Source: Alphaproteobacteria bacterium (GTDB lineage: Bacteria > Pseudomonadota > Alphaproteobacteria > Thalassobaculales > Thalassobaculaceae). Taken from it: a stretch of DNA of 64,000 nucleotides. The stretch is from NCBI GenBank assembly GCA_022822665.1, contig JAJEAR010000012.1, positions 186,001-250,000 on the forward strand. Reading direction: 5' to 3'. The notes under the pieces were generated by a model, which did no database searches, was not told where the DNA came from, and worked only from the letters and a program-made list of their open reading frames with translations. Shown piece after piece: positions 1 to 64,000 of this stretch (its first letter is position 1; each line of letters begins with the position of its first letter). Made by a program: the position numbers and the translations under genes.

Positions 1-30
1 GCTCCTCCGGTCCCGTGCGCCTGCCGGACA

Positions 31-825
31 TCATCCGGACATGAATGCCGCAAGCGCGTCGAGGGTCTCGTCGGGCTGTTCAACCATCATCATGTGCCCG
101 GCGCGCTCGAGCACAACCGTGCTGCTTTCGGCAAGCGCGTCGGCCAGCGGCGCCGCTGCGCGCGCCGGCGTCATACGGTCATCCGACCCGAGCAGCAGCA
201 ACGCCGGGCAGGCAACGGCGGCCGCTGCCTCGAGCCCGTCCTTCCAGTCATTGCACGCGGCAAGGTCGTTGGCGAGCACGCCCGACGCCCCGGCCTCGAG
301 CAGCCGCAGGCTCGCACCGGTGACCCAGAGCCCCGGAGCCCGGTGACCGCCGATCTGGCCACGGCGCCCGACCCCCCATCCCACGATCGACTCGTACGCC
401 TCGTGTCGTCCTTCCCGTGCCGCCCCGAGCAGGTCTGGATGCACCGGCATGTGCGCCAGCGCCCCGAGCAGTGCCAGCCGGCTGACGGAGTCCGGATGGC
501 GTGCCGCATACGCAAGCACGATCAGCGCCCCGAGCGAATGTCCGACGAGATGCACCTCCCGGGCGCCGGCCGCGTCGAGTACCGCGGCGAGCCAGTCGGC
601 ATAGCCCGGCACCGAATCCGGCGCCGGCCCCTGCGAGCGTCCGTGGCCCGGCAGGTCGAGACCAAGCACCGAGAAGCCGTGATGGGCGAAGTAGCGCGCC
701 TGCATCGACCAGACGGTGTGATCCATTCCGGCGCCATGCACCAGAACCAGCGTCGCCCGGCCGGGCTCGAAGGGTGCCCCGCCGGTGGCCGCAAACACCC
801 GCCGGCCCCGGACTTCGAGTTCCAT
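31..825 (-). CDS. alpha/beta-fold hydrolase
   Basis: A 264-aa single-domain alpha/beta hydrolase. An early VLVHGAGMDHTVW stretch gives the oxyanion region, GHSLGA is the nucleophile elbow with Ser, a GSDDRMTP segment carries the likely acidic residue, and the ERAGHMMMVEQPD stretch near the C-terminus supplies the His. I chose the ATG at 825 because the open frame upstream is only the shadow of metY and this ATG lies 2 bases after the metY stop, so the two genes are almost certainly cotranscribed. The substrate cannot be read from sequence. The position next to a homocysteine-forming enzyme hints at an ester or lactone linked to sulfur amino-acid metabolism, but that is inference. It is too short and lacks the features of a homoserine O-acetyltransferase. 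Confidence 0.85.
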   Translation of the reverse strand: MELEVRGRRVFAATGGAPFEPGRATLVLVHGAGMDHTVWSMQARYFAHHGFSVLGLDLPGHGRSQGPAPDSVPGYADWLAAVLDAAGAREVHLVGHSLGALIVLAYAARHPDSVSRLALLGALAHMPVHPDLLGAAREGRHEAYESIVGWGVGRRGQIGGHRAPGLWVTGASLRLLEAGASGVLANDLAACNDWKDGLEAAAAVACPALLLLGSDDRMTPARAAAPLADALAESSTVVLERAGHMMMVEQPDETLDALAAFMSG

Positions 826-827
826 CG

Positions 828-2135
828 TCAGCTCGCCCTGCGTACCGTGGCGGCCCTGAGCGCCTGGCGCAGGTCGGCGACCAGGTCCGCAGGGTCCTCG
901 AGACCGACCGACAGACGGACCAGGTCCTCGGACAGGCCGGCCCCGCGCATGGTCTCCGCGTCCATCTGCTGATGGGTCGTGCTTGCGGGATGGATGACCA
1001 GTGACTTGGCATCTCCCACATTGGCCAGATGCGACCACAGGCCCAGCCGCTCGATGAACCTGCGGCCGGCCTCGCGCCCGCCCCTGATGCCGAAGGCGAT
1101 CATCGACCCGGCACCGGAGGGAAGCAGCCGCCGCGCGAGCTCCCGGTCGGGATGATCGTCAAGCTCGGGGTAGCTGACCCATTCCACCGCGTCGGACCCG
1201 GCGAGGAACCGGGCAACGGCGCGTGCGTTGGCAACGTGCCGATCCATGCGCATCGGCAGGGTCTCGACGCCCTGGAGGATGTGGAACGCGGTTGCGGGCG
1301 CCATGCACGCACCGAAGTCGCGCAAGCCCTCGGCTCGCGCCCGCATGATGAAGGCCTGGGGTCCGAATTCCTCGGTGAAGTCGAGCCCGTGATAGCCGGC
1401 ATACGGCTCGGTGAGCGTGGGAAACAGTCCCGACCCCTCCCAGTCGAAGGTGCCGCCGTCCACCAGCACGCCGCCAATCGCGACACCGTGACCGCCGAGC
1501 CACTTGGTTGCGGAGTGGACGATCAGGTCGGCTCCGTGATCGAACGGCCGGCACAGCCACGGAGTGGCAAAGGTCGAGTCCACCATCAGCGGTATGCCGG
1601 CGGCATGGGCGATCTCCGCGATCGCGGGAATGTCCATGATCTCGAGGCCGGGATTGCCGATGGTCTCGCCGAACACCAGCCTGGTTTCCGGGCGGATCGC
1701 GGCGCGGAACCCCTCGAGATCACGCGGGTGCACCTTGGTGGTCTCGATCCCGAAACGCGGCAGGGTATGGCTGAACAGGTTGTGACTGCCGCCATAGAGC
1801 GCGCTCGAGGCGACGATGTGACCGCCCTGGCCCATCAGGGTCATGATGCCGAGGACCAGGGCGGCGTGGCCGCTCGCTGTCGCCACGGCTCCCACGCCGT
1901 TCTCGAGCGCGGCGACACGTTCCTCGAGAACCGCAACCGTCGGGTTCGAGATGCGCGAATAGATGTGGCCGGCCCGCTCGAGGTTGAACAGCGAAGCGGC
2001 GTGGTCCACGTCGCGGAACACGTAGGACGTGGTCTGGTAGATCGGAACGGCGCGCGCGCCGGTCGCCGGGTCCGGCTGTTGCCCGGCGTGCAGTGCGAGC
2101 GTGGTCGGGTCGTAGGTGTTTCCGGACGATGTCAT
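828..2135 (-). CDS. metY: O-acetylhomoserine aminocarboxypropyltransferase (sulfhydrylase)
   Basis: A 435-aa PLP enzyme of the Cys/Met metabolism family. It converts O-acetylhomoserine and sulfide to homocysteine in direct-sulfhydrylation methionine synthesis. The N-terminal TTLALHAGQQPDP and PIYQTTSYVF stretches are typical of MetY, and the PLP lysine lies in HSATKWLGGHG. Length fits MetY (about 430 aa) better than the shorter MetZ. The ATG at 2135 is chosen over the much longer open frame upstream because homology starts there. It is followed after 2 bases by the hydrolase gene and transcribed divergently from the copper-chaperone gene. The upstream region has only weak resemblance to a SAM-II aptamer, so no riboswitch is called. 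Confidence 0.92.
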   Translation of the reverse strand: MTSSGNTYDPTTLALHAGQQPDPATGARAVPIYQTTSYVFRDVDHAASLFNLERAGHIYSRISNPTVAVLEERVAALENGVGAVATASGHAALVLGIMTLMGQGGHIVASSALYGGSHNLFSHTLPRFGIETTKVHPRDLEGFRAAIRPETRLVFGETIGNPGLEIMDIPAIAEIAHAAGIPLMVDSTFATPWLCRPFDHGADLIVHSATKWLGGHGVAIGGVLVDGGTFDWEGSGLFPTLTEPYAGYHGLDFTEEFGPQAFIMRARAEGLRDFGACMAPATAFHILQGVETLPMRMDRHVANARAVARFLAGSDAVEWVSYPELDDHPDRELARRLLPSGAGSMIAFGIRGGREAGRRFIERLGLWSHLANVGDAKSLVIHPASTTHQQMDAETMRGAGLSEDLVRLSVGLEDPADLVADLRQALRAATVRRAS

Positions 2136-2275
2136 GGTCGTGGTATCCTTCCCGCCGGCCCAGATCACCCATAGTGGCGGAGTCCGCACATGCCAGCAAC
2201 TCGCGTTCAGGTCGACGCGGCGGCCCTTCGGATCCGGCAGCCGGCACTCCGCGCAGTGCCGGTTCCCGGTCGGTA

Positions 2276-2752
2276 ATGCCGCATCGCCTCTTCCCGCTGC
2301 TCCTGGTGCTGGTCGCGCCGCTTGCCGCCATGGCGGCCGGGCCCGGTCATTCGGGTCCGCAGGCGACGGCGGGCACACTGGAAATCAGCGCCGTGCGCGC
2401 GCCGGCATCGCTCGGGGCGGCACGCAACGGTGTCATCTACCTTTCTGTCCGCAACACCGGTGATCAGCCGGACGCTCTGCTGGAAGCCCGGTCCGCGGTC
2501 GCGAAACGGACCGAGCTTCACACCCATGTCCATTCCGACGGCATCATGCGGATGCGCCGGGTCGACCGGTTCGGCATCCCGGCCAACGGCATGCTCGACC
2601 TTCGTTCCGGCGGGAACCACATCATGCTGGTGACACTGCACGAACCGCTGGTAACCGGCCGGCAGTTCGACCTGACCCTGGTGTTCGAGCACGCGGGCGC
2701 CCTGGATGTCAGGGTCGAGGTCGTGCCGTTCGGGTCCGGGCACCGTCACTGA
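2276..2752 (+). CDS. PCu(A)C-type periplasmic copper chaperone
   Basis: A 158-aa protein with an N-terminal signal peptide (MPHRLFPLLLVLVAPLAAMA) and a cupredoxin-like PCu(A)C domain. The copper-ligand pattern is visible: a His/Met-rich HTHVHSDGIMRM stretch followed by GNHIML, which supplies the second His-x-Met. Family members deliver Cu(I) to the Cu(A)/Cu(B) centres of cytochrome oxidase in the periplasm. The ATG at 2276 starts the signal peptide. No Sco, DsbD or oxidase assembly partner is next to it; the neighbours are metY (divergent) and bdhA (convergent). Confidence 0.85.
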   Translation: MPHRLFPLLLVLVAPLAAMAAGPGHSGPQATAGTLEISAVRAPASLGAARNGVIYLSVRNTGDQPDALLEARSAVAKRTELHTHVHSDGIMRMRRVDRFGIPANGMLDLRSGGNHIMLVTLHEPLVTGRQFDLTLVFEHAGALDVRVEVVPFGSGHRH

Positions 2753-2755
2753 AAC

Positions 2756-2770
2756 AGCCGCCGCGCGGCT
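2756..2770. terminator. hairpin between two convergent genes
   Basis: A perfect 6-bp stem with a 3-base loop (AGCCGC-CGC-GCGGCT) lies between the stop of the copper-chaperone gene and the stop of bdhA, including the bdhA stop codon. It has no T-tract on either side, so it could be a weak bidirectional terminator or mRNA 3'-end stabiliser. This rests on position and symmetry only. Confidence 0.3.
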
Positions 2771-3575
2771 ACTGCGCGCTCCACCCGCCGTCGAGCGACA
2801 GGGTGGTCCCGGTCATGTTGGCCGCGGCCCGGCTGCACAGGAACAGTGCCGCTTCAGCGATCTCCTCCGCGGTGGTGAAGGCGCCGGACGGCTGTTTTTC
2901 CAACAGCAGGTCGCGGGTTGCCTGCTCGACCGGGATGCCGGCAGCACCGGCCCGGGCCTCGATCTGCGCCATCACCAGCGGCGTGTGCACCCATCCCGGG
3001 CAGATCGCGTTGCAGGTCACGCCGCTGCCGGCTGTCTCCAGGGCAACGACCCGGGTCATGCCCACCAGTCCGTGCTTTGCCGCCACGTAGGCCACCTTTT
3101 CCACAGACGCCACCAGGCCGTGGACGGAGGCGATGTTGATGATCCTGCCCCAGCCGCGCTGCTTCATTCCGGCAACCACCGCCTTGGTGGCATGGAACGC
3201 CGCTGACAGGTTCACGCCGATGACATCGTCCCAGGCCTGGTCCGGGAACGCCTCCACCGGCGAGGTATGCTGGATGCCGGCGTTGTTGACGAGAATGTCG
3301 ACCGGCCCGAGCTCGTCAGCTGCCCGCGACAGCATGGCGCGAACCTGTTCGGGCCGGCGCATGTCGGCGTCGCTGTAGAGCACCCGCACCGAGCACCGGC
3401 GCTCGAGTTCCGCCCGCTGTTCCTCGATGTCCGCCGCGTCACCGAAACCGTTCAGCACCAGGCCCGCGCCCGACTCCGCGAAGGTCCGGGCGATGACCCG
3501 GCCGATGCCGCTGGTCGACCCGGTCACGACAGCGACCCTGCCGCGCACTGCGGACTGTTCCACGGTCCCGGTCAT
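2769..3575 (-). CDS. bdhA: D-3-hydroxybutyrate dehydrogenase (SDR family)
   Basis: A 268-aa short-chain dehydrogenase that interconverts 3-hydroxybutyrate and acetoacetate with NAD. It shows TGSTSGIG for cofactor binding, NNAG, and the catalytic Tyr-x3-Lys in VAYVAAKHG. Two stretches are diagnostic of this SDR subgroup: ICPGWVHTPLV and LLEKQPSGAF. The C-terminus LSLDGGWSAQ is also typical. The ATG at 3575 overlaps the stop of the upstream dehydrogenase gene (ATGA), so the two are translationally coupled. The role is probably in polyhydroxybutyrate or ketone-body use. Confidence 0.88.
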   Translation of the reverse strand: MTGTVEQSAVRGRVAVVTGSTSGIGRVIARTFAESGAGLVLNGFGDAADIEEQRAELERRCSVRVLYSDADMRRPEQVRAMLSRAADELGPVDILVNNAGIQHTSPVEAFPDQAWDDVIGVNLSAAFHATKAVVAGMKQRGWGRIINIASVHGLVASVEKVAYVAAKHGLVGMTRVVALETAGSGVTCNAICPGWVHTPLVMAQIEARAGAAGIPVEQATRDLLLEKQPSGAFTTAEEIAEAALFLCSRAAANMTGTTLSLDGGWSAQ

Positions 3576-4636
3576 CCGCGGACCGCGGCCGCAATCGCGG
3601 CACCGAGATCGGCGGTCGTTGCCTGGCCGCCGAGATCGGGGGTCTTCGGTCCGCCGCCGGCGATCACGTCCTCGCAGGCCCGCACGATGGCCGCGGCGGC
3701 CTCGCCGTGGCCGTGGTGCTCGAGCAGCATGGCGCCGGACCAGATCTGGCCGATCGGGTTGGCAATGCCCTTCCCCGCGATGTCCGGGGCCGAACCGTGC
3801 ACCGGCTCGAACATCGAGGGGAGATCCATGTCCGGGTTGATGTTGGCGGACGGCGCGATGGCGATCGAACCCGCGACCGCGGGGCCCAGGTCGGACAGGA
3901 TGTCGCCGAACAGGTTGGAGCCCACCACCACGTCGAACCAGTCCGGGTGCAGCACGAAATGGGCCGTGAGGATATCGATGTGATACTGGTCGGTCTCGAG
4001 CTCGGGGTAGTCGGCGGCCACGGCGCGGAACCGCTCGTCCCAGTACGGCATCGTGTGGATGATCCCGTTCGACTTCGTCGCGGAGGTGACCTTCTTCAGC
4101 CCGAGTTCCCGGCAGAGCGAGAACGCGTAGTTCAGGATCCTGTCGGTGCCATGGCGGGTGAAGATGCTCTCCTGTACCGCCATTTCCTGGTCCGAACCCC
4201 GGTGCAGCCGTCCGCCGATCTCCGAGTACTCGCCCTCGTTGTTTTCCCGGACCACCCAGAAATTGATGTCCTCGGGACCCCGGCCGGCCAGCGGACACGG
4301 CATGCCGCGCAGCATTCGAACCGGGCGCAGGTTGACGTACTGGCGCATCTCGCGCCGGATCGGGATCAGCAAGCCCCACAGCGAGACATGGTCCGGGACA
4401 CCGGGATAGCCGCAGGCGCCGAGAAAGATCGAGTCGAACTCCTTCAGGGTCTCGATTCCGTCCTCCGGCATCAGGCGGCCGGTCTTGTGGAAGCGCTCGC
4501 AACCCCAGTCGAATTCCGTGAAGCTGTACTCGATCCCGAACCTGGCGCCGGCAGCCTCGAGGACCCTGAGACCTTCCGGCACCACCTCCCAGCCGATCCC
4601 GTCGCCGGGAATGACCGCAATCCTGAGTGCTGACAT
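3572..4636 (-). CDS. tartrate / D-malate-type decarboxylating dehydrogenase
   Basis: A 354-aa member of the isopropylmalate/isocitrate dehydrogenase superfamily, most like tartrate dehydrogenase/decarboxylase and D-malate dehydrogenase (TtuC/DmlA). It begins with IAVIPGDGIGWEVVPEGLRV. The active-site region has RENNEGEYSEIGGR, and the metal-binding Asp cluster lies in SNLFGDILSDLGPAVAGS. The EPVHGSAPDIAGKGIANPIG stretch is the NAD-binding segment. It uses NAD and a divalent metal to oxidise and decarboxylate a C4 hydroxyacid. It overlaps bdhA by four bases, forming a two-gene operon. Exact substrate (tartrate, D-malate or another) cannot be decided from sequence. Confidence 0.85.
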   Translation of the reverse strand: MSALRIAVIPGDGIGWEVVPEGLRVLEAAGARFGIEYSFTEFDWGCERFHKTGRLMPEDGIETLKEFDSIFLGACGYPGVPDHVSLWGLLIPIRREMRQYVNLRPVRMLRGMPCPLAGRGPEDINFWVVRENNEGEYSEIGGRLHRGSDQEMAVQESIFTRHGTDRILNYAFSLCRELGLKKVTSATKSNGIIHTMPYWDERFRAVAADYPELETDQYHIDILTAHFVLHPDWFDVVVGSNLFGDILSDLGPAVAGSIAIAPSANINPDMDLPSMFEPVHGSAPDIAGKGIANPIGQIWSGAMLLEHHGHGEAAAAIVRACEDVIAGGGPKTPDLGGQATTADLGAAIAAAVRG

Positions 4637-4789
4637 GTGGCGTGCTCGCTCCTGGTGGTGATGGCCGCGCCCCGCCGGGCCGCGGCCCTATATAGGAGAG
4701 GGCCCCGTTCGTGCGCCAGCACTGATTGACCGGGTCACACCGGCGGGGACACTATGGGGCGACGACATGACGCACATGAGGGACGGGGA

Positions 4790-5805
<1,016 letters not shown>

Positions 5806-5809
<4 letters not shown>

Positions 5810-6849
5810 AGGTCGCGCTGAAGGACCTGCCGCGCCTGGTCTCCGGCCTGCCGCCGCAGCTTCGCGCCATCCTGGTCTACGGTCCCGACGACGGCCACGT
5901 CAGCGAGACGGCCGAGGCGCTGGCCCGAAGCGTGGTCGACGACCTCGAGGATCCGTTCCGGGTCACGGTGCTTCACGGGGAAACCCTCGCGGGCTCGCCG
6001 GGCATGCTCATGGATGCCGCGACCACGCCGGCCCTGACCATGGGCCGGCGCCTGGTCCGGCTTCGGCACGTCCCGGACCGGGCCGCATCACTGTTTGCGG
6101 AACTTGCGGCGGCTGCCGGCGTCGACTCGGTCACGGTAGCGGAGGCGGGCGCGCTCAGGCCCTCCTCGCCGTTGCGCAAGCTGTTCGAGACTACCGAGAC
6201 ACTGGCGGCACTGCCCTGTTACGGCGACGACGGTGCCGGGCTGCGGCAGTTCATTCGCGAGGTCCTGGGCAGCCGGGATGTCCGGATCGAGGCGGATGCG
6301 CTTGATTTCCTGGCCGGGCGGCTCGGTGCGGACCGCCGGCAGACCAGGGCAGAGATCGAGAAACTGGCTCTCATGGCCGGGCCCGGACAGCAACTGGGCC
6401 TCGCCGAGGTGGTGGAGGCAGTGGGGGACAGCGGGGAACTGGGCTTCGGCGACATCGCCAATGCGGTTGCCCGCGGCGACGCCCCGCGGCTCGAGCGCGC
6501 CCTGGTGCGGGCCTGGGCCGGGGGCGACACTCCGGTCGGTGTCCTGCGGCTGGTGATGATGCACTTCCAGCGCCTGCACCAGGCCGCGAGCGCCCTCGGC
6601 GCCGGCCGCAACCTCGATGCGGCGCTGTCATCCCTGCGCCCGCCCGTGATTCCGTTCAACCGCCGCCCGTTCGCAGAGCAGGTGCGCAGCTGGCCGCCGG
6701 CCCGCATCGAGACCGTCCTGCGCCGGCTTCACGAGGCAGAACGACAGTGCAAGTCGACAGGGATCCCCGATCGGGCCGTCTGCGGACAGGTCCTGCTCGG
6801 CATCTGCCTGGTCCAGCGACAGGCCCGCGGCAGACAGGGCCGGCGGTAG
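5806..6849 (+). CDS. holA: DNA polymerase III delta subunit
   Basis: A 347-aa delta subunit of the clamp loader, which opens the beta clamp so it can be loaded on primed DNA. The AILVYGPDDGHVSETAEAL stretch near residue 22 is the degenerate P-loop typical of HolA, which does not hydrolyse ATP. GRRLVRLRHV and the C-terminal helical collar region (VGVLRLVMMHFQRLHQ) are also characteristic. Its ATG overlaps the stop of ltaE by four bases. In many alphaproteobacteria holA follows parB; here it has been separated from the parAB locus by about 32 kb. Confidence 0.88.
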
Positions 6850-6985
6850 GGCGTTCCGGCGCACCATGCAGCCGCGCCACCGGGCGCCGGCTATGTCAAC
6901 CACTGCCGTACCGACCTATACTCCCGGTGGCGCACGGGCTCAGGCAGCAGCTGCCCGTGGCTGCCTAGCAAGGGGAGGAACAGTC

Positions 6986-8170
6986 ATGAACCAGATGCAA
7001 TGGACGCGGCGCGCGTTCATGTACGCGACGTCGAGCATCGGCGCAGCCGCGGTGTTGGGCCGTATCCCGGGGGCTTCGGCCGCGGACGGCCAGGCGCTCA
7101 AGATCTGGGCAAATCCGGGCGTGCACAAGGTCGGCGCGAAGGACTGGAGCGCCATGGAGTCCCAGGGCGGCATTTCCATCGCCGCGACCGCGAAGAGCGC
7201 GCGGGCCGACGAGGCGATCCAGAAAATGGTCGTGGGTGACGGCAACAAGCTCTTTGACGCGGTCACCGACAACGGGGGCGGCATGGAGGATGCGCTCGCC
7301 TCGCAGGGCGCCATCGTGCCCCTCGACACGGGCCAGGTTCCCAACTGGAAGAACATTCTTCCCGTCTACAACGAAGGGGGTCTCGCCGCCCACACCATCC
7401 GCTACGAAGGCCAGGTCTACGCGACGCCGATGATCTCGAATGCCGACTCAATGGCGTACGACTACAAGGCGCTCGGTTTCCATCCGGACAGCTGGGGCAT
7501 CATGTTCGACGCCCAGTTCAAGGGCCGTGTCGCGCTGCAGAACGACTTCGGGCCGACATTGACCAACATGGCCATCTACCTGAAGGAAAGCGGCAAGATC
7601 GAGATCGACAACCCGTCCGACATGACGCCGAAGGAGGTCCAGGCGGTCTGCGAGTTCCTGATCGACTGGAAGAAGAAGGGCCAGTTCCGGACCTTCTGGG
7701 ACGGATTCCAGAACGGTGTCGGCATCCTGGCCAGCGGTGAAGTACTGATGTCGTCCTGCTGGGAACCGATCCAGATCATTGCCAACCGCAAGACCGGCGA
7801 CAAGGCCGACATCCGCTACGGCACCATGAAGGAAGGTCACCAGACCTGGAACAACATGATCATGCTGACCAGGGGCGGGCGCGAGCGCGGCGCGGACGAA
7901 CTGTACTACAAGCTTGCCAATGTCTATCTCTCGCCATGGTTCGGCGCACGGACCCTGTCGGGACTGGGCTTTGCACCGCAGATGCTGGGCGTTGACGAAT
8001 ACATCAAGGCGCATCCTGACGATTTCGCACCCGATGTGCAGGAGGTCGTGCTCGACATCCTGACGCGAAAGAACGCCCGCTTCGCGGTTGCGGGCAATGC
8101 GTGGCAGAACGTCTTCCCGACCCACATTCGTGCCTACCAGGACTGGTGGGCGCGTCTGCAGGCGGCCTGA
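6986..8170 (+). CDS. ABC transporter substrate-binding protein (polyamine type), Tat-exported
   Basis: A 394-aa periplasmic binding protein of the PotD-like family. The N-terminus carries a Tat signal (WTRRAFMYA, then a hydrophobic stretch and an AxA cleavage site near GASAA), so it is probably exported folded. The ATG at 6986 is preceded by a strong AGGGGAGGA ribosome site; the longer frame upstream lacks one. It is the first gene of a four-gene importer running to 11124 with spacings of 6, 7 and 10 bases. Ligand is unknown: a polyamine, amino acid or other small cation are possible. Confidence 0.85.
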   Translation: MNQMQWTRRAFMYATSSIGAAAVLGRIPGASAADGQALKIWANPGVHKVGAKDWSAMESQGGISIAATAKSARADEAIQKMVVGDGNKLFDAVTDNGGGMEDALASQGAIVPLDTGQVPNWKNILPVYNEGGLAAHTIRYEGQVYATPMISNADSMAYDYKALGFHPDSWGIMFDAQFKGRVALQNDFGPTLTNMAIYLKESGKIEIDNPSDMTPKEVQAVCEFLIDWKKKGQFRTFWDGFQNGVGILASGEVLMSSCWEPIQIIANRKTGDKADIRYGTMKEGHQTWNNMIMLTRGGRERGADELYYKLANVYLSPWFGARTLSGLGFAPQMLGVDEYIKAHPDDFAPDVQEVVLDILTRKNARFAVAGNAWQNVFPTHIRAYQDWWARLQAA

Positions 8171-8176
8171 CGGACC

Positions 8177-9094
8177 GTGACCCCGACGACGGACAGGGGC
8201 CGGGATCTCCCGGCCCCTCCCGACCGGTGGAGACGGCTTCTCGGGGAAGACGGCATCCAGAAATGGGTGTTCTACATCCCGGTCGTCTTCTTCATCCTGT
8301 TCTTTGCGGCGCCGATGGCGCTGACCGTGGTGTGGAGTGTCTTCGAGCGCACCCAGTTCTGGATGGAACCGGGCTTCACCCTGTTTGCCTACGAGAATTT
8401 CTTCACGTCCGCGCGGGCGGAGAACTACGTCCTGTCCATGCTGCATGCGGCAGCGGCGGTCGTCATCTCGTTTGTCATCGGCTTTCCCATAGCCGTCTTC
8501 ATACGCCGGCGGGTCACCCGGGCGGCCCAGCACCGGGTCATCCTGCTGTTCATCCTGCCGTTCATGATTTCGGAACTGGTACGGGTCTTCGCCATGCGCC
8601 CGGTCCTCGGGCGCAACGGCGTCGTCAATTCCGTCCTCATGGAACTGGGGATCCTGTCGGAACCGATCACCGTCATCCTGTATTCGCCCCTCGGCGTGAT
8701 CATCGGCGACGTCATGTCGTTCCTGCCGTTCATGATCTTTGCGGGGTTCCTGGCGCTGGAAGCGGTGCAGAACTACATCTTCGAGGTCTGTGACGACCTG
8801 GGGACCGGGCGTGTGCGGCTGTTTGCCGACATCGTCCTGCCCCTGGCCGCGCCCGGCATTTTCGCCGGCAGCGTGTTCATCTTCGTCAACTCGATGGGTG
8901 TCGCCCTGGTACCGACACTGCTCGGCGGGCCCGGTGCGGTGAATGCGGGGCTGATTGCCAATCAGGCCATCGTCGCCCTGGACTTTCCACTGGCCATGGC
9001 CATCAGCACGATCATGATCTTCACCCTCGTCCTGCTGCTCTATATCGGTCACCGGCTGTTCGACCTGACCAAGATCCTCGAGCCGATCAGCTGA
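8177..9094 (+). CDS. ABC transporter permease (PotB-like)
   Basis: A 305-aa inner-membrane permease with six predicted membrane segments, starting near FYIPVVFFILFFAAPMALTV. The cytoplasmic EAA-type loop is visible around VCDDLGTGRVRLFADIVLPLA, which contacts the ATPase. It starts with GTG at 8177, six bases after the binding-protein stop. It pairs with the next permease to form the membrane channel. Confidence 0.85.
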   Translation: MTPTTDRGRDLPAPPDRWRRLLGEDGIQKWVFYIPVVFFILFFAAPMALTVVWSVFERTQFWMEPGFTLFAYENFFTSARAENYVLSMLHAAAAVVISFVIGFPIAVFIRRRVTRAAQHRVILLFILPFMISELVRVFAMRPVLGRNGVVNSVLMELGILSEPITVILYSPLGVIIGDVMSFLPFMIFAGFLALEAVQNYIFEVCDDLGTGRVRLFADIVLPLAAPGIFAGSVFIFVNSMGVALVPTLLGGPGAVNAGLIANQAIVALDFPLAMAISTIMIFTLVLLLYIGHRLFDLTKILEPIS

Positions 9095-9101
9095 GCCGGC
9101 C

Positions 9102-9992
9102 ATGTACGACGACTTCGCCAACCCGTGGACCATCCGGCTGAAGTGGGCGTACCTGCTCGCCGTCGTGTTCGCACTGCTGATGCCGGTGTTCTACACCATC
9201 GGCATTTCCTTCAACCTGCATGGCTTCGGCGCCCGGATCTACGAATTCACCTTCGAGTGGTACCGCGTCGTCCTGGGCGACACGCTGCTCGTCATCTCGC
9301 TCAAGTGGACGCTGTACCTGGCGCTGGCGACGATCGCCGCGACCATTCCGATGGCGCTGCTGTCGGCGAAGTTCTACAAGCGCACGCGGCGCAAGGTCGC
9401 CTTCGTCGCGCTGATGCTCTCGCCGCTGTTCGTGCCCGCCGACATCATGGGCTCGAGCCTGCTGGTCTTCTTCAAGAACCTCGCGAAGGGGTTTGCCTGG
9501 CTCGGGCAGACGCTCGGCGTCGGCTGGTTCGACGGCTGGTTCGACCTGGGTTTCCTCACCGCGGTGATCGGACAGATCATCTATACCCATCCCTACGCGT
9601 TCATCGTCATCCTGATCACGATGTCGCGGTACCGCGTGCAGCAGACCGAGGCCGCCAGGGCCTGCGGCGCCAACGCCTGGCAGGCTTTCTGGGACGTCGA
9701 GTTCCCGCAGATCCGCGTCGGGGTGTTCAGCTCCTGCGCATTCGTGACGATCCTGTCGTTCAACGAGGCGGTGCGCACCGCGCTGCTGAAGGGCGGGTTC
9801 GATACCTTCTCCAACATGCTGGTCGCCCAGATGCTCAACATCGGCATGTCCGGCGAGTCCTACGCAATGGCCGGGATCATGAGCATCGTGTCGATGATAG
9901 TGATCGGGACGGTGATCGTTTACACTCTGGTTCGGGCCGAACGGCTGGAACGCAGGGCCCGGGCCATGGCCGAACCGGTGATGTCCGATTGA
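9102..9992 (+). CDS. ABC transporter permease (PotC-like)
   Basis: A 296-aa second permease of the same importer. Hydrophobic segments begin at WAYLLAVVFALLMPVFYTIG. The EAA loop is at EAARACGANAWQAFWDVEFP, giving the coupling helix for the ATPase. It starts with ATG eight bases past the previous stop and is followed ten bases later by the ATPase gene. Confidence 0.85.
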   Translation: MYDDFANPWTIRLKWAYLLAVVFALLMPVFYTIGISFNLHGFGARIYEFTFEWYRVVLGDTLLVISLKWTLYLALATIAATIPMALLSAKFYKRTRRKVAFVALMLSPLFVPADIMGSSLLVFFKNLAKGFAWLGQTLGVGWFDGWFDLGFLTAVIGQIIYTHPYAFIVILITMSRYRVQQTEAARACGANAWQAFWDVEFPQIRVGVFSSCAFVTILSFNEAVRTALLKGGFDTFSNMLVAQMLNIGMSGESYAMAGIMSIVSMIVIGTVIVYTLVRAERLERRARAMAEPVMSD

Positions 9993-10002
9993 CCGACACT
10001 CC

Positions 10003-11124
10003 ATGCCAGAGACCCCGGAAGCCATGACCGAACCTGCCGCCAAAGCCGTGGAAGTTGTCGAACTGGGCAAGAACTACGGGTCCGTCACGGCCCTGAAGTC
10101 GGTGAGCTTCTCCATCGAAAGCGGCATGTACTACGCGCTGCTGGGACCGAGCGGAGGCGGGAAGACGACACTGCTGCGCCTGATCGGCGGTTTCCTGCGG
10201 CCAAGCGCGGGGCGCATCTTCCTGCACGGGCACGACGTCAGCCTCCTGCCGCCCAACCGCCGGCCGACCTCGATGGTCTTCCAGAACTATGCGCTGTTCC
10301 CCCACATGACGGTGGAGCGAAATGTCGCCTACGGGCTGAAGCTGCTCAGGGTTCCGGCAGGCGACATCCGCGACAGGGTGGACCGCATGCTCGCCATGGT
10401 CGGGCTCGAGGGCTACAACCGGCGCATGCCGCACGAGCTGTCCGGTGGCCAGCAGCAGCGTGTCCAGCTTGCCCGGTCCCTGGTGCTGGAGCGCGACATC
10501 CTGTTGCTCGACGAGCCCCTTGCCTCGCTCGATGCCAGGCTGCGCAAGGACATGTGCCTGGAGTTGAAACGCCTCCAGGAAAAGGTCGGAATCACGTTCA
10601 TCCACGTGACTCACAACCAGGAGGAAGCGCTGACCGTGGCCGACCGGATCGCCATCATCGCCGACGGGGAACTGGTCGAGGAGGGATCCGCCCGGGACGT
10701 ATACGAAACACCGAACAAGCGCTTCACCGCCGAGTTCATCGGCGACAACAACGTGCTGGAGGGCACGGTGTCGGATCTCTCCGCGAACAGCGCCACGCTC
10801 GACATCGGTTTCGCGAAGATCGACGTTCCCGCCCCGGGCGTCACCATCCGGACAGGAGAACGCGCCGCCTTCTCGATCCGCTCGGAGCTGTTGCGCATTG
10901 CCGGTCGCAACGAGGATATCAGCGACTCATGGCAGGTCGTCCCGGCGCGGTATGTCGAGGACGTCTACCTGGGGCTGACCGTCTCGCATCTCGTTCAGCT
11001 GCCCGACGGGACCGAGGTCGTCGCACGCGTCATGTCGGACAGCGGCGAGAACGGCCGTTTCGAACCGGGCGACGACGTGGCCGTGGGGTGGCCCGCCAAC
11101 CGCGCCCGCCTGCACCTCGCCTGA
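10003..11124 (+). CDS. ABC transporter ATP-binding protein (PotA-like)
   Basis: A 373-aa ATPase that powers the preceding importer. Walker A is GPSGGGKTTL, the Q-loop is MVFQNYALFPHM, the signature is LSGGQQQRVQLARSL, Walker B is ILLLDEPLASLD, and the switch His is in IHVTHNQEEA. A C-terminal TOBE domain (about residues 270-370) is present, as in PotA. The ATG at 10003 is used; an alternative ATG seven codons later would also keep all domains. It converges with hyuB, with 25 bases between the two stops. Confidence 0.9.
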   Translation: MPETPEAMTEPAAKAVEVVELGKNYGSVTALKSVSFSIESGMYYALLGPSGGGKTTLLRLIGGFLRPSAGRIFLHGHDVSLLPPNRRPTSMVFQNYALFPHMTVERNVAYGLKLLRVPAGDIRDRVDRMLAMVGLEGYNRRMPHELSGGQQQRVQLARSLVLERDILLLDEPLASLDARLRKDMCLELKRLQEKVGITFIHVTHNQEEALTVADRIAIIADGELVEEGSARDVYETPNKRFTAEFIGDNNVLEGTVSDLSANSATLDIGFAKIDVPAPGVTIRTGERAAFSIRSELLRIAGRNEDISDSWQVVPARYVEDVYLGLTVSHLVQLPDGTEVVARVMSDSGENGRFEPGDDVAVGWPANRARLHLA

Positions 11125-11149
11125 CCCGGCACGGCGATCTTGCCGGCGC

Positions 11150-12847
11150 CTATTCCTCGGGGTCCGCGGAACGGCCGTAGTCCTCGCGTGCGCCCCTCCC
11201 GGTGATGTAGCCGTCCCTCAGGTCCCGTGCGACACGCGCCGGGTCGCGGTCGCCGGGGTCACCGTAGCCTCCCCCACCGGCGGACTGCAGGTGCACCAGC
11301 GTGCCCGGTGCAAGGTCCAGGTACGGGGTCTTGCTCCCGAGCACGCGCTCCCGTTCGCAGCCGGGATCCAGCACATAGCGTGCGGCCGCGCCCGGTCGCC
11401 CGCCGCAAAGCCCGGGAGGCCGTGTCTCGTGCCTGTCGGCGCACAGGCACAGCCGGGCACCGTCCGCCTCGACGCGGAACGCACGGACAAAGCCGTTGCC
11501 GCCACGAAAGCGCCCCGCGCCGCCTGTATCGGGTACGATCTCGTAGGCTTCGAAGAACAGCGGGTTTTCCATCTCGTCCGCTTCGATGGGTATGTGTCCC
11601 GCGTTGCCCGGTCCGTAGCGGATGGCGTTCATCCCGTCGCGCACGGCCCGCGCACCGTAGGCGCCAGACGAGAGTTCAAGCGTGGTGAAGATGCCCCCGC
11701 CCTCCTCCCGGGGCCGGCGCCCCGCGATGACGGCGGTACCGGTCGACCCGGAACCACTGGCAATGGCCCGGTCACCCACGGCACCCGCAAGCGCCGTCAT
11801 GGTCGCGTCGAGCACGCGGTAGCAGACGTCGCCGAACCCCACCATCGAGGCCGGTTTGCGGGCATCGACCAGTGTTCCCGGACGGGTCCTGACAATGACC
11901 GGCCTGTAGCTGCCGGCATTGGGCGGATTCTCGGGATCCGAGATCGACTTGATGGCGTAGTGCACGGCGGATGCGGCAGCGGAGTGGGAGCAGTTCATGC
12001 CGCCTGCCGACTGCTCGCTGCTGCCGGTGAGATCGACCACCATGTCGCTGCCGCGGATATCGATGCGAACATCGATCCATGTCTGCCGGCTCGATTGTCC
12101 GTCCCCGTCGAGGCAATCGCGGGCGCGGTAGGTCCCGTCGGGGAACCCGGCGATGCGCGCGCGCGTCATCCGTTCCGACCGGGTGATGATTTCCGTCATT
12201 GCCTCCCGCAACGTGCCGAGGCCGTAGCGCGAGGCCAGCGCGTGCAGCCGGCGCTGGGCGGTTTCACATGACGCGTACTGCGCACGCAGGTCGCCCAGGC
12301 CCGTCGACCGGTTGCGGATATTGGACATGATCATCTCGAACACGCCCGCATCGGGTTGCCCGGCCCTGAACAGCTTCACCGGCGGAATGAAGATGCCCTC
12401 CTGGTGGATGTCGGAGGTTGCCGGTGAGTAGCTTCCGGGCCCCATGCCGCCGATATCCGCCCAGTGTCCGCGATTGCAGGCAAAGGCGTAGAGTTCGTCT
12501 TCGAGGAATACCGGCCGTGCGATCAGCACGTCGGGCAGATGCGTGCCGCCGATGAACGGGTCGTTGGTGGCGAGCACGTCTCCCGGTCGCAGGTTGTCGA
12601 GTCCGATCGCGTCAACGGCGCCCTGCAGCTGCAGCGGCATGGTGGTGACGTGGATGGGAAAGCCATTCGGATCCTGGGCGACGATCTCTCCGTCCTCGTT
12701 CATCAGGCAGCAGGAGAGGTCCCCCTGTTCCTTCCACAGCTGTGTATAGGCCGTGCGCATGGTCATGATCTTCATGTCCCGCGCGATGGCGATGAGCGAG
12801 CCGTGGAGCACGGCGAGGGAGAAGGCGTCGACCGTCATCCGTTCCAT
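11150..12847 (-). CDS. hyuB: hydantoinase B / oxoprolinase beta family protein
   Basis: A 565-aa HyuB-type subunit. Family members act with HyuA in ATP-dependent opening of five-membered lactams such as hydantoins, N-methylhydantoin or 5-oxoproline; acetone carboxylase subunits are related. Recognisable stretches are DVLATNDPFIGGTHLPDVL, GHWADIGGMGPGS and the C-terminal SAGGGGYGDP. The ATG at 12847 overlaps the last 13 bases of hyuA. The substrate is not predictable; the convergent neighbouring ABC importer could supply it, which is inference. Confidence 0.88.
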   Translation of the reverse strand: MERMTVDAFSLAVLHGSLIAIARDMKIMTMRTAYTQLWKEQGDLSCCLMNEDGEIVAQDPNGFPIHVTTMPLQLQGAVDAIGLDNLRPGDVLATNDPFIGGTHLPDVLIARPVFLEDELYAFACNRGHWADIGGMGPGSYSPATSDIHQEGIFIPPVKLFRAGQPDAGVFEMIMSNIRNRSTGLGDLRAQYASCETAQRRLHALASRYGLGTLREAMTEIITRSERMTRARIAGFPDGTYRARDCLDGDGQSSRQTWIDVRIDIRGSDMVVDLTGSSEQSAGGMNCSHSAAASAVHYAIKSISDPENPPNAGSYRPVIVRTRPGTLVDARKPASMVGFGDVCYRVLDATMTALAGAVGDRAIASGSGSTGTAVIAGRRPREEGGGIFTTLELSSGAYGARAVRDGMNAIRYGPGNAGHIPIEADEMENPLFFEAYEIVPDTGGAGRFRGGNGFVRAFRVEADGARLCLCADRHETRPPGLCGGRPGAAARYVLDPGCERERVLGSKTPYLDLAPGTLVHLQSAGGGGYGDPGDRDPARVARDLRDGYITGRGAREDYGRSADPEE

Positions 12848-14985
12848 CCCCTGCCGGCGGGACCGAGGACCAGGTTGCCGAAGCTGTCCACTTCCGCCGT
12901 CATGTCCTCGAGCACCACCGTTGTCGACGAGGCTTCCTCGACCAGCGCCGGGCCGGTGATCACGACGTCCGGGACAAGCCGGTCACGCCGGTAGACCGGG
13001 ACGGAGCGCATGGCAGAGTCACCCGGCATCAGCGCCGCCCGCTCACCGGTCGGTCCCGTCCCTGCTTCCGTGTTCCCTGTCACCGGCAGCGGCAGGGTTC
13101 CGACCCTGCCGAGCGCATGCAGGCGCAGGTTGACGAGTTCGACGGGCTCTTCCGGGACACTGTAGCTGTACAGGCGCTCGTGCAGGCGGTGGAACCGCGC
13201 GGTTACGGACCGGAATCCGTCGTGCGCCAGTTCGGCGCCGCCGTGCACCGGCACGGGTATCTCGGTGGTCTGACCGACATAGCGCAGGTCGAACATGTGC
13301 GACAGTTCCCGGCTTTCCCCGGGAATTCCCTCGGCATCGAGATCGGCGCCCGCACGCTGCAGCAGGGTCTCCATGACCGCGCGGACCTCGTCGGGATGCG
13401 TATCGGCAACCGGGCGCAGGACGGACTGCACGTAGACGTGGGCGAAGTCGGCCGTCGCAATACCGCGCGCGGAGAACAGGCCTGGATGGCGCGGGACGAC
13501 GATGCGCCCGATCCCGAGCTCCCGGGCAACCGCAGCCGCGTGCAGGGGACCGCCGCCGCCGAAAGCCACCAGGGTGTAGTCCCGCGGGTCGCTGCCCCGC
13601 TCGGTGGTCACGGTTCCGATGGCCTCGGCGATCTGGCTCGTGGCAACCCGGAACACGCCGGCCGCCGCGGTGGAAAGGTCCACCTCGAGTGGCGCGGCGA
13701 CTTCGCGCCGGACGACCGCCTCGGCCCGGGACCGGTCGAGCTGGACCTCGCCGCCCGCGAAACCGTCGGGATCGATCAGACCCATCAGCAGGTTGATGTC
13801 GGTCAGGGTCGCCCGGTCCCCGCCGAGGCCGTAGCAGGCAGGGCCGGGCCGGGCCCCCATGCTCTCCGGTCCTATCCTGACCCGGCCGACCTGGTCGACG
13901 CGAACGACGCTGCCCCCACCGGCGCCGATGGTGTGGATGTCCAGCATCGGAACCGCGACGGGAAACATGTCGATCTCGCGCGTCGTCGCGGTTTCCGCGA
14001 CCGAGTCCCGAACCAGGCAGGTGTCGAGCGACGTGCCCCCGATATCCATCGTGATGAGGTCGCGATACCCCGCGCGACCGCAGATTTCCGCCGCGCCGAC
14101 GACGGCCCCGGCCGGGCCCGACAACATGGTGAGCGCCGGGTTGCGCATGACGATCTCCGGCGTGGCAACGCCGCCGCTCGACTGGAAGACATACAGGGGG
14201 CAGGTGACGCCGCACTCCGCCAGCCGGACGAGCAGTGCGGAGATGTAGTTTCGCAGCACCGGCGCGACATAGGCCGCGAACACCGTGGTGGAGGTGCGTG
14301 GGAACTCCCGGAACTCGCGCAGGATCTCGCTGGACAGAACGACCTCGAGCCGGGGAAGGGCGGCGCGGAGACGTTCCCCCACCTGTTCCTCGTGTACCGG
14401 GTTGAGGAAGGAGAACAGGAAACACACCGCAACGCTATCGACGTCTTCGTCGGCGATCACGGCTATCGCCGATTCCAGGTCCGAGGTGTCGAGATCGGCA
14501 TGCACGTCGCCGCGCCGGTCGATGCGGCAGGCAACGCCAAGGCGGAGATGACGTGGCACCAGCGGCCGGGGCTTGTCCTGGTGGATGCGGTAGATCAGTT
14601 CGGCCGGGCGAGCGAAGCGGCCGATTTCGAGAATGTCCCTGAAGTTCCGGTTGGTGATCAGCGCGGTCTTCGCACCCTTGCGCTCGAGCACGGCGTTGGT
14701 CGCGATCGTCGTGCCGTGGCTGATCCAGCCGACCTCGCCGGCCGCGACGTCCATGCGCTCGAGCAGGCCCCGGACGGCCTCCGCAACGGTCTCGGCGCGG
14801 TCATCGTGACGGTTCAGTACCTTGGAAACGGACACGTCCCCGGTGACGTTGTTGACCAGAACAACGTCGGTGAAGGTACCGCCGACATCCACACCGATGC
14901 GCCATCCGCCGTTCCGGTCCGAAATTCTCCGTCTCCCCCCGTTCGGTCGGGACCAGGTCCGGGCCTGTCGCGAGCGAACGGACAC
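12835..14985 (-). CDS. hyuA: hydantoinase A / oxoprolinase alpha family protein
   Basis: A protein of up to 716 aa with the ATP-binding actin-like fold of HyuA: RIGVDVGGTFTDVV is the phosphate-1 motif, ISHGTTIATNAVLERKG follows, and DLITMDIGGTSLDTCL is phosphate-2. It pairs with the overlapping hyuB. The start is uncertain. The GTG at 14985 has no visible ribosome site and adds about 28 residues before the conserved core, whereas a strong G-rich ribosome site precedes an ATT codon at 14925 that would give the expected short N-terminus. Confidence 0.87.
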   Translation of the reverse strand: MSVRSRQARTWSRPNGGRRRISDRNGGWRIGVDVGGTFTDVVLVNNVTGDVSVSKVLNRHDDRAETVAEAVRGLLERMDVAAGEVGWISHGTTIATNAVLERKGAKTALITNRNFRDILEIGRFARPAELIYRIHQDKPRPLVPRHLRLGVACRIDRRGDVHADLDTSDLESAIAVIADEDVDSVAVCFLFSFLNPVHEEQVGERLRAALPRLEVVLSSEILREFREFPRTSTTVFAAYVAPVLRNYISALLVRLAECGVTCPLYVFQSSGGVATPEIVMRNPALTMLSGPAGAVVGAAEICGRAGYRDLITMDIGGTSLDTCLVRDSVAETATTREIDMFPVAVPMLDIHTIGAGGGSVVRVDQVGRVRIGPESMGARPGPACYGLGGDRATLTDINLLMGLIDPDGFAGGEVQLDRSRAEAVVRREVAAPLEVDLSTAAAGVFRVATSQIAEAIGTVTTERGSDPRDYTLVAFGGGGPLHAAAVARELGIGRIVVPRHPGLFSARGIATADFAHVYVQSVLRPVADTHPDEVRAVMETLLQRAGADLDAEGIPGESRELSHMFDLRYVGQTTEIPVPVHGGAELAHDGFRSVTARFHRLHERLYSYSVPEEPVELVNLRLHALGRVGTLPLPVTGNTEAGTGPTGERAALMPGDSAMRSVPVYRRDRLVPDVVITGPALVEEASSTTVVLEDMTAEVDSFGNLVLGPAGRGWNG

Positions 14986-15218
14986 CGGATCACGACCAGC
15001 ATACTGCAGGCGGTGTCACTGGAGCACCCGTCGGCACCGGGGCGGGCTGAACGCTCCGGCACCGGACGCAACCGAACGGACCACACCGCCCGCGACGGCA
15101 CCCTAGCAGCACGCCCGGCGGCAGTCACCGGATGCCGGCGGGTGCCGTGGATGCGGCGCACCGCTCCCCGGGGCGAGGTCGGGACCGGCGTGCGGACGCG
15201 CCTTGCACGGAGCGCGCG

Positions 15219-16523
15219 TCAGTCGGCGTCGAGCCCCGGATAACATCCGAGACCCTGGGCAATCTGGGCAAAGCTGGTGAGCGGAAACACCGCTCGGGTC
15301 CGCATCCAGTCCTCCCTGTCCACCACCTCCCGGTTGATCAGTCCGACCATGTCTTCGAACCTTCGCAGCGCATCGCAGTCCACCGCCGCGGGATCGCCGA
15401 TGTGACGGTACGTCGGCCATGCCCGGTCGCGGGCGTATCGCCAGAATTCGCTGTCGTACCTGGAGCCGCAACTGTAGTGCCAGCCGACGAACAGTCCGCA
15501 GCAGAGCATGGAACTGACGAGAAACCGGTTGATCACGGGCGCATCACGTTCCCGGTGCTCCGCGGGCCGGTTGAAACGCGCCTGCAGGATCATCCCGACC
15601 TGCAGCTGGGCGAGCATGATCGCCGTCGCCTCGAGGGGCTCGAAGAAGCCCGCGGCATTGCCAATGCGGGCCACCGCGCCATCGTAGACACGGCGATGCA
15701 CGAAATTGGGAAACGGAATGACCGCGCGCGGCTCGAATTCCGTCACTCCGTCCTGCGAAAGCAGCGTGTCGAAGTCCCGTTCCACATCGGCCCGGTCCGA
15801 CACCTCACGGTTGAAGATGTAGCCGTAGGACGTGTGTGACGTCAGCGGGATCACGAAAACCCAGCCGTGGGGACGGGCAACCGCGCGGGTATAGGTCGGG
15901 CGCAGGACCGGACCGCTGCGCCCCGCACCGATGACCGCCGGACAACGACGGATGATCGCGGTGTTGGTCGGAATGAACGACACATCGATGTGGCGACCGG
16001 GATGAAGGTCCGCCGGGCCCGGGAACCCCCGGGCATCAAGGACCAGATCGTAGTGTTCCGCCGCCCGCCCCTCGAATTCCACCCGCGCTCCATCCTCCGT
16101 CTTCGTGACATCGAGGACCCTGGCGTCGATGTGCCGTGCGCGTGACCCTTCACGGAGCAGGTCCGCCAGGCAGTCGGCGGACAGGTGGTAGGCGTACGAC
16201 ACCTGTTGCGGCGAGAAGTAGTGGCAGAAGTCCCTGCCGAGGCTTCCCCACCCCTCGTAGGCAATGCCGTACTTGCGGGTTCCGTTCAGGCGTTGCTGGA
16301 TGACCTGGTGGGACAGGCGGGTCAGCTTGTGCAGGTCCTGGACCAGGCTCGGCCAGCTGCCCTCGCCGACGCCGATGACGGGTATGCGCGAATCAAAAAT
16401 GTGGTCCAGTTCGCAGTTCCCGTCGGGGTCATGCCCGGCGACATTCGCAACGGCGAGGGATCCCGCGGTTCCTCGCCCGATCACCGCAATCCGGCGCAGC
16501 GACCCGGCGCCTGGCTGGATCAT
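15219..16523 (-). CDS. tryptophan-halogenase-family flavoenzyme of the RiPP cluster
   Basis: A 434-aa FAD-dependent protein of the tryptophan halogenase family, which uses reduced flavin, oxygen and halide to halogenate aromatic rings. The FAD motif is VIGRGTAGS near residue 14, followed by IPVIGVGEGSWPSL as in halogenases. A Lys in the GTRKYGIAYEGW stretch (about residue 84) aligns with the catalytic lysine, and GNAAGFFEPLEATA matches the substrate/FAD loop. The usual W-x-W-x-I-P signature is present as WVFVIP, with the second Trp replaced by Phe. The precursor core in the same cluster ends in Trp, so peptide tryptophan is the obvious candidate substrate. A flavin monooxygenase role without halogenation is the alternative. 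No flavin reductase is nearby. Confidence 0.78.
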   Translation of the reverse strand: MIQPGAGSLRRIAVIGRGTAGSLAVANVAGHDPDGNCELDHIFDSRIPVIGVGEGSWPSLVQDLHKLTRLSHQVIQQRLNGTRKYGIAYEGWGSLGRDFCHYFSPQQVSYAYHLSADCLADLLREGSRARHIDARVLDVTKTEDGARVEFEGRAAEHYDLVLDARGFPGPADLHPGRHIDVSFIPTNTAIIRRCPAVIGAGRSGPVLRPTYTRAVARPHGWVFVIPLTSHTSYGYIFNREVSDRADVERDFDTLLSQDGVTEFEPRAVIPFPNFVHRRVYDGAVARIGNAAGFFEPLEATAIMLAQLQVGMILQARFNRPAEHRERDAPVINRFLVSSMLCCGLFVGWHYSCGSRYDSEFWRYARDRAWPTYRHIGDPAAVDCDALRRFEDMVGLINREVVDREDWMRTRAVFPLTSFAQIAQGLGCYPGLDAD

Positions 16524-16672
16524 TGCAGGAACTCCGGAACCACCTGCCGCTCACCCGTGCGCCTTCGCCTCATCGTGAATTCCTCGCATCCGTCGTGCCC
16601 GGTCTCCACGGGCGGGTCTGCGTACCGGTACCGCCCAGCCTCCCGCACGGTGCGGGCAACGGGCACGCATGT

Positions 16673-17905
16673 TCACAGGCCGAGCGCGAATTCCACGCCG
16701 AGGAAACTGTCACGCCGTCCGTCGTAGGCCAGGTCCTGCCGGTCCGTGCACAGGTAGACGATCGCTTCCAGGCGCATCGTCCATCTCTCCGCCAGCCGGC
16801 GGGCGAATTCCAGGTTCATCGTCCGGGAAGCGTAGCGCAGGTCACCCTGCATGCCCGCCACGATCTCCGTGCTGCGGGCATCGTTCAGCGCGAGCACGCC
16901 CATCACGAACAGGTCGTTCGCCCAGGGGCCCGTCGCGCGCGAACCGCGGGCGTCGTAGTGCCACTCGCCAAGCAGGGTCAGGTCCGCCACCGATCCGAAC
17001 ACGGCGCCAAAGGTGCGTTCCAGACCGACGTTGAAGGCGATGTAGTCCTGCTCCCGGCCGAGGAGATTGCGCGACCCGGCACGGTGGATCGCTTCCGCCT
17101 TGTAGAGCCAGGGGTCGGTCGTGAGCTGCGCATCGATCCCGAATTGCCGGATCTGTTCGTAGTAGGGGACCAGGGGCGCATCGATCGTTGCCGGCGCATC
17201 GGTCCGGGGGCTGACGAGGAATGCCGGTTCACGGCTCGTTCCGATGAAGGCGCCAAGCCCGATGTCGAGCGGGCCCACGGCATTGCTGTAGCGAAACGCG
17301 AGGTCCGGGTGAAATTCCTCGGCATCGCTCTCGTACAGCGCATCCTTGCTGATCGTGCGGCCCGACCTGTGGCGTCCGGTACGTCCGGGAAAGGTACGCG
17401 CGCGGTGATAGGGCAGGAGAAAGGTCTCCGCGATCCCCCAGTCACCCGAGATCGTCAGGTGTGCCATGGGCTGGCCCAGCTTGGGCCTGTCACGGGGATG
17501 CCCCAGCTGGTCCAGCTGGTTGATGATGTCCACGAGGTTGTTCAGTTCCGCCACCCCCCAGAACACCTGGTCGATCCCCAGCCGGAGCTCCCAGGAATCC
17601 TCGTCCCAGTCCCCGTACATCAGCATGTAGGCTTCGCGCAGGTCCGCCTGTGTGCGCCTCGGATCGGCGCTGTCGTAACGAAACTGCGGGGTGACGGTGA
17701 AGCTGGTCGCTTCGGCGGCCTCCCAGTACAGGCCAGGTTCGACCACGAGCCCGCCTGCGCGCGAACGCTGTTCCGGGAAGGCGGGTGACTGGGGATACCA
17801 CCGCGCCTGGAACCGGACGTCACCCGACAGGTCGAATGCCCGCGCCTCGGCACCGCCGGCTGCCGCAAGCAGCAGGGCCGCGAGCGCACACCGGACACCC
17901 ATCAC
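16673..17905 (-). CDS. outer-membrane beta-barrel protein (DUF1302-like)
   Basis: A 410-aa exported protein. It has a signal peptide (MMGVRCALAALLLAAAGG, cleavage near EARA) followed by alternating polar/hydrophobic strands such as SFTVTPQFRYDSAD and SWELRLGIDQVFWG, as expected for a barrel. I infer it to be an outer-membrane barrel of the kind that accompanies RND/LolA-like export systems. Its ATG overlaps the stop of the LolA-like gene by four bases, so they are coupled. The C-terminus is Leu rather than the usual Phe. Confidence 0.6.
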   Translation of the reverse strand: MMGVRCALAALLLAAAGGAEARAFDLSGDVRFQARWYPQSPAFPEQRSRAGGLVVEPGLYWEAAEATSFTVTPQFRYDSADPRRTQADLREAYMLMYGDWDEDSWELRLGIDQVFWGVAELNNLVDIINQLDQLGHPRDRPKLGQPMAHLTISGDWGIAETFLLPYHRARTFPGRTGRHRSGRTISKDALYESDAEEFHPDLAFRYSNAVGPLDIGLGAFIGTSREPAFLVSPRTDAPATIDAPLVPYYEQIRQFGIDAQLTTDPWLYKAEAIHRAGSRNLLGREQDYIAFNVGLERTFGAVFGSVADLTLLGEWHYDARGSRATGPWANDLFVMGVLALNDARSTEIVAGMQGDLRYASRTMNLEFARRLAERWTMRLEAIVYLCTDRQDLAYDGRRDSFLGVEFALGL

Positions 17906-18798
17906 CGCACGCGTCGAAGCGCGGGCCGGGTGAACTCGCTGTCCCGGAGATTGTTGCCGAAACTGAGCTGGTTCCAGTCGAGCACCGTGCGCGCACCGGT
18001 CAGGTGGTTTTCCATCGTCTGTCGTTCCGCCCGCCAGTACCGGCCCGCGTATTGCCGATAGTTCTCGAAGGTCAGTGTCTTCAGATGCGAACCCTTCCGG
18101 TCGTAGAGTTCCATTTTCCAGGTCCGAAGATGGTCCACGTCCCGCCAGACGATCTTGCGACTGTATCCGGACCGCTTGTCCAGGGGGACCTGCTCCGTGA
18201 CCGTACAGGTAAGCTCGCCGCAGGGCTCGTCACGGAGAAACCTGTAGACGTACTCTTCCACCTGCGAAGAGCTCATGTCCTCGTAGGAAAACTCGCTTCC
18301 CATGAATGATCCCGATCTCCGTGCGGCATTGATGCGCTTTACCCTCCTGAGGGCCGGCAGATACAGCCACTGGTCATCCGGGGCGTTGACGTGGGCATGG
18401 GTCAGCAGCGCGGTTCCCTGGACATCCCGCGGCTGATCGAACACGAACAGGCTCTTGTCGCCGTTCTCCTGCACCTCCAGCACCTTGACGCGCATCTGGC
18501 GGACGCTTTCCCGGCCCTGCCGGTCGCGCAGCACCATCGTCATGACGGCAGTGAAGTCCGCGAAGCCATCGTCCCGCTCGCTTGCCTCGCGTGCGATCCT
18601 GAGGCCCTTTTCCTCCGGCGCTTCCGCCAGGCACGGCGCCGGTGCATACGCCGGGAAGAAGCAGGTCATGGCCAGGAACAGGGAAGCGGCCGCAACCTTC
18701 CGCGCACCCGGGGAGATCCCGGCCGGGGCCCGCCCGGCACCACCGCTCCTCCCGGTCCGGCAGCCGGCTGCCATCCGAAAGCACTCCGTAGCGCGCAT
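17902..18798 (-). CDS. LolA-like outer-membrane lipoprotein-sorting protein
   Basis: An exported periplasmic protein (up to 298 aa from this ATG) resembling the outer membrane lipoprotein-sorting (LolA-like) family. Typical stretches are ADFTAVMTMVLRDRQGRES, WLYLPALRRVKRI and SFMGSEFSYEDMS, and ELYDRKGSHLKTLTFENYRQ. A hydrophobic segment (VAAASLFLAMTCFFPAYA) some 40 residues in serves as signal peptide. The start is uncertain: ATG at 18798 or at 18774 are both possible, and the open frame continues further upstream without coding character. Such proteins frequently accompany MMPL/RND exporters, one of which lies at 32914-35310. They bind hydrophobic cargo in the periplasm. Confidence 0.72.
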   Translation of the reverse strand: MRATECFRMAAGCRTGRSGGAGRAPAGISPGARKVAAASLFLAMTCFFPAYAPAPCLAEAPEEKGLRIAREASERDDGFADFTAVMTMVLRDRQGRESVRQMRVKVLEVQENGDKSLFVFDQPRDVQGTALLTHAHVNAPDDQWLYLPALRRVKRINAARRSGSFMGSEFSYEDMSSSQVEEYVYRFLRDEPCGELTCTVTEQVPLDKRSGYSRKIVWRDVDHLRTWKMELYDRKGSHLKTLTFENYRQYAGRYWRAERQTMENHLTGARTVLDWNQLSFGNNLRDSEFTRPALRRVR

Positions 18799-19209
18799 GG
18801 CGCGTTCCGGTCCGGTTGTCCGGAAAATGCGATGTCCCGGGAACACAGGATCCGTACCTTCACCCGGTTGCAGCTGAACTCCGGTCTGGACAGGCATCCT
18901 ACACCACTGCCGGTGCCGGTTCGACGGCCGGTGCAAGCGGACTGGCAACGGAAGTCCCGGAAGCCGTTTCCCCCTGCGGTTCATGGCGCACGTGGTGTCT
19001 CTCCGTCGTTCGCGTTCCTGCCAAACCACGGACAGCCCGATGCCCCTCCATGCCGGGACCGTATCGGGGATACGATCATGTCCCGCCTGGCGGTGATCGG
19101 ATGCGGGCGCCGGGACCGCCGGCGTTGCGGGGAGAGACTCCGGTCAGGCGAACACGGCCCGGGGTCTTCCTCGCCGGGATCGACGCGCCGAAGATGCGGA
19201 TGCCCGTCA
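18799..19209. other. intergenic region between divergent RiPP genes
   Basis: About 400 bases upstream of the LolA-like gene (leftward) and of the precursor gene (rightward). No convincing gene is seen; open frames here are short and arginine-rich shadows. Promoters for both directions must lie here or just downstream, but I could not assign a clear -35/-10 pair for the leftward transcript. Confidence 0.5.
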
Positions 19210-19228
19210 ACCCCCCAATTCAGGGGGT
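19210..19228 (+). promoter_or_regulatory. hairpin in the precursor 5' region
   Basis: A six-base-pair inverted repeat (ACCCCC / GGGGGT) with a seven-base AT-rich loop sits about 95 bases before the precursor start. It could be an operator, an attenuator or the end of an upstream transcript. A TTGACA hexamer follows at 19259-19264, but no well-spaced -10 box is visible, so the promoter is not assigned. Confidence 0.35.
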
Positions 19229-19321
19229 ATACTTGCGCATTGACCGTGGCTGATGATTTTGACATGTTCGCGCCAATGCAATCGGCTAGCATCGTTCTGT
19301 ATCGCGTTGAGGAGTATTGCA

Positions 19322-19573
19322 ATGAAAAGTGGCGACGAAATGCTGCAGCACATTGTCGAGAAGTCCGGACTCGATGCGGACTTCAGGCAGCAGCTTCTGG
19401 AAGATCCAAAGGCAACCATCAGCGCGGAACTGGGTATCACCATTCCCGATTCCATGACCATCAAGGTCCACGAGAGCGACATGCAGACCGTTCATCTCGC
19501 GTTGCCGCCGGACCCGAACATCACCGAGGAACAGCTCGAGGCGATCTCGGCCGGTCTCTGCTGCTGCTGGTAG
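19322..19573 (+). CDS. NHLP-family RiPP precursor peptide with five-residue LCCCW core
   Basis: An 83-aa precursor of the nitrile-hydratase-like leader peptide (NHLP) family. The ATG at 19322 follows a GAGGAG ribosome site with 7-base spacing. The leader (residues 1-78) contains DADFRQQLLEDPKATI, ELGITIP, IKVHE and HLALPP, all typical of NHLP. It ends in QLEAISAG: Leu at -7, Ile at -4, Ala at -2 and Gly at -1 fit cleavage by a C39 double-glycine peptidase. The remaining core is Leu-Cys-Cys-Cys-Trp (79-83). The gene is transcribed opposite to all other genes of the cluster. Three adjacent Cys suit the YcaO cyclodehydratase nearby, and the terminal Trp suits the halogenase. The core is far shorter than usual for this family, yet the stop codon is clean and the leader intact, so truncation by frameshift is unlikely. 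Confidence 0.9.
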   Translation: MKSGDEMLQHIVEKSGLDADFRQQLLEDPKATISAELGITIPDSMTIKVHESDMQTVHLALPPDPNITEEQLEAISAGLCCCW

Positions 19574-19574
19574 A

Positions 19575-19590
19575 CCCGGCGCCAGCCGGG
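19575..19590 (+). terminator. hairpin right after the precursor stop
   Basis: A perfect six-base-pair stem with a four-base loop (CCCGGC-GCCA-GCCGGG) begins two bases after the precursor stop codon. A second near-palindrome (TCCCGG-AA-CCGGGA) lies at 19607-19620. There is no T-run. The pair separates the precursor transcript from the convergent gene ending at 19677 and could end or stabilise a short abundant precursor mRNA. Confidence 0.45.
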
Positions 19591-19676
19591 AACTTCTCCA
19601 GGGTATTCCCGGAACCGGGAGAGCCGTTCGCCGTGGCCGGGTGAACGCGTGTGCGCGGGCGCGGCAATGGTCAGCG

Positions 19677-20789
19677 TCATGGCCGGGCCGCACCCGAGAG
19701 CACGATAAATATGTACGCCTTGGCCTGCCGGAGCCGGTCCCCGGACATGACCAGCTTGATGTGGTGAATACCGCGCAGCATCACGTACCGCCCGGACTTG
19801 CCGAAGAGCAGTGACGGCCTGGCAACCCAGTTGCCGAGCGCGTCGAGCTTTTCCCGGACCACGATCTCCTCAAGCCGCAGGGCATCCAGGAACGGATCCC
19901 AGTCGGTCAGGCCATCGAGCCAGTAACGGGAGTCCTTCGTGTATCGCTGCCTGACGATCAGCGTCAGGCCGAGCGTCGGGCCGACACCGTCTTCCAGAAC
20001 GTCGATACTCGTCCCCGACCTGACAACGTTCGCGCGTTCCCTGAAACGCTCGATCACCGACCCGACGGCCGGGACATCGCCCGGCCAGCCGATACCCTCG
20101 AGATACGAACCGACGTCGCGGCTCGACCTGAAGCCCATGATGGCCAGCCTGAGCGCGCGGGAACGCGACGGAAATATCCCGAAGGAGTCCATTCGCGTGT
20201 CGGCAGGCTGCATCGAATGGGCGCGTTCGACGTTTCCGCGTTCACCGGCGGTCATTTCCCAGCCGACGCAGGAAAAGAGCGCGTCGGCCACCGTGCCGAC
20301 ATCGGTCTGCTGACCGCCGGCACCGACGATCGGACGTTCGCCTGGCCTGAGGAACAGCCCCGGAACCCGGTGCGGGAGCGACCGTGCAATGTCGTACTCC
20401 AGCATCACCTTTCTTCCGACGATCTCGCGCAACGGCGAGAACCCGGCGTCCATCCGTTCGAACAGCCGCACAAGTGCGCCCGCGGTCCCGTCCGTCCGGT
20501 CGGCTCTCGCCCGCTGCTCAAAGAACTTCGCGGCTTTGGTTCCGCTGGTGAGCGAGACGCCCAGATCCGCCTCCGGGCTGCGTTCATGCAGCGGAAGTTC
20601 AAATCCGAACGGAAACGCGCCCATGGTGATCGGGAGCCTGTCGGCGCACTCGAGCACGCGTTCCCACTCCCGGTCTCCGATGAGAACCGGCGGGATCCTG
20701 TTCCGGAAGTGTCCGAGCAACTCGCCCATGCTGCCGCCTTCCCCGGCAAGACGGTCCTGGACACGCACGAGTGCCTCGTCGATTTCCAT
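19677..20789 (-). CDS. uncharacterised RiPP-cluster protein (370 aa)
   Basis: A 370-aa soluble protein that I do not recognise. It has no signal peptide, membrane segment, P-loop or Rossmann motif. Visible stretches include ITMGAFPFGFELPLHERSPE near the N-terminus, FGIFPSRSRALRLAIMGFRS in the middle, and GIHHIKLVMSGDRLRQAKAY near the C-terminus. The last, ending in a KAY motif, is only weakly reminiscent of aromatic prenyltransferase barrels, which I would not assert. It begins nine bases after the cyclodehydratase stop and converges on the precursor gene, so it is part of the biosynthetic operon and probably a modifying enzyme or scaffold for this peptide. Confidence 0.75.
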   Translation of the reverse strand: MEIDEALVRVQDRLAGEGGSMGELLGHFRNRIPPVLIGDREWERVLECADRLPITMGAFPFGFELPLHERSPEADLGVSLTSGTKAAKFFEQRARADRTDGTAGALVRLFERMDAGFSPLREIVGRKVMLEYDIARSLPHRVPGLFLRPGERPIVGAGGQQTDVGTVADALFSCVGWEMTAGERGNVERAHSMQPADTRMDSFGIFPSRSRALRLAIMGFRSSRDVGSYLEGIGWPGDVPAVGSVIERFRERANVVRSGTSIDVLEDGVGPTLGLTLIVRQRYTKDSRYWLDGLTDWDPFLDALRLEEIVVREKLDALGNWVARPSLLFGKSGRYVMLRGIHHIKLVMSGDRLRQAKAYIFIVLSGAARP

Positions 20790-20798
20790 GGCATTGCC

Positions 20799-23153
20799 TC
20801 ACGCAATCACGGGTGCGGGATTCAGGTCGGCCTCGGCGAGGGGAGTTTTGCGCCAACCCATGCTGACCGGGACATCGTACAGGCGCCCGGGGGCAAACCG
20901 TGCCCAGAAATGCCGCATGCCCGGCACGATCACGCGCGCCACGGGCATGCCGATATCGGGCCGGGTCTGGTCCAGTACCAGGAATTCCATGCCCCGGTCC
21001 TCGACGAGGGCGCGGCAGTTCTCCACGTCCTCGCGCGTGTCGGCCGTCTCGATCCCCCGGTACCGGGACGCCGCACCGCACGGTTCACCATCAGCCGGCG
21101 CAAGCCACGAACACTCCGAGAGGCGAGCGGCCTTCCACCACCGGAGTGCCGTCGGGTCATCGATCACGGGCCGCCCGTCGGCCTTGCCGGGACGCGGTAG
21201 CCAGGTCAGGCACTGGTTCAGTTCACAGACCGCGCGCAGCGCCGCGATGCGCGGGTCGGTATGGGCGCCGGCGCCATAAATGATGTCCTCCGTCTCGCCG
21301 TCCGGTCTGCGCGAGAGCGCGACGAACACGGGAATGCCGATGTCGGAGGTGATGTCGAGCATCCACAGGTCCCGCTCGTAGCGGGCGTACTGGCCCGGGG
21401 CCGATGCAAGATACTCGTCGTTGAATACGGCAAGATCGACTGCCGGCACCCGCAGACGGTTGTACCACCAGATGGCGAATGCATCGCGTTCGGCCAGCTC
21501 GCAGAATCCCTGCAGGATGGCCTCTTCCAGGGTGTTGCCCGCCGCGCAGCCAGTGGAATCGGCAATCAGGTCCCCGGGACCCCGCTCCTCGGCCGGCATG
21601 CTGTAGAGCATCGACGTCGGCAGGTAGCGGTGCCGCTGTCGCGTGAGCGACCATACCGGCGTCCATTCGACCTCCGCGTCGGGATCGAAACGGGAAGGCA
21701 CGACGTTGTACGGGTGCCCCTGCGCGTTGATGGCCTGCGCGCTGTCGAACTGGTCATCGCTGAACAGCTGCACGTCGTTGGGATGGAGGGCGTCCCCTTC
21801 CCCGGTGAACTCGCTGAAACGCCTGCGGATGCGGATCTCGTCGCCGCCAACGGCGCTGGAATAGCGCTCGACGGCCTCGCAGAGGGCGCTTGTCTCCGAT
21901 TGCTGGCGCGTGCTGCCCTTGCCGGCGCTCTTGCTGCGCAGGCTGCGTCTGAGCGAACCCAGGCTCCTGCCGCTCACGCCGGGATTGCTTCCGGCCCAGT
22001 AGACATGCAGCCACGGATCGGTCTCGTCGGTCGTACGCGACAGCCAGCTCACGACACCGCTGACGGGGCTTACCAGGTGGCGGTAATTCGCCAGGGTGAC
22101 TTCCGGCGTGACGATGCGCGCGCCACCGCTGTTGCGGTGGGTCTTGGGACTTGCATTCAGAGACAGCGGTACCGGCGGGCGATCCGGCCGATACAACTCC
22201 CGGTCACCGCAGGAACGGCACTGCGGCCGGCGCGTGACCCGGTGCTGCGAACTCGTGAAGGTTCCGACATGCATCGCGATCGCATGCTCGTGAAGCGGCG
22301 CTTCCTCGTCCAGGACGAGCCACTTGACGAGTTCGGCCGCGACCAGGCCGAACACTGCGTCCAGCACGACCGGCTGGGATGCGAAAGGTCTGAACGCGGC
22401 CTCCTCGCCGGCCCTGGTGCGCAGAAAGCCGTGAACTTCATGGTGGCCGCGCATGCGGTGGGCCAGGCAATCCCAGCAGGGCCCCTGTCCGTCGGCGCGA
22501 AACACGGGACCGAACAGCGCCTGCATGCCGAGAGGTCGCACCAGGGTCCACGGTGCCCGTGCGTCAAGCCGGCGCCGGTTGAACCCGGCGAGGCGCGGAT
22601 CGCAATAGTCATCGCAGACGACAACAGCGAGGTCCGCATCGCCCGTGCCCACGCGCGCGCCGCATCCTTCCAAATGCCGGACCAGTTGGCAGTCACCGCC
22701 TTCAAGGGTGATGCGCCGTGACGCCAGCCGGTGCTCGACCCAGCGCGGCGATGCACCAAGCGACGACCAGTAGGCCGCCTGGTCCCGGTCCATGCCATGT
22801 TCGCCGGAGACCACATATCCCCTGGCAGACAGCGCAGCGACGGCCGCGAGAACGCCGGTCGCGGCATGGTCGCCCTCGAGTGCCGGGACAATCTCGTCCA
22901 GCGACCGGCGCCCGTCCATGAGCGCCAGCAGATCACGATAGAGCCTGCCGTGCAGCAGGGTGTTGAACGTCTCGGATACCAGCAGGGCCCGCTGCTCGCC
23001 GATGTCGTGAAACTGCAGGTGCGGTGCCAGAACCGGGAGTCGTACGAGACCCTGGTCGGCGGGCGTCGTTCTGGTCAACACCCCCCGTCCGGGGCCCGCT
23101 TTCGCCTGCGCCGGCGTCCGGGTATTCCGCTCCGGTGCGTCCGGCACGTTCAC
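20799..23153 (-). CDS. fused Ocin-ThiF / YcaO azoline cyclodehydratase
   Basis: A 784-aa fusion of the two halves of a TOMM cyclodehydratase. Residues about 35-330 form the leader-binding, ThiF-like partner domain with a zinc tetrad: Cys226 and Cys229 (GPCWDC) plus Cys312 and Cys315 (QCRSC). Residues about 345-784 form the YcaO domain, with ATP-binding Glu-rich stretches QQSETSALCEAVERYS and NTLEEAILQGFCELAERDA. The C-terminus LNPAPVIA resembles the proline-containing tail needed for catalysis. The enzyme uses ATP to cyclise Cys (or Ser/Thr) onto the preceding carbonyl, giving thiazolines. The GTG start overlaps the stop of the AlkB-fusion gene (GTGA). The three core Cys are the likely targets. 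Confidence 0.9.
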   Translation of the reverse strand: MNVPDAPERNTRTPAQAKAGPGRGVLTRTTPADQGLVRLPVLAPHLQFHDIGEQRALLVSETFNTLLHGRLYRDLLALMDGRRSLDEIVPALEGDHAATGVLAAVAALSARGYVVSGEHGMDRDQAAYWSSLGASPRWVEHRLASRRITLEGGDCQLVRHLEGCGARVGTGDADLAVVVCDDYCDPRLAGFNRRRLDARAPWTLVRPLGMQALFGPVFRADGQGPCWDCLAHRMRGHHEVHGFLRTRAGEEAAFRPFASQPVVLDAVFGLVAAELVKWLVLDEEAPLHEHAIAMHVGTFTSSQHRVTRRPQCRSCGDRELYRPDRPPVPLSLNASPKTHRNSGGARIVTPEVTLANYRHLVSPVSGVVSWLSRTTDETDPWLHVYWAGSNPGVSGRSLGSLRRSLRSKSAGKGSTRQQSETSALCEAVERYSSAVGGDEIRIRRRFSEFTGEGDALHPNDVQLFSDDQFDSAQAINAQGHPYNVVPSRFDPDAEVEWTPVWSLTRQRHRYLPTSMLYSMPAEERGPGDLIADSTGCAAGNTLEEAILQGFCELAERDAFAIWWYNRLRVPAVDLAVFNDEYLASAPGQYARYERDLWMLDITSDIGIPVFVALSRRPDGETEDIIYGAGAHTDPRIAALRAVCELNQCLTWLPRPGKADGRPVIDDPTALRWWKAARLSECSWLAPADGEPCGAASRYRGIETADTREDVENCRALVEDRGMEFLVLDQTRPDIGMPVARVIVPGMRHFWARFAPGRLYDVPVSMGWRKTPLAEADLNPAPVIA

Positions 23154-25570
23154 CTGCGCGAGAACACGGTGTCGATCTCCGCGGCGGCGCGGGACGCCGT
23201 TTCGGCAATCGCCGACTTCGCCGTATCGAAATCGTCATATCCGCAGGTTTCGGCAACGAGAGACCTGATCCGCGGACCTGACACGTCCGCAACCGCTCCC
23301 TTCTCGCCAACGAGGCTCATGATTCCGTGTATATCCCGCCACGTGGCCGCCGCCCGGGCCAGCGACCCGGCACCGGCGGCTTCGAAGACGGCTGTCGCGG
23401 TGGGGGCCGGATCATCCGGTCCCGCACCGGCACCGGTCAGTTGCAGGAAGCGCGCAGTTCTCTCGATGTCGTTCAATCCGCCGGGCATGCGGACATGGTT
23501 GACGATGTCGGGGTCTCCGGGGTCTTCCGACCGCTCCCGCAGCTGGCCGGTGTATTTCCCGTTCGCGGAGCATTCTGCCACGATCTCCTGCCGGGCCTCG
23601 GCAAGACGGCGGCCGATCGCGGGATCACCGGTCTCGAACCCGCAACGCGCCCGCGTGAGCAGGGAAATGCCGAACGCGGGGTGGTTTTCGCAATACCCCG
23701 GCACCTCGGCGATCGACAGCGCGGGAAGGAAGTCCGGACCGGGCGGGACGGGAGAGAACAGCAGACTGTCGCGCGCCAGGTCGGTCAGCGACTTCCGGAA
23801 CCGCCCGCACAGACCCGCGGTTCCGTCACCGGGCCCGCCGTCGTGGACGAACACGATGTCGACGCCAACGCCCGGATACGCCTCCCGGCTGGCAAGATCG
23901 CCCAGGAAAACGGCGGCAACCCCGCCCGCGCGCGGCGGGCCCTTCCGGTCAACGAAGTCCGCGACCTCGGCCGCAAGAACGGCCGTGATCGACGCTTCGG
24001 CGAGATTCGACAGCGCGAGGCTGGCCTCGGAAGGCGAGAGGTTTCCGCGCACGACGTGCATCCCGATCTGGAACGCCTTGTCGTTCGACCAGTTCAGAAC
24101 GGCTTCGACGCTGTCCCCGGCATTCGTCGCCGGGATCTCGGCGATCAGCTCCTTCATCTCGTGGACACCCATTTCACGGGTCCAGTACAGCCGTGCGAGC
24201 CCCCTCCGCGCGATCCTCTCCGCTTCCGGGTCCGGCCCGAACCCCCTTGGCAGATCGAGGTCGGCAAACTCCCGGTCCTGCAGGATGTCGAGAAGGTCCG
24301 GATGGCGCTCGATCCACCTGGCGAGCCGGGGTGCTGTGGCGAATATCTCGACGATGGTCTCGAACGCGTCGGGACGCGCCGCCGAGACCGGGCTGTCATA
24401 GGCGCTCCAGTCGTCGATCTCCGGATAGTGGTGCTTGCGCCATTGATCGACCAGCGGATCCATCTTCTCGAACCAGCGTTTCGGCCGCAGCACGATATTC
24501 ATCATGTCGGCATAGGTTCCGGGCAATTCGGGCGACTCGCCGGGTTTGCCGGACTGGAGCAACGGATACTGCCGGGACGCCAGCGCATGGTGATCCGCGT
24601 GGCGCTGCATGTTGAAGAACATCCAGTTGCTGAACTTCCAGTCCGCGCTCCAGGAGTGGCGGGGCATTACCTTTTCCCACCGCCCGTTCGGCAGACGCAC
24701 CCGACGCAAACCGTAGTGCTGGAAGTAGTTGCTGATTTTCATCGAAAACACGCAGCACAGGCCAAGCAGGATGAAGACAGGCACTGCCCAGGGTCCACCC
24801 ATCCAGTACACCAGTCCGTACCAGAACCCCACGGCAATACCGTAGCGCCAGAACGGATTGCTGTGGTGCCACACCGGCACGCCGCGCCGTTCCAGGCGTT
24901 CACGGACGACCTTCCAGGAATTCGACAGGTTGCTTGCAATTTCCTTCGGGAAGTACTTCCAGAAACTCTCGCCCTTCGGTGCCGACCCCATGTCGTAGGG
25001 AGTTCCGACCCTCGCATGGTGAATGTAGACGTGCTCGGTTGCGTAGTGTGGGTACGAAGCCGACGCGAGAAGGAATTCTCCGACGCGCCTTTCCCAGGTG
25101 GAACGTCGATGGATCAGTTCATGACCGACAATGAATACCGCCTGGGCTTCCATGGTCAATATGACTGCCAGGACCACGCTTTCCCAGACAGCAAACTGGT
25201 CGGCGACCAGAATCTGCCACAGACCGAACACGAGAACGGGCGGCCACAGTACTGCCCAGGCCCATACCGGCAGGTTATGCCAGAACAGGCGGTGTTCCGG
25301 CAGGCCCGCCGGGTCGAGATTGCGTCCGTCCGGACCCAGAACCCGGTCCAGGGGTCCCGCAACGCCCATGAAGACAAGTGGCGGCAACAGCCACCAGCCC
25401 CCGTGGACCGCGGCGGCCAGGATCAGCGGAAAGATGGCCAGCGGAAGGTAATGCGGAAGGGCGGCACGGATCGACGGCTCTGCACACCGGACACGACCGG
25501 CCCTGCCTGAACCCGGGCCGCCTCCTGCTCCGGCATCCTGCGGCATGGCAAACTCCCGGAAGACCGGCAT
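23150..25570 (-). CDS. AlkB-type di-iron monooxygenase fused to a GlnE-like domain
   Basis: An 806-aa membrane protein. Residues 35-390 are an alkane-1-monooxygenase (AlkB) domain with several membrane segments and the histidine boxes HELIH (150-154), EHVYIHH (179-185), QHYGLRR (284-290) and NMQRHADHHA (320-329), which bind two irons. From about 402 to the end it resembles one half of GlnE, the glutamine synthetase adenylyltransferase: WIERHPDLLDIL, DKAFQIGMHVVRGNLSPSEA, a LGDLASREAYPGVGVDIVFV nucleotidyltransferase strand, LLTRARCGFETGD, and MPGGLNDIERTARFLQL. In GlnE the strand carries Gly-Ser-Asp-x-Asp; here it is Gly-Val-Gly-Val-Asp, so the first metal-binding Asp is lost and nucleotide transfer is doubtful. 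The gene overlaps the cyclodehydratase gene by four bases. A role in oxidising the peptide or a hydrophobic partner is inference. Confidence 0.88.
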   Translation of the reverse strand: MPVFREFAMPQDAGAGGGPGSGRAGRVRCAEPSIRAALPHYLPLAIFPLILAAAVHGGWWLLPPLVFMGVAGPLDRVLGPDGRNLDPAGLPEHRLFWHNLPVWAWAVLWPPVLVFGLWQILVADQFAVWESVVLAVILTMEAQAVFIVGHELIHRRSTWERRVGEFLLASASYPHYATEHVYIHHARVGTPYDMGSAPKGESFWKYFPKEIASNLSNSWKVVRERLERRGVPVWHHSNPFWRYGIAVGFWYGLVYWMGGPWAVPVFILLGLCCVFSMKISNYFQHYGLRRVRLPNGRWEKVMPRHSWSADWKFSNWMFFNMQRHADHHALASRQYPLLQSGKPGESPELPGTYADMMNIVLRPKRWFEKMDPLVDQWRKHHYPEIDDWSAYDSPVSAARPDAFETIVEIFATAPRLARWIERHPDLLDILQDREFADLDLPRGFGPDPEAERIARRGLARLYWTREMGVHEMKELIAEIPATNAGDSVEAVLNWSNDKAFQIGMHVVRGNLSPSEASLALSNLAEASITAVLAAEVADFVDRKGPPRAGGVAAVFLGDLASREAYPGVGVDIVFVHDGGPGDGTAGLCGRFRKSLTDLARDSLLFSPVPPGPDFLPALSIAEVPGYCENHPAFGISLLTRARCGFETGDPAIGRRLAEARQEIVAECSANGKYTGQLRERSEDPGDPDIVNHVRMPGGLNDIERTARFLQLTGAGAGPDDPAPTATAVFEAAGAGSLARAAATWRDIHGIMSLVGEKGAVADVSGPRIRSLVAETCGYDDFDTAKSAIAETASRAAAEIDTVFSRR

Positions 25571-25622
25571 CCCGTTGACCTCAGGTCAACGGTAGCATTG
25601 ACCGTCGCATCCTGCAATTCCC

Positions 25623-26924
25623 TCACCCGTTCAGGATTTCGACGAGACGTTCCAGAGCTTCGATACAAAACGCGGAAGTTATCGCTTCAGAACCGTGGCC
25701 GATTTGCCCGACCAGTCCCCACTTTGCCGACTGGTCCCCGAATGCCAGAAGTTCCGGCCAGCTGCCGTCTTCCCGTTGTGAATGTTGCAGGACATTCAGG
25801 TAGTGTTCGGGATCAATCCTCTCAAGACAACCGATATTGTAGAGAGTCGACACCGCCTGGGCTGTATGAAGGACGGTTCCGAATTCTCCCTGTTGATCAC
25901 GCAAGGCGAGAACGTGTTCGGCGAGCATCGGACGAATGCGGGCAAGCGCGGGTGACGCACGTACCATGGCACGGGAAATCGCGTAGCAGATCGCGACCGT
26001 ATCGGGGTACCACCGCGACGAATCCTCGAGCCGTCCGTTCATGACCAGGCTTTCCAGCCACCGCTGGGCATCCCTAGTTTCGGGGCGATCGCCAAGGAAG
26101 GCAATGACATTCGCATTGACGACGGGGTCGGCCTCGATGCGGAAGCGCGAGACGACATCGGGTTCGCCATCGTCCAGGATCCAGGTCAGGAACCGGCCTT
26201 CCTCGTCCCGGTTCGCCAGGATCTGCGGGATGTTCCTTCCCAGCAGGACCCAGGGATGAGACCCGATGACCAGCGAACACAGTGACGTGCTGTCGAGATC
26301 CTGGGGCAGATGGCGGTAATAGCGCCACAGTCCGGGGTACTCGATGGTATCGACGAGATACGCCCTGGTCGCGGTGCGGATCCGCCGTGCACCCGCCTCC
26401 CTGCTGCTTTCAAGGGCAAGCGTGCAGAGAGCCGAAACGAACGCAGGTCGTTCGTAGTGACGTGGAACCCGTGGGTTCACGGTATTGAAACGGATGCAGT
26501 GCCAGGCCCCGTTTCCGTCGATGGTGGATTCCACGAACCCGAGACCGCGACGGATGCACTCCCTGCCGATTTCGGCAGGCGCCCGGCGGTTCGCAGCATT
26601 CGCCGCCTTGTCCGCGCCTCCGGATACGGGCGCGCGCGCGGGAGGTGCAGGATCATGGAGTGTCCTGCGAAGGAACTCCAGCGATGCCGCTCCGGCCCTA
26701 GCCGCTTCCCGTTCTGCTTCGCTGAACCTGTTGCGTGGCGGCAGTACAAGGTGCGTTGCGCGATAGGAGTCCTCGTGCACGTATATCGGATGATCCTCGT
26801 CCAGCGTCACACCCAGTTCACTTTCGATAGTCTTCCTGGGATTTTCCAGCAGACGCTTTCGAAAGTCGGTGTCTGCGCTCGCTCGCGAAACCAGGTACTC
26901 CGTCGGATCGACGGGCCTGTTCAT
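25623..26924 (-). CDS. NHLP leader fused to squalene-cyclase-like alpha/alpha toroid
   Basis: A 433-aa protein with two parts. Residues 1-78 are an NHLP leader aligning without gaps to the leader of the precursor at 19322: 30 of 78 positions match, including DFR at 20-22, ELG at 36-38, VHE at 49-51, LPP at 61-63 and the final Ala77-Gly78. Residues about 115-433 form a helical alpha/alpha toroid like terpene cyclases and prenyltransferase beta subunits. DLDSTS (209-214), DPVVNANVIAFLG (266-278) and a QW-type QREDGSW (383-389) support this. The ATG at 26924 follows a GGGAGG ribosome site. The leader may dock it on the cyclodehydratase or exporter, or the whole protein may be a peptidase substrate. 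Function is unknown. Confidence 0.8.
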   Translation of the reverse strand: MNRPVDPTEYLVSRASADTDFRKRLLENPRKTIESELGVTLDEDHPIYVHEDSYRATHLVLPPRNRFSEAEREAARAGAASLEFLRRTLHDPAPPARAPVSGGADKAANAANRRAPAEIGRECIRRGLGFVESTIDGNGAWHCIRFNTVNPRVPRHYERPAFVSALCTLALESSREAGARRIRTATRAYLVDTIEYPGLWRYYRHLPQDLDSTSLCSLVIGSHPWVLLGRNIPQILANRDEEGRFLTWILDDGEPDVVSRFRIEADPVVNANVIAFLGDRPETRDAQRWLESLVMNGRLEDSSRWYPDTVAICYAISRAMVRASPALARIRPMLAEHVLALRDQQGEFGTVLHTAQAVSTLYNIGCLERIDPEHYLNVLQHSQREDGSWPELLAFGDQSAKWGLVGQIGHGSEAITSAFCIEALERLVEILNG

Positions 26925-27039
26925 CGCTGCCTCCCGTTTGCCCGGACCCGGCTCCGGGATCCGGAACATGGCCGTTCGCGTACTGCGCCCGGACGGAGTG
27001 GCCGACACGGGCCGTCAGGCGTCTGCCCCGCAGTCCGGA

Positions 27040-29976
27040 TCATGCAATCTGTCTCCTGACCAGATCCCTGAATGCGCCGTCGACCTCCATGAGATCGTCG
27101 AATGACCCGCTCTCGACCACCTTGCCGGCCTCCAGGACGTAGATGCGGTCGGCCCGTTCAAGCGTGGACAGCCGGTGGGCGATGACGATCCGGGTGGAGG
27201 TGAGTGCCGCGAGGTTCTCCATGACCCTGGACTGGGCTTCGTTGTCCAGCCAGTTGGTCGCCTCGTCGAACAGCATGATGCGCGCGTTGCCGAGAACCGA
27301 GCGGGCGATCATGATGCGCTGGCTCTCGCCACCCGACAGCATGGACCCATTGGTGCCGACCAGTGTCATCATGCCCATGGGAATGTCCCTGATTTCGTCC
27401 TCGACTTCGGCCAGCCTGGTTGCAGCCCAGACTTCCTCGCTCGTCACGTCATCACGGTGCCCGACCAGGTTGTCCCACAGGTCCATGGGATACAGTCCGA
27501 CCGATTGCGGCACCGTGCCGATATTCCGGCGAACCTGTTTCAGGTTCAGGTGTCTCAGATCGCGCCCGTCGTAGTACACCGCGCCGGCCCCCGGCCGGTC
27601 GATGCCGAGCGCGAGCCGGAAGAGCGTGCTCTTGCCGGCACCGGATTTTCCCGCGATCGCGATGAATTCGCCGGGACGGGCACGAATGGTCACATCGTCG
27701 AGAACCAGTGGTCCCTCGGGACCGTAGCGGAACGAAACGCGGTCGAACAGGATGTCACCGCCCAGGATTCCGGTCGGTTCTCCCCCGACTTCGGTTTCGG
27801 GGACTGCGGAGAACAGGGGGCGCATCTGATCGAAGGCCGGCAGCATGGCGGCAACGGTACCGAAGGACCCCCCGAGCCGGGAAACGGCAGACTGGAACAC
27901 GAGAAACACCGTGTAGACGACAAGAAAATCCCCGACCGGGACACGTCGCTCGCCGGTAGTCATCACCGCAATGATCAGGACCGCACAGGCAAGAAAGGGC
28001 AGCGCGTCGCCGAATGCCCGGGAGTGACCCTCGAGCGCGCCCAGTTCAATCTCCGCGCGCTTCTGCTCGCGATAATCCCGGGCCCAGATCGCATAGGCGG
28101 AACCTTCCGCGTTCTCGACGCGCAACTTGACTATTCCGCCCACGATCTGGAACAGCCGGCCGACGACACGCCGGGCGGCACCGATCATCCGTCCGTGGGC
28201 CGAAATCTGGCACAGGCCCAGGACGACAACGATCAGCAGCGAGACCAGGCTGAAGCCAAGCGCGATGGCTCCGAGAGTCGCATCGTGGAAGAAGATGACA
28301 CCGAAGACCGGGAGCAGGAAAACGATCGCGAGCAGGCTGTCAGCGACAATTCCCTGCAGGCCGTCACGAAGATTCTGGAACGTCATGCCGGACATGACGA
28401 GATCACCGGTCGAGCGGGAGTGCAGGACGCTCGACGGAAGACGCATGAGCCGGTCCCAGAAGGCGGCCTCGACCCTCGACGCCGACCGGCCCGCAAGCCG
28501 CATCGTCGCCGTGCCCTGGAGCAGGTGCAGCAGGGCTCCCAGCAGGCCGAACCCCGCGAGGGTCACGGCCACGACATAAAGTGCCCCGGCGTTTCCGCCC
28601 GATACCACATGGCTGGCGACGAACCCGAGCGCCAGAGCCGGCAGCAGCCTGACCAGCCCGCCCGAAACTCCGGCAATCACGAGTCGCGCCAGGTCCCTGC
28701 CGCATCCGTGCATCGCAATCCGCAGGAGGTCCGACGGCCCGACAGTCCCGGTCGGCAGCGGCCGGTAGAACATCCAGGCTTCCTCGCGAAGCGCGTTCGC
28801 ACGATCCCCGGTCATCCGCACGCTGCGCTTGGCTACGGGGTCGAATTGCCGGTAACGCCCGAACATTCCCGGTACCAGGGCCACGGGCCGGCCGTCTTCC
28901 TCGCGGAATCCCAGCAATGCACCGCTGTCGCCACGCCACCAGTCGGTCGCGGCGTCGAGCCGCACGCGCCGGGCCCGTATGCCTGACACGTCGAGCACAT
29001 CGACCAGGCTGTCCGCAACATCCGACGAGCCCGGGGACTCCGGAAATCTGAAATCGATCCCCTCATGGCGGCCGATGACGCGCAGGGCTTCGGCCAGGGC
29101 GGTTTCCTCCCCGTCCGCGTCCTGGTCGACCGGGAGATCGTGGATATTCATCAGCCGAAGCCGTGCGGCCCTTTCGGCGGTCCGGCGGCTGGCGGTGCGG
29201 GCACGTTCGAGATTCGCCTCGTCGACCACGGCCAGCCGCCGGTTGAGACGTTCCAGGGCGAAGGCGAGCGCGTGAAAGGACGCCAGCGCCGACTGCAACT
29301 GGCCTTGCCGGGCCAGGGTTTCGGTGGACGTGCCTGCAAGCGTCGTCTCGTGGAACAGGGTGAGCCAGCTCGTCCGCGTGAGCGGTATCGTCGCTTCGGC
29401 GTTGTTCCCGGCCCTTTCCGCGGGGTCGACGATATCCATGAACACGCTCGCACCGCCTGGCGGTCTGGATACCCAGACCACACCGCGTCGCACCGACACC
29501 GTACCGGGAGCCACGGTCCGCACCATGCCCGGTTCGGCCAGAACCGTCGGGCGCGGCAGATGGCTGGCAAGCCGCGACAGCGTATCCGTCATGGCGGTCA
29601 GCCAGGTGTCGGCCTGTTGCGCCAGTTCTTCCGGATGAACCTGCGACAGGACGGTTACCGGCAAGCGCTTCAGCACAGTGCCAGGCACGCCCTTGGCGGT
29701 GAGTCTGAGTGTGGTGCCCTCCCCGTTTCCGCCTTCGTCCGGCGCAACGCCCGGGAGCAACCAGCCCGTTTCACGGCGCAACACGTGCTGCGGCGCCGCC
29801 TGTTCCCTGCCGTCGCCGAATTCGACCATGAACAGGTTGACGGCACCGCGATCGATGAACCAGACACTGTCCGGGTCATCCAGCCTGACCGGCAGGTTGC
29901 CTGCGCACGGCACAGATACGCCGCAGCTGCCCGCAAGCTCGGCAATCGACGTGTATTCGCAGCTGTCGTCCTGCAT
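27040..29976 (-). CDS. NHLM-system ABC transporter, ATP-binding/permease (second ABC)
   Basis: A 978-aa transporter of the type found in NHLM bacteriocin systems without a peptidase. The first 430 or so residues are a non-membrane region with a cyclic-nucleotide-binding-like fold at the start and middle helices. Then come about six membrane segments (GALYVVAVTLAGFGLLGALL onward) and a nucleotide-binding domain: Walker A AGKSGAGKSTL, signature LSGGESQRIMIARSV, Walker B IMLFDEATNWLD. Its start overlaps the stop of the C39-ABC gene (TGATG). It works with the two genes upstream to move the mature peptide across the inner membrane. Confidence 0.9.
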   Translation of the reverse strand: MQDDSCEYTSIAELAGSCGVSVPCAGNLPVRLDDPDSVWFIDRGAVNLFMVEFGDGREQAAPQHVLRRETGWLLPGVAPDEGGNGEGTTLRLTAKGVPGTVLKRLPVTVLSQVHPEELAQQADTWLTAMTDTLSRLASHLPRPTVLAEPGMVRTVAPGTVSVRRGVVWVSRPPGGASVFMDIVDPAERAGNNAEATIPLTRTSWLTLFHETTLAGTSTETLARQGQLQSALASFHALAFALERLNRRLAVVDEANLERARTASRRTAERAARLRLMNIHDLPVDQDADGEETALAEALRVIGRHEGIDFRFPESPGSSDVADSLVDVLDVSGIRARRVRLDAATDWWRGDSGALLGFREEDGRPVALVPGMFGRYRQFDPVAKRSVRMTGDRANALREEAWMFYRPLPTGTVGPSDLLRIAMHGCGRDLARLVIAGVSGGLVRLLPALALGFVASHVVSGGNAGALYVVAVTLAGFGLLGALLHLLQGTATMRLAGRSASRVEAAFWDRLMRLPSSVLHSRSTGDLVMSGMTFQNLRDGLQGIVADSLLAIVFLLPVFGVIFFHDATLGAIALGFSLVSLLIVVVLGLCQISAHGRMIGAARRVVGRLFQIVGGIVKLRVENAEGSAYAIWARDYREQKRAEIELGALEGHSRAFGDALPFLACAVLIIAVMTTGERRVPVGDFLVVYTVFLVFQSAVSRLGGSFGTVAAMLPAFDQMRPLFSAVPETEVGGEPTGILGGDILFDRVSFRYGPEGPLVLDDVTIRARPGEFIAIAGKSGAGKSTLFRLALGIDRPGAGAVYYDGRDLRHLNLKQVRRNIGTVPQSVGLYPMDLWDNLVGHRDDVTSEEVWAATRLAEVEDEIRDIPMGMMTLVGTNGSMLSGGESQRIMIARSVLGNARIMLFDEATNWLDNEAQSRVMENLAALTSTRIVIAHRLSTLERADRIYVLEAGKVVESGSFDDLMEVDGAFRDLVRRQIA

Positions 29977-32186
29977 CAGCCTGACCTGATCAGCTTGTAG
30001 TAGGTGCCTTCCCGGTCAGCGGCCAGCTCGTCATGCGTGCCGCGCTGCACCTCGGCGCCCCTGTCGAGGACGACGATTTCGTCGCAATCCCGCACCGTGC
30101 TCAACCGGTGCGCGATGATCAGGCAGGTCACGCCGCGACGTCGCAGGGCTTCATCGACAAGTTCCTCTGTCGCGGCATCGAGAGAACTGGTTGCCTCGTC
30201 GAGGATGAGGACTGTCGGGTTTCCCACCAGTGCGCGTGCGATCTCCAGCCTTTGACGCTGACCGCCACTGAAGTTCACCCCGCCTTCCTCCACGAAGGTC
30301 GCGTATCCATCCGGCCTGACCAGGATTTCATCATGGATCCGGGCATCCCGTGTCGCGGCAAAGATCGCCTCGTCAGGAACGGCCGGGTTCAACAGGGTGA
30401 TGTTGTCACGCAGCGATGCAGCAAAGAGCACGATTTCCTGGTCGACCATGGAAATCGACTGGCGCAACACCTCCTCGGGAATCTCGGCCCGGGGGTATCC
30501 GTCGAACAGGACTTCCCCCGACCACGGCTGGTAGACGCCGGACACCAGCCGCGCCAGGGTCGACTTTCCCGAACCGCTGGGGCCGACCACGGCAACACGC
30601 TGCCCCGGTTCGATCGCGAGGTTCAGTCCCTTTATCAGCGGCGGGCGGCTCCTGTTGAAGCCGAAGGTGATGTTACTCAATTCCACCTGTCCCGCGAGCT
30701 TGAGCCGGCCCCTGAAAGTCGGAATCGAGTCCGAACCCGTGCTCCGGCGGCTGAAGACAGGGTCTTCCGCAGTCCGGGAAATGTCCTCGAGCCGTTGCAG
30801 GTCGGTCTCGAGTGCCTGGCGCTGGTTGGCTAACTCGAGGAACCGGTCTACAGGGGCAAGGAACATCTCCGCCAGGACATAGAACCCGACCAGGGTACCC
30901 AGGCTCATGTCACCTGACAGGACCAGGCTCCCTCCGACACCCAGGATCGCCGCGCTGCGGAGGGCGGCAACCAGGCCTGGCACCGCGGTATTGACCGAGC
31001 CCAGTTCGGAATAGAGCTGACGCGCCTGCAGTTCCCGGGCCTGCTGACCGCTCCAGCGGGAAAAGAAGCGGTCGTCCGCGGCGGTCATGCGCAGGGTATT
31101 TGCGTGAACCAGCATCTCCATGCCGATACCGATCAGGAGTCCCTGTTCGCGCCTCATCGCCTGGCTTTGAGCACTCCTGAGACCGTTGAGAACGTATCCC
31201 AGCGATCCGTGCAGAACAGCCAGAGCCAGCACGATCACGGTCAGCCAGACATCACACGCGAACATCGCGACGACCAGGACCGCGCTCATGGCCATGTCGA
31301 TGAGGAGAACAAGGAACTGGTCAGTCAGGTTCCGTGCAATCCTGTCTATCGACGAAACACGGTCCGTGACATCGCCGACCAGCCTGTTTTCGAAAAACTC
31401 CACCGGCAGTCGCAGCAGCCTGGACATGCCCTGACTGTAACCGGACACCGAAATCCGTATCGAAAGCCGTTTCAGAAACCGGTGCCTGAGCAGGGACAGC
31501 ACGTAGACGAGGATGCCGCCGCCGAGCAGGGCTGTCGCCAATCCGATCCAGGACCCGTGACCGTTCACGACATCGTCCACGAAGACGGCGAGACACGCGG
31601 GAATGACAAGCGCCAGAACCGTCAACATGAAGGCGCAGGCAACCACGCCGGTGAGCGATGTCCAGGATCCTGCCAGCACGGCGCCGAGTTGGCCGAACAG
31701 GCGAGGCGGCCGTCCGCCGGTACTGAATTGCTCTCCCCGCCTGAACCGAAGCGCAATTCCACTGAAACTTCTCCTGAACTCGTCAACAGGCACCCTGCGT
31801 CGTCCCGTCGACGGGTCATTGAGATAGAAGTAACGGCTGTCGAATCCCTCCAGGACAACAAAATGGCTGAACTGCCAGAACAGGATCAACGGAAGGTCGA
31901 GCTTTTTCAGCTGTTCCGCCCGGATGCTGAGCCCGTTGCACTCCAGCCCGTAGTGTCTGGAAGCCCGCGAAATACTCGCGGCGCTGCTCCCGTCTCGGCT
32001 GACCTCGCACTTTTCCCGCAACTCCGAAAGCGGAACCCAGCGCCCGAAATAGGCGAGGACGCTGCCAAGACAGGCCGCGCCACATTCCGAGGCCTGCATC
32101 TGCAGCATGACCGGCGTCGAGATACGCGCTTCCGACGGCTGCGCGGCGTCCCTTCCCCCGGCCCCTGCAGACCTGCGGGCCAGCAT
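29976..32186 (-). CDS. NHLM-system ABC transporter with C39 peptidase domain
   Basis: A 736-aa peptidase-containing ABC transporter. The N-terminal C39 domain shows the catalytic Cys35 in QASECGAACL, His108 in FWQFSHFVVLEGF and Asp124 in FYLNDPSTG. Six membrane segments follow, then a nucleotide-binding domain with Walker A GPSGSGKSTL, signature NFSGGQRQRLEIARAL and Walker B VLILDEATSSLD. It should cut the leader after the Ala78 to Gly78-type site (A77-G78) and export the core. The same site occurs in the toroid protein at 25623, so it too may be processed. Stop and start of neighbouring genes abut or overlap on both sides. Confidence 0.93.
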   Translation of the reverse strand: MLARRSAGAGGRDAAQPSEARISTPVMLQMQASECGAACLGSVLAYFGRWVPLSELREKCEVSRDGSSAASISRASRHYGLECNGLSIRAEQLKKLDLPLILFWQFSHFVVLEGFDSRYFYLNDPSTGRRRVPVDEFRRSFSGIALRFRRGEQFSTGGRPPRLFGQLGAVLAGSWTSLTGVVACAFMLTVLALVIPACLAVFVDDVVNGHGSWIGLATALLGGGILVYVLSLLRHRFLKRLSIRISVSGYSQGMSRLLRLPVEFFENRLVGDVTDRVSSIDRIARNLTDQFLVLLIDMAMSAVLVVAMFACDVWLTVIVLALAVLHGSLGYVLNGLRSAQSQAMRREQGLLIGIGMEMLVHANTLRMTAADDRFFSRWSGQQARELQARQLYSELGSVNTAVPGLVAALRSAAILGVGGSLVLSGDMSLGTLVGFYVLAEMFLAPVDRFLELANQRQALETDLQRLEDISRTAEDPVFSRRSTGSDSIPTFRGRLKLAGQVELSNITFGFNRSRPPLIKGLNLAIEPGQRVAVVGPSGSGKSTLARLVSGVYQPWSGEVLFDGYPRAEIPEEVLRQSISMVDQEIVLFAASLRDNITLLNPAVPDEAIFAATRDARIHDEILVRPDGYATFVEEGGVNFSGGQRQRLEIARALVGNPTVLILDEATSSLDAATEELVDEALRRRGVTCLIIAHRLSTVRDCDEIVVLDRGAEVQRGTHDELAADREGTYYKLIRSG

Positions 32187-32187
32187 C

Positions 32188-32739
32188 CTACGATCGCCTC
32201 GTCAGCAGCAGGGCGATCGGCGACCGGCTGCCTGTCTCGATGAACACCCGGCAGTTCCTGCCTGCACGGCCATCAGCGTCAAGGTCCCCGGACACGGAGA
32301 CTTCGATACGGTATATGGACACCGGCGCCATTTGCCTTCCCGTTCCGTGCCACCCGGCAGGGCGCACGGCCGAGATTTCCGCAACCTCTCCCTCGTGCGT
32401 TTCCGTTGCCCCGTTCGACGTGCCGAGCTGCACGACCGCCGGCATGCCAACCCTGATACCCGACACGGCGTCACGGTCGAGCCAGGCGATTGCCCGCACG
32501 GAGCCGTCCTGCGCATTCGAACTCCCTTCGGACGCCACCACGAAACCGTCAAGCGCAATGCTGCGGGTTACCGTGCCGAGAAACAGCCAGGCCACACCGA
32601 CAACAAGCAGCAGTGCGACGATGGCGACGAGAATACGTTCCCGCGGTGTTGAAATTGTCAGCAGTCGGTCAAGCTGCTCTCGTTCATTTTTTGCCTGTGC
32701 AACTGTATCGTGAAACGACTCCAGGGGATTGTTAAACAC
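32188..32739 (-). CDS. NHLM-system secretion protein (HlyD-like membrane fusion), short
   Basis: A 183-aa protein with one membrane segment (ILVAIVALLLVVGVAWLFLG) preceded by a cytoplasmic tail and followed by a beta-rich periplasmic region with a MPAVVQLG barrel-like stretch. It fits the NHLM bacteriocin secretion protein, a HlyD-type adaptor between the ABC transporter and the outer membrane, but lacks the long coiled-coil of ordinary HlyD proteins. The GTG at 32739 begins VFNNPLESF, where family similarity seems to start; an upstream ATG at 32829 would add 30 unlikely residues. It lies one base from the C39-ABC start. Confidence 0.75.
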   Translation of the reverse strand: MFNNPLESFHDTVAQAKNEREQLDRLLTISTPRERILVAIVALLLVVGVAWLFLGTVTRSIALDGFVVASEGSSNAQDGSVRAIAWLDRDAVSGIRVGMPAVVQLGTSNGATETHEGEVAEISAVRPAGWHGTGRQMAPVSIYRIEVSVSGDLDADGRAGRNCRVFIETGSRSPIALLLTRRS

Positions 32740-32913
32740 GTCCGGATGCTTTCTGGTTGTTGAGACCAACAAAGGGACAAATTGTTTCCTTGATGTAAAA
32801 CGGAGCCTTGTCGAACCATATGCAATCACGCCGCGGAAAGGTCAAGCGAAACCCCGCTCCTGCGGCCGGGGTACCGCTGGATCTGCGCCTTCCGACAACA
32901 ATTCGGATACCGG

Positions 32914-35310
32914 TCATGACGCCGGTCCTTCCGGACCGCCACGCGGCGCCTCACGCCGGTCCAGCGTCATGAGCAGCGCCGGCAGCAGGGACAGGTCCGC
33001 GACCAGCGCACTTGCGATGATAATCGCGGTCAGGACTCCCACCTGCGCAGTGGGGACAAACGGAGAGAACAGGAGAATGAGAAAGCCGGCCGTCAGCACG
33101 ACCGTGGTCGTGAACATGGCCGGTCCGGCCGTGTCGAAGGCGTAGCGCATCGCCGCCTCGGCGTCCTTGCCGTGCCCGTGCCGTGCGCGACGGTACTTGC
33201 CGAGAAAGTGTACCGTGTCGTCAACGACAATTCCCACGGTCATGGCCACGACGACAGACAGCGACAGTCCCACCTGCCCGACCGCCAGTCCCCACACACC
33301 CAGACCAAGCACGGCCGGAACAAGGTTGGGCACAAGGCTGATCAGGCCGAGTCGCCACGACCGCAACGCGATGAAGAGAATGGCCGAGATCGCCAGCAAC
33401 ACGACCGTCGTGCCGATCGCCATGGCCCGTATGTTGCGCTGTCCGACATAGGCAAACAGCGCCGCCGATCCCGTGCTGTTGACACCGGCGATGTCAGGTG
33501 CGTTTTCCTCGAGCCAGGCACCGGCACGGGCGTTCATCTCAAGCAGCTCCCTGGATGACAGCGTTTCAGCCGAGACCGTCACCCGTGTGGCAGACCTGGA
33601 CCGGTCGATCTGGTTGTTGAGATTGAGGCCCTCCGGAAGCGAGAGTTCGTAAAGCAGCAGGTATTGTGCCACCAGCTGCCTGTTTTCCGGAATCCGGTAA
33701 GCGGCGGGGTCGTCGCCATTCATGCTCCGGTTCAGTTGCCGCAGGGTGTCGGTAATGACCGAAACGTGCCGGACAGGAGGCTGCGCCCGGTACCACTGTG
33801 CAAAGTTTGCGACCTCCTCCAGGAAGCGGGGATCCGTAACGCCGCCCTCGACCGAAGCATGCAGCGAGTACTCGAGCAGGGTATTTCCGCTCAACCGCTC
33901 ATCCATGAAGTCCGTGTCCTGACGGAACTCGACACCCTTGTCGAAAAAATGCACCAGGACGTCGTTGAGTTCGTTGCGCGGAACGGCCAGCATCATCGCA
34001 CACACTATCCCCGCCCATACCCACAGGAGCGGCTTTCTGTACCTCAGCGTGAAATCCGCAATGACCCTCATGGAAAGCCCGGCAAGGCGGCGCGGTTTCG
34101 GTGCGCGGACCGGAAGCAGGGAGAGCAGGGCCGGCAGCAGGGTCACGGACAGCAGGAACGAGGCGATGATTCCGAACGCAACGAAATTACCGAGATGACG
34201 ATAGGGCGGCACCTCGGAAAAGTTCATGCTCAGGAAGCCGAGCGCTGTCGTGAAGCTCGCCAGGAACACCGGATTGAGGTTGAGAACGATTGATTTCACG
34301 ATGGCATCGTGTTTCGAGGCTCCGGCACGCAGGGACTGCTGAACTCCCACCAGCAGGTGCACGCAGTTGGCCACGGCAATCATCAGGATAATGGTTGGCG
34401 CCGGCGAGACCGGCGGGGAAAACGGAAATCCGATCCATATGCCGAGGCCCATCGCCGCCAGAATGGAAAGGACGATCACTGCCCCGGTCACCGCCACCCC
34501 CGCCCATCCCCTGGTCAGGACACCGAGGACCAGCGCCATGAGCAGCAGGCTCGCGGGAAGGAAGATCATCTGGCTGTTGATCGCGGCTTCCAGGAAGGTC
34601 TGGTTGACCATCACCGTGCCGACGACACGCAGGTCAATGCCCGGGAACCGCCTTTCCGCCTCCTCGGCAACCGATCTGCCGAACCCGGCAACTTCGGCCA
34701 CGGCCTCCAGCAGTCCTTCCTGCGGCAGTTCAACAGTGACGTTGACCACACTGACATCGCCATTGCGCGCCAGCAGGCTACCCGCGATACGCGGGTCGGA
34801 GGAGGCAATGGAGCGAATTCGCGCCCGCGCCTTGTCCCGGGCCAGGTCTTGCGGGTCGACGAGGTCCCGCACGTACAGGTCGTCGCCTTCTGCAGTCGTG
34901 TACTGGAAATTGGCGAGCGAATCGACACGGCGCGAATACGGTGTCTGCCACGCCCTGTCCGTCAGCCAGACGGCGGCGGCAAGTGCGCGTTCCGACGTCG
35001 CATCACCGTCGTCCGGAACAATCAGGAAGACAAGGTTCTCGTTCTTTCCGTAGGTGTTTTCCAGTTCTTCGAGGGCCAGAAGCTGGGGATTGTCATCGTC
35101 AAAGAAGATACGGTAATTGGCCGAGAATTCGATCCGGGCAATTCCGCTTGCCGCGATTGCAACCAGGAGCAGGGTGATCAGGATAATCAACCAGCGGGAC
35201 GAAATCACCCGTTCGGCAAACCGGGCGGCAAATTGACCTTCTCTTGGACTGTTGTTGTCCACAGTACAGCCGCCGCTAGTCGCGAGTTCCCGCGTGCCCT
35301 GACAGCGCAC
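32914..35310 (-). CDS. MMPL/RND-family exporter
   Basis: A 798-aa member of the hydrophobe/RND (MMPL) superfamily, with two repeats of one plus five membrane segments around large periplasmic loops. WLIILITLLLVAIAASGIARI is the first segment, and ILMIAVANCVHLLVGVQQSL and VAMTVGIVVDDTVHFLGKYR are the conserved cores of the two halves. It likely uses the proton gradient to move hydrophobic cargo to periplasmic carriers. It is the first gene of the leftward RiPP cluster, 174 bases ahead of the secretion protein, and probably works with the LolA-like and barrel proteins at 16673-18798. An alternative start is GTG at 35262. Confidence 0.87.
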   Translation of the reverse strand: MRCQGTRELATSGGCTVDNNSPREGQFAARFAERVISSRWLIILITLLLVAIAASGIARIEFSANYRIFFDDDNPQLLALEELENTYGKNENLVFLIVPDDGDATSERALAAAVWLTDRAWQTPYSRRVDSLANFQYTTAEGDDLYVRDLVDPQDLARDKARARIRSIASSDPRIAGSLLARNGDVSVVNVTVELPQEGLLEAVAEVAGFGRSVAEEAERRFPGIDLRVVGTVMVNQTFLEAAINSQMIFLPASLLLMALVLGVLTRGWAGVAVTGAVIVLSILAAMGLGIWIGFPFSPPVSPAPTIILMIAVANCVHLLVGVQQSLRAGASKHDAIVKSIVLNLNPVFLASFTTALGFLSMNFSEVPPYRHLGNFVAFGIIASFLLSVTLLPALLSLLPVRAPKPRRLAGLSMRVIADFTLRYRKPLLWVWAGIVCAMMLAVPRNELNDVLVHFFDKGVEFRQDTDFMDERLSGNTLLEYSLHASVEGGVTDPRFLEEVANFAQWYRAQPPVRHVSVITDTLRQLNRSMNGDDPAAYRIPENRQLVAQYLLLYELSLPEGLNLNNQIDRSRSATRVTVSAETLSSRELLEMNARAGAWLEENAPDIAGVNSTGSAALFAYVGQRNIRAMAIGTTVVLLAISAILFIALRSWRLGLISLVPNLVPAVLGLGVWGLAVGQVGLSLSVVVAMTVGIVVDDTVHFLGKYRRARHGHGKDAEAAMRYAFDTAGPAMFTTTVVLTAGFLILLFSPFVPTAQVGVLTAIIIASALVADLSLLPALLMTLDRREAPRGGPEGPAS

Positions 35311-37106
35311 CGGGGGTCACCCTGGAACTTCGAAGCCGCATTGGAAGTCAATCACAGGTGGCAGTGTCTACGACACTGCAGGCATTGGTCTGTCCGGCGC
35401 ACGGTACGGCCCGGGAGATCAGGGTGTCAACGACGATACATCCGGGTCCCGGCGATCCGCGTTGCCGGGCACGTGGCCCCCGCGCCCTTCGTGGCATCGG
35501 GCAGGCAGGGGCACGGATGTCCGGGCTGCCGCGACGGGCAGAACCGCGGATGCTGGTCGCGTCATGAACGACACGGCGACGCGCGCGGTTGCACCGGGCG
35601 GCGTCCGGTTTCGGACGTCCAGGCGCGAGACCTTCATCGGTCTGTACGGCGGGGAGCCGGTGGCCGCGGGCTGGCACAACGACAGCCAACGCCGAAAGGA
35701 CGGCGAGCGCGCATTTCACCGGGTCTCGGGGAACATTCCCGGCGTACCGATTGCGGACCACGTGGGCTGGACTTCGCGACGGGGCGTCTTACTGCCAACA
35801 TCGTCAGGCTCAATAGTGTTGCATTAGGGGACGGCGGATGCGGCCCAAATGGCCGGTCGTGGACATCCCGGGGCAGGAATCCAGACTTCACGTGCGCGCT
35901 CGCAAACCTGCGGGCGATCGTTGCGAACGGACAGGCTGTTGACCGCACGCGACGACCAGTGCAATGGCCCTGTCGATGAACAGTCCCGCGCGGCGCGACC
36001 ATCGGGACCGGAAAACGACCCGGGGTCCAGGCCGCAAACCGGACTCCTGCCCGCCGCCGCTTCCGTCAGGTCCCTTGCCCGGATTGTCGCACGGGCACGC
36101 ACAGAGCCCAATCGCAACTGCGGAACCACGGCCCGGGATCCCTTCAGCGCGGGCGTGTCCCGGTCCGTATTCTCGGCGCGTCGACGTCGCCTTCAACCCG
36201 CTGCTCGAGCTGTCAGGTGCGCGCGGCGATCCCGTCGGGAAGGGGACCGGAACCTGCGCTCCGGAAGCCTCGCCCTGCCGCAGGCCCTCTGCCGGGCCTT
36301 CCTGCCTCAGTCTCCGTGCGATCGCGCCCATCATCTCCCCCGGTGGCTTGATCAGGCGCTCAAGGTCCGCAGCCGGACAGGTTGCGAAGGTACGGTCCCC
36401 GCGGGCAGGTGCTGGAACCCGGCCTGCGGCTCGGGACCGCCGCAATCGCCTGCATGCAGGCCGGTGCCCGCCTTGACCAGGATGACCATCGCCGATCCGG
36501 GGACCCGCGGTGCCGGGGCAGCTGTTTCACCGACATTTCTGCCAGGTTGCGCAGGATGAGCCGTTCACCGGGCAGGACGTCGAGAGCGGGTTGGTCGATG
36601 CGATCGTCTCCGTGATGGCATCGGGCCCCGGCCATGGAACGGGACCATCGGAACGATCGGCGGCAGTGCCCCGGACCCTCCGCCCGGCCCTGGGCACGCT
36701 GCTGGCGGATGGGCGCCATGCAGCTCGCCAGTTACGGCGGCGTGGCGGGATCGGACCGGGATCGGGTGGTGCTCGACGGACACGCAAACAAGGACCCGCT
36801 TCCCACCTTTCAGCTCGATCCCGAAGGGAAAATCGTTCCGGCTGTCGCGCCGGTCCCGTCGGCAAACGCCCCGACCGCCTGGACCGGGGGCGTGCAGGCC
36901 ACAAGCCCCGCGACATCGTTCGGCAGGTGATCGCGAAACAATTCAAGCGCACGGGCGGGATCGGACCGTTGCCGCGGGAGTGAAAGGCTGGAACCGGGTC
37001 CTTCGGTCCAATACTGTCATGAAGTCAACAGGTTGGCACCAGGCCGTTCGCCCGGGATCGGCGAGGTTCAAACAGGAGACCGGGCGCCGGGATCCCTGCC
37101 GACGCG
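35311..37106. other. gene-poor region, no supported gene
   Basis: About 1.8 kb in which open frames are short, arginine-rich and overlapping on both strands, with no recognisable protein family. The longest are about 120 to 236 codons and mutually exclusive. It sits between the RND gene and an IS4-type transposase, and an 11-base sequence at 35817 is repeated inverted at 38234. I read it as decayed insertion material or non-coding spacer. Confidence 0.5.
35817..35827. repeat. left copy of 11-bp inverted repeat
   Basis: TGTTGCATTAG here and its exact reverse complement at 38234-38244 bracket about 2.4 kb including the IS4-type transposase. The right copy is about 50 bases upstream of the transposase start, as expected for an IS end. 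The left copy is 1.28 kb beyond the transposase stop, which is too far for a simple IS. No target duplication is visible. Confidence 0.4.
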
Positions 37107-38183
37107 TCAGGCTGCCTCGTGGATCAGGGAGCGGACGGCGTAGTGAGCCAGCATCAATCCCTCGAGTTCCTGGAGGACGAGTTCCGGGGTCTTGCTGCGC
37201 AGCATGGCGCCGGGCCCGAACATGTGCGTCCCGACCTCGTCGCAGGCAGCCCCGGTCTCCCTGCGCCGGTGATAGAGGGTGGAGAGTTCGGCGGCAGGAG
37301 CCTCTTCGTGATCGAGCAGTGTCGTGACCAGGGTGTCATGGTGTTCGGACCCGGCCAGGGTACAGGTCAGCGCCCGCACCGTGCGCGCGTCCTGGCCGGA
37401 ACCCGCGAAGACACTCTCCCAGGACCCGTCCGGGAAACGCCTGTACACCGGGAAGGTCGTGGTCGGCCCGGCACGCCAGAGCAGATCGGCGCCGCGTTCC
37501 TGCGCCATCGACCACAGCGCATGCCCGCAGCAGGAGTGGTCTGCGAGGACCAGCATGCCAGCCTCCAGGTGAGGCACAAGCCGTTCGGCCTGTTCCGTCC
37601 GCGATACGCTCACCGGGCCGCCGCACCAGGCCAGCGGTGCCCGTGTGCCGAGTTCCACGAGAACCGTCACCCGGACCAGGGGACGGGACGGGCTGCCGTT
37701 TGAGGCGCCGGACACTCCGAAGAACTCCCGGTTCCCCGCTTCGTCGGGGAGCGCCAGCATCAAGCCATCGATTGCCGTCAGCCGGCGGGTCCGGTACCAC
37801 GCCCCGGTCGTGGACGGCGTGGCAAGCGGACGCACGCGCGCCTCGCGCAACACCGAGAACGGTTCCGATCCCAGCCGGCTGCGCGCCCGCGAGATCGAGG
37901 ACCTGCCCGACACCCGGAGCGTCACTCGAGGCATCACCCAGCTCAGTCCTTCCATCAGGCACCGCAGGACTTCCCGCGTCGAGACCCGGCGAAACAGCGC
38001 CATTGCAATCACGTAGTACATCATCACGTCCGCCGGCAGCGCACGACGGCGTACGCTCCCGCGCCCGGTGCGGCGAAGCGCATCAAGGACCGCCTCATGC
38101 GGATACGCACGCGCAATCACGCCAATGCCCAGGTAGTCCGACAGCCGCAATCCACCGGGCAACCCGGCAGCCGTCCGAGCCAT
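37107..38183 (-). CDS. IS4-type transposase, probably inactive
   Basis: A 358-aa transposase of the IS4 type with an actinobacterial-like N-terminal domain (LSDYLGIGVIARAYP). The first catalytic Asp is in LTAIDGLMLALPDEA. The second region, normally LADRGFFG, reads VLADHSCCGHA. The final Tyr-x2-Arg-x3-Glu-x6-Lys signature reads YHRRRETGAACDEVG: Glu and Lys are both replaced by Gly. The frame is open but the enzyme should be dead. I chose the ATG at 38183 because it is inside the candidate right end (38234-38244); an ATG at 38276 would lie outside the element. It sits directly behind parB. Confidence 0.75.
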   Translation of the reverse strand: MARTAAGLPGGLRLSDYLGIGVIARAYPHEAVLDALRRTGRGSVRRRALPADVMMYYVIAMALFRRVSTREVLRCLMEGLSWVMPRVTLRVSGRSSISRARSRLGSEPFSVLREARVRPLATPSTTGAWYRTRRLTAIDGLMLALPDEAGNREFFGVSGASNGSPSRPLVRVTVLVELGTRAPLAWCGGPVSVSRTEQAERLVPHLEAGMLVLADHSCCGHALWSMAQERGADLLWRAGPTTTFPVYRRFPDGSWESVFAGSGQDARTVRALTCTLAGSEHHDTLVTTLLDHEEAPAAELSTLYHRRRETGAACDEVGTHMFGPGAMLRSKTPELVLQELEGLMLAHYAVRSLIHEAA

Positions 38184-38233
38184 TCCGGAATCCCGTGTCC
38201 TGTTGATCCGGTACCAGGGTAACGCGGCAGTTT

Positions 38234-38244
38234 CTAATGCAACA
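38234..38244. repeat. right copy of 11-bp inverted repeat
   Basis: CTAATGCAACA is the exact reverse complement of the 35817-35827 sequence. It probably marks the right end of the IS4-type element because the transposase start at 38183 lies about 50 bases inside it. Confidence 0.45.
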
Positions 38245-38302
38245 GAATTATCGCCTGGGCCACAGACGTGATGCACGGAGAAGCGTCACCGTTTCCGGCC
38301 AT

Positions 38303-38318
38303 TGTTTCACGTGAAACA
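38303..38318. promoter_or_regulatory. parS partition site 1
   Basis: A perfect 16-bp palindrome TGTTTCACGTGAAACA, the consensus chromosomal parS. ParB nucleates here and spreads. It lies about 24 bases downstream of the parB stop, between parB and the IS4-type element. Confidence 0.95.
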
Positions 38319-38342
38319 CCCCCCATTGCCAGGACCGTGGTG

Positions 38343-39266
38343 TTACCCCGCTTCCTGGTTGTCCGGGCTGGAACCTTCTTCCCGCGGTTCCGGCCGGGAA
38401 AAACCCGCGCCGACCGACAGGCACTCGAGCAGGCGGTCCAGCTGGCGCAGCGAGGTGTACTGTATGGTCATTGCGCCGCGCTCCGGTGTCTTCTGCGTGA
38501 TCTTCACGCGAGCGCCAAGGGATTCGCTGAGACTTGTCTCGACCGCCCGCAGGTTCGGGTCGGGACGCCGGCGGGGCTTGCGGTGCCGGACGGTACCGGT
38601 CTCCTGCTCTCGGCGCACCAGCTCCTCGGTTTGGCGCACCGAGAGACCCTCGGCCAGGACCCGTTGTGCCAGGGCCTCGGGTTCCGCAGCAGCGAGCAGC
38701 GCGCGGCCATGACCGGCGGACACCCGTCCCGATTGCAGATGCTCCCGAATCGCGGCCGGAAGCGACAGCAACCGGGTCGTATTGGCAATGTGACTCCGGC
38801 TCTTGCCGACCAGTTTTGCAAGGGTTTGCTGCGTATACCGGTGATCGGACAGCAGCCTGCGGTACCCCTCCGCTTCCTCGACCGGTGTCAGGTCGGCGCG
38901 CTGAACATTCTCGATCAGTGCCACTGCGAGCGCACGGGGCTCTTCCATCTCCTCGACCAGCGCCGGCAGCTCGTGCAGGCCGGCGAGTTGCGCGGCACGC
39001 CAGCGCCGTTCCCCCGCGACGATTTCATAGGCGGGGTCCCCGGTTCCGGCGGGCCTCAGCAACAGTGGCTGCAGGATACCGTGACGGCCGATGCTCTCGG
39101 CGAGCTGTTCGAGTTCGGTCTGCTCGAACAGGCTTCGCGGCTGGTTGCGGCCTGGCGCGATCTGTTCGATCGGCACCGACCGCAGCCGCGACGTTTCCTC
39201 GCCGCCCAGCAGCGAGCCGAGACCGCGGCCCAGACCGCGGCGTTCACGTCCACTTTTCTGCGTCAT
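38343..39266 (-). CDS. parB: chromosome-partitioning protein ParB
   Basis: A 307-aa ParB. The N-terminal LGRGLGSLLG is the ParA-interacting tail. The ParB/Srx core carries IAPGRNQPRSLF and the CTP-binding region AGERRWRAAQLA, and a helix-turn-helix (TQQTLAKLVGKSRSHIANTTR) recognises parS. The C-terminal dimerisation domain follows. It binds the four parS palindromes in this window and clamps DNA using CTP. The start overlaps the parA stop by four bases, so both are cotranscribed. Confidence 0.95.
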   Translation of the reverse strand: MTQKSGRERRGLGRGLGSLLGGEETSRLRSVPIEQIAPGRNQPRSLFEQTELEQLAESIGRHGILQPLLLRPAGTGDPAYEIVAGERRWRAAQLAGLHELPALVEEMEEPRALAVALIENVQRADLTPVEEAEGYRRLLSDHRYTQQTLAKLVGKSRSHIANTTRLLSLPAAIREHLQSGRVSAGHGRALLAAAEPEALAQRVLAEGLSVRQTEELVRREQETGTVRHRKPRRRPDPNLRAVETSLSESLGARVKITQKTPERGAMTIQYTSLRQLDRLLECLSVGAGFSRPEPREEGSSPDNQEAG

Positions 39267-40081
39267 GATGCTGTCAGCCTGCCTTCCCGTTCAAGGACCT
39301 CGCGCGCGAGCTTGACGTAGGCTTGCGATCCCGCGCATCGCAAGTCGTACACCAGGGCCGGGATTCCATGGGATGGAGCCTCGGAAATCCGCACGTTTCG
39401 CGGAATGACGGTCCGGTAGACCAGATCCCCCATATGGTGACGCACGTCGTCCTCAACCTGCCTCGACAGGTTGTTTCGACTGTCGAACATCGTCAAGACC
39501 ACTCCCTGGACCGTGAGCTGCGGGTTGAATGCCCGCCGGATCCTCTCGACGGTCTGGAGCAGCATGCTCAGTCCTTCCAGGGCATAGAACTCGCATTGCA
39601 AGGGTACCAATACCCCGCCCGAAGCGACCAGCGCGTTCAGTGTCAGCAATCCGAGCGATGGCGGACAGTCGATGAACACCACATCCGGAGTGTCGGGCGT
39701 CTCCTCGAGATACCGTTCGAGCACGGCCCGTACCCGGTACTCCCGCCCGGCCTGTTCCACAAGCTCCAGCTCGGCGCCGGACAGGTCCGGCGTGCTCGGC
39801 ACCAGCGACAGGCCCGGAACCACGGTTGGCAGCACCGCCGACTGAAGGTCCGTCGACCCCGCAAGAACCGAATAGATGTCCCGGTGCCGATCCTGGCGCG
39901 AAACGCCGAGCCCGGTGCTCGCGTTGCCCTGGGGATCGAGATCGATCACCAGCACCCGGAGTCCGTACGCCGCCATCGCGGTCGCCAGGTTGACCGCGGT
40001 CGTGGTCTTGCCCACCCCGCCCTTCTGGTTTGCCAGCGCCAGCACCTTCGACCGGCCTGTGGCCGGCTGTTCACGGCCCAT
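39263..40081 (-). CDS. parA: chromosome-partitioning ATPase ParA
   Basis: A 272-aa Soj/ParA ATPase that moves ParB-parS complexes over the nucleoid. It has the deviant Walker A KGGVGKTTTAVNLA, the LDPQGNAST switch and DVVFIDCPPSLGLLTLNAL as Walker B. The ATG at 40081 starts close to the conserved LALANQKGG and overlaps the last 11 bases of rsmG. Longer upstream frames are shadows of rsmG. Confidence 0.95.
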   Translation of the reverse strand: MGREQPATGRSKVLALANQKGGVGKTTTAVNLATAMAAYGLRVLVIDLDPQGNASTGLGVSRQDRHRDIYSVLAGSTDLQSAVLPTVVPGLSLVPSTPDLSGAELELVEQAGREYRVRAVLERYLEETPDTPDVVFIDCPPSLGLLTLNALVASGGVLVPLQCEFYALEGLSMLLQTVERIRRAFNPQLTVQGVVLTMFDSRNNLSRQVEDDVRHHMGDLVYRTVIPRNVRISEAPSHGIPALVYDLRCAGSQAYVKLAREVLEREGRLTAS

Positions 40082-40700
40082 TGCCAAGCCCTTCCATTCG
40101 AACCACGGTCCCGCCCGGGCTTGACAGGCTCGGAATGGTGCTGACTCGCAGCCGGGTCCCGACGGCAATGGTATCGAGCTCTCTTGCCACGGATTGCCCC
40201 TTTGGAAACAGGCATACGGTGTCGGCGTGCACATGCGGCTGCGCAAGCGCGATCAACCGGTCAAGTGGCGCGCAGGCGCGCGCGGTCACAACGTCGAATC
40301 GTCCCGCCCGCAGTGCCTCGATCCGAACCGGGTGCACGCTGACCCTGGTTCCGGTTTCCCGGGCCACCTGCGAAACGAAACCACACTTGCGGGTGTCGGA
40401 GTCGACAAGATGTACGTCGCGAGCCCCGAGCATGGCCAGGACCAGGCCCGGAAACCCGGCCCCGGTTCCAATGTCGAGCACGGAACAGGCCGGATGCGGC
40501 AGCAGGCCGAACAGCTGGGCGCTGTCGAGAAAATGCCGTCTCCAGACCTGGTCGAGCGTCGATGCGGAAACCAGGTTGATGGCCCGTTGCCACCGCCGAA
40601 GCATCGCTTCGTAGCGGTCCAGTTTTTCCATGATCGCGGGTGGTGCGCCGAACGCCGCGCGAAATTCATCGCGTTGTTCGCCGTAACCGGCGGTGTCCAC
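40071..40700 (-). CDS. rsmG: 16S rRNA (guanine527-N7)-methyltransferase
   Basis: A 209-aa RsmG (GidB). It has an AdoMet-binding VLDIGTGAGFPGL motif, and the N-terminal INLVSA and FLDSAQL stretches characteristic of the family. It methylates G527 of 16S rRNA and loss can cause low-level streptomycin resistance. It lies one base after mnmG and overlaps parA, in the usual alphaproteobacterial order. Confidence 0.95.
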   Translation of the reverse strand: MDTAGYGEQRDEFRAAFGAPPAIMEKLDRYEAMLRRWQRAINLVSASTLDQVWRRHFLDSAQLFGLLPHPACSVLDIGTGAGFPGLVLAMLGARDVHLVDSDTRKCGFVSQVARETGTRVSVHPVRIEALRAGRFDVVTARACAPLDRLIALAQPHVHADTVCLFPKGQSVARELDTIAVGTRLRVSTIPSLSSPGGTVVRMEGLGNGP

Positions 40701-40701
40701 C

Positions 40702-42570
<1,869 letters not shown>

Positions 42571-42620
42571 CCTCCTGCCTCCACATGGTACGGATCCGGT
42601 GAATACCAGAGCCAACGACA

Positions 42621-42636
42621 TGTTTCACGTGAAACA
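42621..42636. promoter_or_regulatory. parS partition site 3, upstream of mnmG
   Basis: A perfect TGTTTCACGTGAAACA about 50 bases upstream of the mnmG start codon. It may overlap the mnmG promoter, so ParB spreading could affect transcription of the operon; that is inference. Confidence 0.95.
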
Positions 42637-42821
42637 TGGAACCCGCTGGACCGGGCGTTACATGCGGCAGTGCCACCATCATGCCGCCAGCCTCCGATGG
42701 ATTCGCGCCTCCCTTGTCAAGCGCCCGACGGACGCGTGCGCTGACGCCATCGGAATAACGCCTCTATTCGAGCTTTTCTTATAATATATGTCTTTTGCTC
42801 AGGATTCATTCCACTCCTGAT

Positions 42822-43890
42822 CCCCTCACGTACCGGCTGCTGCCACGGACGCAGTCGGCGTGGCGGTGGCTCGAGCGGGTGCTCGAGGAACAGCGACGGC
42901 GCTGCAGGAACGGGTCGGGAGCCGGCGCAAGGCGGGGAGCCCCACCTGGCGCTGCCAGTTCAGGTCGCCGGCCAGGTGCCGCCACGGGATCCCGGGCATG
43001 GAGGGCATCCCGGCCGTGATCCAGCCCGTGACGCCGAGACGTCTCGACGATGCGATGCAGGGATTCTCCAGGCGCCTGGAAAACGGGTCCGGCGCCTGCT
43101 TTCCCCGCTTCAAGGGTCGCCGGCACCGCACCAGCATCCCGATCGTCTCCGGCGTCAGGATCCGGGGCAACGCCATCCATATCCCGCTCCACGGGCAGAT
43201 GACGGCGCGGCGGGTATCCGTTCCCGAAGGGATGCCGAAGCCGGCGACACTCAAGCGCGAAGGCGACAGGAGGTACGCCGTGGTCGCGATCCCGGCGCCG
43301 GTTCGCGACGACAACGGCCACGTGATCGGCATCGACATGAACGCGGGCGAGGTCGCGACCAGCGACGGCGCGGTCATCGCGGCGCCCGATGCCGGCAGGC
43401 TGAAGGCACGCGCGAAGCGGTACTGAAAGCAGCCCGCGCGTCAGCGCGAAAGGACCCGCGCGCGGGCGCGCAAGACCGGGCGGCGGATCGCGACGGTACG
43501 GCACGACCGCCATCACCGGATCAGCCGCGAGCTTGCGGACGCGGCCGGCACCATCGTCATCAAGGCCCTGGACACGGCCTGCATGACGAGAAGTGCGAAC
43601 GGAACGGCGAGGGAGCCCGGGCGGAACGTGAGCGCCACGGCCGGGCTGAACCGGGACATCCTCGCCATCGGCTGAACGGCCCCGCGCCACCATGATCGAG
43701 TACAGGGTGTACCGGGCAATCCCCGCTACACCAGCCGGACCTGTGCGGAGCGCACACACGGGACGGTTTCACCGCGCGGCCTGCGGCCGTGCCGATCACG
43801 CCGACGTGAACGCGGTGGCGAAAATCATGGCCCCGGGGACCGGGGCTGCCGCGCGGGGAGGCCGCGAGGCACGTGGACAGCGCCGGTCCT
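42822..43890 (+). pseudogene. decayed tnpB (IS200/IS605-type) remnant
   Basis: TnpB-like sequence spread over several + strand frames. An N-terminal LTYRLLPRTQ and LERVLEEQRR stretch is in one frame, FSRRLENGSGACFPRFKGRR and VIGIDMNAGEVATSDG (RuvC-I) in a second, TIVIKALDTACMT with GLNRDILAIG only in a third, and a TSRTCAE / ADVNAVAKIM zinc-finger part downstream. The RuvC-II Glu (normally VIEDLN) is replaced by Lys. At least three frame changes and several stops make it a pseudogene. No tnpA is visible. It separates mnmE from mnmG and lies between parS sites 3 and 4. Confidence 0.75.
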
Positions 43891-44017
43891 GCGCTGCTGC
43901 TCGTCATTGTTCCGCACGGGATCCGTATTGTGCATGAGCATCCCGTGCCCGGCCCATTCACACGCCGGCCGCAGCCACCGAAGTCCCCGAAACACGGGTC
44001 GCCGACCCGATGCCGGC

Positions 44018-44033
44018 TGTTTCACGTGAAACA
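44018..44033. promoter_or_regulatory. parS partition site 4
   Basis: A perfect TGTTTCACGTGAAACA between the tnpB remnant and the end of mnmE. Together with the other three it makes a cluster spread over about 5.7 kb, as expected next to a chromosome origin. Confidence 0.95.
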
Positions 44034-44313
44034 TCCCGGTCCATCGCACGAACGGTACACCAATGCGTGACATGTCCACGGCCGCCCTCATGGTGCCGGG
44101 ACAGTCATACGGTTCCAGTCCTGTTTCGAATGCACGACAGTCCACGTTATCAGCCGGTTATGTCTGTATCCGAGCGGGAAACACTACCGGTGGGCATTCC
44201 GTTCACTGCGCCGGCGTCCCCGGGTCCGACCCTGTCCGCGACGCCGAACCGGTTGCTTGCATCCCGGGTCGATCCCTCCGTGGCATCGGTTCCCGGGGGC
44301 ACATGCCGCGAGC

Positions 44314-45630
44314 CTACTTGCCGATGCAGAAATCACGGAAGATCACGTCGAGCAGCTGTTCGACATCGACCCTGCCGGTCACGCGTCCGAGTGCGTCCGC
44401 GCCGGCCCGGGTGTGTTCGGCAACGATCTCGAGCCCGGCGCCGCGTTCCAGGTCCGCCTGCGCGTCTGCGAGATGCCCGATGGTCGCGATCAGCGCCGCC
44501 CGGTGCCGCGCCCTGGTGAGCACCGGCCGGCCCGCAACGTCCATCCTCGCGCGCGCCAGTGTCGTGAGCGACTCGAGCAAGGGCTGCAGCCCGGCACCGG
44601 TCCTGACCGAAGTCGCATGGGCCTGCGGTGGAGCCTCGAAGGCCGGATCGAGGTCTATCTTGTTGAACACGACGAGATCGCTCTCCGGGAGCACGGGGGT
44701 CTCCCGGTGATGATCGGCCGTGGCATCAAACACCAGGACGCGAAGATCGGCGTGATCCGCCCAGTCCCGCGCCCGTCTCACGCCTTCCGCCTCGATGCTG
44801 TCGCGCGCGGTTCGCAACCCGGCGGTATCGGCGACGATGACCGGAAACCCCGCGAGGTCGAGATGAACCTCGATCACGTCGCGGGTCGTCCCGGCATGTT
44901 CCGACACGATGGCGGCATCACGTCCCGCGAGCCAGTTGACCAGCGACGACTTCCCCGCGTTCGGCGGTCCGACCACCGCGACCCTCAGGCCGTCTCTCAG
45001 CCGCTCCCCGCGCCGCCCGTCGTCACTGAAGGTCTCCATCTCGAGGCGCGTGCGGCAAAGCCCGTCAAGTGCGGAAACGACAGCGCTTTCAGGGATTTCC
45101 TCATCCGGAAAGTCTATCCAGGCCTCGATGTGGGCCCGCAGGTACCGGATCTGCTCCGCCCACTCGTCAAGCCGTCGCGCCAGCCCGCCCTCGAGCTGCA
45201 CCACGGCGGCCTGCCGCTGGGCCTCGGTCTGCGCGACCACGAGATCGTTGACGGCCTCGGCTGCGGTCAGGTCCAGCCGGCCGGCGAGAAACGCCCTGCG
45301 GGTGAACTCGCCCGGCTCGGCATGGCGCCAGCCCGGGCAGCGGGCGAGCACGCCCAGCGTGCGCTCGAGGACGGCGCGGCCGCCGTGCACGTGCAACTCG
45401 ACGACATCCTCGCCGGTGTAGCTTCCCGGCGCCGGAAACCACACGACGAGACCGCGATCCACCAGTTCGCCATCGTCGCGAAGCGCGCGCAGGGCGGCAT
45501 GGCGCGGAGCCGGCAGCACGAACCCGAACAACCTCGCGGCCGATGCCGCATCACCGCCCGAGATGCGCACCACCGCGACGCCGGAACGGCCGGCTGCGCT
45601 TGCAAGCGCGAAGATGGTATCCCCGTTCAT
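44314..45630 (-). CDS. mnmE: tRNA modification GTPase MnmE
   Basis: A 438-aa MnmE (TrmE), partner of MnmG. The N-terminal tetrahydrofolate-binding domain starts DTIFALASAAGRSGVAVVRI. The inserted G domain has GPPNAGKSSLVNWLAG (G1), DTAGLR (G3) and NKIDLD (G4). It ends with the canonical FRDFCIGK carrying the conserved Cys. The neighbour mnmG lies downstream after a gap with a tnpB remnant and two parS sites. Confidence 0.95.
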   Translation of the reverse strand: MNGDTIFALASAAGRSGVAVVRISGGDAASAARLFGFVLPAPRHAALRALRDDGELVDRGLVVWFPAPGSYTGEDVVELHVHGGRAVLERTLGVLARCPGWRHAEPGEFTRRAFLAGRLDLTAAEAVNDLVVAQTEAQRQAAVVQLEGGLARRLDEWAEQIRYLRAHIEAWIDFPDEEIPESAVVSALDGLCRTRLEMETFSDDGRRGERLRDGLRVAVVGPPNAGKSSLVNWLAGRDAAIVSEHAGTTRDVIEVHLDLAGFPVIVADTAGLRTARDSIEAEGVRRARDWADHADLRVLVFDATADHHRETPVLPESDLVVFNKIDLDPAFEAPPQAHATSVRTGAGLQPLLESLTTLARARMDVAGRPVLTRARHRAALIATIGHLADAQADLERGAGLEIVAEHTRAGADALGRVTGRVDVEQLLDVIFRDFCIGK

Positions 45631-46101
45631 GGCGGGCGTGCCTCACATCGCCTTGATCAGGTGCCTGCAGTGCCGAACCGGCCACGACGTGCAGGCCCCC
45701 CTGTCACCCGGAAGTGTAGTCGAAAAGGCACGGGAATTTCTCCGGCCCGGCCCTCCGGCCACGAATACGGCGCCGGACGGCTTCCAAAACAGTGAAGATA
45801 TTATACTTATATTACAACATTCTATGTCTGTCTCTATGCGGCAGCCGGTTTCCGTGTGCGGGAGCGCCGGTCCGGACCCCCGTCGGGCCGTCAGTTTCGC
45901 GCGCCGGACAACTGGAAGGCGGGAGGGCGGCATGGTACGGTTTGTCACGGCAGGCATGACTGATTCGTTGCCTCGACGAGAAGACGGCCGGCGCCGTCAT
46001 CTCTGCCATACCGGCAGCCCGCATCATGCCTGGAATCATAATGAACGCGCCCCGCTGACAACGCGGAGCAGGATTTAACCAGCGATAAAGGGGTCTTGCA
46101 G
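45631..46101. other. intergenic region with an AT-rich block
   Basis: About 470 bases between mnmE and the small ABM gene (divergent). Most is GC-rich without a gene, but 45788-45835 is markedly AT-rich (AGATATTATACTTATATTAC is part of it). It may hold the promoters for both flanking genes. A DNA-unwinding element of the origin is possible given the parS cluster, but I found no TTATCCACA-type DnaA box. Confidence 0.45.
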
Positions 46102-46395
46102 ATGGCTGTACGCGTTATTGTCGATGTCAAGGCGAAACCCGGTACCGGGGGAGAGGTGGTTGCGTTCTTCAGGTCGATTCTGCCGGAAACGCGCGCCTAC
46201 AAGGGCTGTTCCAGCGTCCATACCCTGCAGAACCACGACGATCCCGACAACGTGATGCTGGTCGAAGAGTGGGACTCCCACGAGCAACACAAGGAATATC
46301 TCGCCTGGCAGCGGGAGAGGGGGACGAGCGGCCGGCTCATCGAGGCCCTCGCCGAGCAGCCGAGCGTCCGGTATTTCGACGTGACCGACGCCTGA
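46102..46395 (+). CDS. antibiotic-biosynthesis-monooxygenase (ABM) domain protein
   Basis: A 97-aa ferredoxin-like dimeric alpha+beta barrel protein. It shows VRVIVDVKAKPG at the start, ETRAYKGCSSVHTLQN in the middle, and VEEWDSHEQHKEYLAWQ toward the end, all typical of the ABM/YgiN group. Members include quinol monooxygenases and many of unknown role. The ATG at 46102 has an AAAGGGG ribosome site; an in-frame TTG two codons earlier is less likely. It appears monocistronic. Confidence 0.82.
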   Translation: MAVRVIVDVKAKPGTGGEVVAFFRSILPETRAYKGCSSVHTLQNHDDPDNVMLVEEWDSHEQHKEYLAWQRERGTSGRLIEALAEQPSVRYFDVTDA

Positions 46396-46917
46396 GCCCC
46401 GATCCCGGCGCAGGGCGGGTTCACGCTGCCTCTGACGGGTATCCGGCCGGAACGGGCCGATCAGCGGTCCATGACCAGGAATGCAACAGCCCGGCCAGTC
46501 CGGTGGGCACCGGACTACGGGGAGGCGTCAGGTTTTTCCCGGACCGCCGGTGAGGACGCTTCGTTGCTGAACGCGTCCGCCGGCCATTTCCCTGGCCAGG
46601 GCCGTGCGGTTTGCCGGCGCTCCTGAAACGACCTCCCGAAAACCACCCTGCGCCCGCCGGTGTTCCTGCACGCCCCGGGGTCCGGCCTGTCCGTCGCGCT
46701 CCCGTCCGAACGCCCGGGATCGATGACTGCGCACCGGGTGCGATGGGCACCGGCAATTCCTGACGCGCTGTCGTGGCGCGGGCGATCCGGACACGGACCG
46801 TTGCCAGCGCATGACTGCCACGGACATTGCCCGTCCGGCGTGGCCGAAGAAACACCGATGCATTACCATCTGACAGTGGATTGGTCGCAGAACGGTGTTC
46901 ACGGGGGAGTGCCGAAC
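46396..46917. other. intergenic region, no gene seen
   Basis: About 520 bases between the ABM gene and the SulP gene. Open frames are short shadows. A GGGGGAG ribosome site at 46903-46909 serves the SulP start. Confidence 0.5.
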
Positions 46918-48474
46918 ATGCTGGAAAGTCTGCGAAACCAGGACCGGCCACCATACGAGCGCGAAACCCTGTGGGCCGACCTGAGGGCCGGCATCACCCT
47001 GGTCGCGTCTTACCTGCCGACCGCAATGGCGCTCGGCGTCATTTCCGGCATGGGGCCCCTTGCGGGGCTCTGGTGCGGTGTCTTCGTCGGAATCATCTCG
47101 GCGGTGTGCGGTGGAACACGCGCGCTGGTGAGCGGGCCCAGCGCCGTGCTCGCGGTGATCACCGCGACGCTGATGATGGGCGACGAGGTGACCTTGCCGG
47201 AGCTCGCGGTCATCATCGTCATGGCCGGCGCTATCCAGGTCATTCTCGGACTCGCCGGTGTCGGCCGTTTCGTTTCCTACATGCCGCACATCGTGCTCAC
47301 GGGGTTCATGTCGGGAATCGGCGTGCTGCTGCTGGCAACGCAGACCGAGAAGCTGTTTCACCTCGGTATGCAGGACCTTGCCCTCGCGGCGTTCTGTCTC
47401 GCCGTGTTCTTCCTGTGGCCGGCCCGCATCGGCAAGTTCATCCCGGCGCCGCTTGCGACAGTGGGGATCGGGTGGATCGTTGCGCTCTTCATCCCCGGCA
47501 TCCACCAGCTGGGCCCTGTCCCGGTTGGACTGCCGGTGCCGGTGCTCGAGCTTCCGTCGCTGGAATTCCTGCCGGAAGCCGTCGGGCCTGCGGTCCTGAT
47601 CGCGCTGATCAGTTCCGTCTATACACTGATGTGGTCACTGATCGCTGATACGTTCACGGGCTCGCAGCACAATCCGAACCGCGAGCTGTTCGGTCTCGGA
47701 CTGGGAAACCTCGTGGCGGGGATCGTGGGTGTGCTGCCCGGGAGCGGAACCATCGCCACCATGACGGCCCGCCGCTTCGGCGGGAAGACCGTGGTGGCCG
47801 GCATCGTCTGCCTGATCATCGTCGCCGCCCTCGTCCTGGGTCTCGGCCCCTATGTGGCGCCGCTGCCGCTGGCGGCACTGTCCGCGATCGTCATGCTCGT
47901 CGGCTGGCGCATGATCGAGTTTTCCTTCCTGCGGAAGGTTCCCCGGATGGACCCGAAGTATTCGGCGGTCATGCTGCTGGTCATGGCCGTCACGATCTTT
48001 GTGGATCCGGTCTTCGCAATCATGTTCGGCGTGATCGCCGCCAATATCGTCAACGCTATACAACTGGAATCTCTGGAACTTGACAGCGTGGTCTCGACGC
48101 CGCTTCTTGACAGCACCTTCACCACGGAGGTTGACGACGAGTTCACGGCTCGAATCGGGCTCGTGGCCTTTCGCGGCTCCTTCACGGTGTCGTCCTCGCG
48201 AAAACTGATCGCCCTGATCGGCGTGGACATCCGTGACCACGAAGTCGTGATTTTCGACCTTTCGAGGGCCACCCATGTCGACGACAGCGCCGCCAATCTT
48301 CTGGCCCAGATCATCGACCGCGCCAGGCAGACCCGCACCGAGATCGTGGTCTGCGGCATCAACGACCGCATCCGCGGCACCCTGTTCGCCTTCAACGTCC
48401 TCGACCGCATTCCCGAGGATCGAACCGTCGCGACCGAGAAGGAAGCCAGGGACCTTGCCTGGTCGCTGCTGTGA
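46918..48474 (+). CDS. SulP-family anion transporter with STAS domain
   Basis: A 518-aa inner-membrane transporter. The conserved SulP start DLRAGITLVASYLPTAMALG is followed by about twelve membrane segments. Residues about 420-518 form a STAS domain with IGLVAFRGSFTVSSSRKL and VIFDLSRATHVDDSAANLL; a Ser or Thr is typical at the phosphorylation position of STAS, and Asp-Asp-Ser is seen. Substrates of the family include sulfate, bicarbonate and dicarboxylates; which one cannot be told. The ATG at 46918 follows a GGGGGAG site; an upstream ATG at 46858 is possible. Confidence 0.87.
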   Translation: MLESLRNQDRPPYERETLWADLRAGITLVASYLPTAMALGVISGMGPLAGLWCGVFVGIISAVCGGTRALVSGPSAVLAVITATLMMGDEVTLPELAVIIVMAGAIQVILGLAGVGRFVSYMPHIVLTGFMSGIGVLLLATQTEKLFHLGMQDLALAAFCLAVFFLWPARIGKFIPAPLATVGIGWIVALFIPGIHQLGPVPVGLPVPVLELPSLEFLPEAVGPAVLIALISSVYTLMWSLIADTFTGSQHNPNRELFGLGLGNLVAGIVGVLPGSGTIATMTARRFGGKTVVAGIVCLIIVAALVLGLGPYVAPLPLAALSAIVMLVGWRMIEFSFLRKVPRMDPKYSAVMLLVMAVTIFVDPVFAIMFGVIAANIVNAIQLESLELDSVVSTPLLDSTFTTEVDDEFTARIGLVAFRGSFTVSSSRKLIALIGVDIRDHEVVIFDLSRATHVDDSAANLLAQIIDRARQTRTEIVVCGINDRIRGTLFAFNVLDRIPEDRTVATEKEARDLAWSLL

Positions 48475-48604
48475 CGACTTTCCGTTCCTGACTCGGCAGG
48501 CCGGGGGAGTGCCGGGAAAGGCTGTCGGCGCGGGCCGCGCGTCTTCAGTCCCGTACTGTTCCCGCCATATGCACTTCATGGACCATGCGGCGCGGGGCGC
48601 CCGA

Positions 48605-49015
48605 TCACCGGGATGACACGCCCTCGTGGCGCACGAGCCCGTCCGCCAGCTCGAGCCACGGAAGCTGTTCGGCAACGAAGACATGAAACCGGGGCCGGTA
48701 GGCGGCCGGATCGTCGAGGCTCGCGGCGTACAGGTGCACTTCGCCCGGAAACCGGTCCGCCTCGTAGGACATCGGTGTTCCGCAGGTGCCGCAGAACCGG
48801 CGGATGACACCCGGCGAGGACGCAAACGCCTTCGGTTCCGCACCGGTCCAGGCGAAGCGGTCGGCGTGGACGCCGACGAAACTCGCAAGCGCTGACGAGG
48901 TCTGGCGCCGGCAGCTTTCGCAGTGACAGTGTCCCTGCCATTTCGGCGGACCGGTGAACCTGTAGGTCACGGCGCCGCACAGGCAGCGGCCGGTTGTCGC
49001 ATCGTCCCCTGTCAC
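48605..49015 (-). CDS. GFA-family (glutathione-dependent formaldehyde-activating-like) protein
   Basis: A 136-aa zinc protein. The Cys motifs are CLCGAV, CHCESC and CGTCGTP, the full set of the GFA fold. The prototype catalyses condensation of formaldehyde with glutathione, but most small family members are uncharacterised and no formaldehyde pathway is adjacent. It is transcribed toward the SulP gene and away from the Rieske operon. Confidence 0.87.
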   Translation of the reverse strand: MTGDDATTGRCLCGAVTYRFTGPPKWQGHCHCESCRRQTSSALASFVGVHADRFAWTGAEPKAFASSPGVIRRFCGTCGTPMSYEADRFPGEVHLYAASLDDPAAYRPRFHVFVAEQLPWLELADGLVRHEGVSSR

Positions 49016-49132
49016 CGTTCGCCTCCATCGCCCTGTGCCCCGGTCGCACCTGAGCGTATACCATGTGGTCCATCAGGGGGACCTCCGTCATTCGACACCG
49101 GTTCCTGCCAGTGGCTTTCCGGGAGCGCGCCG

Positions 49133-50443
49133 TTGATCAGCCAGGAACAGAACGACCTGATCACCCGGACCGGACCGGGGCGGCCCGCAGGCGAGGTCCT
49201 GCGCCGCTACTGGATCCCGGCCGCCCTGTCGGATGAACTTCACGGCGACCGCCCGGTGGTCCCGGTCACCCTGCTCGGCGAGCGTCTGGTCCTGTTCCGC
49301 GATGCCTCGGGCCGGCCGGGCCTGATTGCCCGGCACTGTCCGCACCGCGGCGCCGACCTTGCCTTTGGCCGCAGCGAGGACGGCGGACTGCGCTGTCCCT
49401 TCCATGGCTGGCTGCTTGATCGCACCGGCCGCTGCCTGGAGCAGCCGGGCGAACCGGCCGGTTCCGGTCCGGCCTGGCGGATACGCACCACGTCGTATCC
49501 GGTCGTCGAGAAGAACGGCATCCTGTTTGCCTACCTCGGGCCTGGTGACCCGCCCGGGTTTCCCGCCCTTGACTGCTTCCGTGCTCCGGCGACACATGTC
49601 TTCGCGTTCAAGGGGTTGTGGGAGTGCAACTGGCTGCAGGCGCTCGAGGTCGGTATCGATCCGGCCCACGCTTCTTTCCTGCATCGTTTCCTGGTGGACG
49701 AGGACCCCGGTGACGGCTACGGCCGGCAGTTTCGCGACACCTCCACGGGCAGTACCATTCCCATGACCCGGGTGCTGCGCGAGTATCCATGCCCGGAGAT
49801 CAGGGTCGAGGAGACCGCCTACGGCCTGCGGCTGACTGCCCTGCGGCACATGGTGAACGACCTCACCCACGTGCGGGTCACCAACCAGATCTTTCCGTGC
49901 GCGATCTGCATCCCGATGAGCCGGGAAATGACCATCACCCAGTGGCACGTGCCGATCGATGACGAGAAGTGCTACTGGTATTCGCTGTTCACCAGTTTCG
50001 ACAAGCCGGTCAACCGGGAACTGATGCGCGAGCAGCGGCTGAAGGAACACCGCCTGCCCGACTACGCGCCGGTCAGGAACCGGAGCAATGACTACGGCTT
50101 CGATCCGCGCGAACAGGCAACGCTGACCTGGACCGGGATGGGGCTTGACATCAATGTCCACGACCAGTGGGCCGTCGAGGGGATGGGCCCGATCCAGGAC
50201 CGTACCCGCGAGCATCTCGGCCGCACCGATATCGGCATCATCCGCTATCGCAGGATGCTGCGCGCCGCCATCCGCCTTCTCGCCGGCCGGAACGATGCTG
50301 ACCTGCCGATGGCCGACGGCCTCGACGGGATCGTCGGCCCCGCCTGCACCGACGTCATCGCCCCGACCGGGGCCTGGCGGGATGCCGTGCTGGAGGCGGA
50401 CCGGGAACGGCGTGCCGCCTGTCCGTGGAATGCCTCGGTCTGA
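49133..50443 (+). CDS. Rieske non-heme iron oxygenase, phthalate-dioxygenase type
   Basis: A 436-aa oxygenase subunit. The Rieske [2Fe-2S] ligands are Cys-x-His in CPHRGADL and Cys-x2-His in CPFHGW. The catalytic domain contains NWLQALEVGIDPAHASFLH, giving the bridging Asp and the His facial triad. The TTG at 49133, just after a GGGAG ribosome site, starts LISQEQNDLITRTG, exactly where phthalate- and vanillate-type oxygenases begin; no ATG fits. No reductase is next to it. It is the first gene of an operon with a glutamine-synthetase-like ligase six bases later. Confidence 0.85.
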   Translation: MISQEQNDLITRTGPGRPAGEVLRRYWIPAALSDELHGDRPVVPVTLLGERLVLFRDASGRPGLIARHCPHRGADLAFGRSEDGGLRCPFHGWLLDRTGRCLEQPGEPAGSGPAWRIRTTSYPVVEKNGILFAYLGPGDPPGFPALDCFRAPATHVFAFKGLWECNWLQALEVGIDPAHASFLHRFLVDEDPGDGYGRQFRDTSTGSTIPMTRVLREYPCPEIRVEETAYGLRLTALRHMVNDLTHVRVTNQIFPCAICIPMSREMTITQWHVPIDDEKCYWYSLFTSFDKPVNRELMREQRLKEHRLPDYAPVRNRSNDYGFDPREQATLTWTGMGLDINVHDQWAVEGMGPIQDRTREHLGRTDIGIIRYRRMLRAAIRLLAGRNDADLPMADGLDGIVGPACTDVIAPTGAWRDAVLEADRERRAACPWNASV

Positions 50444-50449
50444 CCCGGA

Positions 50450-51898
50450 ATGACGCGGACCGCGGAACGGATCACCGGTGGTTTCCTGGCGGGTTCCGGG
50501 CTGCTGTCGGACCAGGCGGCCAGGCAGGCAATCGAACTGGTGGCAAGGGCGGAGGCCGACAGGCTCGAGACCGTTCGCCTGGTGTTCGCCGATCCGCACG
50601 GCGTGCTTCGCGGCAAGACCGTGACCGTTCCGGCACTCGTCGATGCCTTCGCCTCCGGGGTGCGCGTGCCGTCGACCCTGCTGCTCAAGGACCTTTCGCA
50701 CCGCACGGTGTTTCCCGTCTGGTCCGCGGCGGGAGATGCGCCGCTGCTCTGGGCCGGCGACGTCGTGCTGGTCCCGGTCCCCGCGAGCTTCCGGATCCTG
50801 GAATGGTCGCCGCATTCCGCGCTGCTTCACTGCGACGTGGCGACAACGCGCGGGGAACCGGTCGCGCTTGCACCCAGGCAGGTACTGCGCGCCGCCTGCG
50901 AACAGCTTGCCGGGCACGGTCTTCACGCCGTCATGGGGCTCGAGGTCGAGTTCCAGGTCTTCGACGTCGTCGACCCGGCGCGCGAGCATGCCGACACCAC
51001 GATGCCGGCCCGCCCGCCCCTGACCCGGGCCTACAACCAGGGATACCGCTACCTGACGGAATCCCGCTACGACGAGGCCGAGCCGCTGCTCGACCGACTG
51101 CGGCGCGCGGCGCTCGCCATGGAAATGCCGGTCCGCAGCGTCGAGATCGAAATGGGGCCCGGACAGTTCGAGTTCACCTTTGCTCCCGCGGACCCGGTAA
51201 CCATCGCCGACATGGCGGTTACCTTTCGCACCCTGGTCCGCGAGGTCTGTCACCGTGAAGGCGTGCTGGCTTCATTCATGGCCCGGCCGGGTCTCGCCAA
51301 CGCCGCGGCCAACGGCTGGCACATCCACCAGTCGCTCGCCGACGGCGAGGGCCGGAACCTGTTCACGCCGGGGGCCGAGGGCGGGTTGACCGCGTGCGCG
51401 GGCAACTGGACCGCCGGCCTGCTGCGGCACGCAGCCGCATCGTGTATTGCCACCACGCCGACGGTCAACGGCTACAAGCGCTATACCCGCCACCAGCTGG
51501 CTCCCGATCGTATCGGCTGGGGCGAGGACAACCGGGGGGCGATGCTCCGCGCCCTCGTCCACCCCGGCGACACCGCCAGCCGGATAGAGAACCGCGCGCC
51601 CGACAGCACCGCCAATCCCTACTTCGCCCTCGCATTCCAGATCCACGCCGGCCTCGACGGGCTGGTGCGCGGGCTCGAACCGCCGGCGCCGCTCGCCAAT
51701 CCCTATGACGACCGGGTCGAGCGGTTGCCCGCGAGCCTGATCGACGCCATCTCGCGGTTCGAGGCGTCGGAACTGTTCCGGTCAGCCCTGGGCGAGACCT
51801 TCGTTGCCTACCTCTCGCGCCTGAAGCGCGCCGAGTGGGACCTGTTCGCGGCCACGGTGACCGACTGGGAACACCGGGAGTACTTCACGGCGTTCTGA
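50450..51898 (+). CDS. glutamine-synthetase-like gamma-glutamyl ligase
   Basis: A 482-aa protein of the glutamine synthetase superfamily. It has FADPHGVLRGKTVTVPAL at the N-terminal beta-grasp, the metal-binding Glu region MGLEVEFQVF, and VNGYKRYTRHQLAP and IENRAPDSTANPY in the catalytic domain. In catabolic operons such enzymes glutamylate amines (for example gamma-glutamylputrescine or gamma-glutamylanilide) before oxidation. The Rieske oxygenase immediately upstream supports that reading, but the amine is unknown. Confidence 0.85.
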   Translation: MTRTAERITGGFLAGSGLLSDQAARQAIELVARAEADRLETVRLVFADPHGVLRGKTVTVPALVDAFASGVRVPSTLLLKDLSHRTVFPVWSAAGDAPLLWAGDVVLVPVPASFRILEWSPHSALLHCDVATTRGEPVALAPRQVLRAACEQLAGHGLHAVMGLEVEFQVFDVVDPAREHADTTMPARPPLTRAYNQGYRYLTESRYDEAEPLLDRLRRAALAMEMPVRSVEIEMGPGQFEFTFAPADPVTIADMAVTFRTLVREVCHREGVLASFMARPGLANAAANGWHIHQSLADGEGRNLFTPGAEGGLTACAGNWTAGLLRHAAASCIATTPTVNGYKRYTRHQLAPDRIGWGEDNRGAMLRALVHPGDTASRIENRAPDSTANPYFALAFQIHAGLDGLVRGLEPPAPLANPYDDRVERLPASLIDAISRFEASELFRSALGETFVAYLSRLKRAEWDLFAATVTDWEHREYFTAF

Positions 51899-51967
51899 CG
51901 CGCGGGCAGGGTGTGGACGCCCGGCGGCGCAGTGAATAGTGTGCGGCACCAGCACGGGGAGGCATTC

Positions 51968-52666
51968 ATGAGCTACATCACCATCAACGCTGCGGACGGG
52001 GGACAGTTCAACGCCTGGTACGCCGCGCCGTCAGGCGGCGGCGACCGGCCCGGCCTGGTGCTCATCCAGGAGATCTTCGGGGTGAACGCGGTCATGCGCG
52101 ACCTCGCGGCCGGGTTCGCGGCCCAGGGATATCACGTGCTGTGTCCGGACATTTTCTGGCGCATCGAGCCCGGGGTCGACATCACCGACCAGAGCCAGGC
52201 CGAGTGGGACAAGGCGTTCGAGCTGTTCGGCAAGTTCGACACCGACCTCGGGGTGCGCGATCTCGACGCCACCCTGGCCGCGGTGCGCGGACTTGACGGA
52301 TGCACCGGCAAGGCCGGCGCCGTCGGCTACTGCCTCGGCGGCAAGCTTGCCTACCTGATGGCGGCCCGCACCGACGTGGACTGCGCGGTGAGCTACTACG
52401 GCGTCGGCATCGAGGACCTGCTCTCGGAAGCGGGCGAGACCCTGTCGCCGTGGCTGTCCCACATCGCATCCGGCGACAGCTTCGTGCCCGCGGAGGCACA
52501 GCAGGCAGTCATCGCCGCGCTCGGCGATGCTCCCGGGGTCTCGCTGCATGTCTACGATGGCCAGGAACACGCATTTGCCCGAGTTGGCGGAGCTCATTAC
52601 CACGAGGCGTCCGCAACCCTGGCCAATACTCGCACCGAAGAATTTCTTTCCTCCACACTGCGCTGA
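51968..52666 (+). CDS. dienelactone hydrolase family protein
   Basis: A 232-aa alpha/beta hydrolase. The nucleophile elbow GYCLGGKLAYL carries Cys, as in dienelactone hydrolase; LIQEIFGVNAVMRDLA is the conserved N-terminal active-site loop, and YDGQEHAFAR supplies His. It could open a lactone from ring cleavage. The ATG at 51968 has a GGGGAGG ribosome site. It follows the ligase after 69 bases and precedes the quinone oxidoreductase by 15 bases. Confidence 0.87.
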   Translation: MSYITINAADGGQFNAWYAAPSGGGDRPGLVLIQEIFGVNAVMRDLAAGFAAQGYHVLCPDIFWRIEPGVDITDQSQAEWDKAFELFGKFDTDLGVRDLDATLAAVRGLDGCTGKAGAVGYCLGGKLAYLMAARTDVDCAVSYYGVGIEDLLSEAGETLSPWLSHIASGDSFVPAEAQQAVIAALGDAPGVSLHVYDGQEHAFARVGGAHYHEASATLANTRTEEFLSSTLR

Positions 52667-52681
52667 ACAGGAGCGGCATTC

Positions 52682-53656
52682 ATGGTCAAGGCCATTCGCT
52701 TTCACGAAACCGGGGGCCCGGAGGTTCTCCGGATGGACGAGGTCGGGCTCGCCTCACCGGGCCCGGGCGAGATCCGGGTTCGCCATACCGCGATCGGGCT
52801 CAACTATATCGACACCTATCACCGCAGCGGGCTTTACCCGCTTCCACTGCCGTCGGGCATCGGCATGGAAGCCGCCGGCGTGGTCGAGGAGGCGGGCAGC
52901 GGGGTGTCCGGACTGGCTGTCGGTGACAGGGTTGCCTACGCCTCTCCACCGCCCGGTTCCTACGCCGAAGCCCGGCTGATTGCGGCCGCAAACGTGGTGC
53001 GCATCCCTGACGCCGTCTCCGATCGCGACGCGGCCGCCATGATGCTGAAGGGACTGACCACCCAGTACCTGATCCGGCAGATCCACCGGGTCGGACCGGA
53101 TGATACCATCCTGGTCCACGCGGCAGCCGGTGGCGTCGGACTGATTCTCTGCCAGTGGGCGAGCAGCCTCGGCGCCACCGTCATCGGCACCGTCGGCAGC
53201 CCCGAGAAGGCGGAACTCGCGCGGGCCAACGGCTGCGACCATCCGATCCTTTACCGTGACGAGGACTTCGTTGCGCGGGTCAGGGAGATCACCGGCGGCG
53301 AAGGCCTGCCGGTCGTCTACGATTCGATCGGTCGCGATACCTTCCCGGCATCGCTGGACTGCCTGCGCCAGCGCGGCACCTTTGTCAGCTTCGGACAGGC
53401 TTCGGGGCCGATTCCGCCGGTGGATCTCGGCATCTTTGCCCAGAAGGGCTCGCTGTTCTTCACCCGCCCGACGCTGTTCAACTACGCCGGAACCCCGGAG
53501 TCGCTGCGGGCCATGTCGGAAGACCTGTTCGCCGCCGTCGCCTCTGGCGCGGTGAAGATCAGCATCGACCAGACCTTTCCGCTCGCCGACGCGCGCGCGG
53601 CGCACGAGGCACTCGAGGGACGCAGGACCACGGGCTCGACCGTTCTCCTGCCCTGA
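52682..53656 (+). CDS. qor: NADPH:quinone oxidoreductase, zinc-independent MDR family
   Basis: A 324-aa medium-chain dehydrogenase without zinc ligands. GPGEIRVRHTAIGLNYID and GIGMEAAGVVEEAGSGV are typical N-terminal stretches, and VHAAAGGVGLILCQWA is the nucleotide-binding motif. The end GRRTTGSTVLLP matches quinone reductases. It reduces quinones or enones with NADPH. It is the last gene of the rightward operon and converges with murJ, leaving 12 bases between stops. Confidence 0.9.
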   Translation: MVKAIRFHETGGPEVLRMDEVGLASPGPGEIRVRHTAIGLNYIDTYHRSGLYPLPLPSGIGMEAAGVVEEAGSGVSGLAVGDRVAYASPPPGSYAEARLIAAANVVRIPDAVSDRDAAAMMLKGLTTQYLIRQIHRVGPDDTILVHAAAGGVGLILCQWASSLGATVIGTVGSPEKAELARANGCDHPILYRDEDFVARVREITGGEGLPVVYDSIGRDTFPASLDCLRQRGTFVSFGQASGPIPPVDLGIFAQKGSLFFTRPTLFNYAGTPESLRAMSEDLFAAVASGAVKISIDQTFPLADARAAHEALEGRRTTGSTVLLP

Positions 53657-53668
53657 CCGGGTTTCCGG

Positions 53669-55204
53669 TCAGCGGTCGAGGTAGCCACGCAGCTCGCCGA
53701 GACGCACGCCTCCGAACAGCAGGACGGCGGCGGCGTAGGCAAGTGCGCCGCCGCCGATCAGCGCGGCGAGCTGTGCCGCCTCGAGCCACGGGCCCGGGGC
53801 GGGCGGCAGGGAGCGATCGGCAAGGACCAGGACGGCCGCCATCACCAGGGTCGCGGCGAGAAGCCGCGCAATCCGGCCCCAGGTCCGCGCACAAACCCCG
53901 TAAATTCCCTCGCGCTGCAGCAGCCAGGTCAGAACCCCGGCGTTGAACCAGGCCGCAATGCTCGTCGCCATCGCGAGGCCCACGTGGGCAAAAAACTGCA
54001 TGAGGATCAGGTTCAGCACCAGGTTGAGCCCGACCGCAATTGCGGCCACAGCCACCGGCGTGCGCGTGTCCTCGCGGGCAAAGAACACCGGCTGCAGCAC
54101 CTTGACCGCCACGAAGGCCGGCAGCCCGGCAGCATATGCCGCCAGCGCAGCCGCGGTCTGCGCCGTCTCGGTGGCCGCGAATGCGCCGCGCTCGAACAGA
54201 ACGCCGATGACAGGCATGGCGAGAACCGCGAGCCCGCCGGCCGCCGGCAGGGTAAGCAGCATTCCCAGCAGGAGCAGGTCGTTGCGGGACCGGTTCGCCG
54301 CATCGACCTCGCCCCGGCGCATCTGAGCGCTCAGTGTCGGCAGCAGCACCGTGCCGATTGCCACCCCGACCACTCCGAGAGGCAGCTGTGTCACGCGGTC
54401 CGCGTAGTACAGGAACGAGATCGAGCCCTCCGCGAGCAGCGAGGCCAGCACCACGTCGATCACGAGGTTGATCTGGATCACCGCCGCGCCGAGCATTGCC
54501 GGCACCATCAGCCTGAACAGCCGCGCCACGCCGGGGGTCCACGTCGGGCGCCGCAGGCGCGGGATCATGCCGTGACGCCCGGCCGCGGCCGCAATCCAGG
54601 CCAGCTGTGCCACGCCCGAGATCATCACGGCCCAGGCCAGTACGTGCGCCGGGGTTTCCAGCCGGTCGGCGTACAGCGCCATGGCCCCGATCAGGATCAC
54701 GTTGAGCAGGATCGGGGCGCCCGCCGCGGCAGCGAACCGCTGCATGCCGTTCAGGGCTCCCGCCAGCAGTGCCATGGCCGAGATCAGCGGCAGGTAGACG
54801 AACGTGATCCGGCACAGCTCCACCGCAAGGTCAAAGCGGGACGGGGTTGCGACAAACCCCGGGGCAAGCACGGTCAGCACCTGCGGCATGGCGATGATGG
54901 CTGCGGCCGACGCTGCGATCAGGACGGCGAGGACCACCGCTGTCACGTCCTCGAGGAACCGGCGCGCCGCCGCGGGGCCTTCGCCGGCAAGCAGGCCGGT
55001 AAAGACCGGGATGAAGGCGACCGACAGCGACCCTTCAGCCGTGATGCGGCGGAAGAAGTTCGGCAGCTTGAAGGCAACGAAGAACGCGTCGGATACCGGC
55101 CCGGCACCCAGCACCGTCGCGATCAGCATGTCGCGGACAAACCCGGTCACCCGGCTGATCATTGTCAGGCCGCCGACCGTTGCCGTCGAACGCAGGAGCT
55201 GCAT
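53669..55204 (-). CDS. murJ: lipid II flippase MurJ
   Basis: A 511-aa inner-membrane flippase of the MOP superfamily with about fourteen membrane segments. It starts MQLLRSTATVGGLTMISRVT and has GFVRDMLIATVLGAGPVSDA and AFFVAFKLPNFFRRITAEGS, the hallmark stretches. It moves peptidoglycan lipid II to the periplasm. It lies 44 bases behind glnD, a common alphaproteobacterial arrangement. Confidence 0.95.
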   Translation of the reverse strand: MQLLRSTATVGGLTMISRVTGFVRDMLIATVLGAGPVSDAFFVAFKLPNFFRRITAEGSLSVAFIPVFTGLLAGEGPAAARRFLEDVTAVVLAVLIAASAAAIIAMPQVLTVLAPGFVATPSRFDLAVELCRITFVYLPLISAMALLAGALNGMQRFAAAAGAPILLNVILIGAMALYADRLETPAHVLAWAVMISGVAQLAWIAAAAGRHGMIPRLRRPTWTPGVARLFRLMVPAMLGAAVIQINLVIDVVLASLLAEGSISFLYYADRVTQLPLGVVGVAIGTVLLPTLSAQMRRGEVDAANRSRNDLLLLGMLLTLPAAGGLAVLAMPVIGVLFERGAFAATETAQTAAALAAYAAGLPAFVAVKVLQPVFFAREDTRTPVAVAAIAVGLNLVLNLILMQFFAHVGLAMATSIAAWFNAGVLTWLLQREGIYGVCARTWGRIARLLAATLVMAAVLVLADRSLPPAPGPWLEAAQLAALIGGGALAYAAAVLLFGGVRLGELRGYLDR

Positions 55205-55248
55205 CTCAGCCGCCTGGCCGGTGCCCGAAGGAGTGCCTCGCCCGGGGA

Positions 55249-58083
55249 TCAGCCCGTCCGGCGCGCATTGCCTCCCGGCTCCAGGGAATTGAGTTCGGCC
55301 TGGATGTTGTGCCGAATGGCCTCGAGCTGCCGGTCCGACTCGACCTTCAGGCCGAACAGGTCCTTTACGTAGAACACGTCAACGATGCTGATGCCGAAGG
55401 TCGAAATCTTGGCGGACGATATCTGCAGGTTGAGCCGGGCGAGGGAACGGGTCAGCCGGTAGAGCAGGCCCGGACGGTCCGCGCCGTTGACCTCGATCAC
55501 GGTGTGGGTATTGCTGGCCTTGTTGTCGATCAGCACCCGTTGCGCGACCGCCATGGTCCGCACCCGCCCGGGGACCGGTGCCCGGTGCCCGGCGAGCGCG
55601 TTGTCGATATCGAGTTCGCCGCGCACGGCTTTGGTGACCGTGATCCTGAGGCGCCGCAGGCTGTCGGGATCGTCAAGGGCCTTGCCGCCGGCGTCCTGGA
55701 CCCAGAAGCTGTCGAGAACGGTCCCGTCCCGCAGGGTGCTGATCCGCGCGTCGACGATGTTGGCGCCGGCAGCCGCCATGCCGCCGGTCAGACGCGCGAA
55801 CAGCCCCGGATGGTCGGCAGTCAGCACCGTGACCTCGGTGACCTCGCGGAAACTGTCGACGCGGAACTCGATCGTCAGGTCCTCTCCGTTCTTCTCCGCA
55901 ACGTCAATCAGCCGGGCATGGCGTTCCAGCGTTTCGACGTCGCGGCCCAGCCAGTACGAGGTGTTGGCGCGCTCCGCATGGGCGGCGAAGGCGTCATCAT
56001 CCCAGTCGGCAAGCCGGGCGCGAAGTTCTCCGTGCACCATGCGCGCCCGCGCGTCGGGGCCGGCAGCGCCGGCCTCTCCGGAGAGCGTCTCCTCGGCCCG
56101 CCAGTACAGGTCGCGCAACAGCGCCGCCTTCCAGCCGTTCCAGACATTCGGTCCCACCGCCCGGATGTCGGCGACCGTGAGCACCAGCAACAGCCGCAGG
56201 CGTTCCGGCGACTGAACGATATTGGCAAAATCGGCGATCGTCTGCGGATCGTTGACATCACGCTTGAAGGCGGCATGGCTCATCAGCAGGTGCCAGCGCA
56301 CCAGCCACGCCACGGTTTCAGTCTCTTCAGGGCCGAGTCCGAAACGCGGGCACAGACGCCGCGCCACCTTCTCGCCCAGGACGGAGTGGTCACCGTTCCG
56401 TCCTTTCGCGATGTCGTGCAGCAGGACCGCCACATACAGTTCGCGGCGCGAAATCACCTTGTGGATCACCTCGGTCGCGACCGGCGCAATCTCCGCCAGT
56501 TCTCCGCGTTCGATCCGATGCAGGATGCCGAGCATGATGATGGTGTGCTCGTCGACCGTGTAGACATGGTACATGTCGTACTGCATCTGCGCGACGACCC
56601 GCCCGAAGTCCGGAACGAAGCGGCCGAATACCTGTGCCTCGTTCATGCGGCGCAGGGTTCGCTCCGGGTTGCGCCTGGAGGTCACGATCTCGAGAAACAG
56701 CCGGTTTGCCTCCGGGTCGTCCCGCAGGGACCTGTCGATCAGCCGCAGGTGGGCGGTCGCAAGCCGCAGGCAGTGCGGGTGGAACTCGAGGTTGTGTTCC
56801 TGCGCGACATGGAACATGCGGACCAGGTTGACGGGATCGCGCGTGAACGCGTCGTCGTCGACCACGTTCAGCCGGTCCCCGTCCAGCCGGAAGTCGCCCC
56901 AGCTGCGGCGGCGGTTCCACAGCCGGCGCAGCCTGAAGCGCGGACGGCGCCGGTGTTCGGCCTCGACCGCGGCACAGAAGATCCGCGTGAGATCACCGAC
57001 ATCCTTCGCCGTGAGGTAGTAGTGCTTCATGAACCGTTCAACCGCGCGGGCACCGCTCCTGTCGGTGTAGCCGAGCAGGTCGGCGATCTCGCGCTGCAGG
57101 TCGACGGTCAGCCGCTCCTCGGCCCGGCCGGCCAGGTAATGAAGGTGGCAGCGGATGGTCCACAGCTGGTTCTGAGCCTTGGAGAACCGGCGCGCCTCCG
57201 CATGTGACAGCATGCCGGTGTCAACCAGCGCGCGCGGTTCGTCGACCTGGTAGACGTACTTGCCGATCCAGAACAGCGTGTGCAGGTCCCGCAGTCCGCC
57301 CTTGCCGTCCTTCACGTTGGGCTCGATGACATATCGCGAGTCCCCGAGCCTTCGGTGCCTGTCGTCTGACTCCTGCAGCTTGGCCTCGACGAACTCGACC
57401 GCGGAGCCCGAAACGACCTCGGCGTGGAATCGCCCCGACAGGGTTTCCATGAGCTCGCGTTCGCCGCACAGGTAGCGCGCCTCGAGCACGGAGGTCCGGA
57501 TCGTCATGTCGGCGCGGGCCTGGCGCAGGCAGTCGTCAACGGAACGGGTGGCGTGCCCGACCTTCAGGCGCAGGTCCCACAGCAGGTACAGGATCGCCTC
57601 GACAACCTGCTCGCAATAGGGCGTTGCCTTGTAGGGCAACAGGAACAGCAGGTCGATATCGGAGAACGGGGCGATCTCGCCACGGCCGTATCCGCCAATC
57701 GCGATCACGCAGATCTGCTCGCCACTGGTCGGGTTGGGAGCCCGGTACATCCGGGTGGTGATCGCCTCGTGCAGCGCCCGGATGATGGCATCCATGAGAA
57801 GGGCGCCGCCACGGACGGCATTGGCACCGTTGTGATCCTGCATGAACCGGCCACGGATCTCTGCGCGCCCCGCATCGAGGGTCTCGCGCAGCACCGGGAG
57901 CAGCCCGGCCCGGAACGCTGACGGCTCCCCGGTTTGCGTCCACAGGGCATCAATGCGCTCCTCGAGCGCTTCGGGATCGATGATCTGGCGGCGGTTGCGC
58001 ACCCTGCGGTCGCCAGGCGCGAGTCCGTCGAGCGCCAGCAATTCGCCTGCCGCCGGCCCGGCGGCGAGCGCCTCTTCAGGCAA
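55249..58083 (-). CDS. glnD: PII uridylyltransferase / uridylyl-removing enzyme
   Basis: A 944-aa nitrogen sensor that uridylylates PII proteins when glutamine is low and removes the UMP when it is high. The nucleotidyltransferase domain shows GGYGRGEIAPFSDIDLLFL, the HD domain VLLHDIAKG and GDHSVLGEKVA, and two ACT domains follow (the last around DRPGLLYRLTRSLARL). I place the start at the TTG at 58083 because upstream residues are the shadow of the VOC gene; it overlaps the VOC stop by eight bases. The next gene downstream is murJ. Confidence 0.93.
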   Translation of the reverse strand: MPEEALAAGPAAGELLALDGLAPGDRRVRNRRQIIDPEALEERIDALWTQTGEPSAFRAGLLPVLRETLDAGRAEIRGRFMQDHNGANAVRGGALLMDAIIRALHEAITTRMYRAPNPTSGEQICVIAIGGYGRGEIAPFSDIDLLFLLPYKATPYCEQVVEAILYLLWDLRLKVGHATRSVDDCLRQARADMTIRTSVLEARYLCGERELMETLSGRFHAEVVSGSAVEFVEAKLQESDDRHRRLGDSRYVIEPNVKDGKGGLRDLHTLFWIGKYVYQVDEPRALVDTGMLSHAEARRFSKAQNQLWTIRCHLHYLAGRAEERLTVDLQREIADLLGYTDRSGARAVERFMKHYYLTAKDVGDLTRIFCAAVEAEHRRRPRFRLRRLWNRRRSWGDFRLDGDRLNVVDDDAFTRDPVNLVRMFHVAQEHNLEFHPHCLRLATAHLRLIDRSLRDDPEANRLFLEIVTSRRNPERTLRRMNEAQVFGRFVPDFGRVVAQMQYDMYHVYTVDEHTIIMLGILHRIERGELAEIAPVATEVIHKVISRRELYVAVLLHDIAKGRNGDHSVLGEKVARRLCPRFGLGPEETETVAWLVRWHLLMSHAAFKRDVNDPQTIADFANIVQSPERLRLLLVLTVADIRAVGPNVWNGWKAALLRDLYWRAEETLSGEAGAAGPDARARMVHGELRARLADWDDDAFAAHAERANTSYWLGRDVETLERHARLIDVAEKNGEDLTIEFRVDSFREVTEVTVLTADHPGLFARLTGGMAAAGANIVDARISTLRDGTVLDSFWVQDAGGKALDDPDSLRRLRITVTKAVRGELDIDNALAGHRAPVPGRVRTMAVAQRVLIDNKASNTHTVIEVNGADRPGLLYRLTRSLARLNLQISSAKISTFGISIVDVFYVKDLFGLKVESDRQLEAIRHNIQAELNSLEPGGNARRTG

Positions 58084-58528
58084 GGCCCTTGTCCTCCAGC
58101 TCCCGGCGCGCCGCCTCGGTCTTTTCCAGCCCCGCCAGTCCCATGCCGGCCAGGACCGGGCCGGTCTTGGAGAACTGTATGCCGGTGTAGCCGACGATCT
58201 CGATGCGATTGCCCCACGGGTCGCGGAAGTTGTTGCCGCGAGGGCCGATGAGTTCGACACCGAGCGCACGGACTGCCGCCTTGGCCGCATCGGGATCGTC
58301 GACGACGAAACCGAAATGCCTGGCATCGTCCTCCGGCTGGGTCCGCGGCGCCGACAGGTTGATGAACTGATCGCCCATGTCGATGAAGGCGTGCCGTTCC
58401 GACCGGCTGCGCAGGGTGAATTCGAACACGGCGCCGTAGAACCTCAGCGCCTCCTCGATGTCCCCGACTTCCAGTCCGACGTGGTTGATGCCCACGGCCC
58501 GCGCACGCCTGGTGCCGGTTTCGGTCAT
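58076..58528 (-). CDS. VOC / glyoxalase-family protein
   Basis: A 150-aa vicinal-oxygen-chelate protein. It begins with GINHVGLEVGDIEEALRFYG, has HFGFVVDDPD in the second half and ends its fold with FRDPWGNRIEIVGY. Metal ligands of the VOC type (His, Glu) are visible in these stretches. Substrate is unknown. It overlaps the glnD start and heads that operon. Confidence 0.87.
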   Translation of the reverse strand: MTETGTRRARAVGINHVGLEVGDIEEALRFYGAVFEFTLRSRSERHAFIDMGDQFINLSAPRTQPEDDARHFGFVVDDPDAAKAAVRALGVELIGPRGNNFRDPWGNRIEIVGYTGIQFSKTGPVLAGMGLAGLEKTEAARRELEDKGLA

Positions 58529-58601
58529 GCCCTGTCTCCGCTGCCGCCCGGAGTGCAGACTACCGTACAGGCGGGCCGCGCGCCATTGGCAGGCTGTCCG
58601 G

Positions 58602-59099
58602 TCAATCGTCCGTCAACTCGTCTCCCCAGACCTGCGCGCGGTTGACCCATCCCTCGTAGTCCTCTGCCTCGATGCGGCACCACTCCCCCTCGCAGTCGTG
58701 CAGCTTGGCGATGACACCGCGTTCCATCCTGGCCACCAGCCGCGACCCGGTCGCCGGTTCGGTGTGCATGGTGCCGATCTCCGCGATGACCTGGACGTTT
58801 GCGATGCCCGACAGCATGTTCGACCGGATCCAGCCGCTCTCGCCCGAGAATTCCCGGACCTGCCGCCAGTGCCCGAACTCGCGAACCACCTCCATCGGGA
58901 GACCCCGGCGCAGGTACACCCACGCGATCCTGTACTCGCGGCCGGGGCCGGCTCGCATGTTGACCTCCGCGGCGCGCAGCGAGACGAACCGCGGGATCGG
59001 CAACTGGGTCTCGCCGTTCTTGCCCGCCCTGTCACTGGCCGCAAGCGCCACGGGCGCGAGCAGGAGGCCAAGACAGATGATGACGCGCACGATCTTCAT
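58602..59099 (-). CDS. exported SH3-domain protein
   Basis: A 165-aa protein with a signal peptide (MKIVRVIICLGLLLAPVALA). Two bacterial SH3 repeats follow: VNMRAGPGREYRIAWVYLRR with SGWIRSNMLSG, then TEPATGSRLVARMERGVIAK with EGWVNRAQVWG. Such proteins bind cell wall or act in the periplasm. The first ATG at 59099 gives a complete signal peptide. It is divergent from the hydroxyacid dehydrogenase gene. Confidence 0.88.
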   Translation of the reverse strand: MKIVRVIICLGLLLAPVALAASDRAGKNGETQLPIPRFVSLRAAEVNMRAGPGREYRIAWVYLRRGLPMEVVREFGHWRQVREFSGESGWIRSNMLSGIANVQVIAEIGTMHTEPATGSRLVARMERGVIAKLHDCEGEWCRIEAEDYEGWVNRAQVWGDELTDD

Positions 59100-59186
59100 G
59101 GTCCGTGATCCCAGCTGGTTTCTGGACAAGTTCCCGGCCGGCTGATAATGCCGATATCGGGAACCACCGGGAGAAAGGGCGTTCTC

Positions 59187-60188
59187 ATGGCGACACGGAA
59201 ACCTGTTGTCATCGTGACGCGTAAGCTGCCGGACCCCATCGAGACCCGGATGATGGAGCTTTTCGACGTCCGTCTCAACCTGTCGGACGCGCCGTTCGGG
59301 ACCGAAGAGCTGGCGGAGGCGCTGCGCGAGGCCGATGTCCTGGTCCCCACCGTGACCGACCGGATCGACGCGGGGCTGCTCGAGGCGGCCGGGCCGGGGC
59401 TGAAACTGATCGCCTCCTTTGGTACCGGCGTCGATCACATCGACGTTTCCGCGGCGCGCGCGCGCGCCATCACCGTGACCAACACGCCCGGCGTTCTCAC
59501 CGAGGACACCGCCGACATGACCATGGCGCTCATCCTTGCGGTTCCGCGCCGCCTGGTCGAGGGGGAACGGCTGCTGCGTTCGGGCGACTGGGCCGGCTGG
59601 GGCCCGACCCTCATGCTCGGGCACCGGATCCACGGCAAGCGGCTGGGGATCGTCGGCATGGGCCGGATCGGCCAGGCGGTCGCCCGGCGCGCACGCGGGT
59701 TCGGCCTGTCGGTGCACTATCACAACCGCAGGCGGCTTCACCCGGAAATAGAGGAGGAACTCGAGGCGACCTACTGGGACACCCTCGACCAGATGCTCTC
59801 GCGAATGGACATCATCTCGGTGAACTGCCCGCACACCCCGGCAACCTTCCACCTGATCTCGGCGCGCCGGCTGGCGCTGATGCAGCCCCATGCCTATATC
59901 GTCAACACCTCGCGCGGCGAAGTGATCGACGAGAGCGCCCTTGCCGCGGCACTCGCGGCCCGCGATATCGCCGGCGCCGGACTCGACGTGTTCGAACACG
60001 AGCCGCTGGTCAGCCCGGAACTGCTCGAGTGCGACAACGTCGTGCTCATGCCGCACATGGGATCGGCAACCTACGAGGGGCGGATCGACATGGGCGAGAA
60101 GGTGATCGTCAACATCCGCGCCTTCACCGACGGGCACACCCCTCCCGACCGTGTGATCGAGACCTGGGGACTTGGGTTCACGGCCTGA
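59187..60188 (+). CDS. D-2-hydroxyacid dehydrogenase (glyoxylate/hydroxypyruvate reductase type)
   Basis: A 333-aa NAD(P)-dependent dehydrogenase that reduces glyoxylate or hydroxypyruvate. GIVGMGRIGQAVARRARGFG is the nucleotide-binding motif; the catalytic Arg is in VNTSRGEVIDE, the Glu in GLDVFEHEP, and the His in LMPHMGSAT. The ATG at 59187 follows a GGAGAAAGGG site. Its stop overlaps the end of the convergent moeB gene by 11 bases. Confidence 0.9.
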   Translation: MATRKPVVIVTRKLPDPIETRMMELFDVRLNLSDAPFGTEELAEALREADVLVPTVTDRIDAGLLEAAGPGLKLIASFGTGVDHIDVSAARARAITVTNTPGVLTEDTADMTMALILAVPRRLVEGERLLRSGDWAGWGPTLMLGHRIHGKRLGIVGMGRIGQAVARRARGFGLSVHYHNRRRLHPEIEEELEATYWDTLDQMLSRMDIISVNCPHTPATFHLISARRLALMQPHAYIVNTSRGEVIDESALAAALAARDIAGAGLDVFEHEPLVSPELLECDNVVLMPHMGSATYEGRIDMGEKVIVNIRAFTDGHTPPDRVIETWGLGFTA

Positions 60189-60960
60189 TGGTCGGGGCAT
60201 CCCCGCACAGCGGACAGCTCGGGCTGCGGCGGTAGCGCACGGTCCTGAATGTCATGCCGAGGGCATCGAACATCAACAGCCGTCCCGACATCGACTCGCC
60301 TATCCCGAGCAGTTCCTTGAGCACTTCCGTTGCCTGCAGGGTGCCGATGACACCGGCCACGGCGCCAAGAATTCCCGCCTCCTCGCACCGCGGCACGGTG
60401 TCGGGCGGCGGCGGTTCGCGGAACAGGCAGCGGTAGCACGGTTCCCCGGCGTGACCGGCAACACCGCTGCGGTAGGTGGTGAGCTGACCCTCGAATCGCA
60501 GCAGAGCGCCGGAAACCACCGGAATCCCGCAATGGTGCGCGGTGTCGTTGACGAGGTACCGTGTCGCGAAGTTGTCCGAACCGTCAACAACCAGGTCGTA
60601 GCCGGACAGCAGCCCGGCGGCGTTTTCCGGGCCGAGCCGCATCTCGTGCAGCCGGAGCTCGACGGTCGGGTTGATCCGCTCGAGCGTGTCGCGGGCCGAC
60701 CGGGTCTTCGCCTCGCCCACCGAGCCGGTCGCGTGTACCACCTGGCGCTGCAGGTTGGTCATGTCGACGGTGTCGTCGTCGATGATCCCGAGCGTGCCGA
60801 CCCCCGCGGCGGCCAGGTAGAGCAGTACGGGCGAGCCGAGTCCCCCGGCGCCCACGCACAGCACCCGCGATGCAAGCAGCCGTTCCTGCCCCTCGTCCCC
60901 GACCTCCTCGAGGATCAGGTGGCGGGCATAGCGCAGGAACTGGTCATCGGTGAGTTCCAT
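60178..60960 (-). CDS. moeB: molybdopterin-synthase adenylyltransferase (HesA/MoeB/ThiF family)
   Basis: A 260-aa E1-like enzyme. It has the adenylation motif RVLCVGAGGLGSPVLLYLA, the conserved DLVVDGSDNFATRYLVND, and two zinc Cys pairs, EPCYRCLF and CPLCGD. It adenylates the C-terminal Gly of MoaD or a ThiS-like protein. It lacks a rhodanese domain. The ATG is three bases after the dut stop, so it is cotranscribed with dut, coaBC and the zinc-ribbon gene. Confidence 0.9.
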   Translation of the reverse strand: MELTDDQFLRYARHLILEEVGDEGQERLLASRVLCVGAGGLGSPVLLYLAAAGVGTLGIIDDDTVDMTNLQRQVVHATGSVGEAKTRSARDTLERINPTVELRLHEMRLGPENAAGLLSGYDLVVDGSDNFATRYLVNDTAHHCGIPVVSGALLRFEGQLTTYRSGVAGHAGEPCYRCLFREPPPPDTVPRCEEAGILGAVAGVIGTLQATEVLKELLGIGESMSGRLLMFDALGMTFRTVRYRRSPSCPLCGDAPTIRP

Positions 60961-60963
60961 TCC

Positions 60964-61401
60964 CTATGTCCCCGTCGATCCGAATCCCCCGGCGCCACGG
61001 CCGGTGGGCGGAAGTTCATCACCGATTTCCGTCTCGGCCCTGGCCACCGGAGCGATCACCATCTGGGCGATCCTCTCGCCCGGCCGGATGTCGACGCGAT
61101 CCTGCCCCAGGTTGACCAGCAGCACCATCACCTCGCCCCGGTAGTCGCTGTCGATCGTGCCGGGCGCATTGAGCACCGTTAGCCCGGAACGGGCCGCGAG
61201 CCCGGATCTCGGCCGGACCTGCGCCTCGTAACCCGCCGGGATGGCAACGGCAAACCCGGTTGGAACCAGCGCCCGGGCCCCCGGCTCGATCGAGACCCCG
61301 CCTGCCGCATGAAGGTCCATGCCGGAACTGCCGGCCGTCCGGTAGGCGGGAAGCGGCTGCGGCTCCCGGTGGGCCACACGCCGGAAGGTGATCCGAACCA
61401 C
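60964..61401 (-). CDS. dut: dUTP diphosphatase
   Basis: A 145-aa trimeric dUTPase. Motif 1 is GSSGMDLHA, motif 2 [11 protein letters not shown], motif 3 [11 protein letters not shown], motif 4 [11 protein letters not shown] and motif 5 [11 protein letters not shown]. It hydrolyses dUTP to keep uracil out of DNA and supply dUMP for dTMP. The GTG at 61401 gives the family length. It lies three bases behind coaBC. Confidence 0.95.
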
Positions 61402-61404
61402 GGC

Positions 61405-62607
61405 TCAGGCAGTACGGCGGTCCGCGATCCGCCGCACCAGCCTTTCCGCCACCTCCGCCTTCGCCATCCTGGGCCAGCTTTCGACCTGGTCCGCGGTGAC
61501 GAGGTGCACGGTGTTGTCATCACCGCCGAACACACCGTGCGTTGGGGAGACATCGTTCGCAAGGATCCAGTCGCATCCCTTGCGCCGGAGCTTGTCCGTG
61601 GCGTGGTCGATCACCTGCTCGGTCTCGGCGGCAAACCCGATCACCAGCCCCGGGCGGCGGGACCCGGGTTGCGACAGGGTCGCCAGGATGTCCGGATTCT
61701 CGACGAGTTCGAGGCCCGGCAGGCTGCCCGCGCCGTCCTTCTTGAGCTTGTTGCCGGCAGGCTGCGCCACGCGCCAGTCGGCCACCGCCGCGGCACAGAC
61801 CGCGACATCAACCGGAAGCGCCGTGCGGCACGCCTCCAGCATCTCGCGGGCCGTCTCGACGTGCACCACCTCCACGGCCGGCGGGTCGGCAAGCCGGGTC
61901 GGCCCGCTCACCAGCGTCGTCTCCGCACCCGCGGCGGCGAGCGCATGTGCGATCGCGTGTCCCTGTCGCCCGGACGACCGGTTGGCGATGTAGCGGACCG
62001 GGTCGATCGCCTCCCAGGTCGGGCCCGAGGTCACCAGCGCCCTGTAGCCCGCGAGCCGCCCCGCCGCGCCGAGCATCGACGCGGCGGCGGCGGCAATCGC
62101 CGCCGGCTCCGCCATGCGGCCCGGCCCGTATTCCCCGCACGCCATCTCGCCGCTGTCAGGCCCGACCACGTGGATACCGCGCCCGCGCAGTGCCGCAAGG
62201 TTGTCCACCGTTGCCGGATGTTCCCACATGCGCACGTTCATCGCCGGAGCCACCAGCACCGGCTTGTCGGTGGCAAGAAGGACCGTGGTCGCGAGGTCAT
62301 CGGCAATCCCGGCCCGCATCCGCGCCAGCAGATCGGCTGTCGCCGGAGCCACGATCAGCAGATCGGCCTCGCGCGACAGCCTGATATGGCCCATTTCGGA
62401 CTCGTCATCGAGCGAGAACAGGTCGCTGTAGACCTTCTCGCCGGTCAGCGCCTGAAGGCTGAGCGGTGTGACGAACCGCGCCCCGGCCCCGGTCAGGACA
62501 CTGCGGACCACGTCGCCCCGCTGCTGCAGCTCCCGGACCAGCAACAGGCTCTTGTAGGCGGCAATGCCGCCACCGACGATCAGCAGGATGCGCCGGCTGC
62601 CGCTCAC
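61405..62607 (-). CDS. coaBC: bifunctional phosphopantothenoylcysteine decarboxylase/synthetase
   Basis: A 400-aa Dfp protein making 4'-phosphopantetheine in CoA synthesis. The CoaC flavin domain begins ILLIVGGGIAAYKSLLLVRE and contains PAMNVRMWEHPATVDN; the CoaB domain begins with ALVTSGPTWEAIDPVRYIAN. The GTG at 62607 overlaps the stop of the zinc-ribbon gene (GTGA), which fixes the start. Longer frames upstream are shadows. Confidence 0.95.
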   Translation of the reverse strand: MSGSRRILLIVGGGIAAYKSLLLVRELQQRGDVVRSVLTGAGARFVTPLSLQALTGEKVYSDLFSLDDESEMGHIRLSREADLLIVAPATADLLARMRAGIADDLATTVLLATDKPVLVAPAMNVRMWEHPATVDNLAALRGRGIHVVGPDSGEMACGEYGPGRMAEPAAIAAAAASMLGAAGRLAGYRALVTSGPTWEAIDPVRYIANRSSGRQGHAIAHALAAAGAETTLVSGPTRLADPPAVEVVHVETAREMLEACRTALPVDVAVCAAAVADWRVAQPAGNKLKKDGAGSLPGLELVENPDILATLSQPGSRRPGLVIGFAAETEQVIDHATDKLRRKGCDWILANDVSPTHGVFGGDDNTVHLVTADQVESWPRMAKAEVAERLVRRIADRRTA

Positions 62608-62783
62608 GCGTCGAGGTCGGCCGTCGTCTCGCGAAACCGGTACACCCGCGAGCAGTATGGACACACCACCACGTTGTCCGGACCAATGGTGAGAAACACC
62701 CTGGGGTGGCCGAGCGGGCCGCCGCCGCCGTCACAGGCGACGCGGCGCGACCGGGTGTCGATTTCTTCCAGCACTCCCGCCAT
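62604..62783 (-). CDS. zinc-finger (zf-CHCC) small protein
   Basis: A 59-aa protein with the CHCC zinc pattern: VACDGGGGPLGHP supplies Cys and His, VVCPYCSRVYRF the last two Cys. It resembles the NDUFS6-like subunit of alphaproteobacterial complex I, a family often next to coaBC. I chose the ATG at 62783 because a GAGG site lies six bases upstream; a start at 62858 would add 25 unlikely residues. Its stop overlaps coaBC. Confidence 0.85.
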   Translation of the reverse strand: MAGVLEEIDTRSRRVACDGGGGPLGHPRVFLTIGPDNVVVCPYCSRVYRFRETTADLDA

Positions 62784-62862
62784 TGCCGTCCTCATGCGTC
62801 TGCGAATGCTGCCGTCCATCTTGCCAGTCCGCACACCCGGCGGTAAACAGTCAAGCATCCGG

Positions 62863-62939
<77 letters not shown>

Positions 62940-63073
62940 CTCTCCGGCCCGGCCTTCCCCGATCGGCGTCCCGTGTCCCGGCGCTGTCGCTCAGCAGGCA
63001 TCTTCCGCCGTAGCGATGAAGGCCAGGGCATCCGCTTCCCCTGCCTCGACCGGACAGTCAGAACTTCGTCGGC

Positions 63074-63484
63074 TCACAGGTGACGAGGCGTCTCCCAACG
63101 TCTTGACATGACGCTGTTATTGGGCCGGGAACAGCGCATTTGACCTGTCATGTTCATGGGAACAGTTCGGTCGGGGTTGACCTTCGGGAGCTCGAAGGCG
63201 CGGTTTTGCAACCTGGTCCGCTGCGTGACGATGGTACTGCGTTCCCTGCCGGCACCAGGCAGGCGGACGACAGTGACGGCGACGCTTGCGGGATCGTCGA
63301 TGAGCGTGCGGAATCTGTGCACCGGCAGGCCGTCAGGGGTGACCCTGGCCTGCGCCCGGCAGCTGGCCGGCGGCGAGGCCTGGGCCTTCTCGACCGGTGT
63401 CGGCATCAGGCAGCGCGGGCAGCAACAGTACCAACGGCCTGTCACCGGTGTTGCCGACCGCGCGGCGCCTGGGGTCGCGGCCAC
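63074..63484 (-). pseudogene. IS1634-type transposase C-terminal remnant
   Basis: An open frame whose middle resembles the C-terminal tail of IS1634-family transposases: TPDGLPVHRFRTLIDD, then VAVTVVRLPGAG and QNRAFELPKVNP follow the order seen at the end of such proteins. The catalytic domain is missing and the rest of the frame looks random. It starts about 130 bases after the tRNA-Arg, a common insertion spot. Confidence 0.5.
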
Positions 63485-63524
63485 CGCCAGGACGACCGGA
63501 AGCCGGTGCTCTGCGTGTCCTCGC

Positions 63525-64000
63525 TCACGCGGCCGCCGGGGTCACGGTCCGGCCGGTCAGGGCGGACTCGGTCGCGGCCTCGGCCAGCAGCAGGGCGGCG
63601 AGACCGTCCGTGCCGTCCGGTGACAGCGCGCCGCCGCTCTCGAGCGCGGTGATGAAGGCGTCGAGTTCGGCTTGATAGGCATGGGCGAAGCGCGCCTGGA
63701 AATGAATGCTGACCTGGGCTTCGCGTGTCTCGGTCCAGTTGTCGGCGCTCAGCCTGCCGGCGCTGCCATGCAGTTCCAGCCTCGGACCATGGCCATAGAC
63801 GGCACGGCGGGAATTGACGATCTGGCACAGCTTGCCGCCGGCGGTGCGCAGCGTTGTCACGGCGCTGTCCCAGTCCCCGGCCGCGCCGATTGCCGGGTCG
63901 ATCTGGCAACTGCCGGAGGCATGGACTGCAACCACCGGCTCATCCAGCAGCCAGCGGGCGAGATCCAGATCATGGATCATCATGTCCCGGAAGATGCCGC
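63525..64000 (-). CDS. Gfo/Idh/MocA oxidoreductase, inositol 2-dehydrogenase-like, cut by window end
   Basis: The C-terminal 157 or so codons of a longer gene; the N-terminal NAD domain lies beyond the right edge. FRDMMIHDLDLARWLLDEP is the conserved stretch with the catalytic His/Asp of IolG-type enzymes, followed by GSCQIDPAIGAAGDWDSAV, VNSRRAVYGHGPRLELHG and FAHAYQAELDAFITALESG. It likely oxidises myo-inositol or a similar cyclitol or sugar with NAD. The stop is at 63525. Confidence 0.82.
   Translation of the reverse strand, partial: GIFRDMMIHDLDLARWLLDEPVVAVHASGSCQIDPAIGAAGDWDSAVTTLRTAGGKLCQIVNSRRAVYGHGPRLELHGSAGRLSADNWTETREAQVSIHFQARFAHAYQAELDAFITALESGGALSPDGTDGLAALLLAEAATESALTGRTVTPAAA

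What the first reader, a model, noticed from the sequence alone, without database searches (positions are those of the whole stretch)
15219..35310. A RiPP cluster of unusual composition built around an NHLP precursor
Seen directly: NHLP precursor, fused Ocin-ThiF/YcaO cyclodehydratase, tryptophan-halogenase-family protein, AlkB-GlnE-like fusion, NHLP-leader/toroid fusion, an unknown 370-aa protein, complete NHLM export set, and an RND/LolA-like/barrel set. Family knowledge makes this a TOMM-type pathway. The combination of membrane di-iron oxygenase, halogenase and toroid with a five-residue core is, as far as I know, not described. Inference: a small, heavily modified, halogenated thiazoline peptide exported through two membranes.
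Basis: partly seen in the sequence, partly recalled or inferred. Interest (0 to 1): 0.97.

Follow-up and report, generated by a model that had tools for sequence, protein, structure and literature searches.

The report
Brominated peptide–terpene gene cluster (srp)
This DNA carries a gene cluster of a published type, found here in bacteria of several phyla and reported from marine sponges, that encodes a five-residue core peptide; two further genes shared by most copies are predicted to be a prenyltransferase and a terpene cyclase, so its still-unknown product would likely be a brominated peptide joined to a terpene.

Summary
The precursor (19322-19573, +) ends in LCCCW, the published SrpE core. 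The halogenase has K84, Y102, PQQVS105-109 and Y110 at the numbering printed for the obligate brominase SrpI, so bromine, not chlorine, is expected.

I add a reading of two genes to which the texts I saw give no role. The 370-aa protein folds, with high model confidence, like ABBA prenyltransferases; sequence methods do not support this. The NHLP-fused toroid folds like class II terpene cyclases, and its invariant DLDS aligns with the catalytic DLDTT of drimenol synthase. With the AlkB-type oxygenase this predicts a ribosomal meroterpenoid: thiazolines, bromo-tryptophan, cyclised terpene.

LCCCW ends 64 of 68 precursors. An SrpI ortholog is in 23 of 24 genomes with LCCCW and 0 of 3 with other cores. 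No activity is shown here. Related logic is in print: NctPC and ChrPC cyclise prenyl groups on Trp, and the Moorena mpp cluster holds a brominase, an ABBA prenyltransferase, a terpene synthase and an oxygenase. So this is a new variant of a known kind.

The parts
19322..19573 (+). NHLP precursor (SrpE type), 83 aa, core LCCCW after ISAG
   Evidence: TIGR03793 E 1e-19; translation; 64 of 68 related precursors end LCCCW; core identical to the published SrpE core
20799..23153 (-). Leader-binding + YcaO cyclodehydratase (SrpC type), predicted to make the thiazolines
   Evidence: TIGR03882 E 3.6e-40, TIGR03604 E 5.3e-83; used to find the 80 loci
19677..20789 (-). 370-aa protein with predicted ABBA (PT-barrel) prenyltransferase fold
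25623..26924 (-). NHLP-leader domain fused to a class II terpene-cyclase-like toroid, DLDST motif
23150..25570 (-). AlkB-type di-iron membrane oxygenase fused to a degenerate GlnE nucleotidyltransferase domain
   Evidence: Solved AlkB 8f6t E 1.1e-49; His-box residues kept in at least 97% of 158 aligned sequences, GlnE acidic pair not kept
15219..16523 (-). SrpI-type flavin-dependent halogenase, expected Trp-6 brominase
   Evidence: PF04820 E 5.7e-46; K84, Y102, P105-S109, Y110 at SrpI numbering; K84 in 36 of 36 aligned
29976..32186 (-). NHLM-type ABC transporter with C39 peptidase; expected to remove the leader after SAG and export
   Evidence: Peptidase_C39 E 2.8e-32; TIGR03796 E 1.1e-248, 827.1 bits under the 853.3 cut-off
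27040..29976 (-). Second NHLM-type ABC transporter subunit
   Evidence: TIGR03797 E 1.2e-197, 658.6 bits under the 709.4 cut-off
32188..32829 (-). Short HlyD-like adaptor, 213 aa
   Evidence: TIGR03794 weak, E 3.8e-4; short in relatives too, median 191 aa of 40 ORFs
32914..35310 (-). MMPL/RND permease, accessory export module
   Evidence: PF03176 E 3.8e-32; 15 of 48 loci with long flanks
17902..18798 (-). LolA-like periplasmic carrier, accessory export module (start codon chosen by eye)
   Evidence: PF17131 E 3.3e-58 for the longer ORF; 12 of 48
16673..17905 (-). Probable outer-membrane barrel, accessory export module
   Evidence: weak DUF1302 E 0.024, under the cut-off; 9 of 48

Best explanation
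This is an srp-type RiPP gene cluster whose precursor carries the five-residue core LCCCW, and its product is predicted to be that peptide with three thiazoline rings, a brominated tryptophan and, proposed here, a likely enzyme-cyclised terpene on the same tryptophan. Shown here: the genes, the nearly invariant core, the match of the halogenase to the functional residues printed for SrpI, the predicted folds and the aligned cyclase motif. Shown by others on homologs: SrpC cyclodehydrates the three Cys of LCCCW (partial mixtures in E. coli), and SrpI brominates the C-terminal Trp at C6 in a leader-dependent way. Inferred: the 370-aa protein moves a prenyl group, probably C15 or C20, onto the tryptophan; the NHLP-fused toroid protonates and folds the chain with Asp211; the AlkB-type domain oxidises the terpene in clusters that have it; the C39/ABC exporter removes the leader after SAG; the RND/LolA/barrel module moves the greasy product outward. 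The NHLP domain on the cyclase is probably a leader mimic that docks it on the leader-binding part of the YcaO protein. Order of steps, attachment position and chain length are unknown.
For: srp identity: core equal to SrpE; NITEEQL at residues 66-72, where SrpE has NLTEEQL; SrpI positions. Prenyltransferase: model pLDDT 91.2; the 50 Foldseek rows and 50 VIA rows listed are all ABBA-barrel prenyltransferases. E64, D75, R214, H343, K345, K357 and Y359 stay invariant among 7 family members down to 22-27% identity. Diverged relatives sit beside other NHLP precursors: in the three cases where a precursor was seen the core holds one Trp (GFGDIDTW, WAPTNDSY, GSMLDLASAWNSLNQNS), one of them with its own Trp halogenase. 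Cyclase; PQDLDST aligns with PDDLDTT of drimenol synthase, and the entry titled D333N reads PDDLNTT, so Asp211 lies on the mutated Asp; DLDS and QxxDGSW invariant in 36 of 36. Natural variation: SrpI ortholog in 23 of 24 genomes with LCCCW and in 0 of 3 with other cores; toroid absent genome-wide from both genomes whose core lacks Trp. Precedents: NctPC, ChrPC; MppC, an ABBA-type enzyme geranylating Trp in the mpp cluster, which also has an SrpI-like brominase, a terpene synthase and an oxygenase; PalQ farnesylates a C-terminal Trp of an NHLP precursor.
Against: No activity or product is shown for the prenyltransferase or cyclase. The prenyltransferase call rests on a predicted fold: no Pfam match, no PDB sequence match at E up to 10, profile comparison with the NphB family 0.6% probability, and a local profile test matched by 23 of 200 shuffles. 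TM-scores are only 0.38-0.55. The cyclase motif is DLDST, not canonical DxDD. L079 and L078 keep the 370-aa protein (46%, 45%) although their cores LSCCM and LSCCL have no Trp, so its acceptor is not always Trp. No toroid was found in three genomes with LCCCW (L015, L056, L074); there the locus is cut by a contig end next to YcaO, so this may be incomplete assembly. L052 has LCCCW but no SrpI ortholog. SrpI works in vitro without prenylation. The SrpI peptides named there imply Lys at 80 and 135, which the window's protein lacks (Lys only at 66, 84, 141).
Confidence: 0.7

Rival explanations
1. The product is only what is already published: a brominated tris-thiazoline pentapeptide. The 370-aa protein and the toroid help in other ways, for example as substrate chaperone, leader-binding scaffold or immunity factor.
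For: Thiazolines and bromination are the only experimentally shown steps; the prenyltransferase call has no sequence support.
Against: Two separate isoprenoid-enzyme folds stand beside YcaO in most loci, one with an aligned catalytic motif, both with many invariant charged positions.
Confidence: 0.13
2. Prenyl transfer and cyclisation are real, but the acceptor is not the tryptophan (for example a Cys, Ser or the N-terminus), or the pair builds a separate terpenoid exported with the peptide.
For: Cores LSCCM and LSCCL keep a diverged 370-aa protein without any Trp.
Against: In both those genomes the cyclase and the SrpI ortholog are missing and the 370-aa protein is the most diverged of those aligned, as if its job changed. 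Three further relatives sit beside NHLP precursors whose cores hold a Trp. The NHLP domain on the cyclase ties it to leader-borne substrates. NctPC and ChrPC modify Trp.
Confidence: 0.14
3. One reading: a chlorinated, linear thiazoline peptide from an undescribed cluster.
For: A Trp-halogenase family protein is present.
Against: The cluster is of the described srp type, and the studied SrpI brominates and does not chlorinate.
Confidence: 0.03

Closest known systems
srp biosynthetic gene clusters of sponge microbiomes (SrpE, SrpC, SrpI; Nguyen et al., JACS 2021, and follow-ups)
   Same: LCCCW core, NHLP leader with xxTEEQL at 66-72, YcaO cyclodehydratase, SrpI positions K84, Y102, P105-S109, Y110
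   Different: Leu67 of the published leader motif is Ile here; Lys80 and Lys135 implied for SrpI are not Lys here. I add the terpenoid reading of two further genes. The 2021 paper is not held, so I cannot say how it annotates them.
mpp cluster of Moorena producens (MppI, MppC, MppD, MppG, MppM)
   Same: SrpI-like leader-dependent Trp brominase, ABBA-type prenyltransferase shown to geranylate a core Trp, a gene annotated terpene synthase, an oxygenase; product also cryptic
   Different: Nif11-like leader, lanthionine ring instead of thiazolines; bromine and prenyl go to two different Trp (Trp80, Trp82), whereas LCCCW has only one; no NHLP-fused cyclase in the passages seen
NctPC and ChrPC, RiPP maturases making polycyclic isoprenoid peptides (Hubrich et al., Chem 2024)
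   Same: ABBA-fold prenyltransferase (NctPC) plus MstE-like cyclase acting on Trp
   Different: There the two are one fused protein; here separate genes, with the cyclase fused to an NHLP leader domain, plus bromination, thiazolines and an AlkB-type oxygenase. Seen only as cited in a review; the paper is not held.
PalQ/PalX
   Same: Prenylation of a C-terminal Trp on an NHLP precursor, C15 accepted
   Different: PalQ belongs to the isoprene-synthase superfamily, not the PT barrel; no class II cyclase in the passages seen
Drimenol synthase AsDMS and MstE
   Same: Toroid fold; DLDTT-type motif in drimenol synthase
   Different: By their PDB titles they act on farnesyl diphosphate or prenyl-dihydroxybenzoates, not on peptides; 14-20% identity in Foldseek

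Membership tests
srp gene cluster | NHLP precursor with core LCCCW | tested here: met
   published core
srp gene cluster | SrpI-type halogenase with Lys84 and the 104-110 loop | tested here: met
   K84, Y102, PQQVS105-109, Y110 at the same numbers; the SrpI sequence itself was not available, and Lys80/Lys135 implied for it are absent
srp gene cluster | YcaO cyclodehydratase with leader-binding domain | tested here: met
   TIGR03882 and TIGR03604 over cut-off
srp gene cluster | Tris-thiazoline, 6-bromo-Trp chemistry | not testable with these tools
   needs expression and MS
NHLM export system (NCBIfam) | ABC1, ABC2 and HlyD over the curated cut-offs | tested here: not met
   827.1/853.3, 658.6/709.4, 19.5/156.2; still the best-scoring models for these proteins
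ABBA prenyltransferases | PT-barrel fold | tested here: met
   predicted model only
ABBA prenyltransferases | Sequence membership in a known family (Pfam, NphB profile) | tested here: not met
   no ABBA family among Pfam hits of 40 members at E up to 10; hhalign 0.6%
ABBA prenyltransferases | Diphosphate-binding and indole-binding residues in place | tested here: inconclusive
   E64, D75, R214, H343, K345, K357, Y359 invariant in 7 members; no residue-level structural superposition was available
Class II terpene cyclases | Alpha-alpha toroid with class II fold | tested here: met
   predicted model pLDDT 78
Class II terpene cyclases | Canonical DxDD motif | tested here: not met
   DLDS in 36 of 36, T213 in 31 of 36; aligns with DLDTT of drimenol synthase incl. 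the mutated Asp
AlkB alkane monooxygenases | Di-iron His boxes | tested here: met
   HELIHR, EHVYIHH, NYFQHYG, QRHADHH; E 1.1e-49 to 8f6t
GlnE adenylyltransferases | Nucleotidyltransferase acidic pair (GSDLD, recalled) | tested here: not met
   GVGVD here; not kept in the 8 commonest variants printed for 158 sequences nor in the 15 loci of the ~50% group printed
RiPPs with polycyclic isoprenoids (NctPC/ChrPC kind) | Fused prenyltransferase-cyclase maturase | tested here: not met
   separate genes here
RiPPs with polycyclic isoprenoids (NctPC/ChrPC kind) | Cyclised isoprenoid on a core residue | not testable with these tools
   needs product isolation

The most novel reading that the evidence does not exclude
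srp clusters, seen here in genomes titled with seven phyla, make one shared ribosomal meroterpenoid: a thiazoline pentapeptide whose single tryptophan is prenylated by a new sequence family of PT-barrel enzymes, cyclised by a class II terpene cyclase that wears its own copy of the leader domain as a docking tag, brominated, and often oxidised by an AlkB-type enzyme. All decorations meet on one C-terminal residue. It would explain why the srp product has stayed cryptic: searches for the brominated thiazoline mass alone would miss it. The same prenyltransferase family would serve further, undescribed NHLP clusters with Trp-bearing cores.
Probability: 0.6. Interest if true: 0.82.

Novelty: new variant of a known kind. 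Interest (0 to 1): 0.62.

Why it matters
The srp cluster is reported as widely shared among sponge microbiomes (2021 paper, title and recalled abstract), and none of the passages I read describes its end product. If the terpenoid reading is right, the molecule differs from the one pictured so far and has definite masses to look for: [M+H]+ 855.2754 (C15), 871.2703 (C15+O) or 923.3380 (C20) for 79Br with three thiazolines. It would also give a peptide prenyltransferase family without detectable sequence relatives among the known ones tested, and a leader-tagged terpene cyclase, both useful for attaching terpenes to peptides.

Tried and rejected
Rejected: that the cluster is undescribed; that it is an assembly accident (80 related loci); that the halogenase should chlorinate; that the GlnE domain is an active adenylyltransferase. 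In-frame TAG flags on SrpI orthologs: in the four flagged loci fetched (L094, L095, L096, L098) the reading frame ends there after a full-length protein, so no broken gene.

Led nowhere: PF11991 in the own genome (0 of 1) and in 398 genomes of the phylum (0 of 398); nothing rang in the control genomes either, so this shows nothing. Profile comparison of the 370-aa family with 33 NphB-type sequences gave no similarity, nor did a local profile test. A search with the 370-aa profile in 398 genomes gave the window and three more hits; one, L103:1183-2184 (+), is a 333-aa protein of 22-23% identity, the other two fall in 530-aa ORFs and look like chance. The window's host phylum was not settled: the nearest YcaO rows are Pseudomonadota; of the other 35 genomes of its family none has a full-length match, 7 have partial ones of 29-34%. 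The YcaO tree of 65 rows needs 10 phylum changes where 5 is the least; this hints at transfer and proves none.

Counts and dropped rows: loci are the best 80 of 274. The 68 precursors come from 67 loci after dropping ORFs over 250 aa (toroid fusions). A1 holds 40 sequences (window plus 39 of 73 loci of suitable length), A2 36 (window plus 35 of 66), A3 22, A4 33 of 120 NphB relatives listed; the halogenase alignment holds 36 and drops ORFs of 400 aa or less; the AlkB alignment holds 158 and drops short ORFs. SrpI was sought in 28 genomes, found in 24: 23 of 24 with LCCCW in the locus, L004 (no precursor seen), and 0 of 3 with other cores (L073, L078, L079). The toroid was sought in 14 genomes, found in 9; missing in L078, L079 (no Trp) and in L015, L056, L074 (LCCCW). 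The 370-aa protein was sought in 6 genomes, found in 6. 'Sponge' for the MAG loci comes from the literature and my recall of project names; record titles do not say it.

Full report
What is there. The window at 15219-35310 holds one cluster on the minus strand, with the precursor alone on the plus strand. Reading down the minus strand: MMPL/RND permease, a short HlyD-like protein, two NHLM-type ABC transporters (one with a C39 peptidase), an NHLP-toroid fusion, an AlkB-GlnE fusion, a leader-binding/YcaO protein, a 370-aa protein without Pfam match, a LolA-like protein, a probable barrel and a Trp-halogenase family protein. Some neighbouring genes overlap by a few bases (23150-23153, 17902-17905). 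The precursor is 83 aa, an NHLP leader over the model's cut-off, ending ISAG-LCCCW. In relatives the precursor gene runs opposite to the YcaO gene in 64 of 68 cases.

It is a known cluster type. Papers on the sponge srp clusters give the SrpE core as LCCCW, its three Cys cyclodehydrated by the YcaO enzyme SrpC (a mixture of partly modified products in E. coli), and the C-terminal Trp brominated at C6 by SrpI, without chlorination and only with the leader attached (PMC10858898: outline, first of nine text parts and passages; PMC10286304: passages; PMC12615548: passages; PMC10373908: passages). The window's precursor has this core, and its NITEEQL sits at residues 66-72, where SrpE has NLTEEQL. 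The window's halogenase has K84, Y102, PQQVS at 105-109 and Y110, the functional SrpI positions those passages name, at the same numbers. It is not the same protein: the digestion peptides named imply Lys80 and Lys135 in SrpI, and the window's protein has Lys only at 66, 84 and 141. The 2021 JACS paper is not held; I know its abstract only from memory. [quoted passage not shown]

How widespread and how fixed. A genome scan with the YcaO protein found 274 relatives; the best 80 were kept, with titles of seven phyla: Pseudomonadota 43, Acidobacteriota 15, Gemmatimonadota 13, Nitrospirota 3, Latescibacterota 3, Nitrospinota 2, Binatota 1. The 370-aa protein has a match over 150 aa in 76 of 80 loci, directly downstream of YcaO in 71; the toroid has one over 200 aa in 69, within 3.2 kb upstream in 67; both are adjacent in 59. 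The four loci without a long match to the 370-aa protein were followed to their genomes, and all have it. Of the 11 loci without a toroid, nine hold under 3 kb upstream; of six such genomes searched, two have the toroid elsewhere in the assembly. Among 48 loci with over 8 kb on both sides: toroid 47, some AlkB-type gene 39, halogenase 35, RND 15, LolA 12, barrel 9. LCCCW ends 64 of 68 precursors; the others are LCCCGW (L073), LSCCL (L078), LSCCM (L079) and a second precursor WCCCGN in L039.

A wider family. The genome of L079 holds two more relatives of the 370-aa protein (29%), each in its own small NHLP cluster: L106 with an NHLP precursor ending GFGDIDTW and a full Trp halogenase (PF04820 E 9e-182), L107 with an NHLP precursor ending WAPTNDSY and ABC1/ABC2. 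L109, from another genome, has one beside an NHLP precursor ending GSMLDLASAWNSLNQNS; L108 has one beside an ABC2 with a halogenase about 3 kb away and no precursor seen. So in the three cases with a visible precursor the core holds one Trp. Across seven members down to 22-27% identity E64, D75, R214, H343, K345, K357 and Y359 stay fixed. Core boundaries here are by eye, after the GG-like motif.

The oxygenase. The AlkB half matches solved AlkB at E 1.1e-49, its His-box residues kept in at least 97% of 158 aligned sequences; the GlnE half has lost the acidic pair of GSDLD (motif recalled) in the variants printed, so it is probably not a working nucleotidyltransferase. A protein search gave 856 matches; the 120 listed are 68-89% identical and 784-824 aa long.

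Natural variation as a test. SrpI was sought in 28 whole genomes and found in 24 (64-77% identity): in 23 of 24 whose locus shows LCCCW (L052 lacks it), in L004 where no precursor is seen, and in none of three with other cores, which have only distant halogenases of at most about 34%. The toroid was sought in 14 and found in 9; it is missing in both genomes whose core has no Trp (L078, L079), and also in three with LCCCW whose locus is cut by a contig end (L015, L056, L074). In L079 a methyltransferase gene lies between the 370-aa gene and the precursor. This fits brominase and cyclase both working on Trp; numbers are small and the odd lineages are all titled as Gammaproteobacteria-type groups (Pseudomonadales, Pseudohongiella). 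It also says that the 370-aa protein can have another acceptor.

Reading. The most economical account is that srp clusters make a ribosomal meroterpenoid: three thiazolines, prenylation by the 370-aa protein, cyclisation by the leader-tagged toroid, bromination by SrpI, oxidation by AlkB where present, leader removal by the C39 transporter, and in some hosts hand-over to an RND/LolA/barrel line. The thiazoline and bromination steps are shown by others for homologs; prenylation, cyclisation and oxidation are inferred from fold, motif and linkage.

What is known of the kind. NctPC and ChrPC are fused prenyltransferase-cyclases that put cyclised prenyl groups on Trp (review PMC13290415: passages and part of its reference list; the primary paper, Hubrich 2024, is not held). 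The Moorena mpp cluster, found by mining with SrpI, holds a brominase, a prenyltransferase, a gene annotated terpene synthase and an oxygenase; its ABBA-type MppC geranylates one Trp and its brominase acts on another (PMC11791876 and PMC12715784: passages). PalQ farnesylates a C-terminal Trp on an NHLP precursor (PMC10853753, passages). My searches for srp or proteusin with prenyltransferase or terpene cyclase found no paper that gives the srp cluster such enzymes (passages); that covers openly licensed papers only and not the 2021 original. So srp membership is not new, and brominase plus prenyltransferase plus terpene enzyme in one RiPP cluster is not new. What is new, if right, is that srp itself belongs to this kind, with split enzymes, a leader-tagged cyclase, a sequence-new prenyltransferase family and all decorations on one C-terminal Trp of a thiazoline pentapeptide.

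Noticed in passing
L106:5263-8255 and L107:127-7582 (genome of L079): Two further small NHLP clusters, each with a ~27-29% relative of the 370-aa protein and a core with one Trp (GFGDIDTW, with its own Trp halogenase; WAPTNDSY): undescribed in what I read.
   Followed up: partly
L108:43-8157 and L109:5275-6794: More relatives of the 370-aa protein beside an ABC2 and a halogenase (L108) and beside an NHLP precursor with Trp in its core (L109).
   Followed up: partly
L079:7833-14745: An srp variant with core LSCCM (no Trp), no cyclase and no SrpI genome-wide, a diverged 370-aa protein, and a Methyltransf_11 gene (13465-14373, -) between that protein and the precursor.
   Followed up: partly
L039:17197-21049: A second NHLP precursor ending WCCCGN just downstream of an srp cluster, followed by 843-aa and 289-aa ORFs: possibly a sister RiPP cluster.
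   Followed up: no
L011, L020, L023, L029, L030, L031, L034, L035, L045, L047, L048, L061: A 51-54% identical AlkB-GlnE paralog on the other strand a few kb away, in loci titled Gemmatimonadetes/-ota or Gammaproteobacteria; where the toroid is seen, no AlkB gene lies between it and YcaO.
   Followed up: partly
window 23150-25570: The GlnE half of the AlkB fusion is conserved (56 positions at 97% or more in 158 sequences, residues 391-806) but has lost its acidic pair: a pseudo-nucleotidyltransferase of unknown use.
   Followed up: partly
window 32188-32829: The HlyD-like adaptor is about half the length of the NHLM model (421), here and in relatives (median 191 aa).
   Followed up: partly
window 37107-42621: An IS4-family transposase stands beside the cluster, next to parB, parA and mnmG, an arrangement usual near a replication origin (recalled).
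   Followed up: no
window 11150-14985: Hydantoinase B- and A-type genes border the cluster on the low side, with polyamine-type ABC transporter genes before them (9102-11124).
   Followed up: no
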